This document shows positions 1 to 64,000 of a DNA stretch of 64,000 nt, piece after piece. Numbering within the stretch: position 1 is the stretch's first letter; every line of letters starts with the position of its first letter. Under the pieces are notes generated by a model that was given only the letters and a program-made list of their open reading frames with translations, was not told the DNA's origin and did not search any database. The position numbers and the translations under genes are program-made. The DNA is taken from positions 930,001 through 994,000 of the forward strand of contig CAXIYB010000001.1 of the NCBI GenBank assembly GCA_964036665.1, read 5' to 3'. Source of the stretch: Gordius sp. MW1. Lineage: Eukaryota; Nematomorpha; Gordioida; Gordea; Gordiidae.

Positions 1-906
1 TAAATTTGTGGATATTCTATAAATTTCTCTCTAAATTTGTGGATATTCTATAAATTTCTGTCTAAATTTGTGGATATTCGATAAATTTCTGTCTAAATTT
101 GTTGATTATTTTTAAATTTTTGTCTAAATTTGTGGATATTCTATAAATTTCTGTCTAAATTTTTTGATTCTTTATAAATTTCTCTCTAAATTTGTGGATA
201 TTCTATAAATTTCTGTCTAAATTTGTGGATATTCGATAAATTTCTGTCTAACTTTGTGGATATTCGATAAATTCCTGTCTAAATTTTTTTGATTATTTTT
301 AAATTTCTCTCTAAATTTGTGGATATTCTATAAATTTCTCTCTAAATTTGTGGTTTTTTTATAAATTTCTGTATAAATTTTTTGATTATTTTTAATTTTT
401 GTCTAAATTTGTGGATATTCTATAAATTTCTGTCTAAATTTTTTGATTCTTTATAAATTTCTCTCTAAATTTGACAATATTCTATAAATTTCTGTCTAAA
501 TTTGTGGATATTCGATAAATTTCTGTCTAAATTTGTGGATATTCGATAAATTTCTGTCTAAATTTTTTGATTATTTTTAAATTTTTGTCTAAATTTGTGG
601 ATATTCTATAAATTTCTGTCGAAATTTGTGGATATTCGATAAAGTTCTGTCTAAATTTGTGGATATTCTATAAATTTCTCTCTAAATTTGTGGATATTCT
701 ATAAATTCTGTCTAAATTTGTGGATATTCGATAAATTTCTGTCTAAATTTTTTGATTATTTTTAAATTTTTGTCTAAATTTGTGGATATTCTATAAATTT
801 CTGTCTAAATATTTTGATTCTTTAGAAATTTCTCTCTAAATTTGTGGATATTCTATAAATTTCTGTCTAAATTTGTGGATATTAGATAAATTTCTGTCTA
901 AATTTT
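1..906. repeat. 31-bp minisatellite array A0 (left-truncated)
   Basis: Tandem 31-bp monomers entering from beyond the window's left edge. Each has two AAATTT cores spaced 19 and 12 bp. Three main monomer families alternate: one with GTGGATATTC after the first core, one with TTGATTATTTTT, and one with TTGATTCTTTA. Ordered private variants are TAACTTTG (249), ATTCCTGTC (271), GTATAAA (371), GACAATAT (473), GTCGAAAT (618), a monomer shortened by 1 bp near 700, and TTAGAAATTT near 822. The same order precedes most other islands, so this is the standard 'tail' module. No gene or regulatory site is supported. Confidence 0.95.
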
Positions 907-929
907 TAATATTTCTCTGTTTATTTATA

Positions 930-941
930 AATCCCCCCCCC
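930..941. repeat. Poly-C tract at the left of the island
   Basis: An uninterrupted run of C follows TATAAAT near the left edge of every island. Island 1 has nine. The length varies between copies: 8 in most, 9 in islands 1, 7, 8 and 11, 10 in islands 3 and 21, 11 in island 10. It is the most length-variable site in the otherwise fixed island. Replication slippage explains it; sequencing homopolymer error is the alternative. Confidence 0.85.
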
Positions 942-1217
942 TCACTACGCTACTGGGTAAAACATACGTTCAATTTCACATAATTTTTAATTTTATGACA
1001 ACGCATTTATTCATTGTTTATTTAGTTTCCTCCAATGAATCTTAGAATTTACAATACATCATAATTTTGGCCATATTTTTCAATCAAAGATTTAGTACTT
1101 ACAACCATGGTTTCAGATATACATCGGCAAATTTCAACAAAAAATATGTAATTCTCTTTATAATCAAAAATTATTAACTTAAAAAAAATCTAAATTAAAA
1201 CAAATAATAGATGGCGG

Positions 1218-1225
1218 TATAAAAG
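1218..1225 (+). promoter_or_regulatory. Putative TATA box (TATAAAAG), representative copy
   Basis: TATAAAAG is preceded directly by GGCGG, an unusually GC-rich lead-in for this AT-rich body. It matches the strong eukaryotic TATA consensus. All islands carry it unchanged, normally 547-540 bases before the island's right end (1 base less in islands 2, 4, 10 and 14; 3 more in island 15). TCATAT starts 23 bases downstream and is a weak initiator candidate. AATAAA motifs lie at 1273-1278 and 1350-1355. In sequence this AT-rich a chance match is quite possible, and nothing here shows that transcription occurs. Confidence 0.25.
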
Positions 1226-1423
1226 ATTGAACTTAAGACTTCATATAGCTTCGAAATATGATGAAGACGAATAATAAAAGTAAAATTATGTGTAAAATGT
1301 AAAAATAATGATTTATTTATTTGTGTATACCACATTTAAAGATCCATAAAATAAATTTGGCACAATCATTCTTAGCCACCATGAATTAGATATGCAAAAT
1401 ATCCTTATATATAGCTATCTTCT

Positions 1424-1570
1424 ACATATATATGTATGTATACAATGTATTTATGTATGTTGCAATGTATTTATGTATGCAATGTATGTATGTATGTACT
1501 AAGGTATGTATGTACGTATGTAATGTATTTATGTATGTATGCAATGTGTTTATGTATGTATGTATGCATG
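1424..1570. repeat. GTAT-type microsatellite tract, representative copy
   Basis: Imperfect tetranucleotide tract built from GTAT, interrupted by CAATG, TTGCAATG and ACTAAGG. It occupies the same place in every island, and its interruptions are the same in all copies apart from two exceptions. Islands 6 and 15 have an extra 3 bases (TATAATAC), and island 6 also lacks 3 bases (GTATGTAAATGTG). Translated, it gives Tyr/Cys/Met- or His/Thr/Tyr/Ile-rich low-complexity peptides on the two strands; these are not taken as proteins. Confidence 0.9.
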
Positions 1571-1602
1571 TTGGGCGCGGGCCCAAATTTTTATTCACGG
1601 CC
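1518..1602 (+). repeat. Intra-island direct repeat, unit 1 (85 bp), representative
   Basis: Begins ATGTAATGTATTTATG and ends GGGCGCGGGCCC, AAATTTTTATTCACGGCC. It is followed directly by a second unit that lacks 8 bp of GTAT repeat. In islands 2, 4, 10 and 14 this first unit reads TTGTCGCGGG instead of TTGGGCGCGGG (1 bp shorter), which marks a separate island lineage. It contains a GGGCCC palindrome at 1579-1584. The pair probably arose by slippage or unequal exchange within the GTAT tract. Confidence 0.9.
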
Positions 1603-1679
1603 ATGTAATGTATTTATGTATGTATGCAATGTGTTTATGTATGCATGTTGGGCGCGGGCCCAAATTTTTATTCACGGCC
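1603..1679 (+). repeat. Intra-island direct repeat, unit 2 (77 bp), representative
   Basis: Second unit of the tandem pair, identical to the first except for two fewer GTAT steps. It contains a second GGGCCC palindrome at 1656-1661, so each island has two GGGCCC sites 77 bp apart. The rest of the satellite is almost devoid of GC-rich words, so these should be its only sites for an enzyme recognising GGGCCC. I found no copy of this unit carrying the 1-bp-shorter variant seen in unit 1. Confidence 0.9.
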
Positions 1680-1682
1680 CGC
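1654..1682. repeat. GC-rich inverted repeat (7-bp stem, 15-nt loop), representative
   Basis: GCGGGCC at 1654-1660 and its exact reverse complement GGCCCGC at 1676-1682 flank an AT-rich 15-base loop. The stem can form a cruciform in DNA or a hairpin in RNA. It is at the same offset in all islands (111 to 83 bases before the right end). There is no downstream T-run typical of a bacterial terminator, so that reading is not supported. CpG sites concentrate here and in the next 40 bp. Confidence 0.7.
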
Positions 1683-1724
1683 CCACTCACGGTGGTATTA
1701 AAAAAAAATTCACGCCCACTCACG
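1680..1724 (+). repeat. Short direct repeat CGCCCACTCACG, representative pair
   Basis: The 12-mer occurs at 1680-1691 and again at 1713-1724, separated by GTGG, TATT and a nine-A run. TTCACG lies upstream of each copy, so a slightly longer diverged duplication is likely. A CTTCTTCTTCTTCTT run follows, then TTGAAAATCCCACAGACGG at the island edge. The segment is GC-richer than anything else here and looks foreign to the AT-rich array. No family is recognised. Confidence 0.75.
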
Positions 1725-1765
1725 CTTCTTCTTCTTCTTTATCGTGTTGAAAATCCCACAGACGG

Positions 1766-3469
1766 TTGATATTCGATAAATTTCTGTCTAAATTTTTTGA
1801 TTATTTTTAAATTTTTGTCTAAATTTGTCGATATTCGATAAATTTCTGTCTAAATTTTTTGATTATTTTTAAATTTTTGTCTAAATTGGTGGATATTCTA
1901 TAAATTTCTGTCTAAATTTTTTGATTATTTTTATATTTTTGTGTAAATTTGTGGATATTCTATAAATTTCTGTCTAAATTTTTTGATTATTTTTAATTTT
2001 TGTCTAAATTTGTGTATATTCTATAAATTTCTGTCTAAATTTTTTGATTCTTTATTTCTCTCTAAATTTGAAAATATTCTATAAATTTCTGTCTAAATTT
2101 GTGGATATTCCATAAATTTTTGTCTGAATTTTTTGATTATTTTTAAATTTTGGTCTAAATTTGTGGATATTCTATAAATTTCTGTCTAAATTTGTGGATA
2201 TTCTATAAATTTCTGTCTAAATTTGTGGATATTCGATAAAGTTCTGTCTAAATTTGTGGATATTCTATAAATTTCTCTCTAAATTTGTGGATATTCTATA
2301 AATTTCTGTTTAAATTTGTGGATATTCGATAAATTTCTGTCTAAATTTTTTGATTATTTTTAAATTTCTCTCTAAATTTGTGGATATTCTATAAATTTCT
2401 CTCTAAATTTGTGGATATTCTATAAATTTCTGTCTAAATTTGTGGATATTCGATAAATTTCTGTCTAAATTTGTTGATTATTTTTAAATTTTTGTCTAAA
2501 TTTGTGTATTCTATAAATTTCTGTCTAAATTTTTTGATTCTTCATAAATTTCTCTCTAAATTTGTGGATATTCTATAAATTTCTGTCTAAATTTGTGGAT
2601 ATTCGATAAATTTCTGTCTAACTTTGTGGATATTCGATAAATTTCTGTCTAAATTTTTTTGATTATTTTTAAATTTCTCTCTAAATTTGTGGATATTCTA
2701 TAAATTTCTCTCTAAATTTGTGGTTTTTTTTATAAATTTCTGTCTAAATTTTTTGATTATTTTTAATTTTGTCTAAATTTGTGGATATTCTATAAATTTC
2801 TGTCTAAATTTTTTGATTCTTTATAAATTTCTCTCTAAATTTGACAATATTCTATAAATTTCTGTCTAAATTTGTGGATATTCGATAAATTTCTGTCTAA
2901 ATTTGTGGATATTCGATAAATTTCTGTCTAAATTTTTTGATTATTTTTAAATTTTTGTCTAAATTTGTGGAAATTCTATAAATTTCTGTCGAAATTTGTG
3001 GATATTCGATAAAGTTCTGTCTAAATTTGTGGATATTCTATAAATTTCTCTCTAAATTTGTGGATATTCTATAAATTCTGTCTAAATTTGTGGATATTCG
3101 ATAAATTTCTGTCTAAATTTTTTGAATTTGTGGATATTCTATAAATTTCTTTCTAAATTGTTTGATTCTTTGTAAATTTCTGTCTAAATTTGTGGATATT
3201 CTATAAATTTCTGTCTAAATTTTTTGATTTTATAAATTTCTCTCTAAATTTGTGGATATTCTATAAATTTCTGTCTAAATTTGTGGATATTCGATAAATT
3301 TCTGTCTAAATTTTTTGATTATTTTTAAATTTTTGTCTAAATTTGTGGATATTCTATAAATTTCTGTCTAAATATTTTGATTCTTTAGAAATTTCTCTCT
3401 AAATTTGTGGATATTCTATAAATTTCTGTCTAAATTTGTGGATATTAGATAAATTTCTGTCTAAATTTT
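1766..3469. repeat. 31-bp minisatellite array A1 (1,704 bp, lineage a)
   Basis: Starts in mid-monomer with TTGATATTCGATAAA, then GTCGATATTCG and GGTGGATATTC monomers. Marker variants in order are GTTTAAATTT (2308), a 2-bp-short GTGTATTC (2505), an eight-T GTGGTTTTTTTT near 2722, GTGGAAATTC (2968), and a fused monomer TTGAATTTG at 3121-3130. It equals the 1,726-bp arrays after islands 9, 11, 12 and 13 except for a 22-bp loss at the fused monomer, and lacks their TGATCATTTTT variant. No gene seen. Confidence 0.95.
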
Positions 3470-4326
3470 TAATATTTCTCTGTTTATCTATAAATCCCCC
3501 CCCTCACTACGCTACTGGGTAAAACATACGTTCAATTTCACATAATTTTTAATTTTATGACAACGCATTTATTCATTGTTTTTTTAGTTTCCTCCAATGA
3601 ATCTTAGAATTTACAATACATCATAATTTTGGCCATATTTTTCAATCAAAGATTTAGTACTTACAACCATGGTTTCAGATATACATCGGCAAATTTCAAC
3701 AAAAAATATGTAATTCTCTTTATAATCAAAAATTATTAACTTAAAAAAAATCTAAATTAAAACAAATAATAGATGGCGGTATAAAAGATTGAACTTAAGA
3801 CTTCATATAGCTTCGAAATATGATGAAGACGAATAATAAAAGTAAAATTATGTGTAAAATGTAAAAATAATGATTTATTTATTTGTGTATACCACATTTA
3901 AAGATCCATAAAATAAATTTGGCACAATCATTCTTAGCCACCATGAATTAGATATGCAAAATATCCTTATATATAGCTATCTTCTACATATATATGTATG
4001 TATACAATGTATTTATGTATGTTGCAATGTATTTATGTATGCAATGTATGTATGTATGTACTAAGGTATGTATGTACGTATGTAATGTATTTATGTATGT
4101 ATGCAATGTGTTTATGTATGTATGTATGCATGTTGTCGCGGGCCCAAATTTTTATTCACGGCCATGTAATGTATTTATGTATGTATGCAATGTGTTTATG
4201 TATGCATGTTGGGCGCGGGCCCAAATTTTTATTCACGGCCCGCCCACTCACGGTGGTATTAAAAAAAAATTCACGCCCACTCACGCTTCTTCTTCTTCTT
4301 TATCGTGTTGAAAATCCCACAGACGG
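3470..4326 (+). repeat. Satellite island 2 (857 bp, lineage b)
   Basis: Full-length island with C8. Carries the lineage-b mark TTGTCGCGGG in the first direct-repeat unit, which shortens it by 1 bp and shifts reading frames through the GTAT tract without any sign of selection. TATAAAAG lies at 3780-3787. Shares its class with islands 4, 10 and 14. Confidence 0.95.
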
Positions 4327-5462
4327 TTGATATTCGATAAATTTCTGTCTAAATTTTTTGATTATTTTTAAATTTTTGTCTAAATTTGTTGATATTCGAT
4401 AAATTTCTGTCTAAATTTTTTGATTATTTTTAAATTTTTGTCTAAATTGGTGGATATTCTATAAATTTCTGTCTAAATTTTTTGATTATTTTTATATTTT
4501 TGTGTAAATTTGTGGATATTCTATAAATTTCTGTCTAAATTTTTTGATTATTTTTAATTTTTGTCTAAATTTGTGTATATTCTATAAATTTCTGTCTAAA
4601 TTTTTTGATTCTTTATTTCTCTCTAAATTTGAAAATATTCTATAAATTTCTGTCAAAATTTGTGGATATTCCATAAATTTCTGTCTGAATTTTTTGATTA
4701 TTTTTAAATTTTTGTCTAAATTTGTGGATATTCTATAAATTTCTGTCTAAATTTTTTGATTATTTTTAAATTTCTCTCTAAATTTGTGGATATTCTATAA
4801 ATTTCTCTCTAAATTTGTGGATATTCTATAAATTTCTGTCTAAATTTGTGGATATTCGATAAATTTCTGTCTAAATATGTTGATTATTTTTAAATTTTTG
4901 TCTAAATTTGTGGATATTCTATAAATTTCTGTCTAAATTTTTTGATTCTTTATAAATTTCTCTCTAAATTTGTGGATATTCTATAAATTTCTGTCTAAAT
5001 TTGTGGATATTCGATAAATTTCTGTCTAACTTTGTGGATATTCGATAAATTTCTGTCTAAATTTTTTTGATTATTTTTAAATTTGTCTCTAAATTTGTGG
5101 ATATTCTATAAATTTCTCTCTAAATTTGTGGTTTTTTTATAAATTTCTGTCTAAATTTTTTGATTATTTTTAATTTTGTCTAAATTTGTGGATATTCTAT
5201 AAATTTCTGTCTAAATTTTTTGATTCTTTATAAATTTCTCTCTAAATTTGACAATATTCTATAAATTTCTGTCTAAATTTGTGGATATTCGATAAATTTC
5301 TGTCTAAATTTTTTGATTATTTTTAAATTTTTGTCTAAATTTGTGGATATTCTATAAATTTCTGTCTAAATATTTTGATTCTTTAGAAATTTCTCTCTAA
5401 ATTTGTGGATATTCTAAAAATTTCTGTTTTGTGGATATTAGATAAATTTCTGTCTAAATTTT
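4327..5462. repeat. 31-bp minisatellite array A2 (1,136 bp, lineage b)
   Basis: Lineage-b order: GTTGATATTCG (4388), GGTGGATATTC, GTCAAAATTTG (4653), TAAATATGTTG (4874), AATTTGTCTC (5082), then a shortened tail. The last monomers before island 3 carry an A substitution and a deletion (AAAAATTTCTGTTTTGTGG, about 5416-5435). Nearly the same array, 1,133 bp, follows island 10. Both look like a standard array with an internal loss of about 0.6 kb. A 65-codon open frame running from here into island 3 is chance. Confidence 0.95.
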
Positions 5463-6322
5463 TAATATTTCTCTGTTTATCTATAAATCCCCCCCCCCTC
5501 ACTACGCTACTGGGTAAAACATACGTTCAATTTCACATAATTTTTAATTTTATGACAACGCATTTATTCATTGTTTTTTTAGTTTACTCCAATGAATCTT
5601 AGAATTTACAATACATCATAATTTTGGCCATATTTTTCAATCAAAGATTTAGTACTTACAACCATGGTTTCAGATATACATCGGCAAATTTCAACAAAAA
5701 ATATGTAATTCTCTTTATAATCAAAAATTATTAACTTAAAAAAAATCTAAATTAAAACAAATAATAGATGGCGGTATAAAAGATTGAACTTAAGACTTCA
5801 TATAGCTTCGAAATATGATGAAGACGAATAATAAAAGTAAAATTATGTGTAAAATGTAAAAATAATGATTTATTTATTTGTGTATACCACATTTAAAGAT
5901 CCATAAAATAAATTTGGCACAATCATTCTTAGCCACCATGAATTAGATATGCAAAATATCCTTATATATAGCTATCTTCTACATATATATGTATGTATAC
6001 AATGTATTTATGTATGTTGCAATGTATTTATGTATGCAATGTATGTATGTATGTACTAAGGTATGTATGTACGTATGTAATGTATTTATGTATGTATGCA
6101 ATGTGTTTATGTATGTATGTATGCATGTTGGGCGCGGGCCCAAATTTTTATTCACGGCCATGTAATGTATTTATGTATGTATGCAATGTGTTTATGTATG
6201 CATGTTGGGCGCGGGCCCAAATTTTTATTCACGGCCCGCCCACTCACGGTGGTATTAAAAAAAAATTCACGCCCACTCACGCTTCTTCTTCTTCTTTATC
6301 GTGTTGAAAATCCCACAGACGG
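5463..6322 (+). repeat. Satellite island 3 (860 bp)
   Basis: Full-length island with C10. Private substitution TAGTTTACTCC where the others read TAGTTTCCTCC. Its left flank has the same AAAAATTTCTGTTTTGTGG deletion as islands 11 and 21, so these three share a left-flank ancestor. It is followed by a lineage-a array start. Confidence 0.95.
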
Positions 6323-9300
6323 TTGATATTCGATAAATTTCTGTCTAAATTTTTTGATTATTTTTAAATTTTTGTCTAAATTTGTCGATATTCGATAAAT
6401 TTCTGTCTAAATTTTTTGATTATTTTTAAATTTTTGTCTAAATTGGTGGATATTCTATAAATTTCTGTCTAAATTTTTTGATTATTTTTATATTTTTGTG
6501 TAAATTTGTGGATATTCTATAAATTTCTGTCTAAATTTTTTGATCATTTTTAATTTTTGTCTAAATTTGTGTATATTCTATAAATTTCTGTCTAAATTTT
6601 TTGATTCTTTATTTCTCTCTAAATTTGAAAATATTCTATAAATTTCTGTCTAAATTTGTGGATATTCCATAAATTTCTGTCTGAATTTTTTGATTATTTT
6701 TAAATTTTTGTCTAAATTTGTGGATATTCTATAAATTTCTGTCTAAATTTGTGGATATTCTATAAATTTCTGTCTAAATTTGTGGATATTCGATAAAGTT
6801 CTGTCTAAATTTTTTGATTATTTTTAAATTTTTGTCTAAATTTGTGGATATTCTATAAATTTCTCTCTAAAGTTGTGGATATTCTATAAATTTCTGTCTA
6901 AATTTGTGGATATTCGATAAATTTCTGTCTAAATTTTTTGATTATTTTTAAATTTCTGTCTAAATTTGTGGATATTCTATAAATTTCTGTCTAAATTTGT
7001 GGATATTCGATAAATTTCTGTCTAACTTTGTGGATATTTGATAAATTTCTGTCTAAATTTTTTTGATTATTTTTAAATTTCTCTCTAAATTTGTGGATAT
7101 TCTATAAATTTCTCTCTAAATTTGTGGTTTTTTTATAAATTTCTGTCTAAATTTTTTGATTATTTTTAATTTTTGTCTAAATTTGTGGATATTCTATAAA
7201 TTTCTGTCTAAATTTTTTGATTCTTTATAAATTTCTCTCTAAATTTGAGAATATTCTATAAATTTCTGTCTAAATTTGTGGATATTCGATAAATTTCTGT
7301 GTGAATTTTTTGATTATTTTTAAATTTTTGTCTAAATTTGTGGATATTCTATAAATTTCTGTCTAAATATTTTGATTCTTTATAAATTTCTCTCTAAATT
7401 TGTGGATATTCTATAAATTTCTGTCTAAATTTGTATATGTTAGATAAATTTCTGTCTAAATTTTTTGATTATTTTTAAATTTTTGTCTAAATTTGTGGAT
7501 ATTCTATAAATTTCTGACTAAATTTGTGGATATTCGATATATTTTTGTCTAAATTTTTTGATTATTTTTAAATTTTTGTCTAAATTAGTGGATATTCTAT
7601 AAATTTCTGTCTAAATTTTTTGATTATTTTTATATTTTTGTGTAAATTTGTGGATATTCTATAAATTTCTGTCTAAATTTTTTGATTCTTTAAATTTCTG
7701 TCTAAATTTGTGGATATTCTATAAATTTCTGACTAAATTTGTGGATATTCGATAAATTTCTGTCTAAATTTGTGTATATTCGATAAATTTCTGTCTAAAT
7801 TTTTTTGATTATTTTTAAATTTCTCATTAAATTTGTGGATATTCTATAAATTTCTTTCTAAATTTCTGGATATTCTATAAATTTCTATCTAAATTTTTTG
7901 ATTATTTTTAATTTTTGTCTAAATTTGTGTATATTCTATAAATTTCTGTCTAAATTTTTTGATTCTTTATAAATTTCTCTCTAAATTTGAGAATATTCTA
8001 TAAATTTCTGTCTAAATTTGTGGATATTCCATAAATTTCTGTCTGAATTTTTTGATTATTTTTAAATTTTTGTCTAAATTTGTGGATATTCTATAAATTT
8101 CTGTCTAAATTTGTGGATATTCTATAAATTTCTGTCTAAATTTGTGGATATTCGATAAAGTTCTGTCTAAATTTGTGGATATTCTATAAATTTCTCTCTA
8201 AATTTGTGGATATTCTATAAATTTCTGTCTAAATTTGTGGATATTCGATAAATTTCTGTCTAAATTTTTTGATTATTTTTAAATTTCTGTCTAAATTTGT
8301 GGATATTCTATAAATTTCTCTCTAAATTTGAGGATATTCTATAAATTTCTGTCTAAATTTGTGGATATTCGATAAATTTCTGTCTAAATTTGTTGATTAT
8401 TTTTAAATTTTTGTCTAAATTTGTGGACATTCTATAAATTTCTGTCTAAATTTTTTGATTCTTTATAAATTTCTCTCTAAATTTGTGGATATTCTATAAA
8501 TTTCTGTCTAAATTTGTGGATATTCGATAAATTTCTGTCTAACTTTGTGGATATTCGATAAATTTCTGTCTAAATTTTTTTGATTATTTTTAAATTTCTC
8601 TCTAAATTTGTGGATATTCTATAAATTTCTCTCTAAATTTGTGGTTTTTTTTATAAATTTCTGTCTAAATTTTTTGATTATTTTTAATTTTTGTCTAAAT
8701 TTGTGTATATTCTATAAATTTCTGTCTAAATTTTTTGATTCTTTATAAATTTCTCTCTAAATTTGAGAATATTCTATAAATTTCTGTCTAAATTTGTGGA
8801 TATTCCATAAATTTCTGTCTGAATTTTTTGATTATTTTTAAATTTTTGTCTAAATTTGTGGATATTCTATAAATTTCTGTCTAAATTTGTGGATATTCTA
8901 TAAATTTCTGTCTAAATTTGTGGATATTCTATAAATTTCTGTCTAAATTTGTGGATATTCGATAAATTTCTGTCTAAATTTGTGGATATTCCATAAATTT
9001 CTGTCTGAATTTTTTGATTATTTTTAAATTTTTGTCTAAATTTGTGGATATTCTATAAAGTTCTGTCTAAATTTGTGGATATTCTATAAATTTCTCTCTA
9101 AATTTGTGGATATTCTATAAATTTCTGTCTAAATTTGTGGATATTCGATAAATTTCTGTCTAAATTTTTTGATTATTTTTAAATTTCTCTCTAAATTTGT
9201 GGATATTCTATAAATTTCTCTCTAAATTTGTGGATATTCTATAAATTTCTGTCTAAATTTGTGGATATTCGATAAATTTCTGTCTAAATTTGTTGATTAT

Positions 9301-11336
9301 TTTTAAATTTTTGTCTAAATTTGTGGATATTCTATAAATTTCTGTCTAAATTTTTTGATTCTTTATAAATTTCTCTCTAAATTTGTGGATATTCTATAAA
9401 TTTCTGTCTAAATTTGTGGATATTCGATAAATTTCTGTCTAACTTTGTGGATATTCGATAAATTCCTGTCTAAATTTTTTTGATTATTTTTAAATTTCTC
9501 TCTAAATTTGTGGATATTCTATAAATTTCTCTCTAAATTTGTGGTTTTTTTATAAATTTCTGTATAAATTTTTTGATTATTTTTAATTTTTGTCTAAATT
9601 TGTGGATATTCTATAAATTTCTGTCTAAATTTTTTGATTCTTTATAAATTTCTCTCTAAATTTGACAATATTCTATAAATTTCTGTCTAAATTTGTGGAT
9701 ATTCGATAAATTTCTGTCTAAATTTGTGGATATTCGATAAATTTCTGTCTAAATTTTTTGATTATTTTTAAATTTTTGTCTAAATTTGTGGATATTCTAT
9801 AAATTTCTGTCGAAATTTGTGGATATTCGATAAAGTTCTGTCTAAATTTGTGGATATTCTATAAATTTCTCTCTAAATTTGTGGATATTCTATAAATTCT
9901 GTCTAAATTTGTGGATATTCGATAAATTTCTGTCTAAATTTTTTGATTATTTTTAAATTTTTGTCTAAATTTGTGGATATTCTATAAATTTTTGTCTAAA
10001 TTTTTTGATTCTTTGTAAATTTCTGTCTAAATTTGTGGATATTCTATAAATTTCTGTCTAAATTTTTTGATTCTTTATAAATTTCTCTCTAAATTTGTGG
10101 ATATTCTATAAATTTCTGTCTAAATTTGTGGATATTCTATAAATTTCTGTCTAAATTTGTGGATATTCTATAAATTTCTGTCTAAATTTGTGGATATTCG
10201 ATAAATTTCTGTCTAAATTTGTGGATATTCCATAAATTTCTGTCTGAATTTTATGATTATTTTTAAATTTTTGTCTAAATTTGTGGATATTCTATAAAGT
10301 TCTGTCTAAATTTGTGGATATTCTATAAATTTCTGTCTAAATTTGTGGATATTCTATAAATTTCTGTCTAAATTTGTGGATATTCGATAAATTTCTGTCT
10401 AAATTTTTTGATTATTTTTAAATTTCTCTCTAAATTTGTGGATTTTCTATAAATTTCTCTCTAAATTTGTGGATATTCTATAAATTTCTGTCTAAATTTG
10501 TGGATATTCGATAAATTTCTGTCTAAATTTGTTGATTATTTTTAAATTTTTGTCTAAATTTGTGGATATTCTATAAATTTCTGTCTAAATTTTTTGATTC
10601 TTTATAAATTTCTCTCTAAATTTGTGGATATTCTATAAATTTCTGTCTAAATTTGTGGATATTCGATAAATTTCTGTCTAACTTTGTGGATATTCGATAA
10701 ATTCCTGTCTAAATTTTTTTGATTATTTTTAAATTTCTCTCTAAATTTGTGGATATTCTATAAATTTCTCTCTAAATTTGTGGTTTTTTTATAAATTTCT
10801 GTATAAATTTTTTGATTATTTTTAATTTTTGTCTAAATTTGTGGATATTCTATAAATTTCTGTCTAAATTTTTTGATTCTTTATAAATTTCTCTCTAAAT
10901 TTGACAATATTCTATAAATTTCTGTCTAAATTTGTGGATATTCGATAAATTTCTGTCTAAATTTGTGGATATTCGATAAATTTCTGTCTAAATTTTTTGA
11001 TTATTTTTAAATTTTTGTCTAAATTTGTGGATATTCTATAAATTTCTGTCGAAATTTGTGGATATTCGAGAAAGTTCTGTCTAAATTTGTGGATATTCTA
11101 TAAATTTCTCTCTAAATTTGTGGATATTCTATAAATTCTGTCTAAATTTGTGGATATTCGATAAATTTCTGTCTAAATTTTTTGATTATTTTTAAATTTT
11201 TGTCTAAATTTGTGGATATTCTATAAATTTCTGTCTAAATATTTTGATTCTTTAGAAATTTCTCTCTAAATTTGTGGATATTCTATAAATTTCTGTCTAA
11301 ATTTGTGGATATTAGATAAATTTCTGTCTAAATTTT
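6323..11336. repeat. 31-bp minisatellite array A3 (5,014 bp, long module)
   Basis: Starts as lineage a (GTCGATATTCG, GGTGGATATTC, TGATCATTTTT), then enters the long 'L' module: TAACTTTGTGGATATTTG (7023), GTATATGTTAGAT (7433), CTCATTAAATTTG (about 7824), TTTGAGGATATTC (8328), GTGGACATTC (8422). From 6,961 to the end it aligns with 39,190-43,562 at an offset of 32,226-32,229 bp. The tail modules appear twice, 1,239 bp apart (GTGG-T7 at 9541 and 10780). About 160 monomers, with no other insertion and no gene. Confidence 0.95.
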
Positions 11337-12193
11337 TAATATTTCTCTGTTTATCTATAAATCCCCCCCCTCACTACGCTACTGGGTAAAACATACGTTC
11401 AATTTCACATAATTTTTAATTTTATGACAACGCATTTATTCATTGTTTTTTTAGTTTCCTCCAATGAATCTTAGAATTTACAATACATCATAATTTTGGC
11501 CATATTTTTCAATCAAAGATTTAGTACTTACAACCATGGTTTCAGATATACATCGGCAAATTTCAACAAAAAATATGTAATTCTCTTTATAATCAAAAAT
11601 TATTAACTTAAAAAAAATCTAAATTAAAACAAATAATAGATGGCGGTATAAAAGATTGAACTTAAGACTTCATATAGCTTCGAAATATGATGAAGACGAA
11701 TAATAAAAGTAAAATTATGTGTAAAATGTAAAAATAATGATTTATTTATTTGTGTATACCACATTTAAAGATCCATAAAATAAATTTGGCACAATCATTC
11801 TTAGCCACCATGAATTAGATATGCAAAATATCCTTATATATAGCTATCTTCTACATATATATGTATGTATACAATGTATTTATGTATGTTGCAATGTATT
11901 TATGTATGCAATGTATGTATGTATGTACTAAGGTATGTATGTACGTATGTAATGTATTTATGTATGTATGCAATGTGTTTATGTATGTATGTATGCATGT
12001 TGTCGCGGGCCCAAATTTTTATTCACGGCCATGTAATGTATTTATGTATGTATGCAATGTGTTTATGTATGCATGTTGGGCGCGGGCCCAAATTTTTATT
12101 CACGGCCCGCCCACTCACGGTGGTATTAAAAAAAAATTCACGCCCACTCACGCTTCTTCTTCTTCTTTATCGTGTTGAAAATCCCACAGACGG
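11337..12193 (+). repeat. Satellite island 4 (857 bp, lineage b)
   Basis: Full-length island with C8 and the TTGTCGCGGG mark. Its left flank has the standard TTAGAAATTT and ATTAGATAAA tail monomers. It is followed by a b-type array start that switches to c-type (see next entry). Confidence 0.95.
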
Positions 12194-13861
12194 TTGATAT
12201 TCGATAAATTTCTGTCTAAATTTTTTGATTATTTTTAAATTTTTGTCTAAATTTGTTGATATTCGATAAATTTCTGTCTAAATTTTTTGATTATTTTTAA
12301 ATTTTTGTCTAAATTGGTGGATATTCTATAAATTTCTGTCTAAATTTTTTGATTATTTTTATATTTTTGTGTAAATTTGTGGATATTCTATAAATTTCTG
12401 TCTAAATTTTTTGATTATTTTTAATTTTTGTCTAAATTTGTGTATATTCTATAAATTTCTGTCTAAATTTTTTGATTCTTTATTTCTCTCTAAATTTGAA
12501 AATATTCTATAAATTTCTGTCAAAATTTGTGGATATTCCATAAATTTCTGTCTGAATTTTTTGATTATTTTTAAATTTTTGTCTAAATTTGTGGATATTC
12601 TATAAATTTCTGTCTAAATTTTTTGATTATTTTTAAATTTCTCTCTAAATTTGTGGATATTCTATAAATTTCTCTCTAAATTTGTGGATATTCTATAAAT
12701 TTCTGTCTAAATTTGTGGATATTAGATAAATTTCTGTCTAAATTTTTTGATTATTTTTAAATTTTTGTCTAAATTTGTGGATATTCTATAAATTTGTGTC
12801 TAAACTTTTTGATTCTTTATAAATTTCTGTCTAAATTTGTGGATATTCTATAAATTTCTGTCTAAATTTTTTGATTCTTTATAAATTTCTCTCTAAATTT
12901 GTGGATATTCTATAAATTTCTGTCTAAATTTTTTGATTATTTTTAAATTTCTCTCTAAATTTGTGGATATTCTATAAATTTCTCTCTAAATTTGTGGATA
13001 TTCTATAAATTTCTGTCTAAATTTGTGGATATTCGATAAATTTCTGTCTAAATTTGTTGATTATTTTTAAATTTTTGTCTAAATTTGTGGATATTCTATA
13101 AATTTCTGTCTAAATTTTTTGATTCTTTATAAATTTCTCTCTAAATTTGTGGATATTCTATAAATTTCTGTCTAAATTTGTGGATATTCGATAAATTTCT
13201 GTCTAACTTTGTGGATATTCGATAAATTCCTGTCTAAATTTTTTTGATTATTTTTAAATTTCTCTCTAAATTTGTGGATATTCTATAAATTTCTCTCTAA
13301 ATTTGTGGTTTTTTTATAAATTTCTGTATAAATTTTTTGATTATTTTTAATTTTTGTCTAAATTTGTGGATATTCTATAAATTTCTGTCTAAATTTTTTG
13401 ATTCTTTATAAATTTCTCTCTAAATTTGACAATATTCTATAAATTTCTGTCTAAATTTGTGGATATTCGATAAATTTCTGTCTAAATTTGTGGATATTCG
13501 ATAAATTTCTGTCTAAATTTTTTGATTATTTTTAAATTTTTGTCTAAATTTGTGGATATTCTATAAATTTCTGTCGAAATTTGTGGATATTCGATAAAGT
13601 TCTGTCTAAATTTGTGGATATTCTATAAATTTCTCTCTAAATTTGTGGATATTCTATAAATTCTGTCTAAATTTGTGGATATTCGATAAATTTCTGTCTA
13701 AATTTTTTGATTATTTTTAAATTTTTGTCTAAATTTGTGGATATTCTATAAATTTCTGTCTAAATATTTTGATTCTTTAGAAATTTCTCTCTAAATTTGT
13801 GGATATTCTATAAATTTCTGTCTAAATTTGTGGATATTAGATAAATTTCTGTCTAAATTTT
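12194..13861. repeat. 31-bp minisatellite array A4 (1,668 bp, b/c mosaic)
   Basis: The first roughly 450 bp are lineage b (GTTGATATTCG, then GTCAAAATTTG at 12521). From about 12,720 the order becomes that of lineage c (ATTAGATAAA at 12721, AATTTGTGTCTAAAC about 12,792, ATTCCTGTC about 13,226, GTATAAA about 13,327). The switch lies between about 12,600 and 12,720 and implies a recombination between lineages. The tail is standard. No gene seen. Confidence 0.93.
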
Positions 13862-14719
13862 TAATATTTCTCTGTTTATTTATAAATCCCCCCCCTCACT
13901 ACGCTACTGGGTAAAACATACGTTCAATTTCACATAATTTTTAATTTTATGACAACGCATTTATTCATTGTTTTTTTAGTTTCCTCCAATGAATCTTAGA
14001 ATTTACAATACATCATAATTTTGGCCATATTTTTCAATCAAAGATTTAGTACTTACAACCATGGTTTCAGATATACATCGGCAAATTTCAACAAAAAATA
14101 TGTAATTCTCTTTATAATCAAAAATTATTAACTTAAAAAAAATCTAAATTAAAACAAATAATAGATGGCGGTATAAAAGATTGAACTTAAGACTTCATAT
14201 AGCTTCGAAATATGATGAAGACGAATAATAAAAGTAAAATTATGTGTAAAATGTAAAAATAATGATTTATTTATTTGTGTATACCACATTTAAAGATCCA
14301 TAAAATAAATTTGGCACAATCATTCTTAGCCACCATGAATTAGATATGCAAAATATCCTTATATATAGCTATCTTCTACATATATATGTATGTATACAAT
14401 GTATTTATGTATGTTGCAATGTATTTATGTATGCAATGTATGTATGTATGTACTAAGGTATGTATGTACGTATGTAATGTATTTATGTATGTATGCAATG
14501 TGTTTATGTATGTATGTATGCATGTTGGGCGCGGGCCCAAATTTTTATTCACGGCCATGTAATGTATTTATGTATGTATGCAATGTGTTTATGTATGCAT
14601 GTTGGGCGCGGGCCCAAATTTTTATTCACGGCCCGCCCACTCACGGTGGTATTAAAAAAAAATTCACGCCCACTCACGCTTCTTCTTCTTCTTTATCGTG
14701 TTGAAAATCCCACAGACGG
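13862..14719 (+). repeat. Satellite island 5 (858 bp)
   Basis: Full-length island with C8. Has the TTTATTTATAAA variant shared with islands 1, 16 and 19. The rest shows no difference noticed from the consensus. Confidence 0.95.
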
Positions 14720-16982
14720 TTGATATTCGATAAATTTCTGTCTAAATTTTTTGATTATTTTTAAATTTTTGTCTAAATTTGTCGATATTCGATAAATTTC
14801 TGTCTAAATTTTTTGATTATTTTTAAATTTTTGTCTAAATTGGTGGATATTCTATAAATTTCTGTCTAAATTTTTTGATTATTTTTATATTTTTGTGTAA
14901 ATTTGTGGATATTCTATAAATTTCTGTCTAAATTTTTTGATCATTTTTAATTTTTGTCTAAATTTGTGTATATTCTATAAATTTCTGTCTAAATTTTTTG
15001 ATTCTTTATTTCTCTCTAAATTTGAAAATATTCTATAAATTTCTGTCTAAATTTGTGGATATTCCATAAATTTCTGTCTGAATTTTTTGATTATTTTTAA
15101 ATTTTTGTCTAAATTTGTGGATATTCTATAAATTTCTGTCTAAATTTGTGGATATTCTATAAATTTCTGTCTAAATTTGTGGATATTCGATAAAGTTCTG
15201 TCTAAATTTTTTGATTATTTTTAAATTTTTGTCTAAATTTGTGGATATTCTATAAATTTCTCTCTAAAGTTGTGGATATTCTATAAATTTCTGTCTAAAT
15301 TTGTGGATATTCGATAAATTTCTGTCTAAATTTTTTGATTATTTTTAAATTTTTGTCTAAATTTGTGGATATTCTATAAATTTCTGTCTAAACTTTTTGA
15401 TTCTTTATAAATTTCTCTCTAAATTTGTGGATATTCTATAAATTTCTGTCTAAATTTGTGGATATTCGATAAATTTCTGTCTAACTTTGTGGATATTTGA
15501 TAAATTTCTGTCTAAATTTTTTTGATTATTTTTAAATTTCTCTCTAAATTTGTGGATATTCTATAAATTTCTCTCTAAATTTGTGGTTTTTTTATAAATT
15601 TCTGTCTAAATTTTTTGATTATTTTTAATTTTTGTCTAAATTTGTGGATATTCTATAAATTTCTGTCTAAATTTTTTGATTCTTTATAAATTTCTCTCTA
15701 AATTTGAGAATATTCTATAAATTTCTGTCTAAATTTGTGGATATTCGATAAATTTCTGTGTGAATTTTTTGATTATTTTTAAATTTTTGTCTAAATTTGT
15801 GGATATTCTATAAATTTCTGTCTAAATATTTTGATTCTTTATAAATTTCTCTCTAAATTTGTGGATATTCTATAAATTTCTGTCTAAATTTGTATATGTT
15901 AGATAAATTTCTGTCTAAATTTTTTGATTATTTTTAAATTTTTGTCTAAATTTGTGGATATTCTATAAATTTCTGACTAAATTTGTGGATATTCGATATA
16001 TTTTTGTCTAAATTTTTTGATTATTTTTAAATTTTTGTCTAAATTAGTGGATATTCTATAAATTTCTGTCTAAATTTTTTGATTATTTTTATATTTTTGT
16101 GTAAATTTGTGGATATTCTATAAATTTCTGTCTAAATTTTTTGATTCTTTAAATTTCTGTCTAAATTTGTGGATATTCTATAAATTTCTGTCTAAATTTG
16201 TGGATATTCGATAAATTTCTGTCTAAATTTGTGTATATTCGATAAATTTCTGTCTAAATTTTTTTGATTATTTTTAAATTTCTCATTAAATTTGTGGATA
16301 TTCTATAAATTTCTTTCTAAATTTCTGGATATTCTATAAATTTCTATCTAAATTTTTTGATTATTTTTAATTTTTGTCTAAATTTGTGTATATTCTATAA
16401 ATTTCTGTCTAAATTTTTTGATTCTTTATAAATTTCTCTCTAAATTTGAGAATATTCTATAAATTTCTGTCTAAATTTGTGGATATTCCATAAATTTCTG
16501 TCTGAATTTTTTGATTATTTTTAAATTTTTGTCTAAATTTGTGGATATTCTATAAATTTCTGTCTAAATTTGTGGATATTCTATAAATTTCTGTCTAAAT
16601 TTGTGGATATTCGATAAATTTCTGTCTAAATTTTTTGAATTTGTGGATATTCTATAAATTTCTTTCTAAATTGTTTGATTCTTTGTAAATTTCTGTCTAA
16701 ATTTGTGGATATTCTATAAATTTCTGTCTAAATTTTTTGATTTTATAAATTTCTCTCTAAATTTGTGGATATTCTATAAATTTCTGTCTAAATTTGTGGA
16801 TATTCGATAAATTTCTGTCTAAATTTTTTGATTATTTTTAAATTTTTGTCTAAATTTGTGGATATTCTATAAATTTCTGTCTAAATATTTTGATTCTTTA
16901 GAAATTTCTCTCTAAATTTGTGGATATTCTATAAATTTCTGTCTAAATTTGTGGATATTAGATAAATTTCTGTCTAAATTTT
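14720..16982. repeat. 31-bp minisatellite array A5 (2,263 bp, mosaic a/L/a)
   Basis: Starts as lineage a (GTCGATATTCG, TGATCATTTTT), runs through part of the L module (TATTTGATAAA about 15,494, GTATATGTTAGAT at 15893, CTCATTAAATTTG about 16,282), then reaches the fused monomer TTGAATTTG at about 16,636 and a standard tail. The same fused junction is in A1 at 3,124, so A1 and A5 share a recombinant right half although their left halves differ. No gene seen. Confidence 0.93.
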
Positions 16983-17840
16983 TAATATTTCTCTGTTTAT
17001 CTATAAATCCCCCCCCTCACTACGCTACTGGGTAAAACATACGTTCAATTTCACATAATTTTTAATTTTATGACAACGCATTTATTCATTGTTTTTTTAG
17101 TTTCCTCCAATGAATCTTAGAATTTACAATACATCATAATTTTGGCCATATTTTTCAATCAAAGATTTAGTACTTACAACCATGGTTTCAGATATACATC
17201 GGCAAATTTCAACAAAAAATATGTAATTCTCTTTATAATCAAAAATTATTAACTTAAAAAAAATCTAAATTAAAACAAATAATAGATGGCGGTATAAAAG
17301 ATTGAACTTAAGACTTCATATAGCTTCGAAATATGATGAAGACGAATAATAAAAGTAAAATTATGTGTAAAATGTAAAAATAATGATTTATTTATTTGTG
17401 TATACCACATTTAAAGATCCATAAAATAAATTTGGCACAATCATTCTTAGCCACCATGAATTAGATATGCAAAATATCCTTATATATAGCTATCTTCTAC
17501 ATATATATGTATGTATAATACAATGTATTTATGTATGTTGCAATGTATTTATGTATGCAATGTATGTATGTATGTACTAAGGTATGTATGTACGTATGTA
17601 ATGTATTTATGTATGTAAATGTGTTTATGTATGTATGTATGCATGTTGGGCGCGGGCCCAAATTTTTATTCACGGCCATGTAATGTATTTATGTATGTAT
17701 GCAATGTGTTTATGTATGCATGTTGGGCGCGGGCCCAAATTTTTATTCACGGCCCGCCCACTCACGGTGGTATTAAAAAAAAATTCACGCCCACTCACGC
17801 TTCTTCTTCTTCTTTATCGTGTTGAAAATCCCACAGACGG
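16983..17840 (+). repeat. Satellite island 6 (858 bp)
   Basis: Full-length island with C8. Two compensating length changes sit in the GTAT tract: +3 bases (GTATAATACAATG at 17,513-17,525, shared with island 15) and -3 bases (GTATGTAAATGTG about 17,613, private). Followed by lineage-c sequence. Confidence 0.95.
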
Positions 17841-19539
17841 TTGATATTCGATAAATTTCTGTCTAAATTTTTTGATTATTTTTAAATTTTTGTCTAAATT
17901 TGTTGATATTCTATAAATTTCTGTCTAAATTTTTTGATTATTTTTATATTTTTGTGTAAATTTGTGGATATTCTATAAATTTCTGTCTAAATTTTTTGAT
18001 TATTTTTAATTTTTGTCTAAATTTGTGTATATTCTATAAATTTCTGTCTAAATTTTTTGATTCTTTATTTCTCTCTAAATTTGAAAATATTCTATAAATT
18101 TCTGTCTAAATTTGTGGATATTCCATAAATTTCTGTCTGAATTTGTGGATATTCTATAAATTTCTGTCTAAATTTGTGGATATTCGATAAATTTCTGTCT
18201 AAATTTGTGGATATTCCATAAATTTCTGTCTGAATTTTTTGATTATTTTTAAATTTTTGTCTAAATTTGTGGATATTCTATAAAGTTCTGTCTAAATTTG
18301 TGGATATTCTATAAATTTCTGTCTAAATTTGTGGATATTCTATAAATTTCTCTCTAAATTTGTGGATATTCTATAAATTTCTGTCTAAATTTGTGGATAT
18401 TAGATAAATTTCTGTCTAAATTTTTTGATTATTTTTAAATTTTTGTCTAAATTTGTGGATATTCTATAAATTTGTGTCTAAACTTTTTGATTCTTTATAA
18501 ATTTCTGTCTAAATTTGTGGATATTCTATAAATTTCTGTCTAAATTTTTTGATTCTTTATAAATTTCTCTCTAAATTTGTGGATATTCTATAAATTTCTG
18601 TCTAAATTTTTTGATTATTTTTAAATTTCTCTCTAAATTTGTGGATATTCTATAAATTTCTCTCTAAATTTGTGGATATTCTATAAATTTCTGTCTAAAT
18701 TTGTGGATATTCGATAAATTTCTGTCTAAATTTGTTGATTATTTTTAAATTTTTGTCTAAATTTGTGGATATTCTATAAATTTCTGTCTAAATTTTTTGA
18801 TTCTTTATAAATTTCTCTCTAAATTTGTGGATATTCTATAAATTTCTGTCTAAATTTGTGGATATTCGATAAATTTCTGTCTAACTTTGTGGATATTCGA
18901 TAAATTCCTGTCTAAATTTTTTTGATTATTTTTAAATTTCTCTCTAAATTTGTGGATATTCTATAAATTTCTCTCTAAATTTGTGGTTTTTTTATAAATT
19001 TCTGTATAAATTTTTTGATTATTTTTAATTTTTGTCTAAATTTGTGGATATTCTATAAATTTCTGTCTAAATTTTTTGATTCTTTATAAATTTCTCTCTA
19101 AATTTGACAATATTCTATAAATTTCTGTCTAAATTTGTGGATATTCGATAAATTTCTGTCTAAATTTGTGGATATTCGATAAATTTCTGTCTAAATTTTT
19201 TGATTATTTTTAAATTTTTGTCTAAATTTGTGGATATTCTATAAATTTCTGTCGAAATTTGTGGATATTCGATAAAGTTCTGTCTAAATTTGTGGATATT
19301 CTATAAATTTCTCTCTAAATTTGTGGATATTCTATAAATTCTGTCTAAATTTGTGGATATTCGATAAATTTCTGTCTAAATTTTTTGATTATTTTTAAAT
19401 TTTTGTCTAAATTTGTGGATATTCTATAAATTTCTGTCTAAATATTTTGATTCTTTAGAAATTTCTCTCTAAATTTGTGGATATTCTATAAATTTCTGTC
19501 TAAATTTGTGGATATTAGATAAATTTCTGTCTAAATTTT
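17841..19539. repeat. 31-bp minisatellite array A6 (1,699 bp, lineage c)
   Basis: Reference lineage-c order: GTTGATATTCT directly joined to the TTTTTATATTTTTGTG monomer, GTCTGAATTTGTGG (about 18,135), ATTAGATAAA (about 18,399), AATTTGTGTCTAAAC (about 18,471), TAACTTTG, ATTCCTGTC, GTATAAA, GACAATATT, GTCGAAATTT, and the standard tail. The same length, 1,699 bp, recurs after islands 15, 16, 17 and 19. No gene seen. Confidence 0.95.
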
Positions 19540-20398
19540 TAATATTTCTCTGTTTATCTATAAATCCCCCCCCCTCACTACGCTACTGGGTAAAACATAC
19601 GTTCAATTTCACATAATTTTTAATTTTATGACAACGCATTTATTCATTGTTTTTTTAGTTTCCTCCAATGAATCTTAGAATTTACAATACATCATAATTT
19701 TGGCCATATTTTTCAATCAAAGATTTAGTACTTACAACCATGGTTTCAGATATACATCGGCAAATTTCAACAAAAAATATGTAATTCTCTTTATAATCAA
19801 AAATTATTAACTTAAAAAAAATCTAAATTAAAACAAATAATAGATGGCGGTATAAAAGATTGAACTTAAGACTTCATATAGCTTCGAAATATGATGAAGA
19901 CGAATAATAAAAGTAAAATTATGTGTAAAATGTAAAAATAATGATTTATTTATTTGTGTATACCACATTTAAAGATCCATAAAATAAATTTGGCACAATC
20001 ATTCTTAGCCACCATGAATTAGATATGCAAAATATCCTTATATATAGCTATCTTCTACATATATATGTATGTATACAATGTATTTATGTATGTTGCAATG
20101 TATTTATGTATGCAATGTATGTATGTATGTACTAAGGTATGTATGTACGTATGTAATGTATTTATGTATGTATGCAATGTGTTTATGTATGTATGTATGC
20201 ATGTTGGGCGCGGGCCCAAATTTTTATTCACGGCCATGTAATGTATTTATGTATGTATGCAATGTGTTTATGTATGCATGTTGGGCGCGGGCCCAAATTT
20301 TTATTCACGGCCCGCCCACTCACGGTGGTATTAAAAAAAAATTCACGCCCACTCACGCTTCTTCTTCTTCTTTATCGTGTTGAAAATCCCACAGACGG
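19540..20398 (+). repeat. Satellite island 7 (859 bp)
   Basis: Full-length island with C9. No private substitution noticed. Followed by a lineage-d array start: the first GGTGGATATTC monomer comes 62 bp earlier than in lineage a. Confidence 0.95.
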
Positions 20399-22779
20399 TT
20401 GATATTCGATAAATTTCTGTCTAAATTTTTTGATTATTTTTAAATTTTTGTCTAAATTGGTGGATATTCTATAAATTTCTGTCTAAATTTTTTGATTATT
20501 TTTATATTTTTGTGTAAATTTGTGGATATTCTATAAATTTCTGTCTAAATTTTTTGATTATTTTTAATTTTTGTCTAAATTTGTGTATATTCTATAAATT
20601 TCTGTCTAAATTTTTTGATTCTTTATTTCTCTCTAAATTTGAAAATATTCTATAAATTTCTGTCTAAATTTGTGGATATTCCATAAATTTCTGTCTGAAT
20701 TTTTTGATTATTTTTAAATTTTTGTCTAAATTTGTGGATATTCTATAAATTTCTGTCTAAATTTGTGGATATTCTATAAATTTCTGTCTAAATTTGTGGA
20801 TATTCGATAAAGTTCTGTCTAAATTTTTTGATTATTTTTAAATTTTTGTCTAAATTTGTGGATATTCTATAAATTTCTCTCTAAAGTTGTGGATATTCTA
20901 TAAATTTCTGTCTAAATTTGTGGATATTCGATAAATTTCTGTCTAAATTTTTTGATTATTTTTAAATTTTTGTCTAAATTTGTGGATATTCTATAAATTT
21001 CTGTCTAAACTTTTTGATTCTTTATAAATTTCTGTCTAAATTTGTGGATATTCTATAAATTTCTGTCTAAATTTGTGGATATTCGATAAATTTCTGTCTA
21101 ACTTTGTGGATATTTGATAAATTTCTGTCTAAATTTTTTTGATTATTTTTAAATTTCTCTCTAAATTTGTGGATATTCTATAAATTTCTCTCTAAATTTG
21201 TGGTTTTTTTATAAATTTCTGTCTAAATTTTTTGATTATTTTTAATTTTTGTCTAAATTTGTGGATATTCTATAAATTTCTGTCTAAATTTGTGGATATT
21301 CGATAAATTTCTGTCTAAATTTGTTGATTATTTTTAAATTTTTGTCTAAATTTGTGGATATTCTATAAATTTCTGTCTAAATTTTTTGATTCTTTATAAA
21401 TTTCTCTCTAAATTTGTGGATATTCTATAAATTTCTGTCTAAATTTGTGGATATTCGATAAATTTCTGTCTAACTTTGTGGATATTCGATAAATTCCTGT
21501 CTAAATTTTTTTGATTATTTTTAAATTTCTCTCTAAATTTGTGGATATTCTATAAATTTCTCTCTAAATTTGTGGTTTTTTTATAAATTTCTGTATAAAT
21601 TTTTTGATTATTTTTAATTTTTGTCTAAATTTGTGGATATTCTATAAATTTCTGTCTAAATTTTTTGATTCTTTATAAATTTCTCTCTAAATTTGACAAT
21701 ATTCTATAAATTTCTGTCTAAATTTGTGGATATTCGATAAATTTCTGTCTAAATTTGTGGATATTCGATAAATTTCTGTCTAAATTTTTTGATTATTTTT
21801 AAATTTTTGTCTAAATTTGTGGATATTCTATAAATTTCTGTCGAAATTTGTGGATATTCGATAAAGTTCTGTCTAAATTTGTGGATATTCTATAAATTTC
21901 TCTCTAAATTTGTGGATATTCTATAAATTCTGTCTAAATTTGTGGATATTCGATAAATTTCTGTCTAAATTTTTTGATTATTTTTAAATTTTTGTCTAAA
22001 TTTGTGGATATTCTATAAATTTTTGTCTAAATTTTTTGATTCTTTGTAAATTTCTGTCTAAATTTGTGGATATTCTATAAATTTCTGTCTAAATTTTTTG
22101 ATTCTTCATAAATTTCTCTCTAAATTTGTGGATATTCTATAAATTTCTGTCTAAATTTGTGGATATTCTATAAATTTCTGTCTAAATTTGTGGATATTCT
22201 ATAAATTTCTGTCTAAATTTGTGGATATTCGATAAATTTCTGTCTAAATTTGTGGATATTCCATAAATTTCTGTCTGAATTTTTTGATTATTTTTAAATT
22301 TTTGTCTAAATTTGTGGATATTCTATAAAGTTCTGTCTAAATTTGTGGATATTCTATAAATTTCTCTCTAAATTTGTGGATATTCTATAAATTTCTGTCT
22401 AAATTTGTGGATATTCGATAAATTTCTGTCTAAATTTTTTGATTATTTTTAAATTTCTCTCTAAATTTGTGGATATTCTATAAATTTCTCTCTAAATTTG
22501 TGGATATTCTATAAATTTCTGTCTAAATTTGTGGATATTCGATAAATTTCTGTCTAAATTTGTTGATTATTTTTAAATTTTTGTCTAAATTTGTGGATAT
22601 TCTATAAATTTCTGTCTAAAATTTTTGATTCTTTATAAATTTCTCTCTAAATTTGTGGATATTCTATAAATTTCTGTCTAAATTTGTGGATAATCGATAA
22701 ATTTCTGTCTAACTTTGTGGATATTCGATAAATTTCTGTCTAAATTTGTGGATATTAGATAAATTTCTGTCTAAATTTT
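20399..22779. repeat. 31-bp minisatellite array A7 (2,381 bp, d/L mosaic)
   Basis: Lineage-d start (GGTGGATATTC), short L segment (CTCTAAAGTTG about 20,880, TATTTGATAAA about 21,112), then standard c/L tail sequence including GTATAAA, GACAATATT and GTCGAAATTT. It then continues past the usual tail into further monomers and stops abruptly: the final monomers go from TAACTTTGTGG (about 22,710) straight to ATTAGATAAA and the island, skipping the TTAGAAATTT monomer. TGTGGATAATCG at 22,685 is a private variant. No gene seen. Confidence 0.93.
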
Positions 22780-23638
22780 TAATATTTCTCTGTTTATCTA
22801 TAAATCCCCCCCCCTCACTACGCTACCGGGTAAAACATACGTTCAATTTCACATAATTTTTAATTTTATGACAACGCATTTATTCATTGTTTTTTTAGTT
22901 TCCTCCAATGAATCTTAGAATTTACAATACATCATAATTTTGGCCATATTTTTCAATCAAAGATTTAGTACTTACAACCATGGTTTCAGATATACATCGG
23001 CAAATTTCAACAAAAAATATGTAATTCTCTTTATAATCAAAAATTATTAACTTAAAAAAAATCTAAATTAAAACAAATAATAGATGGCGGTATAAAAGAT
23101 TGAACTTAAGACTTCATATAGCTTCGAAATATGATGAAGACGAATAATAAAAGTAAAATTATGTGTAAAATGTAAAAATAATGATTTATTTATTTGTGTA
23201 TACCACATTTAAAGATCCATAAAATAAATTTGGCACAATCATTCTTAGCCACCATGAATTAGATATGCAAAATATCCTTATATATAGCTATCTTCTACAT
23301 ATATATGTATGTATACAATGTATTTATGTATGTTGCAATGTATTTATGTATGCAATGTATGTATGTATGTACTAAGGTATGTATGTACGTATGTAATGTA
23401 TTTATGTATGTATGCAATGTGTTTATGTATGTATGTATGCATGTTGGGCGCGGGCCCAAATTTTTATTCACGGCCATGTAATGTATTTATGTATGTATGC
23501 AATGTGTTTATGTATGCATGTTGGGCGCGGGCCCAAATTTTTATTCACGGCCCGCCCACTCACGGTGGTATTAAAAAAAAATTCACGCCCACTCACGCTT
23601 CTTCTTCTTCTTTATCGTGTTGAAAATCCCACAGACGG
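22780..23638 (+). repeat. Satellite island 8 (859 bp)
   Basis: Full-length island with C9. Carries GCTACCGGG where most islands read GCTACTGGG; only island 9 shares this, which links the two as neighbours by duplication. Followed by a lineage-a start. Confidence 0.95.
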
Positions 23639-24686
23639 TTGATATTCGATAAATTTCTGTCTAAATTTTTTGATTATTTTTAAATTTTTGTCTAAATTTG
23701 TCGATATTCGATAAATTTCTGTCTAAATTTTTTGATTATTTTTAAATTTTTGTCTAAATTGGTGGATATTCTATAAATTTCTGTCTAAATTTTTTGATTA
23801 TTTTTATATTTTTGTGTAAATTTGTGGATATTCTATAAATTTCTGTCTAAATTTTTTGATCATTTGTAATTTTTGTCTAAATTTGTGTATATTCTATAAA
23901 TTTCTGTCTAAATTTTTTGATTCTTTATTTCTCTCTAAATTTGAAAATATTCTATAAATTTCTGTCTAAATTTGTGGATATTCCATAAATTTCTGTCTGA
24001 ATTTTTTGATTATTTTTAAATTTTTGTCTAAATTTGTGGATATTCTATAAATTTCTGTCTAAATTTGTGGATATTCTATAAATTTCTGTCTAAATTTGTG
24101 GATATTCGATAAAGTTCTGTCTAAATTTGTGGATATTCTATAAATTTCTCTCTAAATTTGTGGATATTCTATAAATTTCTGTTTAAATTTGTGGATATTC
24201 GATAAATTTCTGTCTAAATTTTTTGATTATTTTTAAATTTCTCTCTAAATTTGTGGATATTCTATAAATTTCTCTCTAAATTTGTGGATATTCTATAAAT
24301 TTCTGTCTAAATTTGTGGATATTCGATAAATTTCTGTCTAAATTTGTTGATTATTTTTAAATTTTTGTCTAAATTTGTGTATTCTATAAATTTCTGTCTA
24401 AATTTTTTGATTCTTCATAAATTTCTCTCTAAATTTGTGGATATTCTATAAATTTCTGTCTAAATTTGTGGATATTCGATAAATTTTTGTCTAACTTTGT
24501 GGATATTCGATAAATTTCTGTCTAAATTTTTTTGATTATTTTTAAATTTTTGTCTAAATTTGTGGATATTCTATAAATTTCTGTCTAAATATTTTGATTC
24601 TTTAGAAATTTCTCTCTAAATTTGTGGATATTCTATAAATTTCTGTCTAAATTTGTGGATATTAGATAAATTTCTGTCTAAATTTT
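23639..24686. repeat. 31-bp minisatellite array A8 (1,048 bp, internally deleted lineage a)
   Basis: Begins as the 1,726-bp lineage-a array (GTCGATATTCG, a private TGATCATTTGTAATT near 23,858, GTTTAAATTT, GTGTATTC) but jumps near 24,540 from the TTTTTTTGATTATTTTTAAAT monomer to the final tail. It is 678 bp shorter than the complete array, close to 22 monomers. No gene seen. Confidence 0.93.
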
Positions 24687-25544
24687 TAATATTTCTCTGT
24701 TTATCTATAAATCCCCCCCCTCACTACGCTACCGGGTAAAACATACGTTCAATTTCACATAATTTTTAATTTTATGACAACGCATTTATTCATTGTTTTT
24801 TTAGTTTCCTCCAATGAATCTTAGAATTTAAAATACATCATAATTTTGGCCATATTTTTCAATCAAAGATTTAGTACTTACAACCATGGTTTCAGATATA
24901 CATCGGCAAATTTCAACAAAAAATATGTAATTCTCTTTATAATCAAAAATTATTAACTTAAAAAAAATCTAAATTAAAACAAATAATAGATGGCGGTATA
25001 AAAGATTGAACTTAAGACTTCATATAGCTTCGAAATATGATGAAGACGAATAATAAAAGTAAAATTATGTGTAAAATGTAAAAATAATGATTTATTTATT
25101 TGTGTATACCACATTTAAAGATCCATAAAATAAATTTGGCACAATCATTCTTAGCCACCATGAATTAGATATGCAAAATATCCTTATATATAGCTATCTT
25201 CTACATATATATGTATGTATACAATGTATTTATGTATGTTGCAATGTATTTATGTATGCAATGTATGTATGTATGTACTAAGGTATGTATGTACGTATGT
25301 AATGTATTTATGTATGTATGCAATGTGTTTATGTATGTATGTATGCATGTTGGGCGCGGGCCCAAATTTTTATTCACGGCCATGTAATGTATTTATGTAT
25401 GTATGCAATGTGTTTATGTATGCATGTTGGGCGCGGGCCCAAATTTTTATTCACGGCCCGCCCACTCACGGTGGTATTAAAAAAAAATTCACGCCCACTC
25501 ACGCTTCTTCTTCTTCTTTATCGTGTTGAAAATCCCACAGACGG
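24687..25544 (+). repeat. Satellite island 9 (858 bp)
   Basis: Full-length island with C8. Shares GCTACCGGG with island 8 and has a private GAATTTAAAATAC (others GAATTTACAATAC). Confidence 0.95.
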
Positions 25545-27270
25545 TTGATATTCGATAAATTTCTGTCTAAATTTTTTGATTATTTGTAAATTTTTGTCTA
25601 AATTTGTCGATATTCGATAAATTTCTGTCTAAATTTTTTGATTATTTTTAAATTTTTGTCTAAATTGGTGGATATTCTATAAATTTCTGTCTAAATTTTT
25701 TGATTATTTTTATATTTTTGTGTAAATTTGTGGATATTCTATAAATTTCTGTCTAAATTTTTTGATCATTTTTAATTTTTGTCTAAATTTGTGTATATTC
25801 TATAAATTTCTGTCTAAATTTTTTGATTCTTTATTTCTCTCTAAATTTGAAAATATTCTATAAATTTCTGTCTAAATTTGTGGATATTCCATAAATTTCT
25901 GTCTGAATTTTTTGATTATTTTTAAATTTTTGTCTAAATTTGTGGATATTCTATAAATTTCTGTCTAAATTTGTGGATATTCTATAAATTTCTGTCTAAA
26001 TTTGTGGATATTCGATAAAGTTCTGTCTAAATTTGTGGATATTCTATAAATTTCTCTCTAAATTTGTGGATATTCTATAAATTTCTGTTTAAATTTGTGG
26101 ATATTCGATAAATTTCTGTCTAAATTTTTTGATTATTTTTAAATTTCTCTCTAAATTTGTGGATATTCTATAAATTTCTCTCTAAATTTGTGGATATTCT
26201 ATAAATTTCTGTCTAAATTTGTGGATATTCGATAAATTTCTGTCTAAATTTGTTGATTATTTTTAAATTTTTGTCTAAATTTGTGTATTCTATAAATTTC
26301 TGTCTAAATTTTTTGATTCTTCATAAATTTCTCTCTAAATTTGTGGATATTCTATAAATTTCTGTCTAAATTTGTGGATATTCGATAAATTTCTGTCTAA
26401 CTTTGTGGATATTCGATAAATTTCTGTCTAAATTTTTTTGATTATTTTTAAATTTCTCTCTAAATTTGTGGATATTCTATAAATTTCTCTCTAAATTTGT
26501 GGTTTTTTTTATAAATTTCTGTCTAAATTTTTTGATTATTTTTAATTTTGTCTAAATTTGTGGATATTCTATAAATTTCTGTCTAAATTTTTTGATTCTT
26601 TATAAATTTCTCTCTAAATTTGACAATATTCTATAAATTTCTGTCTAAATTTGTGGATATTCGATAAATTTCTGTCTAAATTTGTGGATATTCGATAAAT
26701 TTCTGTCTAAATTTTTTGATTATTTTTAAATTTTTGTCTAAATTTGTGGAAATTCTATAAATTTCTGTCGAAATTTGTGGATATTCGATAAAGTTCTGTC
26801 TAAATTTGTGGATATTCTATAAATTTCTCTCTAAATTTGTGGATATTCTATAAATTCTGTCTAAATTTGTGGATATTCGATAAATTTCTGTCTAAATTTT
26901 TTGATTATTTTTAAATTTTTGTCTAAATTTGTGGATATTCTATAAATTTCTTTCTAAATTGTTTGATTCTTTGTAAATTTCTGTCTAAATTTGTGGATAT
27001 TCTATAAATTTCTGTCTAAATTTTTAGATTTTATAAATTTCTCTCTAAATTTGTGGATATTCTATAAATTTCTGTCTAAATTTGTGGATATTCGATAAAT
27101 TTCTGTCTAAATTTTTTGATTATTTTTAAATTTTTGTCTAAATTTGTGGATATTCTATAAATTTCTGTCTAAATATTTTGATTCTTTAGAAATTTCTCTC
27201 TAAATTTGTGGATATTCTATAAATTTCTGTCTAAATTTGTGGATATTAGATAAATTTCTGTCTAAATTTT
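25545..27270. repeat. 31-bp minisatellite array A9 (1,726 bp, lineage a)
   Basis: Complete lineage-a array with TGATCATTTTT, GTTTAAATTT, GTGTATTC, eight-T GTGG run, GTGGAAATTC, GTCGAAATTT, CTTTCTAAATTG and a private TTTTTAGATTTTATAAA (about 27,021). The first TTGATTATTTGTAAA monomer is also private. Same length as A11, A12 and A13. No gene seen. Confidence 0.95.
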
Positions 27271-28130
27271 TAATATTTCTCTGTTTATCTATAAATCCCC
27301 CCCCCCCTCACTACGCTACTGGGTAAAACATACGTTCAATTTCACATAATTTTTAATTTTATGACAACGCATTTATTCATTGTTTTTTTAGTTTCCTCCA
27401 ATGAATCTTAGAATTTACAATACATCATAATTTTGGCCATATTTTTCAATCAAAGATTTAGTACTTACAACCATGGTTTCAGATATACATCGGCAAATTT
27501 CAACAAAAAATATGTAATTCTCTTTATAATCAAAAATTATTAACTTAAAAAAAATCTAAATTAAAACAAATAATAGATGGCGGTATAAAAGATTGAACTT
27601 AAGACTTCATATAGCTTCGAAATATGATGAAGACGAATAATAAAAGTAAAATTATGTGTAAAATGTAAAAATAATGATTTATTTATTTGTGTATACCACA
27701 TTTAAAGATCCATAAAATAAATTTGGCACAATCATTCTTAGCCACCATGAATTAGATATGCAAAATATCCTTATATATAGCTATCTTCTACATATATATG
27801 TATGTATACAATGTATTTATGTATGTTGCAATGTATTTATGTATGCAATGTATGTATGTATGTACTAAGGTATGTATGTACGTATGTAATGTATTTATGT
27901 ATGTATGCAATGTGTTTATGTATGTATGTATGCATGTTGTCGCGGGCCCAAATTTTTATTCACGGCCATGTAATGTATTTATGTATGTATGCAATGTGTT
28001 TATGTATGCATGTTGGGCGCGGGCCCAAATTTTTATTCACGGCCCGCCCACTCACGGTGGTATTAAAAAAAAATTCACGCCCACTCACGCTTCTTCTTCT
28101 TCTTTATCGTGTTGAAAATCCCACAGACGG
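27271..28130 (+). repeat. Satellite island 10 (860 bp, lineage b)
   Basis: Full-length island with C11, the longest C tract here, and the lineage-b TTGTCGCGGG mark. Same class as islands 2, 4 and 14. Confidence 0.95.
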
Positions 28131-29263
28131 TTGATATTCGATAAATTTCTGTCTAAATTTTTTGATTATTTTTAAATTTTTGTCTAAATTTGTTGATATT
28201 CGATAAATTTCTGTCTAAATTTTTTGATTATTTTTAAATTTTTGTCTAAATTGGTGGATATTCTATAAATTTCTGTCTAAATTTTTTGATTATTTTTATA
28301 TTTTTGTGTAAATTTGTGGATATTCTATAAATTTCTGTCTAAATTTTTTTTTTATTTTTAATTTTTGTCTAAATTTGTGTATATTCTATAAATTTCTGTC
28401 TAAATTTTTTGATTCTTTATTTCTCTCTAAATTTGAAAATATTCTATAAATTTCTGTCAAAATTTGTGGATATTCCATAAATTTCTGTCTGAATTTTTTG
28501 ATTATATTTAAATTTTTGTCTAAATTTGTGGATATTCTATAAATTTCTGTCTTTTTTTGATTATTTTTAAATTTCTCTCTAAATTTGTGGATATTCTATA
28601 AATTTCTCTCTAAATTTGTGGATATTCTATAAATTTCTGTCTAAATTTGTGGATACTCGATAAATTTCTGTCTAAATATGTTGATTATTTTTAAATTTTT
28701 GTCTAAATTTGTGGATATTCTATAAATTTCTGTCTAAATTTTTTGATTCTTTATAAATTTCTCTCTAAATTTGTGGATATTCTATAAATTTCTGTCTAAA
28801 TTTGTGGATATTCGATAAATTTCTGTCTAACTTTGTGGATATTCGATAAATTTCTGTCTAAATTTTTTTGATTATTTTTAAATTTGTCTCTAAATTTGTG
28901 GATATTCTATAAATTTCTCTCTAAATTTGTGGTTTTTTTATAAATTTCTGTCTAAATTTTTTGATTATTTTTAATTTTGTCTAAATTTGTGGATATTCTA
29001 TAAATTTCTGTCTAAATTTTTTGATTCTTTATAAATTTCTCTCTAAATTTGACAATATTCTATAAATTTCTGTCTAAATTTGTGGATATTCGATAAATTT
29101 CTGTCTAAATTTTTTGATTATTTTTAAATTTTTGTCTAAATTTGTGGATATTCTATAAATTTCTGTCTAAATATTTTGATTCTTTAGAAATTTCTCTCTA
29201 AATTTGTGGATATTCTAAAAATTTCTGTTTTGTGGATATTAGATAAATTTCTGTCTAAATTTT
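28131..29263. repeat. 31-bp minisatellite array A10 (1,133 bp, lineage b)
   Basis: As A2 but with extra marks: a T-run replacing TTGATTATT (about 28,344), TTGATTATATTTAAA (about 28,498), GTCTTTTTTTGATT (about 28,550) and a private GGATACTCG (about 28,653). The first three are shared with the beginning of A14, so A10 and A14 share an ancestor more recent than A2. The right end has the AAAAATTTCTGTTTTGTGG deletion seen before islands 3 and 21. No gene seen. Confidence 0.94.
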
Positions 29264-30122
29264 TAATATTTCTCTGTTTATCTATAAATCCCCCCCCCTC
29301 ACTACGCTACTGGGTAAAACATACGTTCAATTTCACATAATTTTTAATTTTATGACAACGCATTTATTCATTGTTTTTTTAGTTTCCTCCAATGAATCTT
29401 AGAATTTACAATACATCATAATTTTGGCCATATTTTTCAATCAAAGATTTAGTACTTACAACCATGGTTTCAGATATACATCGGCAAATTTCAACAAAAA
29501 ATATGTAATTCTCTTTATAATCAAAAATTATTAACTTAAAAAAAATCTAAATTAAAACAAATAATAGATGGCGGTATAAAAGATTGAACTTAAGACTTCA
29601 TATAGCTTCGAAATATGATGAAGACGAATAATAAAAGTAAAATTATGTGTAAAATGTAAAAATAATGATTTATTTATTTGTGTATACCACATTTAAAGAT
29701 CCATAAAATAAATTTGGCACAATCATTCTTAGCCACCATGAATTAGATATGCAAAATATCCTTATATATAGCTATCTTCTACATATATATGTATGTATAC
29801 AATGTATTTATGTATGTTGCAATGTATTTATGTATGCAATGTATGTATGTATGTACTAAGGTATGTATGTACGTATGTAATGTATTTATGTATGTATGCA
29901 ATGTGTTTATGTATGTATGTATGCATGTTGGGCGCGGGCCCAAATTTTTATTCACGGCCATGTAATGTATTTATGTATGTATGCAATGTGTTTATGTATG
30001 CATGTTGGGCGCGGGCCCAAATTTTTATTCACGGCCCGCCCACTCACGGTGGTATTAAAAAAAAATTCACGCCCACTCACGCTTCTTCTTCTTCTTTATC
30101 GTGTTGAAAATCCCACAGACGG
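29264..30122 (+). repeat. Satellite island 11 (859 bp)
   Basis: Full-length island with C9. Left flank of the 3/11/21 type. It begins the run of exact 2,584-bp periods. Confidence 0.95.
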
Positions 30123-31848
30123 TTGATATTCGATAAATTTCTGTCTAAATTTTTTGATTATTTTTAAATTTTTGTCTAAATTTGTCGATATTCGATAAAT
30201 TTCTGTCTAAATTTTTTGATTATTTTTAAATTTTTGTCTAAATTGGTGGATATTCTATAAATTTCTGTCTAAATTTTTTGATTATTTTTATATTTTTGTG
30301 TAAATTTGTGGATATTCTATAAATTTCTGTCTAAATTTTTTGATCATTTTTAATTTTTGTCTAAATTTGTGTATATTCTATAAATTTCTGTCTAAATTTT
30401 TTGATTCTTTATTTCTCTCTAAATTTGAAAATATTCTATAAATTTCTGTCTAAATTTGTGGATATTCCATAAATTTCTGTCTGAATTTTTTGATTATTTT
30501 TAAATTTTTGTCTAAATTTGTGGATATTCTATAAATTTCTGTCTAAATTTGTGGATATTCTATAAATTTCTGTCTAAATTTGTGGATATTCGATAAAGTT
30601 CTGTCTAAATTTGTGGATATTCTATAAATTTCTCTCTAAATTTGTGGATATTCTATAAATTTCTGTTTAAATTTGTGGATATTCGATAAATTTCTGTCTA
30701 AATTTTTTGATTATTTTTAAATTTCTCTCTAAATTTGTGGATATTCTATAAATTTCTCTCTAAATTTGTGGATATTCTATAAATTTCTGTCTAAATTTGT
30801 GGATATTCGATAAATTTCTGTCTAAATTTGTTGATTATTTTTAAATTTTTGTCTAAATTTGTGTATTCTATAAATTTCTGTCTAAATTTTTTGATTCTTC
30901 ATAAATTTCTCTCTAAATTTGTGGATATTCTATAAATTTCTGTCTAAATTTGTGGATATTCGATAAATTTCTGTCTAACTTTGTGGATATTCGATAAATT
31001 TCTGTCTAAATTTTTTTGATTATTTTTAAATTTCTCTCTAAATTTGTGGATATTCTATAAATTTCTCTCTAAATTTGTGGTTTTTTTTATAAATTTCTGT
31101 CTAAATTTTTTGATTATTTTTAATTTTGTCTAAATTTGTGGATATTCTATAAATTTCTGTCTAAATTTTTTGATTCTTTATAAATTTCTCTCTAAATTTG
31201 ACAATATTCTATAAATTTCTGTCTAAATTTGTGGATATTCGATAAATTTCTGTCTAAATTTGTGGATATTCGATAAATTTCTGTCTAAATTTTTTGATTA
31301 TTTTTAAATTTTTGTCTAAATTTGTGGAAATTCTATAAATTTCTGTCGAAATTTGTGGATATTCGATAAAGTTCTGTCTAAATTTGTGGATATTCTATAA
31401 ATTTCTCTCTAAATTTGTGGATATTCTATAAATTCTGTCTAAATTTGTGGATATTCGATAAATTTCTGTCTAAATTTTTTGATTATTTTTAAATTTTTGT
31501 CTAAATTTGTGGATATTCTATAAATTTCTTTCTAAATTGTTTGATTCTTTGTAAATTTCTGTCTAAATTTGTGGATATTCTATAAATTTCTGTCTAAATT
31601 TTTTGATTTTATAAATTTCTCTCTAAATTTGTGGATATTCTATAAATTTCTGTCTAAATTTGTGGATATTCGATAAATTTCTGTCTAAATTTTTTGATTA
31701 TTTTTAAATTTTTGTCTAAATTTGTGGATATTCTATAAATTTCTGTCTAAATATTTTGATTCTTTAGAAATTTCTCTCTAAATTTGTGGATATTCTATAA
31801 ATTTCTGTCTAAATTTGTGGATATTAGATAAATTTCTGTCTAAATTTT
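30123..31848. repeat. 31-bp minisatellite array A11 (1,726 bp, lineage a)
   Basis: Complete lineage-a array: GTCGATATTCG, GGTGGATATTC, TGATCATTTTT, GTCTGAATTT, GTTTAAATTT (about 30,664), GTGTATTC (about 30,861), eight-T run (about 31,079), GACAATATT, GTGGAAATTC (about 31,324), GTCGAAATTT, CTTTCTAAATTG, TTTTGATTTTATAAA, TTAGAAATTT, ATTAGATAAA. I use it as the lineage-a reference. No gene seen. Confidence 0.95.
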
Positions 31849-32706
31849 TAATATTTCTCTGTTTATCTATAAATCCCCCCCCTCACTACGCTACTGGGTA
31901 AAACATACGTTCAATTTCACATAATTTTTAATTTTATGACAACGCATTTATTCATTGTTTTTTTAGTTTCCTCCAATGAATCTTAGAATTTACAATACAT
32001 CATAATTTTGGCCATATTTTTCAATCAAAGATTTAGTACTTACAACCATGGTTTCAGATATACATCGGCAAATTTCAACAAAAAATATGTAATTCTCTTT
32101 ATAATCAAAAATTATTAACTTAAAAAAAATCTAAATTAAAACAAATAATAGATGGCGGTATAAAAGATTGAACTTAAGACTTCATATAGCTTCGAAATAT
32201 GATGAAGACGAATAATAAAAGTAAAATTATGTGTAAAATGTAAAAATAATGATTTATTTATTTGTGTATACCACATTTAAAGATCCATAAAATAAATTTG
32301 GCACAATCATTCTTAGCCACCATGAATTAGATATGCAAAATATCCTTATATATAGCTATCTTCTACATATATATGTATGTATACAATGTATTTATGTATG
32401 TTGCAATGTATTTATGTATGCAATGTATGTATGTATGTACTAAGGTATGTATGTACGTATGTAATGTATTTATGTATGTATGCAATGTGTTTATGTATGT
32501 ATGTATGCATGTTGGGCGCGGGCCCAAATTTTTATTCACGGCCATGTAATGTATTTATGTATGTATGCAATGTGTTTATGTATGCATGTTGGGCGCGGGC
32601 CCAAATTTTTATTCACGGCCCGCCCACTCACGGTGGTATTAAAAAAAAATTCACGCCCACTCACGCTTCTTCTTCTTCTTTATCGTGTTGAAAATCCCAC
32701 AGACGG
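31849..32706 (+). repeat. Satellite island 12 (858 bp)
   Basis: Full-length consensus island with C8. Exactly 2,584 bp after island 11 measured at the right end. No private difference noticed. Confidence 0.95.
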
Positions 32707-34432
32707 TTGATATTCGATAAATTTCTGTCTAAATTTTTTGATTATTTTTAAATTTTTGTCTAAATTTGTCGATATTCGATAAATTTCTGTCTAAATTTTT
32801 TGATTATTTTTAAATTTTTGTCTAAATTGGTGGATATTCTATAAATTTCTGTCTAAATTTTTTGATTATTTTTATATTTTTGTGTAAATTTGTGGATATT
32901 CTATAAATTTCTGTCTAAATTTTTTGATCATTTTTAATTTTTGTCTAAATTTGTGTATATTCTATAAATTTCTGTCTAAATTTTTTGATTCTTTATTTCT
33001 CTCTAAATTTGAAAATATTCTATAAATTTCTGTCTAAATTTGTGGATATTCCATAAATTTCTGTCTGAATTTTTTGATTATTTTTAAATTTTTGTCTAAA
33101 TTTGTGGATATTCTATAAATTTCTGTCTAAATTTGTGGATATTCTATAAATTTCTGTCTAAATTTGTGGATATTCGATAAAGTTCTGTCTAAATTTGTGG
33201 ATATTCTATAAATTTCTCTCTAAATTTGTGGATATTCTATAAATTTCTGTTTAAATTTGTGGATATTCGATAAATTTCTGTCTAAATTTTTTGATTATTT
33301 TTAAATTTCTCTCTAAATTTGTGGATATTCTATAAATTTCTCTCTAAATTTGTGGATATTCTATAAATTTCTGTCTAAATTTGTGGATATTCGATAAATT
33401 TCTGTCTAAATTTGTTGATTATTTTTAAATTTTTGTCTAAATTTGTGTATTCTATAAATTTCTGTCTAAATTTTTTGATTCTTCATAAATTTCTCTCTAA
33501 ATTTGTGGATATTCTATAAATTTCTGTCTAAATTTGTGGATATTCGATAAATTTCTGTCTAACTTTGTGGATATTCGATAAATTTCTGTCTAAATTTTTT
33601 TGATTATTTTTAAATTTCTCTCTAAATTTGTGGATATTCTATAAATTTCTCTCTAAATTTGTGGTTTTTTTTATAAATTTCTGTCTAAATTTTTTGATTA
33701 TTTTTAATTTTGTCTAAATTTGTGGATATTCTATAAATTTCTGTCTAAATTTTTTGATTCTTTATAAATTTCTCTCTAAATTTGACAATATTCTATAAAT
33801 TTCTGTCTAAATTTGTGGATATTCGATAAATTTCTGTCTAAATTTGTGGATATTCGATAAATTTCTGTCTAAATTTTTTGATTATTTTTAAATTTTTGTC
33901 TAAATTTGTGGAAATTCTATAAATTTCTGTCGAAATTTGTGGATATTCGATAAAGTTCTGTCTAAATTTGTGGATATTCTATAAATTTCTCTCTAAATTT
34001 GTGGATATTCTATAAATTCTGTCTAAATTTGTGGATATTCGATAAATTTCTGTCTAAATTTTTTGATTATTTTTAAATTTTTGTCTAAATTTGTGGATAT
34101 TCTATAAATTTCTTTCTAAATTGTTTGATTCTTTGTAAATTTCTGTCTAAATTTGTGGATATTCTATAAATTTCTGTCTAAATTTTTTGATTTTATAAAT
34201 TTCTCTCTAAATTTGTGGATATTCTATAAATTTCTGTCTAAATTTGTGGATATTCGATAAATTTCTGTCTAAATTTTTTGATTATTTTTAAATTTTTGTC
34301 TAAATTTGTGGATATTCTATAAATTTCTGTCTAAATATTTTGATTCTTTAGAAATTTCTCTCTAAATTTGTGGATATTCTATAAATTTCTGTCTAAATTT
34401 GTGGATATTAGATAAATTTCTGTCTAAATTTT
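32707..34432. repeat. 31-bp minisatellite array A12 (1,726 bp, lineage a)
   Basis: Same length and same ordered variants as A11 at an offset of 2,584 bp. No difference was noticed by eye, though it was not compared base by base throughout. No gene seen. Confidence 0.95.
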
Positions 34433-35290
34433 TAATATTTCTCTGTTTATCTATAAATCCCCCCCCTCACTACGCTACTGGGTAAAACATACGTTCAATT
34501 TCACATAATTTTTAATTTTATGACAACGCATTTATTCATTGTTTTTTTAGTTTCCTCCAATGAATCTTAGAATTTACAATACATCATAATTTTGGCCATA
34601 TTTTTCAATCAAAGATTTAGTACTTACAACCATGGTTTCAGATATACATCGGCAAATTTCAACAAAAAATATGTAATTCTCTTTATAATCAAAAATTATT
34701 AACTTAAAAAAAATCTAAATTAAAACAAATAATAGATGGCGGTATAAAAGATTGAACTTAAGACTTCATATAGCTTCGAAATATGATGAAGACGAATAAT
34801 AAAAGTAAAATTATGTGTAAAATGTAAAAATAATGATTTATTTATTTGTGTATACCACATTTAAAGATCCATAAAATAAATTTGGCACAATCATTCTTAG
34901 CCACCATGAATTAGATATGCAAAATATCCTTATATATAGCTATCTTCTACATATATATGTATGTATACAATGTATTTATGTATGTTGCAATGTATTTATG
35001 TATGCAATGTATGTATGTATGTACTAAGGTATGTATGTACGTATGTAATGTATTTATGTATGTATGCAATGTGTTTATGTATGTATGTATGCATGTTGGG
35101 CGCGGGCCCAAATTTTTATTCACGGCCATGTAATGTATTTATGTATGTATGCAATGTGTTTATGTATGCATGTTGGGCGCGGGCCCAAATTTTTATTCAC
35201 GGCCCGCCCACTCACGGTGGTATTAAAAAAAAATTCACGCCCACTCACGCTTCTTCTTCTTCTTTATCGTGTTGAAAATCCCACAGACGG
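34433..35290 (+). repeat. Satellite island 13 (858 bp)
   Basis: Full-length consensus island with C8, 2,584 bp after island 12. No private difference noticed. Confidence 0.95.
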
Positions 35291-37016
35291 TTGATATTCG
35301 ATAAATTTCTGTCTAAATTTTTTGATTATTTTTAAATTTTTGTCTAAATTTGTCGATATTCGATAAATTTCTGTCTAAATTTTTTGATTATTTTTAAATT
35401 TTTGTCTAAATTGGTGGATATTCTATAAATTTCTGTCTAAATTTTTTGATTATTTTTATATTTTTGTGTAAATTTGTGGATATTCTATAAATTTCTGTCT
35501 AAATTTTTTGATCATTTTTAATTTTTGTCTAAATTTGTGTATATTCTATAAATTTCTGTCTAAATTTTTTGATTCTTTATTTCTCTCTAAATTTGAAAAT
35601 ATTCTATAAATTTCTGTCTAAATTTGTGGATATTCCATAAATTTCTGTCTGAATTTTTTGATTATTTTTAAATTTTTGTCTAAATTTGTGGATATTCTAT
35701 AAATTTCTGTCTAAATTTGTGGATATTCTATAAATTTCTGTCTAAATTTGTGGATATTCGATAAAGTTCTGTCTAAATTTGTGGATATTCTATAAATTTC
35801 TCTCTAAATTTGTGGATATTCTATAAATTTCTGTTTAAATTTGTGGATATTCGATAAATTTCTGTCTAAATTTTTTGATTATTTTTAAATTTCTCTCTAA
35901 ATTTGTGGATATTCTATAAATTTCTCTCTAAATTTGTGGATATTCTATAAATTTCTGTCTAAATTTGTGGATATTCGATAAATTTCTGTCTAAATTTGTT
36001 GATTATTTTTAAATTTTTGTCTAAATTTGTGTATTCTATAAATTTCTGTCTAAATTTTTTGATTCTTCATAAATTTCTCTCTAAATTTGTGGATATTCTA
36101 TAAATTTCTGTCTAAATTTGTGGATATTCGATAAATTTCTGTCTAACTTTGTGGATATTCGATAAATTTCTGTCTAAATTTTTTTGATTATTTTTAAATT
36201 TCTCTCTAAATTTGTGGATATTCTATAAATTTCTCTCTAAATTTGTGGTTTTTTTTATAAATTTCTGTCTAAATTTTTTGATTATTTTTAATTTTGTCTA
36301 AATTTGTGGATATTCTATAAATTTCTGTCTAAATTTTTTGATTCTTTATAAATTTCTCTCTAAATTTGACAATATTCTATAAATTTCTGTCTAAATTTGT
36401 GGATATTCGATAAATTTCTGTCTAAATTTGTGGATATTCGATAAATTTCTGTCTAAATTTTTTGATTATTTTTAAATTTTTGTCTAAATTTGTGGAAATT
36501 CTATAAATTTCTGTCGAAATTTGTGGATATTCGATAAAGTTCTGTCTAAATTTGTGGATATTCTATAAATTTCTCTCTAAATTTGTGGATATTCTATAAA
36601 TTCTGTCTAAATTTGTGGATATTCGATAAATTTCTGTCTAAATTTTTTGATTATTTTTAAATTTTTGTCTAAATTTGTGGATATTCTATAAATTTCTTTC
36701 TAAATTGTTTGATTCTTTGTAAATTTCTGTCTAAATTTGTGGATATTCTATAAATTTCTGTCTAAATTTTTTGATTTTATAAATTTCTCTCTAAATTTGT
36801 GGATATTCTATAAATTTCTGTCTAAATTTGTGGATATTCGATAAATTTCTGTCTAAATTTTTTGATTATTTTTAAATTTTTGTCTAAATTTGTGGATATT
36901 CTATAAATTTCTGTCTAAATATTTTGATTCTTTAGAAATTTCTCTCTAAATTTGTGGATATTCTATAAATTTCTGTCTAAATTTGTGGATATTAGATAAA
37001 TTTCTGTCTAAATTTT
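35291..37016. repeat. 31-bp minisatellite array A13 (1,726 bp, lineage a)
   Basis: Third consecutive copy of the lineage-a reference array with the same variants in the same order. It leads into a lineage-b island, so the boundary between lineages here falls within or just before island 14. No gene seen. Confidence 0.95.
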
Positions 37017-37873
37017 TAATATTTCTCTGTTTATCTATAAATCCCCCCCCTCACTACGCTACTGGGTAAAACATACGTTCAATTTCACATAATTTTTAAT
37101 TTTATGACAACGCATTTATTCATTGTTTTTTTAGTTTCCTCCAATGAATCTTAGAATTTACAATACATCATAATTTTGGCCATATTTTTCAATCAAAGAT
37201 TTAGTACTTACAACCATGGTTTCAGATATACATCGGCAAATTTCAACAAAAAATATGTAATTCTCTTTATAATCAAAAATTATTAACTTAAAAAAAATCT
37301 AAATTAAAACAAATAATAGATGGCGGTATAAAAGATTGAACTTAAGACTTCATATAGCTTCGAAATATGATGAAGACGAATAATAAAAGTAAAATTATGT
37401 GTAAAATGTAAAAATAATGATTTATTTATTTGTGTATACCACATTTAAAGATCCATAAAATAAATTTGGCACAATCATTCTTAGCCACCATGAATTAGAT
37501 ATGCAAAATATCCTTATATATAGCTATCTTCTACATATATATGTATGTATACAATGTATTTATGTATGTTGCAATGTATTTATGTATGCAATGTATGTAT
37601 GTATGTACTAAGGTATGTATGTACGTATGTAATGTATTTATGTATGTATGCAATGTGTTTATGTATGTATGTATGCATGTTGTCGCGGGCCCAAATTTTT
37701 ATTCACGGCCATGTAATGTATTTATGTATGTATGCAATGTGTTTATGTATGCATGTTGGGCGCGGGCCCAAATTTTTATTCACGGCCCGCCCACTCACGG
37801 TGGTATTAAAAAAAAATTCACGCCCACTCACGCTTCTTCTTCTTCTTTATCGTGTTGAAAATCCCACAGACGG
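37017..37873 (+). repeat. Satellite island 14 (857 bp, lineage b)
   Basis: Full-length island with C8 and TTGTCGCGGG. Followed by a b-type array start that resembles A10. Confidence 0.95.
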
Positions 37874-40800
37874 TTGATATTCGATAAATTTCTGTCTAAA
37901 TTTTTTGATTATTTTTAAATTTTTGTCTAAATTTGTTGATATTCGATAAATTTCTGTCTAAATTTTTTGATTATTTTTAAATTTTTGTCTAAATTGGTGG
38001 ATATTCTATAAATTTCTGTCTAAATTTTTTGATTATTTTTATATTTTTGTGTAAATTTGTGGATATTCTATAAATTTCTGTCTAAATTTTTTTTTTATTT
38101 TTAATTTTTGTCTAAATTTGTGTATATTCTATAAATTTCTGTCTAAATTTCTTGATTCTTTATTTCTCTCTAAATTTGAAAATATTCTATAAATTTCTGT
38201 CAAAATTTGTGGATATTCCATAAATTTCTGTCTGAATTTTTTGATTATATTTAAATTTTTGTCTAAATTTGTGGATATTCTATAAATTTCTGTCTTTTTT
38301 TGATTATTTTTAAATTTCTCTCTAAATTTGTGGATATTCTATAAATTTCTCTCTAAATTTGTGGATATTCTATAAATTTCTGTCTAAATTTGTGGATATT
38401 CGATAAATTTCTGTCTAAATATGTTGATTATTTTTAAATTTTTGTCTAAATTTGTGGATATTCTATAAATTTCTGTCTAAATTTTTTGATTCTTTATAAA
38501 TTTCTCTCTAAATTTGTGGATATTCTATAAATTTCTGTCTAAATTTGTGGATATTCGATAAATTTCTGTCTAACTTTGTGGATATTCGATAAATTTCTGT
38601 CTAAATTTTTTTGATTATTTTTAAATTTGTCTCTAAATTTGTGGATATTCTATAAATTTCTCTCTAAATTTGTGGTTTTTTTATAAATTTCTGTCTAAAT
38701 TTTTTGATTATTTTTAATTTTGTCTAAATTTGTGGATATTCTATAAATTTCTGTCTAAATTTTTTGATTCTTTATAAATTTCTCTCTAAATTTGACAATA
38801 TTCTATAAATTTCTGTCTAAATTTGTGGATATTCCATAAATTTCTGTCTGAATTTTTTGATTATTTTTAAATTTTTGTCTAAATTTGTGGATATTCTATA
38901 AATTTCTGTCTAAATTTGTGGATATTCTATAAATTTCTGTCTAAATTTGTGGATATTCGATAAAGTTCTGTCTAAATTTTTTGATTATTTTTAAATTTTT
39001 GTCTAAATTTGTGGATATTCTATAAAGTTCTCTCTAAAGTTGTGGATATTCTATAAATTTCTGTCTAAATTTGTGGATATTCGATAAATTTCTGTCTAAA
39101 TTTTTTGATTATTTTTAAATTTTTGTCTAAATTTGTGGATATTCTATAAATTTCTGTCTAAACTTTTTGATTCTTTATAAATTTCTGTCTAAATTTGTGG
39201 ATATTCTATAAATTTCTGTCTAAATTTGTGGATATTCGATAAATTTCTGTCTAACTTTGTGGATATTTGATAAATTTCTGTCTAAATTTTTTTGATTATT
39301 TTTAAATTTCTCTCTAAATTTGTGGATATTCTATAAATTTCTCTCTAAATTTGTGGTTTTTTTATAAATTTCTGTCTAAATTTTTTGATTATTTTTAATT
39401 TTTGTCTAAATTTGTGGATATTCTATAAATTTCTGTCTAAATTTTTTGATTCTTTATAAATTTCTCTCTAAATTTGAGAATATTCTATAAATTTCTGTCT
39501 AAATTTGTGGATATTCGATAAATTTCTGTGTGAATTTTTTGATTATTTTTAAATTTTTGTCTAAATTTGTGGATATTCTATAAATTTCTCTCTAAATATT
39601 TTGATTCTTTATAAATTTCTCTCTAAATTTGTGGATATTCTATAAATTTCTGTCTAAATTTGTATATGTAAGATAAATTTCTGTCTAAATTTTTTGATTA
39701 TTTTTAAATTTTTGTCTAAATTTGTGGATATTCTATAAATTTCTGACTAAATTTGTGGATATTCGATATATTTTTGTCTAAATTTTTTGATTATTTTTAA
39801 ATTTTTGTCTAAATTAGTGGATATTCTATAAATTTCTGTCTAAATTTTTTGATTATTTTTATATTTTTGTGTAAATTTGTGGATATTCTATAAATTTCTG
39901 TCTAAATTTTTTGATTCTTTAAATTTCTGTCTAAATTTGTGGATATTCTATAAATTTCTGTCTAAATTTGTGGATATTCGATAAATTTCTGTCTAAATTT
40001 GTGTATATTCGATAAATTTCTGTCTAAATTTTTTTGATTATTTTTAAATTTCTCATTAAATTTGTGGATATTCTATAAATTTCTTTCTAAATTTCTGGAT
40101 ATTCTATAAATTTCTATCTAAATTTTTTGATTATTTTTAATTTTTGTCTAAATTTGTGTATATTCTATAAATTTCTGTCTAAATTTTTTGATTCTTTATA
40201 AATTTCTCTCTAAATTTGAGAATATTCTATAAATTTCTGTCTAAATTTGTGGATATTCCATAAATTTCTGTCTGAATTTTTTGATTATTTTTAAATTTTT
40301 GTCTAAATTTGTGGATATTCTATAAATTTCTGTCTAAATTTGTGGATATTCTATAAATTTCTGTCTAAATTTGTGGATATTCGATAAAGTTCTGTCTAAA
40401 TTTGTGGATATTCTATAAATTTCTCTCTAAATTTGTGGATATTCTATAAATTTCTGTCTAAATTTGTGGATATTCGATAAATTTCTGTCTAAATTTTTTG
40501 ATTATTTTTAAATTTCTGTCTAAATTTGTGGATATTCTATAAATTTCTCTCTAAATTTGAGGATATTCTATAAATTTCTGTCTAAATTTGTGGATATTCG
40601 ATAAATTTCTGTCTAAATTTGTTGATTATTTTTAAATTTTTGTCTAAATTTGTGGACATTCTATAAATTTCTGTCTAAATTTTTTGATTCTTTATAAATT
40701 TCTCTCTAAATTTGTGGATATTCTATAAATTTCTGTCTAAATTTGTGGATATTCGATAAATTTCTGTCTAACTTTGTGGATATTCGATAAATTTCTGTCT

Positions 40801-43562
40801 AAATTTTTTTGATTATTTTTAAATTTCTCTCTAAATTTGTGGATATTCTATAAATTTCTCTGTAAATTTGTGGTTTTTTTATAAATTTCTGTCTAAATTT
40901 TTTGATTATTTTTAATTTTTGTCTAAATTTGTGTATATTCTATAAATTTCTGTCTAAATTTTTTGATTCTTTATAAATTTCTCTCTAAATTTGAGAATAT
41001 TCTATAAATTTCTGTATAAATTTGTGGATATTCCATAAATTTCTGTCTGAATTTTTTGATTATTTTTAAATTTTTGTCTAAATTTGTGGATATTCTATAA
41101 ATTTCTGTCTAAATTTGTGGATATTCTATAAATTTCTGTCTAAATTTGTGGATATTCTATAAATTTCTGTCTAAATTTGTGGATATTCGATAAATTTCTG
41201 TCTAAATTTGTGGATATTCCATAAATTTCTGTCTGAATTTTTTGATTATTTTTAAATTTTTGTCTAAATTTGTGGATATTCTATAAAGTTCTGTCTAAAT
41301 TTGTGGATATTCTATAAATTTCTCTCTAAATTTGTGGATATTCTATAAATTTCTGTCTAAATTTGTGGATATTCGATAAATTTCTGTCTAAATTTTTTGA
41401 TTATTTTTAAATTTCTCTCTAAATTTGTGGATATTCTATAAATTTCTCTCTAAATTTGTGGATATTCTATAAATTTCTGTCTAAATTTGTGGATATTCGA
41501 TAAATTTCTGTCTAAATTTGTTGATTATTTTTAAATTTTTGTCTAAATTTGTGGATATTCTATAAATTTCTGTCTAAATTTTTTGATTCTTTATAAATTT
41601 CTCTCTAAATTTGTGGATATTCTATAAATTTCTGTCTAAATTTGTGGATATTCGATAAATTTCTGTCTAACTTTGTGGATATTCGATAAATTCCTGTCTA
41701 AATTTTTTTGATTATTTTTAAATTTCTCTCTAAATTTGTGGATATTCTATAAATTTCTCTCTAAATTTGTGGTTTTTTTATAAATTTCTGTATAAATTTT
41801 TTGATTATTTTTAATTTTTGTCTAAATTTGTGGATATTCTATAAATTTCTGTCTAAATTTTTTGATTCTTTATAAATTTCTCTCTAAATTTGACAATATT
41901 CTATAAATTTCTGTCTAAATTTGTGGATATTCGATAAATTTCTGTCTAAATTTGTGGATATTCGATAAATTTCTGTCTAAATTTTTTGATTATTTTTAAA
42001 TTTTTGTCTAAATTTGTGGATATTCTATAAATTTCTGTCGAAATTTGTGGATATTCGATAAAGTTCTGTCTAAATTTGTGGATATTCTATAAATTTCTCT
42101 CTAAATTTGTGGATATTCTATAAATTCTGTCTAAATTTGTGGATATTCGATAAATTTCTGTCTAAATTTTTTGATTGTTTTTAAATTTTTGTCTAAATTT
42201 GTGGATATTCTATAAATTTTTGTCTAAATTTTTTGATTCTTTGTAAATTTCTGTCTAAATTTGTGGATATTCTATAAATTTCTGTCTAAATTTTTTGATT
42301 CTTTATAAATTTCTCTCTAAATTTGTGGATATTCTATAAATTTCTGTCTAAATTTGTGGATATTCTATAAATTTCTGTCTAAATTTGTGGATATTCTATA
42401 AATTTCTGTCTAAATTTGTGGATATTCGATAAATTTCTGTCTAAATTTGTGGATATTCCATAAATTTCTGTCTGAATTTTTTGATTATTTTTAAATTTTT
42501 GTCTAAATTTGTGGATATTCTATAAAGTTCTGTCTAAATTTGTGGATATTCTATAAATTTCTGTCTAAATTTGTGGATATTCTATAAATTTCTGTCTAAA
42601 TTTGTGGATATTCGATAAATTTCTGTCTAAATTTTTTGATTATTTTTAAATTTCTCTCTAAATTTGTGGATATTCTATAAATTTCTCTCTAAATTTGTGG
42701 ATATTCTATAAATTTCTGTCTAAATTTGTGGATATTCGATAAATATCTGTCTAAATTTGTTGATTATTTTTAAATTTTTGTCTAAATTTGTGGATATTCT
42801 ATAAATTTCTGTCTAAATTTTTTGATTCTTTATAAATTTCTCTCTAAATTTGTGGATATTCTATAAATTTCTGTCTAAATTTGTGGATATTCGATAAATT
42901 TCTGTCTAACTTTGTGGATTCGATAAATTCCTGTCTAAATTTTTTTGATATTCTATAAATTTCTCTCTAAATTTGTGGATATTCTATAAATTTCTCTCTA
43001 AATTTGTGGTTTTTTTATAAATTTCTGTATAAATTTTTTGATTATTTTTAATTTTTGTCTAAATTTGTGGATATTCTATAAATTTCTGTCTAAATTTTTT
43101 GATTCTTTATAAATTTCTCTCTAAATTTTACAATATTCTATAAATTTCTGTCTAAATTTGTGGATATTCGATAAATTTCTGTCTAAATTTGTGGATATTC
43201 GATAAATTTCTGTCTAAATTTTTTGATTATTTTTAAATTTTTGTCTAAATTTGTGGATATTCTATAAATTTCTGTCGAAATTTGTGGATATTCGATAAAG
43301 TTCTGTCTAAATTTGTGGATATTCTATAAATTTCTCTCTATATTTGTGGATATTCTATAAATTCTGTCTAAATTTGTGGATATTCGATAAATTTCTGTCT
43401 AAATTTTTTGATTATTTTTAAATTTTTGTCTAAATTTGTGGATATTCTATAAATTTCTGTCTAAATATTTTGATTCTTTAGAAATTTCTCTCTAAATTTG
43501 TGGATATTCTATAAATTTCTGTCTAAATTTGTGGATATTAGATAAATTTCTGTCTAAATTTT
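37874..43562. repeat. 31-bp minisatellite array A14 (5,689 bp, b/L mosaic)
   Basis: The first roughly 950 bp match A10 (T-run near 38,088, TTGATTATATTTAAA, GTCTTTTTTTGATT, TAAATATGTTG, AATTTGTCTC, GACAATATT). At about 38,830 it switches to GTGGATATTCCATAAA, GTCTGAATTT and the L module (TATTTGATAAA at about 39,262; GTATATGTAAGAT at 39,662; TTTGAGGATATTC; GTGGACATTC at 40,651). From 39,190 on it parallels A3. Late private changes include GGATTCGAT (2 bp lost, about 42,918) and TTTTTTTGATATTC. No gene seen. Confidence 0.94.
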
Positions 43563-44423
43563 TAATATTTCTCTGTTTATCTATAAATCCCCCCCCTCAC
43601 TACGCTACTGGGTAAAACATACGTTCAATTTCACATAATTTTTAATTTTATGACAACGCATTTATTCATTGTTTTTTTAGTTTCCTCCAATGAATCTTAG
43701 AATTTACAATACATCATAATTTTGGCCATATTTTTCAATCAAAGATTTAGTACTTACAACCATGGTTTCAGATATACATCGGCAAATTTCAACAAAAAAT
43801 ATGTAATTCTCTTTATAATCAAAAATTATTAACTTAAAAAAAATCTAAATTAAAACAAATAATAGATGGCGGTATAAAAGATTGAACTTAAGACTTCATA
43901 TAGCTTCGAAATATGATGAAGACGAATAATAAAAGTAAAATTATGTGTAAAATGTAAAAATAATGATTTATTTATTTGTGTATACCACATTTAAAGATCC
44001 ATAAAATAAATTTGGCACAATCATTCTTAGCCACCATGAATTAGATATGCAAAATATCCTTATATATAGCTATCTTCTACATATATATGTATGTATAATA
44101 CAATGTATTTATGTATGTTGCAATGTATTTATGTATGCAATGTATGTATGTATGTACTAAGGTATGTATGTACGTATGTAATGTATTTATGTATGTATGC
44201 AATGTGTTTATGTATGTATGTATGCATGTTGGGCGCGGGCCCAAATTTTTATTCACGGCCATGTAATGTATTTATGTATGTATGCAATGTGTTTATGTAT
44301 GCATGTTGGGCGCGGGCCCAAATTTTTATTCACGGCCCGCCCACTCACGGTGGTATTAAAAAAAAATTCACGCCCACTCACGCTTCTTCTTCTTCTTTAT
44401 CGTGTTGAAAATCCCACAGACGG
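43563..44423 (+). repeat. Satellite island 15 (861 bp)
   Basis: Longest island: C8 plus a 3-base gain in the GTAT tract (GTATAATACAATG at 44,093-44,105) shared with island 6. Both islands are followed by lineage-c arrays, which supports common descent. Confidence 0.95.
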
Positions 44424-46122
44424 TTGATATTCGATAAATTTCTGTCTAAATTTTTTGATTATTTTTAAATTTTTGTCTAAATTTGTTGATATTCTATAAA
44501 TTTCTGTCTAAATTTTTTGATTATTTTTATATTTTTGTGTAAATTTGTGGATATTCTATAAATTTCTGTCTAAATTTTTTGATTATTTTTAATTTTTGTC
44601 TAAATTTGTGTATATTCTATAAATTTCTGTCTAAATTTTTTGATTCTTTATTTCTCTCTAAATTTGAAAATATTCTATAAATTTCTGTCTAAATTTGTGG
44701 ATATTCCATAAATTTCTGTCTGAATTTGTGGATATTCTATAAATTTCTGTCTAAATTTGTGGATATTCGATAAATTTCTGTCTAAATTTGTGGATATTCC
44801 ATAAATTTCTGTCTGAATTTTTTGATTATTTTTAAATTTTTGTCTAAATTTGTGGATATTCTATAAAGTTCTGTCTAAATTTGTGGATATTCTATAAATT
44901 TCTGTCTAAATTTGTGGATATTCTATAAATTTCTCTCTAAATTTGTGGATATTCTATAAATTTCTGTCTAAATTTGTGGATATTAGATAAATTTCTGTCT
45001 AAATTTTTTGATTATTTTTAAATTTTTGTCTAAATTTGTGGATATTCTATAAATTTGTGTCTAAACTTTTTGATTCTTTATAAATTTCTGTCTAAATTTG
45101 TGGATATTCTATAAATTTCTGTCTAAATTTTTTGATTCTTTATAAATTTCTCTCTAAATTTGTGGATATTCTATAAATTTCTGTCTAAATTTTTTGATTA
45201 TTTTTAAATTTCTCTCTAAATTTGTGGATATTCTATAAATTTCTCTCTAAATTTGTGGATATTCTATAAATTTCTGTCTAAATTTGTGGATATTCGATAA
45301 ATTTCTGTCTAAATTTGTTGATTATTTTTAAATTTTTGTCTAAATTTGTGGATATTCTATAAATTTCTGTCTAAATTTTTTGATTCTTTATAAATTTCTC
45401 TCTAAATTTGTGGATATTCTATAAATTTCTGTCTAAATTTGTGGATATTCGATAAATTTCTGTCTAACTTTGTGGATATTCGATAAATTCCTGTCTAAAT
45501 TTTTTTGATTATTTTTAAATTTCTCTCTAAATTTGTGGATATTCTATAAATTTCTCTCTAAATTTGTGGTTTTTTTATAAATTTCTGTATAAATTTTTTG
45601 ATTATTTTTAATTTTTGTCTAAATTTGTGGATATTCTATAAATTTCTGTCTAAATTTTTTGATTCTTTATAAATTTCTCTCTAAATTTGACAATATTCTA
45701 TAAATTTCTGTCTAAATTTGTGGATATTCGATAAATTTCTGTCTAAATTTGTGGATATTCGATAAATTTCTGTCTAAATTTTTTGATTATTTTTAAATTT
45801 TTGTCTAAATTTGTGGATATTCTATAAATTTCTGTCGAAATTTGTGGATATTCGATAAAGTTCTGTCTAAATTTGTGGATATTCTATAAATTTCTCTCTA
45901 AATTTGTGGATATTCTATAAATTCTGTCTAAATTTGTGGATATTCGATAAATTTCTGTCTAAATTTTTTGATTATTTTTAAATTTTTGTCTAAATTTGTG
46001 GATATTCTATAAATTTCTGTCTAAATATTTTGATTCTTTAGAAATTTCTCTCTAAATTTGTGGATATTCTATAAATTTCTGTCTAAATTTGTGGATATTA
46101 GATAAATTTCTGTCTAAATTTT
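44424..46122. repeat. 31-bp minisatellite array A15 (1,699 bp, lineage c)
   Basis: Same length and variant order as A6. It does not carry the later variants AAATTTATCTC or ATAAATATCTG found in A16, A17 and A19. No gene seen. Confidence 0.95.
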
Positions 46123-46980
46123 TAATATTTCTCTGTTTATTTATAAATCCCCCCCCTCACTACGCTACTGGGTAAAACATACGTTCAATTTCACATAATT
46201 TTTAATTTTATGACAACGCATTTATTCATTGTTTTTTTAGTTTCCTCCAATGAATCTTAGAATTTACAATACATCATAATTTTGGCCATATTTTTCAATC
46301 AAAGATTTAGTACTTACAACCATGGTTTCAGATATACATCGGCAAATTTCAACAAAAAATATGTAATTCTCTTTATAATCAAAAATTATTAACTTAAAAA
46401 AAATCTAAATTAAAACAAATAATAGATGGCGGTATAAAAGATTGAACTTAAGACTTCATATAGCTTCGAAATATGATGAAGACGAATAATAAAAGTAAAA
46501 TTATGTGTAAAATGTAAAAATAATGATTTATTTATTTGTGTATACCACATTTAAAGATCCATAAAATAAATTTGGCACAATCATTCTTAGCCACCATGAA
46601 TTAGATATGCAAAATATCCTTATATATAGCTATCTTCTACATATATATGTATGTATACAATGTATTTATGTATGTTGCAATGTATTTATGTATGCAATGT
46701 ATGTATGTATGTACTAAGGTATGTATGTACGTATGTAATGTATTTATGTATGTATGCAATGTGTTTATGTATGTATGTATGCATGTTGGGCGCGGGCCCA
46801 AATTTTTATTCACGGCCATGTAATGTATTTATGTATGTATGCAATGTGTTTATGTATGCATGTTGGGCGCGGGCCCAAATTTTTATTCACGGCCCGCCCA
46901 CTCACGGTGGTATTAAAAAAAAATTCACGCCCACTCACGCTTCTTCTTCTTCTTTATCGTGTTGAAAATCCCACAGACGG
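46123..46980 (+). repeat. Satellite island 16 (858 bp)
   Basis: Full-length island with C8 and TTTATTTATAAA (shared with islands 1, 5 and 19). First of the exact 2,557-bp periods counted from island 15. Confidence 0.95.
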
Positions 46981-48679
46981 TTGATATTCGATAAATTTCT
47001 GTCTAAATTTTTTGATTATTTTTAAATTTTTGTCTAAATTTGTTGATATTCTATAAATTTCTGTCTAAATTTTTTGATTATTTTTATATTTTTGTGTAAA
47101 TTTGTGGATATTCTATAAATTTCTGTCTAAATTTTTTGATTATTTTTAATTTTTGTCTAAATTTGTGTATATTCTATAAATTTCTGTCTAAATTTTTTGA
47201 TTCTTTATTTCTCTCTAAATTTGAAAATATTCTATAAATTTCTGTCTAAATTTGTGGATATTCCATAAATTTCTGTCTGAATTTGTGGATATTCTATAAA
47301 TTTCTGTCTAAATTTGTGGATATTCGATAAATTTCTGTCTAAATTTGTGGATATTCCATAAATTTCTGTCTGAATTTTTTGATTATTTTTAAATTTTTGT
47401 CTAAATTTGTGGATATTCTATAAAGTTCTGTCTAAATTTGTGGATATTCTATAAATTTCTGTCTAAATTTGTGGATATTCTATAAATTTCTCTCTAAATT
47501 TGTGGATATTCTATAAATTTCTGTCTAAATTTGTGGATATTAGATAAATTTCTGTCTAAATTTTTTGATTATTTTTAAATTTTTGTCTAAATTTGTGGAT
47601 ATTCTATAAATTTGTGTCTAAACTTTTTGATTCTTTATAAATTTCTGTCTAAATTTGTGGATATTCTATAAATTTCTGTCTAAATTTTTTGATTCTTTAT
47701 AAATTTCTCTCTAAATTTGTGGATATTCTATAAATTTCTGTCTAAATTTTTTGATTATTTTTAAATTTATCTCTAAATTTGTGGATATTCTATAAATTTC
47801 TCTCTAAATTTGTGGATATTCTATAAATTTCTGTCTAAATTTGTGGATATTCGATAAATTTCTGTCTAAATTTGTTGATTATTTTTAAATTTTTGTCTAA
47901 ATTTGTGGATATTCTATAAATATCTGTCTAAATTTTTTGATTCTTTATAAATTTCTCTCTAAATTTGTGGATATTCTATAAATTTCTGTCTAAATTTGTG
48001 GATATTCGATAAATTTCTGTCTAACTTTGTGGATATTCGATAAATTCCTGTCTAAATTTTTTTGATTATTTTTAAATTTCTCTCTAAATTTGTGGATATT
48101 CTATTAATTTCTCTCTAAATTTGTGGTTTTTTTATAAATTTCTGTATAAATTTTTTGATTATTTTTAATTTTTGTCTAAATTTGTGGATATTCTATAAAT
48201 TTCTGTCTAAATTTTTTGATTCTTTATAAATTTCTCTCTAAATTTGACAATATTCTATAAATTTCTGTCTAAATTTGTGGATATTCGATAAATTTCTGTC
48301 TAAATTTGTGGATATTCGATAAATTTCTGTCTAAATTTTTTGATTATTTTTAAATTTTTGTCTAAATTTGTGGATATTCTATAAATTTCTGTCGAAATTT
48401 GTGGATATTCGATAAAGTTCTGTCTAAATTTGTGGATATTCTATAAATTTCTCTCTAAATTTGTGGATATTCTATAAATTCTGTCTAAATTTGTGGATAT
48501 TCGATAAATTTCTGTCTAAATTTTCTGATTATTTTTAAATTTTTGTCTAAATTTGTGGATATTCTATAAATTTCTGTCTAAATATTTTGATTCTTTAGAA
48601 ATTTCTCTCTAAATTTGTGGATATTCTATAAATTTCTGTCTAAATTTGTGGATATTAGATAAATTTCTGTCTAAATTTT
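46981..48679. repeat. 31-bp minisatellite array A16 (1,699 bp, lineage c)
   Basis: Lineage-c order with four newer variants: AAATTTATCTC (about 47,763), ATAAATATCTG (about 47,926), CTATTAATTTCTC (about 48,103) and TTTTCTGATTATT (about 48,531). All four recur in A17, and only the first two in A19. No gene seen. Confidence 0.95.
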
Positions 48680-49537
48680 TAATATTTCTCTGTTTATCTA
48701 TAAATCCCCCCCCTCACTACGCTACTGGGTAAAACATACGTTCAATTTCACATAATTTTTAATTTTATGACAACGCATTTATTCATTGTTTTTTTAGTTT
48801 CCTCCAATGAATCTTAGAATTTACAATACATCATAATTTTGGCCATATTTTTCAATCAAAGATTTAGTACTTACAACCATGGTTTCAGATATACATCGGC
48901 AAATTTCAACAAAAAATATGTAATTCTCTTTATAATCAAAAATTATTAACTTAAAAAAAATCTAAATTAAAACAAATAATAGATGGCGGTATAAAAGATT
49001 GAACTTAAGACTTCATATAGCTTCGAAATATGATGAAGACGAATAATAAAAGTAAAATTATGTGTAAAATGTAAAAATAATGATTTATTTATTTGTGTAT
49101 ACCACATTTAAAGATCCATAAAATAAATTTGGCACAATCATTCTTAGCCACCATGAATTAGATATGCAAAATATCCTTATATATAGCTATCTTCTACATA
49201 TATATGTATGTATACAATGTATTTATGTATGTTGCAATGTATTTATGTATGCAATGTATGTATGTATGTACTAAGGTATGTATGTACGTATGTAATGTAT
49301 TTATGTATGTATGCAATGTGTTTATGTATGTATGTATGCATGTTGGGCGCGGGCCCAAATTTTTATTCACGGCCATGTAATGTATTTATGTATGTATGCA
49401 ATGTGTTTATGTATGCATGTTGGGCGCGGGCCCAAATTTTTATTCACGGCCCGCCCACTCACGGTGGTATTAAAAAAAAATTCACGCCCACTCACGCTTC
49501 TTCTTCTTCTTTATCGTGTTGAAAATCCCACAGACGG
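48680..49537 (+). repeat. Satellite island 17 (858 bp)
   Basis: Full-length consensus island with C8, 2,557 bp after island 16. No private difference noticed. Confidence 0.95.
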
Positions 49538-51236
49538 TTGATATTCGATAAATTTCTGTCTAAATTTTTTGATTATTTTTAAATTTTTGTCTAAATTTGT
49601 TGATATTCTATAAATTTCTGTCTAAATTTTTTGATTATTTTTATATTTTTGTGTAAATTTGTGGATATTCTATAAATTTCTGTCTAAATTTTTTGATTAT
49701 TTTTAATTTTTGTCTAAATTTGTGTATATTCTATAAATTTCTGTCTAAATTTTTTGATTCTTTATTTCTCTCTAAATTTGAAAATATTCTATAAATTTCT
49801 GTCTAAATTTGTGGATATTCCATAAATTTCTGTCTGAATTTGTGGATATTCTATAAATTTCTGTCTAAATTTGTGGATATTCGATAAATTTCTGTCTAAA
49901 TTTGTGGATATTCCATAAATTTCTGTCTGAATTTTTTGATTATTTTTAAATTTTTGTCTAAATTTGTGGATATTCTATAAAGTTCTGTCTAAATTTGTGG
50001 ATATTCTATAAATTTCTGTCTAAATTTGTGGATATTCTATAAATTTCTCTCTAAATTTGTGGATATTCTATAAATTTCTGTCTAAATTTGTGGATATTAG
50101 ATAAATTTCTGTCTAAATTTTTTGATTATTTTTAAATTTTTGTCTAAATTTGTGGATATTCTATAAATTTGTGTCTAAACTTTTTGATTCTTTATAAATT
50201 TCTGTCTAAATTTGTGGATATTCTATAAATTTCTGTCTAAATTTTTTGATTCTTTATAAATTTCTCTCTAAATTTGTGGATATTCTATAAATTTCTGTCT
50301 AAATTTTTTGATTATTTTTAAATTTATCTCTAAATTTGTGGATATTCTATAAATTTCTCTCTAAATTTGTGGATATTCTATAAATTTCTGTCTAAATTTG
50401 TGGATATTCGATAAATTTCTGTCTAAATTTGTTGATTATTTTTAAATTTTTGTCTAAATTTGTGGATATTCTATAAATATCTGTCTAAATTTTTTGATTC
50501 TTTATAAATTTCTCTCTAAATTTGTGGATATTCTATAAATTTCTGTCTAAATTTGTGGATATTCGATAAATTTCTGTCTAACTTTGTGGATATTCGATAA
50601 ATTCCTGTCTAAATTTTTTTGATTATTTTTAAATTTCTCTCTAAATTTGTGGATATTCTATTAATTTCTCTCTAAATTTGTGGTTTTTTTATAAATTTCT
50701 GTATAAATTTTTTGATTATTTTTAATTTTTGTCTAAATTTGTGGATATTCTATAAATTTCTGTCTAAATTTTTTGATTCTTTATAAATTTCTCTCTAAAT
50801 TTGACAATATTCTATAAATTTCTGTCTAAATTTGTGGATATTCGATAAATTTCTGTCTAAATTTGTGGATATTCGATAAATTTCTGTCTAAATTTTTTGA
50901 TTATTTTTAAATTTTTGTCTAAATTTGTGGATATTCTATAAATTTCTGTCGAAATTTGTGGATATTCGATAAAGTTCTGTCTAAATTTGTGGATATTCTA
51001 TAAATTTCTCTCTAAATTTGTGGATATTCTATAAATTCTGTCTAAATTTGTGGATATTCGATAAATTTCTGTCTAAATTTTCTGATTATTTTTAAATTTT
51101 TGTCTAAATTTGTGGATATTCTATAAATTTCTGTCTAAATATTTTGATTCTTTAGAAATTTCTCTCTAAATTTGTGGATATTCTATAAATTTCTGTCTAA
51201 ATTTGTGGATATTAGATAAATTTCTGTCTAAATTTT
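49538..51236. repeat. 31-bp minisatellite array A17 (1,699 bp, lineage c)
   Basis: Copy of A16 at an offset of 2,557 bp, with all four newer variants (AAATTTATCTC about 50,322; ATAAATATCTG about 50,475; CTATTAATTTCTC about 50,660; TTTTCTGATTATT about 51,077). No gene seen. Confidence 0.95.
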
Positions 51237-52094
51237 TAATATTTCTCTGTTTATCTATAAATCCCCCCCCTCACTACGCTACTGGGTAAAACATACGTTC
51301 AATTTCACATAATTTTTAATTTTATGACAACGCATTTATTCATTGTTTTTTTAGTTTCCTCCAATGAATCTTAGAATTTACAATACATCATAATTTTGGC
51401 CATATTTTTCAATCAAAGATTTAGTACTTACAACCATGGTTTCAGATATACATCGGCAAATTTCAACAAAAAATATGTAATTCTCTTTATAATCAAAAAT
51501 TATTAACTTAAAAAAAATCTAAATTAAAACAAATAATAGATGGCGGTATAAAAGATTGAACTTAAGACTTCATATAGCTTCGAAATATGATGTAGACGAA
51601 TAATAAAAGTAAAATTATGTGTAAAATGTAAAAATAATGATTTATTTATTTGTGTATACCACATTTAAAGATCCATAAAATAAATTTGGCACAATCATTC
51701 TTAGCCACCATGAATTAGATATGCAAAATATCCTTATATATAGCTATCTTCTACATATATATGTATGTATACAATGTATTTATGTATGTTGCAATGTATT
51801 TATGTATGCAATGTATGTATGTATGTACTAAGGTATGTATGTACGTATGTAATGTATTTATGTATGTATGCAATGTGTTTATGTATGTATGTATGCATGT
51901 TGGGCGCGGGCCCAAATTTTTATTCACGGCCATGTAATGTATTTATGTATGTATGCAATGTGTTTATGTATGCATGTTGGGCGCGGGCCCAAATTTTTAT
52001 TCACGGCCCGCCCACTCACGGTGGTATTAAAAAAAAATTCACGCCCACTCACGCTTCTTCTTCTTCTTTATCGTGTTGAAAATCCCACAGACGG
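51237..52094 (+). repeat. Satellite island 18 (858 bp)
   Basis: Full-length island with C8. Has GATGTAGACG where others read GATGAAGACG; only island 20 shares this. Followed by a lineage-d start, also as island 20. Confidence 0.95.
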
Positions 52095-52647
52095 TTGATA
52101 TTCGATAAATTTCTGTCTAAATTTTTTGATTATTTTTAAATTTTTGTCTAAATTGGTGGATATTCTATAAATTTCTGTCTAAATTTTTTGATTATTTTTA
52201 TATTTTTGTGTAAATTTGTGGATATTCTATAAATTTCTGTCTAAATTTTTTGATTATTTTTAATTTTTGTCTAAATTTGTGTATATTCTATAAATTTCTG
52301 TCTAAATTTTTTGATTCTTTATTTCTCTCTAAATTTGAAAATATTCTATAAATTTCTGTCTAAATTTGTGGATATTCCATAAATTTCTGTCTGAATTTGT
52401 GGATATTCTATAAATTTCTGTCTAAATTTGTGGATATTCGATAAATTTCTGTCTAAATTTGTGGATATTCCATAAATTTCTGTCTGAATTTTTTGATTAT
52501 TTTTAAATTTTTGTCTAAATTTGTGGATATTCTATAAATTTCTGTCTAAATATTTTGATTCTTTAGAAATTTCTCTCTAAATTTGTGGATATTCTATAAA
52601 TTTCTGTCTAAATTTGTGGATATTAGATAAATTTCTGTCTAAATTTT
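52095..52647. repeat. 31-bp minisatellite array A18 (553 bp, shortest)
   Basis: Lineage-d start (GGTGGATATTC) followed by c-like GTCTGAATTTGTGG, then a jump near 52,530 to the TTAGAAATTT and ATTAGATAAA tail. The island-to-island period falls to 1,411 bp, 1,146 bp less than the 2,557-bp standard. This is the smallest repeat unit here and shows that most of the array can be lost. No gene seen. Confidence 0.94.
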
Positions 52648-53505
52648 TAATATTTCTCTGTTTATTTATAAATCCCCCCCCTCACTACGCTACTGGGTAA
52701 AACATACGTTCAATTTCACATAATTTTTAATTTTATGACAACGCATTTATTCATTGTTTTTTTAGTTTCCTCCAATGAATCTTAGAATTTACAATACATC
52801 ATAATTTTGGCCATATTTTTCAATCAAAGATTTAGTACTTACAACCATGGTTTCAGATATACATCGGCAAATTTCAACAAAAAATATGTAATTCTCTTTA
52901 TAATCAAAAATTATTAACTTAAAAAAAATCTAAATCAAAACAAATAATAGATGGCGGTATAAAAGATTGAACTTAAGACTTCATATAGCTTCGAAATATG
53001 ATGAAGACGAATAATAAAAGTAAAATTATGTGTAAAATGTAAAAATAATGATTTATTTATTTGTGTATACCACATTTAAAGATCCATAAAATAAATTTGG
53101 CACAATCATTCTTAGCCACCATGAATTAGATATGCAAAATATCCTTATATATAGCTATCTTCTACATATATATGTATGTATACAATGTATTTATGTATGT
53201 TGCAATGTATTTATGTATGCAATGTATGTATGTATGTACTAAGGTATGTATGTACGTATGTAATGTATTTATGTATGTATGCAATGTGTTTATGTATGTA
53301 TGTATGCATGTTGGGCGCGGGCCCAAATTTTTATTCACGGCCATGTAATGTATTTATGTATGTATGCAATGTGTTTATGTATGCATGTTGGGCGCGGGCC
53401 CAAATTTTTATTCACGGCCCGCCCACTCACGGTGGTATTAAAAAAAAATTCACGCCCACTCACGCTTCTTCTTCTTCTTTATCGTGTTGAAAATCCCACA
53501 GACGG
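52648..53505 (+). repeat. Satellite island 19 (858 bp)
   Basis: Full-length island with C8 and TTTATTTATAAA. Private CTAAATCAAAAC (others CTAAATTAAAAC). Followed by lineage-c sequence. Confidence 0.95.
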
Positions 53506-55204
53506 TTGATATTCGATAAATTTCTGTCTAAATTTTTTGATTATTTTTAAATTTTTGTCTAAATTTGTTGATATTCTATAAATTTCTGTCTAAATTTTTT
53601 GATTATTTTTATATTTTTGTGTAAATTTGTGGATATTCTATAAATTTCTGTCTAAATTTTTTGATTATTTTTAATTTTTGTCTAAATTTGTGTATATTCT
53701 ATAAATTTCTGTCTAAATTTTTTGATTCTTTATTTCTCTCTAAATTTGAAAATATTCTATAAATTTCTGTCTAAATTTGTGGATATTCCATAAATTTCTG
53801 TCTGAATTTGTGGATATTCTATAAATTTCTGTCTAAATTTGTGGATATTCGATAAATTTCTGTCTAAATTTGTGGATATTCCATAAATTTCTGTCTGAAT
53901 TTTTTGATTATTTTTAAATTTTTGTCTAAATTTGTGGATATTCTATAAAGTTCTGTCTAAATTTGTGGATATTCTATAAATTTCTGTCTAAATTTGTGGA
54001 TATTCTATAAATTTCTCTCTAAATTTGTGGATATTCTATAAATTTCTGTCTAAATTTGTGGATATTAGATAAATTTCTGTCTAAATTTTTTGATTATTTT
54101 TAAATTTTTGTCTAAATTTGTGGATATTCTATAAATTTGTGTCTAAACTTTTTGATTCTTTATAAATTTCTGTCTAAATTTGTGGATATTCTATAAATTT
54201 CTGTCTAAATTTTTTGATTCTTTATAAATTTCTCTCTAAATTTGTGGATATTCTATAAATTTCTGTCTAAATTTTTTGATTATTTTTAAATTTATCTCTA
54301 AATTTGTGGATATTCTATAAATTTCTCTCTAAATTTGTGGATATTCTATAAATTTCTGTCTAAATTTGTGGATATTCGATAAATTTCTGTCTAAATTTGT
54401 TGATTATTTTTAAATTTTTGTCTAAATTTGTGGATATTCTATAAATATCTGTCTAAATTTTTTGATTCTTTATAAATTTCTCTCTAAATTTGTGGATATT
54501 CTATAAATTTCTGTCTAAATTTGTGGATATTCGATAAATTTCTGTCTAACTTTGTGGATATTCGATAAATTCCTGTCTAAATTTTTTTGATTATTTTTAA
54601 ATTTCTCTCTAAATTTGTGGATATTCTATAAATTTCTCTCTAAATTTGTGGTTTTTTTATAAATTTCTGTATAAATTTTTTGATTATTTTTAATTTTTGT
54701 CTAAATTTGTGGATATTCTATAAATTTCTGTCTAAATTTTTTGATTCTTTATAAATTTCTCTCTAAATTTGACAATATTCTATAAATTTCTGTCTAAATT
54801 TGTGGATATTCGATAAATTTCTGTCTAAATTTGTGGATATTCGATAAATTTCTGTCTAAATTTTTTGATTATTTTTAAATTTTTGTCTAAATTTGTGGAT
54901 ATTCTATAAATTTCTGTCGAAATTTGTGGATATTCGATAAAGTTCTGTCTAAATTTGTGGATATTCTATAAATTTCTCTCTAAATTTGTGGATATTCTAT
55001 AAATTCTGTCTAAATTTGTGGATATTCGATAAATTTCTGTCTAAATTTTTTGATTATTTTTAAATTTTTGTCTAAATTTGTGGATATTCTATAAATTTCT
55101 GTCTAAATATTTTGATTCTTTAGAAATTTCTCTCTAAATTTGTGGATATTCTATAAATTTCTGTCTAAATTTGTGGATATTAGATAAATTTCTGTCTAAA
55201 TTTT
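53506..55204. repeat. 31-bp minisatellite array A19 (1,699 bp, lineage c)
   Basis: Lineage-c order with AAATTTATCTC (about 54,290) and ATAAATATCTG (about 54,442) but without CTATTAATTTCTC or TTTTCTGATTATT. It is therefore intermediate between A15 and A16/A17. No gene seen. Confidence 0.95.
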
Positions 55205-56062
55205 TAATATTTCTCTGTTTATCTATAAATCCCCCCCCTCACTACGCTACTGGGTAAAACATACGTTCAATTTCACATAATTTTTAATTTTATGACAACG
55301 CATTTATTCATTGTTTTTTTAGTTTCCTCCAATGAATCTTAGAATTTACAATACATCATAATTTTGGCCATATTTTTCAATCAAAGATTTAGTACTTACA
55401 ACCATGGTTTCAGATATACATCGGCAAATTTCAACAAAAAATATGTAATTCTCTTTATAATCAAAAATTATTAACTTAAAAAAAATCTAAATTAAAACAA
55501 ATAATAGATGGCGGTATAAAAGATTGAACTTAAGACTTCATATAGCTTCGAAATATGATGTAGACGAATAATAAAAGTAAAATTATGTGTAAAATGTAAA
55601 AATAATGATTTATTTATTTGTGTATACCACATTTAAAGATCCATAAAATAAATTTGGCACAATCATTCTTAGCCACCATGAATTAGATATGCAAAATATC
55701 CTTATATATAGCTATCTTCTACATATATATGTATGTATACAATGTATTTATGTATGTTGCAATGTATTTATGTATGCAATGTATGTATGTATGTACTAAG
55801 GTATGTATGTACGTATGTAATGTATTTATGTATGTATGCAATGTGTTTATGTATGTATGTATGCATGTTGGGCGCGGGCCCAAATTTTTATTCACGGCCA
55901 TGTAATGTATTTATGTATGTATGCAATGTGTTTATGTATGCATGTTGGGCGCGGGCCCAAATTTTTATTCACGGCCCGCCCACTCACGGTGGTATTAAAA
56001 AAAAATTCACGCCCACTCACGCTTCTTCTTCTTCTTTATCGTGTTGAAAATCCCACAGACGG
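55205..56062 (+). repeat. Satellite island 20 (858 bp)
   Basis: Full-length island with C8 and GATGTAGACG, shared only with island 18. Followed by a lineage-d start and then the longest array. Confidence 0.95.
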
Positions 56063-59000
56063 TTGATATTCGATAAATTTCTGTCTAAATTTTTTGATTA
56101 TTTTTAAATTTTTGTCTAAATTGGTGGATATTCTATAAATTTCTGTCTAAATTTTTTGATTATTTTTATATTTTTGTGTAAATTTGTGGATATTCTATAA
56201 ATTTCTGTCTAAATTTTTTGATTATTTTTAATTTTTGTCTAAATTTGTGTATATTCTATAAATTTCTGTCTAAATTTGTGGATATTCCATAAATTTCTGT
56301 CTGAATTTTTTGATTATTTTTAAATTTTTGTCTAAATTTGTGGATATTCTATAAATTTCTGTCTAAATTTGTGGATATTCTATAAATTTCTGTCTAAATT
56401 TGTGGATATTCGATAAAGTTCTGTCTAAATTTTTTGATTATTTTTAAATTTTTGTCTAAATTTGTGGATATTCTATAAATTTCTCTCTAAAGTTGTGGAT
56501 ATTCTATAAATTTCTGTCTAAATTTGTGGATATTCGATAAATTTCTGTCTAAATTTTTTGATTATTTTTAAATTTTTGTCTAAATTTGTGGATATTCTAT
56601 AAATTTCTGTCTAAACTTTTTGATTCTTTATAAATTTCTGTCTAAATTTGTGGATATTCTATAAATTTCTGTCTAAATTTGTGGATATTCGATAAATTTC
56701 TGTCTAACTTTGTGGATATTTGATAAATTTCTGTCTAAATTTTTTTGATTATTTTTAAATTTCTCTCTAAATTTGTGGATATTCTATAAATTTCTCTCTA
56801 AATTTGTGGTTTTTTTATAAATTTCTGTCTAAATTTTTTGATTATTTTTAATTTTTGTCTAAATTTGTGGATATTCTATAAATTTCTGTCTAAGTTTTTT
56901 GATTCTTTATAAATTTCTCTCTAAATTTGAGAATATTCTATAAATTTCTGTCTAAATTTGTGGATATTCGATAAATTTCTGTGTGAATTTTTTGATTATT
57001 TTTAAATTTTTGTCTAAATTTGTGGATATTCTATAAATTTCTGTCTAAATATTTTGATTCTTTATAAATTTCTCTCTAAATTTGTGGATATTCTATAAAT
57101 TTCTGTCTAAATTTGTATATGTTAGATAAATTTCTGTCTAAATTTTTTGATTATTTTTAAATTTTTGTCTAAATTTGTGGATATTCTATAAATTTCTGAC
57201 TAAATTTGTGGATATTCGATATATTTTTGTCTACATTTTTTGATTATTTTTAAATTTTTGTCTAAATTAGTGGATATTCTATAAATTTCTGTCTAAATTT
57301 GTATATGTTAGATAAATTTCTGTCTAAATTTTTTGATTATTTTTAAATTTTTGTCTAAATTAGTGGATATTCTATAAATTTCTCTCTAATTTTGTGCATA
57401 TTCTATAAATTTCTGTCTAAATTTTTTGATTATTTTTAATTTTTGTCTAAATTTGTGTATATTCTATAAATTTCTGTCTAAATTTTTTGATTCTTTATAA
57501 ATTTCTCTCTAAATTTGTGGATATTCTATAAATTTCTGTCTAAATTTGTGGATATTCGATAAATTTCTGTCTAAATTTGTGTATATTCGATAAATTTCTG
57601 TCTAAATTTTTTTGATTATTTTTAAATTTCTCATTAAATTTGTGGATATTCTATAAATTTCTCTCTAAATTTCTGGATATTCTATAAATTTCTATCTAAA
57701 TTTTTTGATTATTTTTAATTTTTGTTAAATTTGTGTATATTCTATAAATTTCTGTCTAAATTTTTTGATTCTTTATAAATTTCTCTCTAAATTTGAGAAT
57801 ATTCTATAAATTTCTGTCTAAATTTGTGGATATTCCATAAATTTCTGTCTGAATTTTTTGATTATTTTTAAATTTTTGTCTAAATTTGTGGATATTCTAT
57901 AAATTTCTGTCTAAATTTATGTATTATTTTTATATTTTTGTGTAAATTTGTGGATATTCTATAAATTTCTGTCTAAATTTTTTGATTCTTTAAATTTCTG
58001 TCTAAATTTGTGGATATTCTATAAATTTCTGTCTAAATTTGTGGATATTCGATAAATTTCTGTCTAAATTTGTGTATATTCGATAAATTTCTGTCTAAAT
58101 TTTTTTGATTATTTTTAAATTTCTCATTAAATTTGTGGATATTCTATAAATTTCTATCTAAATTTTTTGATTATTTTTAATTTTTGTCTAAATTTGTGTA
58201 TATTCTATAAATTTCTGTCTAAATTTTTTGATTCTTTATAAATTTCTCTCTAAATTTGAGAATATTCTATAAATTTCTCTCTAAATTTGAGAATATTCCA
58301 TAAATTTCTGTCTGAATTTTTTGATTATTTTTAAATTTTTGTCTAAATTTGTGGATATTCTATAAATTTCTGTCTAAATTTGTGGATATTCTATAAATTT
58401 CTGTCTAAATTTGTGGATATTCGATAAAGTTCTGTCTAAATTTGTGGATATTCTATAAATTTCTCTCTAAATTTGTGGATATTCTATAAATTTCTGTCTA
58501 AATTTGTGGATATTCGATAAATTTCTGTCTAAATTTTTTGATTATTTTTAAATTTCTGTCTAAATTTGTGGATATTCTATAAATTTCTCTCTAAATTTGA
58601 GGATATTCTATAAATTTCTGTCTAAATTTGTGGATATTCGATAAATTTCTGTCTAAATTTGTTGATTATTTTTAAATTTTTGTCTAAATTTGTGGACATT
58701 CTATAAATTTCTGTCTAAATTTTTTGATTCTTTATAAATTTCTCTCTAAATTTGTGGATATTCTATAAATTTCTGTCTAAATTTGTGCATATTGGATAAA
58801 TTTCTGTCTAACTTTGTGGATATTCGATAAATTTCTGTCTAAATTTTTTTGATTATTTTTAAATTTCTCTCTAAATTTGTGGATATTCTATAAATTTCTC
58901 TCTAAATTTGTGGTTTTTTTATAAATTTCTGTCTAAATTTTTTGATTATTTTTAATTTTTGTCTAAATTTGTGTATATTCTATAAATTTCTGTCTAAATT

Positions 59001-59457
59001 TTTTGATTCTTTATAAATTTCTCTCTAAATTTGAGAATATTCTATAAATTTCTGTCTAAATTTGTGGATATTCCATAAATTTCTGTCTGAATTTTTTGAT
59101 TATTTTTAAATTTTTGTCTAAATTTGTGGATATTCTATAAATTTCTGTCTAAATTTGTGGATATTCTATAAATTTCTGTCTAAATTTGTGGATATTCTAT
59201 AAATTTCTGTCTAAATTTGTGGATATTCGATAAATTTCTGTCTAAATTTGTGGATATTCCATAAATTTCTGTCTGAATTTTTTGATTATTTTTAAATTTT
59301 TGTCTAAATTTGTGGATATTCTATAAAGTTCTGTCTAAATTTGTGGATATTCTATAAATTTCTCTCTAAATTTGTGGATATTCTATAAATTTCTGTCTAA
59401 ATTTGTGGATATTCGATAAATTTCTGTCTAAATTTTTTGATTATTTTTAAATTTCTC

Positions 59458-61130
59458 TCTAAATTTGTGGATATTCTATAAATTTTTCTCTAAATTTGTG
59501 GATATTCTATAAATTTCTGTCTAAATTTGTGGATATTCGATAAATTTCTGTCTAAATTTGTTGATTATTTTTAAATTTTTGTCTAAATTTGTGGATATTC
59601 TATAAATTTCTGTCTAAATTTTTTGATTCTTTATAAATTTCTCTCTAAATTTGTGGATATTCTATAAATTTCTGTCTAAATTTGTGGATATTCGATAAAT
59701 TTCTGTCTAACTTTGTGGATATTCGATAAATTCCTGTCTAAATTTTTTTGATTATTTTTAAATTTCTCTCTAAATTTGTGGATATTCTATAAATTTCTGT
59801 CTAAATTTTTTGATTATTTTTAAATTTTTGTCTAAATTTGTGGATATTCTATAAATTTTTGTCTAAATTTTTTGATTCTTTGTAAATTTCTGTCTAAATT
59901 TGTGGATATTCTATAAATTTCTGTCTAAATTTTTTGATTCTTTATAAATTTCTCTCTAAATTTGTGGATATTCTATAAATTTCTGTCTAAATTTGTGGAT
60001 ATTCGATAAATTTCTGTCTAAATTTGTGGATATTCGATAAATTTCTGTCTAAATTTTTTGATTATTTTTAAATTTTTGTCTAAATTTGTGGATATTCTAT
60101 AAATTTCTGTCGAAATTTGTGGGTATTCGATAAAGTTCTGTCTAAATTTGTGGATATTCTATAAATTTCTCTCTAAATTTGTGGATATTCTATAAATTCT
60201 GTCTAAATTTGTGGATATTCGATAAATTTCTGTCTAAATTTTTTGATTATTTTTAAATTTTTGTCTAAATTTGTGGATATTCTATAAATTTTTGTCTAAA
60301 TTTTTTGATTCTTTGTAAATTTCTGTCTAAATTTGTGGATATTCTATAAATTTCTGTCTAAATTTTTTGATTCTTTATAAATTTCTCTCTAAATTTGTGG
60401 ATATTCTATAAATTTCTGTCTAAATTTGTGGATATTCTATAAATTTCTGTCTAAATTTGTGGATATTCTATAAATTTCTGTCTAAATTTGAGGATATTCG
60501 ATAAATTTCTGTCTAAATTTGTGGATATTCCATAAATTTCTGTCTGAATTTTTTGATTATTTTTAAATTTTTGTCTAAATTTGTGGATATTCGATAAAGT
60601 TCTGTCTAAATTTGTGGATATTCTATAAATCTCTCTCTAAATTTGTGGATATTCTATAAATTTCTGTCTAAATTTGTGGATATTCGATAAATTTCTGTCT
60701 AAATTTTTTGATTATTTTTAAATTTCTCTCTAAATTTGTGGATATTCTATAAATTTCTCTCTAAATTTGTGGATATTCTATAAATTTCTGTCTAAATTTG
60801 TGGATATTCGATAAATTTCTGTCTAAATATGTTGATTATTTTTAAATTTTTGTCTAAATTTGTGGATATTCTATAAATTTCTGTCTAAATTTTTTGATTC
60901 TTTATAAATTTCTCTCTAAATTTGTGGATATTCTATAAATTTCTGTCTAAATTTGTGGATATTCGATAAATTTCTGTCTAACTTTGTGGATATTCGATAA
61001 ATTTCTGTCTAAATTTTTTTGATTATTTTTAAATTTCTCTCTAAATTTGTGGATATTCTATAAATTTCTCTCTAAATTTGTGGTTTTTTTATAAATTTCT
61101 GTATAAATTTTTTGATTATTTTTAATTTTG
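59458..61130. repeat. 1,673-bp tandem duplication, copy 1
   Basis: A block of about 54 monomers repeated immediately downstream. Landmarks at a constant 1,673-bp offset are AATTTTTCTC (59,481), GTGGGTATTCG (60,119), TTTGAGGATATTCG (60,488), AATCTCTCTC (60,628) and TAAATATGTTG (60,823). The left identity limit is where TCTC changes to TGTC. No gene. Confidence 0.88.
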
Positions 61131-62803
61131 TCTAAATTTGTGGATATTCTATAAATTTTTCTCTAAATTTGTGGATATTCTATAAATTTCTGTCTAAATT
61201 TGTGGATATTCGATAAATTTCTGTCTAAATTTGTTGATTATTTTTAAATTTTTGTCTAAATTTGTGGATATTCTATAAATTTCTGTCTAAATTTTTTGAT
61301 TCTTTATAAATTTCTCTCTAAATTTGTGGATATTCTATAAATTTCTGTCTAAATTTGTGGATATTCGATAAATTTCTGTCTAACTTTGTGGATATTCGAT
61401 AAATTCCTGTCTAAATTTTTTTGATTATTTTTAAATTTCTCTCTAAATTTGTGGATATTCTATAAATTTCTGTCTAAATTTTTTGATTATTTTTAAATTT
61501 TTGTCTAAATTTGTGGATATTCTATAAATTTTTGTCTAAATTTTTTGATTCTTTGTAAATTTCTGTCTAAATTTGTGGATATTCTATAAATTTCTGTCTA
61601 AATTTTTTGATTCTTTATAAATTTCTCTCTAAATTTGTGGATATTCTATAAATTTCTGTCTAAATTTGTGGATATTCGATAAATTTCTGTCTAAATTTGT
61701 GGATATTCGATAAATTTCTGTCTAAATTTTTTGATTATTTTTAAATTTTTGTCTAAATTTGTGGATATTCTATAAATTTCTGTCGAAATTTGTGGGTATT
61801 CGATAAAGTTCTGTCTAAATTTGTGGATATTCTATAAATTTCTCTCTAAATTTGTGGATATTCTATAAATTCTGTCTAAATTTGTGGATATTCGATAAAT
61901 TTCTGTCTAAATTTTTTGATTATTTTTAAATTTTTGTCTAAATTTGTGGATATTCTATAAATTTTTGTCTAAATTTTTTGATTCTTTGTAAATTTCTGTC
62001 TAAATTTGTGGATATTCTATAAATTTCTGTCTAAATTTTTTGATTCTTTATAAATTTCTCTCTAAATTTGTGGATATTCTATAAATTTCTGTCTAAATTT
62101 GTGGATATTCTATAAATTTCTGTCTAAATTTGTGGATATTCTATAAATTTCTGTCTAAATTTGAGGATATTCGATAAATTTCTGTCTAAATTTGTGGATA
62201 TTCCATAAATTTCTGTCTGAATTTTTTGATTATTTTTAAATTTTTGTCTAAATTTGTGGATATTCGATAAAGTTCTGTCTAAATTTGTGGATATTCTATA
62301 AATCTCTCTCTAAATTTGTGGATATTCTATAAATTTCTGTCTAAATTTGTGGATATTCGATAAATTTCTGTCTAAATTTTTTGATTATTTTTAAATTTCT
62401 CTCTAAATTTGTGGATATTCTATAAATTTCTCTCTAAATTTGTGGATATTCTATAAATTTCTGTCTAAATTTGTGGATATTCGATAAATTTCTGTCTAAA
62501 TATGTTGATTATTTTTAAATTTTTGTCTAAATTTGTGGATATTCTATAAATTTCTGTCTAAATTTTTTGATTCTTTATAAATTTCTCTCTAAATTTGTGG
62601 ATATTCTATAAATTTCTGTCTAAATTTGTGGATATTCGATAAATTTCTGTCTAACTTTGTGGATATTCGATAAATTTCTGTCTAAATTTTTTTGATTATT
62701 TTTAAATTTCTCTCTAAATTTGTGGATATTCTATAAATTTCTCTCTAAATTTGTGGTTTTTTTATAAATTTCTGTATAAATTTTTTGATTATTTTTAATT
62801 TTG
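61131..62803. repeat. 1,673-bp tandem duplication, copy 2
   Basis: Second copy with the same rare variants at 61,154, 61,792, 62,161, 62,301 and 62,496. No difference was noticed. The rare variants GTGGGTATTCG and AATCTCTCTC occur only in these two copies in this window, which points to a very recent event (or an assembly duplication). Confidence 0.88.
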
Positions 62804-63087
62804 TCTAAATTTGTGGATATTCTATAAATTTCTGTCTAAATTTTTTGATTCTTTATAAATTTCTCTCTAAATTTGACAATATTCTATAAATTTCTGTCTA
62901 AATTTGTGGATATTCGATAAATTTCTGTCTAAATTTTTTGATTATTTTTAAATTTTTGTCTAAATTTGTGGATATTCTATAAATTTCTGTCTAAATATTT
63001 TGATTCTTTAGAAATTTCTCTCTAAATTTGTGGATATTCTAAAAATTTCTGTTTTGTGGATATTAGATAAATTTCTGTCTAAATTTT

Positions 63088-63947
63088 TAATATTTCTCTG
63101 TTTATCTATAAATCCCCCCCCCCTCACTACGCTACTGGGTAAAACATACGTTCAATTTCACATAATTTTTAATTTTATGACAACGCATTTATTCATTGTT
63201 TTTTTAGTTTCCTCCAATGAATCTTAGAATTTACAATACATCATAATTTTGGCCATATTTTTCAATCAAAGATTTAGTACTTACAACCATGGTTTCAGAT
63301 ATACATCGGCAAATTTCAACAAAAAATATGTAATTCTCTTTATAATCAAAAATTATTAACTTAAAAAAAATCTAAATTAAAACAAATAATAGATGGCGGT
63401 ATAAAAGATTGAACTTAAGACTTCATATAGCTTCGAAATATGATGAAGACGAATAATAAAAGTAAAATTATGTGTAAAATGTAAAAATAATGATTTATCT
63501 ATTTGTGTATACCACATTTAAAGATCCATAAAATAAATTTGGCACAATCATTCTTAGCCACCATGAATTAGATATGCAAAATATCCTTATATATAGCTAT
63601 CTTCTACATATATATGTATGTATACAATGTATTTATGTATGTTGCAATGTATTTATGTATGCAATGTATGTATGTATGTACTAAGGTATGTATGTACGTA
63701 TGTAATGTATTTATGTATGTATGCAATGTGTTTATGTATGTATGTATGCATGTTGGGCGCGGGCCCAAATTTTTATTCACGGCCATGTAATGTATTTATG
63801 TATGTATGCAATGTGTTTATGTATGCATGTTGGGCGCGGGCCCAAATTTTTATTCACGGCCCGCCCACTCACGGTGGTATTAAAAAAAAATTCACGCCCA
63901 CTCACGCTTCTTCTTCTTCTTTATCGTGTTGAAAATCCCACAGACGG
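63088..63947 (+). repeat. Satellite island 21 (860 bp)
   Basis: Full-length island with C10. Private TTATCTATTTGTG (others TTATTTATTTGTG, near 63,496). Left flank shares the AAAAATTTCTGTTTTGTGG deletion with islands 3 and 11. Confidence 0.95.
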
Positions 63948-64000
63948 TTGATATTCGATAAATTTCTGTCTAAATTTTTTGATTATTTTTAAATTTTTGT
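63948..64000. repeat. 31-bp minisatellite array A21 (right-truncated)
   Basis: First 53 bases of the array after island 21, starting TTGATATTCGATAAA and then a TTGATTATTTTT monomer. It is cut by the window edge before the lineage-defining site, so its class cannot be assigned. Confidence 0.9.

What the first reader, a model, noticed from the sequence alone, without database searches (positions are those of the whole stretch)
1..64000. Composite satellite: 31-bp minisatellite alternating with an 858-bp island, 21 times in 64 kb
The entire window is a nested repeat: a simple AT-rich minisatellite (about 46 kb) regularly interrupted by a complex, non-minisatellite unit (about 18 kb) in constant orientation. 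Most satellites are one monomer type or simple higher-order repeats; a long unrelated spacer co-amplified with a short minisatellite at a preferred 2.56-2.58 kb period is unusual. I do not recognise either component as a named satellite.
Basis: partly seen in the sequence, partly recalled or inferred. Interest (0 to 1): 0.8.

Follow-up and report, generated by a model that had tools for sequence, protein, structure and literature searches.

The report
Composite satellite capping some chromosome ends
The window is part of a long repeat array that sits near the ends of some chromosomes of an unidentified invertebrate, in which a short AT-rich repeat and an 860-base spacer have been copied together as one unit, much as in the end caps of chimpanzee and gorilla chromosomes.

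Summary
The window (contig C9, 930,001-994,000, of a 211.8 Mb animal genome) holds 21 islands of about 862 bp, 99-100% alike and all on one strand, separated by AT-rich 31-bp repeats. The minisatellite variants stand in a recurring order between islands, so island plus minisatellite is one higher-order unit, with 10 of 20 spacings at 2,557-2,585 bp. Two neighbouring units are identical over 2,584 bp; at least one segment is a clean recombinant.

Genome-wide the island counts 356 copies (capped listing: C1, C4, C8; plus C9 here). On C8 the array directly abuts the TTAGGG telomere. A related subfamily (87 copies, 92-93% alike where best aligned) lies mainly at both ends of contig C7, in mirrored orientation; the one copy read has a short, inverted minisatellite. 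C8 and C9 share an inversion junction and an 8.9 kb stretch with 8 mismatches.

Best reading: a subterminal composite satellite, amplified by unequal exchange inside the minisatellite and spread by exchange between chromosome ends. The closest known system is the 32-bp pCht/StSat-plus-spacer caps of African great apes, which it resembles without being a member. Cap function and methylation were not tested; the species is unknown. I found no earlier description in the searches I made.

The parts
1..64000 (+). part of a type A composite satellite array: 31-bp minisatellite with 21 islands
906..1767 (+). island 1 (reference copy)
3469..4328 (+). island 2
5462..6324 (+). island 3
11336..12195 (+). 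island 4
13861..14721 (+). island 5
16982..17842 (+). island 6
19539..20400 (+). island 7
22779..23640 (+). island 8
24686..25546 (+). island 9
27270..28132 (+). island 10
29263..30124 (+). island 11
31848..32708 (+). island 12
34432..35292 (+). island 13
37016..37875 (+). island 14
43562..44425 (+). island 15
46122..46982 (+). island 16
48679..49539 (+). island 17
51236..52096 (+). island 18
52647..53507 (+). island 19
55204..56064 (+). island 20
63087..63949 (+). island 21
30125..32708 (+). higher-order unit (minisatellite plus island), identical over 2,584 bp to the next unit
   Evidence: 0 substitutions, 0 gaps
32709..35292 (+). higher-order unit identical to the previous one
12196..13860 (+). 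recombinant minisatellite segment: 16 monomers matching segment 4,329-5,461 followed by 37 matching segment 17,843-19,538
   Evidence: two blocks cover all 53 monomers
52097..52646 (+). shortened minisatellite segment (550 bp, 17 monomers) with the usual start and end

Best explanation
It is a subterminal composite satellite. The repeated unit is a higher-order repeat: an ordered run of 31-bp AT-rich monomers (53-55 of them in 11 of 21 segments) plus one 862-bp CpG-richer island. Shown here: units are duplicated in tandem; some minisatellite segments are made of blocks of other segments joined at monomer borders; the same units occur at several contig ends; in the second subfamily the copies at the two ends of contig C7 are in mirrored orientation. 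Inferred: unequal exchange or break-induced copying inside the minisatellite makes tandem copies; end-to-end (ectopic) exchange between chromosome ends spreads and homogenises them; the array acts as a passive heterochromatic cap between telomere and genes.
For: The telomere passes straight into the 31-bp array at C8:8,684; at up to 1 mismatch that junction occurs once in the genome. 356 type A islands: of the 100 places listed, all exact and in contig order, 7 are on C1, 91 on C4 (23.60-24.00 of 24.14 Mb, all +) and 2 on C8, so there are no exact copies on C2, C3, C5, C6 or C7. 87 type B islands, all listed: C7 left 33 of 33 on + (33-275 kb), C7 right 42 of 42 on - (20.73-21.04 Mb), the last about 16 kb from the contig end. 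Junctions between island and minisatellite are the same in 21 of 21 copies apart from poly-C length and a few single-base or upstream variants. Units 11 and 12 are identical over 2,584 bp. Segment 12,196-13,860 is two blocks from two other segments. C8:186,864-178,001 matches C9:993,947-1,002,777 with 8 mismatches and 3 gap openings. 54 complete islands differ by 0.14% on average between C8 and C9, with no fixed difference among 7 informative columns. The C8 inversion junction at 46,745 recurs exactly (31 bases) on C9 at 1,144,121.
Against: A C1 array lies about 6.7 Mb from the nearer contig end, beside a stretch that reads N (assembly gap or withheld), so it may be misplaced or truly interstitial. 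One isolated type B-like copy lies at C8:31.22 Mb. The first 10 kb of C7 hold no telomere, so polarity towards the telomere is assumed for that end. C4 carries both subfamilies and the C8 right end carries 3 type B copies in two orientations, so ends are not cleanly one type each. Of the 20 kb of C8 compared only one stretch of 8.9 kb aligned at length at 97% or more; the other three matches were 738 bp or shorter. C9 is unplaced, so its likeness to C8-left could be allelic rather than exchange between different ends. Only telomere repeat was seen at both ends of C2 and C3 (first 10 kb, last 2 kb), so what lies inside them is unknown. No reads, Hi-C, methylation or FISH data; cap function is untested.
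Confidence: 0.76

Rival explanations
1. The island is a transposable element that repeatedly inserted into a pre-existing minisatellite, so the regular spacing reflects insertion preference.
For: The island's left edge (poly-C followed by TCACTACGCTACTG) looks like a transposon end to me (recalled, not tested). Other elements do sit in the island's microsatellite part: on C9 a hAT-like element and on C8 an element starting TAGTGTTGTAAAAACGGC; that start joined to a TATG-type repeat occurs at 10 places, though the pattern itself required that flank.
Against: Both junctions are essentially the same in 21 of 21 copies and the flanking minisatellite variants recur in the same order, which needs co-amplification. 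The island 3' part occurs 358 times at up to 2 mismatches, about the same as the 356 of the middle part (up to 3 mismatches), and the places listed (100 each, exact) are only on C1, C4 and C8. I saw no target-site duplication at the island borders, but made no systematic search for one.
Confidence: 0.06
2. It is a centromeric or pericentromeric satellite of telocentric chromosomes rather than a subtelomeric one.
For: Large arrays (about 0.4 Mb on C4) near single ends of some contigs fit telocentric centromeres.
Against: Type B lies at both ends of C7. No exact type A island 40-mer lies on C2, C3, C5, C6 or C7, and no exact minisatellite 39-mer on C2 or C3 (the list ends within C4, so later contigs were not seen). 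The array directly abuts the telomere on C8.
Confidence: 0.1
3. C9 is the other haplotype of the C8 left end (a retained haplotig, or a sex-chromosome partner), so the C8/C9 near-identity is ordinary allelism.
For: Same polarity towards the telomere, shared inversion junction, and a rare island variant at matching spacings of 5,551 bp and 6,525-6,526 bp in the same order (other spacings differ: 129,385 against 123,949 and 23,950 against 24,858 bp).
Against: The first 10 kb of C9 are an 11-bp GGACAACGGAC array that holds 469 of the 1,832 distinct 99-mers of the last 2 kb of C8 and none of those of the first 10 kb of C4, which fits C9 being the missing right end of C8. But the same array also lies on C4 at 387-582 kb (capped list), so this is not decisive. 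The C9 hAT-like junction was found only on C9.
Confidence: 0.35
4. The array is in part an assembly artefact, with units multiplied or joined wrongly.
For: Identical tandem units are hard to assemble; the C1 array borders a stretch of N.
Against: The window has no N, units carry distinguishing variants in ordered patterns, and the telomere-array junction is a single continuous sequence.
Confidence: 0.07

Closest known systems
pCht / StSat subterminal heterochromatic caps with SD spacers in chimpanzee, bonobo and gorilla (PMC12758386; outline with abstract, passages, and sections 4 and 8 read)
   Same: A short satellite (32 bp there, 31 bp here) beside telomeres of a subset of chromosome ends, interrupted by an unrelated spacer present in hundreds of copies; higher-order blocks; near-identical caps on different ends taken there as ectopic exchange; some interstitial arrays.
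   Different: Spacers average 32-34 kb there and are 0.86 kb here; spacing is irregular with satellite stretches averaging 341-398 kb there, against units of mostly about 2.6 kb here. Here the one copy read of a second subfamily has the minisatellite inverted. Different animal; no sequence homology tested. Lower spacer methylation is measured there and unknown here.
Satellites grown from tandem repeats inside transposable elements, e.g. dmgsat-7 from DINE-TR1 in Drosophila (PMC9957191; three passages read)
   Same: A short tandem repeat next to non-repetitive DNA expands to a long array; type B, with about 320 bp of minisatellite in the copy read, could be a less expanded state.
   Different: No transposon with defined ends was identified for the island; the spacer was amplified together with the minisatellite.
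Higher-order repeat satellites such as primate alpha satellite (recalled)
   Same: Ordered monomer variants repeated as multi-monomer units of high mutual identity.
   Different: The unit here includes a long unrelated spacer, and the location is subterminal.

Membership tests
subtelomeric (subterminal) satellite | lies next to telomeres of several chromosome ends | tested here: met
   C8 telomere junction; near both ends of C7, the right end of C4 and the right end of C8. Exceptions: C1 array and one solitary copy at C8:31.22 Mb. Only the C8 left junction with telomere was read.
higher-order repeat satellite | multi-monomer units more alike than the monomers within them | tested here: met
   Unit pairs with 0-6 substitutions over about 2.56-2.58 kb within the two main subtypes, against 116 distinct monomers.
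pCht/StSat cap family of apes | 32-bp pCht monomer | tested here: not met
   The period is 31 bp. No alignment to the pCht consensus was made. Not claimed as a member.
pCht/StSat cap family of apes | spacers are pockets of lower CpG methylation | not testable with these tools
   Only base composition: islands 23.3 CpG per kb (observed/expected 1.07), minisatellite 6.6 per kb (0.66).
centromeric satellite | present on every chromosome at the centromere | tested here: not met
   No exact type A island 40-mer on C2, C3, C5, C6, C7 and no type B 40-mer at up to 2 mismatches on C1, C2, C3, C5, C6. Kinetochore binding itself could not be tested.
transposon-derived satellite | terminal repeats, target-site duplication and dispersed single copies | tested here: inconclusive
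   One solitary B-like copy; no target-site duplication seen at the borders, not searched systematically; a poly-G/poly-C inverted repeat flanks the B island.

The most novel reading that the evidence does not exclude
The islands are functional anchors: CpG-richer pockets in AT-rich heterochromatin that promote end-to-end exchange, and both ends of one chromosome share one subfamily in mirrored orientation because the two ends of a chromosome exchange with each other. If so, apes and this invertebrate have independently reached the same cap design (a 31-32 bp satellite with recurring spacers).
Probability: 0.14. Interest if true: 0.65.

Novelty: new member of a known kind. Interest (0 to 1): 0.42.

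Why it matters
It offers an assembled, compact counterpart of the ape subterminal caps, with short units, two subfamilies, a readable junction to a telomere and visible recombinant segments, in a small genome. It could be used to test whether spacers drive exchange between chromosome ends and whether the two ends of one chromosome exchange more often with each other than with other ends.

Tried and rejected
Species: TTAGGG repeats at 13 of the 16 ends of C1-C8 and at the right end of C9; mitochondrial proteins best read with the invertebrate code 5 (AGR as serine at conserved serines, my judgement from recalled motifs), genes on both strands. One bryozoan paper (PMC13326412) was searched for passages. 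The species stays unknown.

Coding or RNA content: the ATG frames of 90 aa or more in the window are 24 frames of 104-110 aa lying in the islands' microsatellite part and what follows it, taken as spurious; no Rfam family reached its gathering score.

C9 placement: tested by shared 11-bp-array words, then by a 60-mer over the genome; inconclusive.

Repeated-insertion origin of the island: disfavoured.

A mistake mended: one search turned 19 C8 loci the wrong way and counted one island twice (55 islands); one search repeats it rightly (54 islands, 7 incomplete matches dropped, one repeat removed) with nearly the same means.

Earlier description: paper searches gave no description of this 31-bp/862-bp repeat; only listings were read except where sections or passages are named. 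Dfam and Repbase were not available.
Full report
What is in the window. The 64 kb lie at C9:930,001-994,000 of a genome of 211,818,799 bases in 12 contigs. Searching with the first island finds 21 islands, 98.96-100% identical, all on the + strand. They total 18,091 bp; the other 45,909 bp are nearly all 31-bp repeats. Spacing ranges from 1,411 to 7,883 bp and 10 of 20 spacings lie at 2,557-2,585 bp. The sequence at both island borders is the same in all 21 copies, apart from poly-C length, a few single-base differences, and an upstream variant shared by three copies.

The minisatellite is ordered. Splitting it against the 31-bp consensus gives 1,465 monomers, 116 distinct, 1,302 of them exactly 31 bp. 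Written as letters, the segments between islands mostly start and end in the same way and share long inner runs. Among the 15 units under 2,700 bp, two subtypes stand out, with 1,696-bp and 1,723-bp minisatellite parts. Within a subtype, units differ by 0-6 substitutions, and units 30,125-32,708 and 32,709-35,292 are identical; between the two subtypes the aligned difference is 138-145 substitutions (the islands differ by at most about 4 bases, so nearly all of it lies in the minisatellite, and part of it is different monomers being aligned to one another). Of 21 segments, seven whole ones and the partial first one match a run of another segment monomer for monomer, and segment 12,196-13,860 is exactly two blocks from two other segments; the longest segments break into many short blocks. 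This is what unequal exchange in register with the 31-bp repeat would leave. Islands are CpG-richer than the minisatellite (23.3 against 6.6 per kb).

Where else it is. A 40-mer of the island, up to 3 mismatches, occurs 356 times (184 forward, 172 reverse; reversed control 0). The tool lists 100 places, exact ones first in contig order: 7 on C1 (21.424-21.447 Mb), 91 on C4 (23.60-24.00 Mb, all +), then 2 on C8; so no exact copy is on C2, C3, C5, C6 or C7, while inexact copies and later contigs were not listed. A 35-mer from the island's other end occurs 358 times at up to 2 mismatches. An exact 39-mer of the minisatellite occurs 7,430 times. At the C8 left end 8,684 bp of CCCTAA repeat run straight into the 31-bp array; that junction occurs once in the genome at up to 1 mismatch. 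On C4, at 24.004-24.005 Mb, there is a diverged island among other DNA.

A second subfamily. That diverged island is 92-93% like the window's over about 330 bases and less alike (about 80%) in the microsatellite part; the island's last part did not align. A 40-mer specific to it occurs 87 times at up to 2 mismatches, all listed: C7 left 33 (all +), C7 right 42 (all -), C4 8 (7 on -, 1 on +), C8 right end 3 (1 on -, 2 on +), and one solitary copy at C8:31.22 Mb. In the one C7 copy read (1,400 bases), the 31-bp repeat beside the island is about 320 bp long and runs in the opposite direction relative to the island, with a poly-G/poly-C inverted repeat between them. The opposite strands at the two ends of C7 mean the same polarity towards the contig ends; the right end carries the telomere, the first 10 kb of the left do not. 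I infer that the two subfamilies differ by an inversion at that hairpin and that the minisatellite expanded in type A; the direction of change is not shown.

C8 and C9. Reading inward from the telomere, C8 has the array in one direction to 46.7 kb, then 3.2 kb of other DNA including a 69-bp G/C-rich repeat, then the array in the other direction. The same junction (31 bases) lies on C9 at 1,144,121. Rare-variant islands have two matching spacings on the two contigs (6,525-6,526 and 5,551 bp) while others differ by up to several kb. An 8,864-bp stretch aligns with 8 mismatches and 3 gap openings; the rest of the 20 kb of C8 compared gave only matches of 738 bp or less at 97% identity. Yet 9,211 of 9,880 121-mers of C8:178-188 kb and 9,697 of C8:188-198 kb occur in the 104 kb of C9 held here; stretches nearer the C8 telomere share fewer (5,271 of 9,880 at 10-20 kb). 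Across 54 complete islands (29 C9, 25 C8; 7 of 62 matches were incomplete and left out, one was a repeat) the mean difference is 0.14% between contigs, 0.10% within C8 and 0.16% within C9, with no fixed difference in 7 informative columns (which replaces). C9 has a telomere on its right and an 11-bp array on its left. It may be the missing right end of C8, the missing left end of C4, or another haplotype of C8-left; words of the 11-bp array favour C8-right, but that array also occurs on C4. C9 has its own inversion junction, at 910.6-913.2 kb, with a hAT-like element between inverted copies of the same island site; its 646-aa frame has only a weak Pfam match, DUF4371, under that family's cut-off, so the hAT label rests on recalled end sequences.

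How it probably works. Shown: co-amplified composite units; recombinant minisatellite segments; tandem identical units; the same units at several contig ends; mirrored orientation at the two ends of C7. Inferred: unequal exchange or break-induced copying within the array, exchange between chromosome ends, and a role as a buffer between telomere and genes. Exchange between ends keeps polarity towards the telomere, as seen on C7; random transposition would not. The mixed orientations on C4, C8 and C9 show that inversions also occur.

What it is like. The subterminal caps of chimpanzee, bonobo and gorilla consist of 32-bp pCht arrays with spacers averaging 32-34 kb in about 413-700 copies per haplotype, with lower methylation in spacers and evidence of ectopic exchange (PMC12758386, abstract, passages and sections 4 and 8). 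The present array is built on the same plan at a smaller scale. Membership is not claimed. I found no earlier description of this repeat in the searches, which cover only the held open-access library.

Noticed in passing
L032 and L041 (contig C12, 14,798 bp): The mitochondrial contig has about 21 copies of an 11-bp repeat (TTACCTTACTA) and many hairpin-like inverted and repeated stretches, some apparently inside or beside coding frames such as nad5, nad6 and cob (gene names recalled from sequence, not searched).
   Followed up: partly
L029, L024, L049 (C9 left, C4 left, C8 right): A second, G/C-rich satellite of 11 bp (GGACAACGGAC) fills these contig ends; one 60-mer of it occurs 914 times in the genome.
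   Followed up: partly
L021, L025, L026: Other chromosome ends carry different satellites next to the telomere: C1 and C5 left share repeats of about 125-158 bp, C6 left has a 342-bp repeat.
   Followed up: no
L039:565-3230 (C9:910,565-913,230): An element with hAT-like ends and one open 646-aa frame sits exactly between two inverted copies of the same island site (CCTTAGTA / TACTAAGG).
   Followed up: partly
L034:7240-8645 (C8:47.2-48.6 kb): A 69-bp repeat with long runs of C and G lies inside the inversion junction.
   Followed up: no
C8:31,220,914-31,220,953: A solitary, diverged copy of the type B island 40-mer far from any end; it may mark the origin of the island.
   Followed up: no
L046 (C5 right end): The TTAGGG run decays into G-rich and then AAGTTA repeats at the very end of the contig, possibly a sequencing or assembly artefact.
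   Followed up: no
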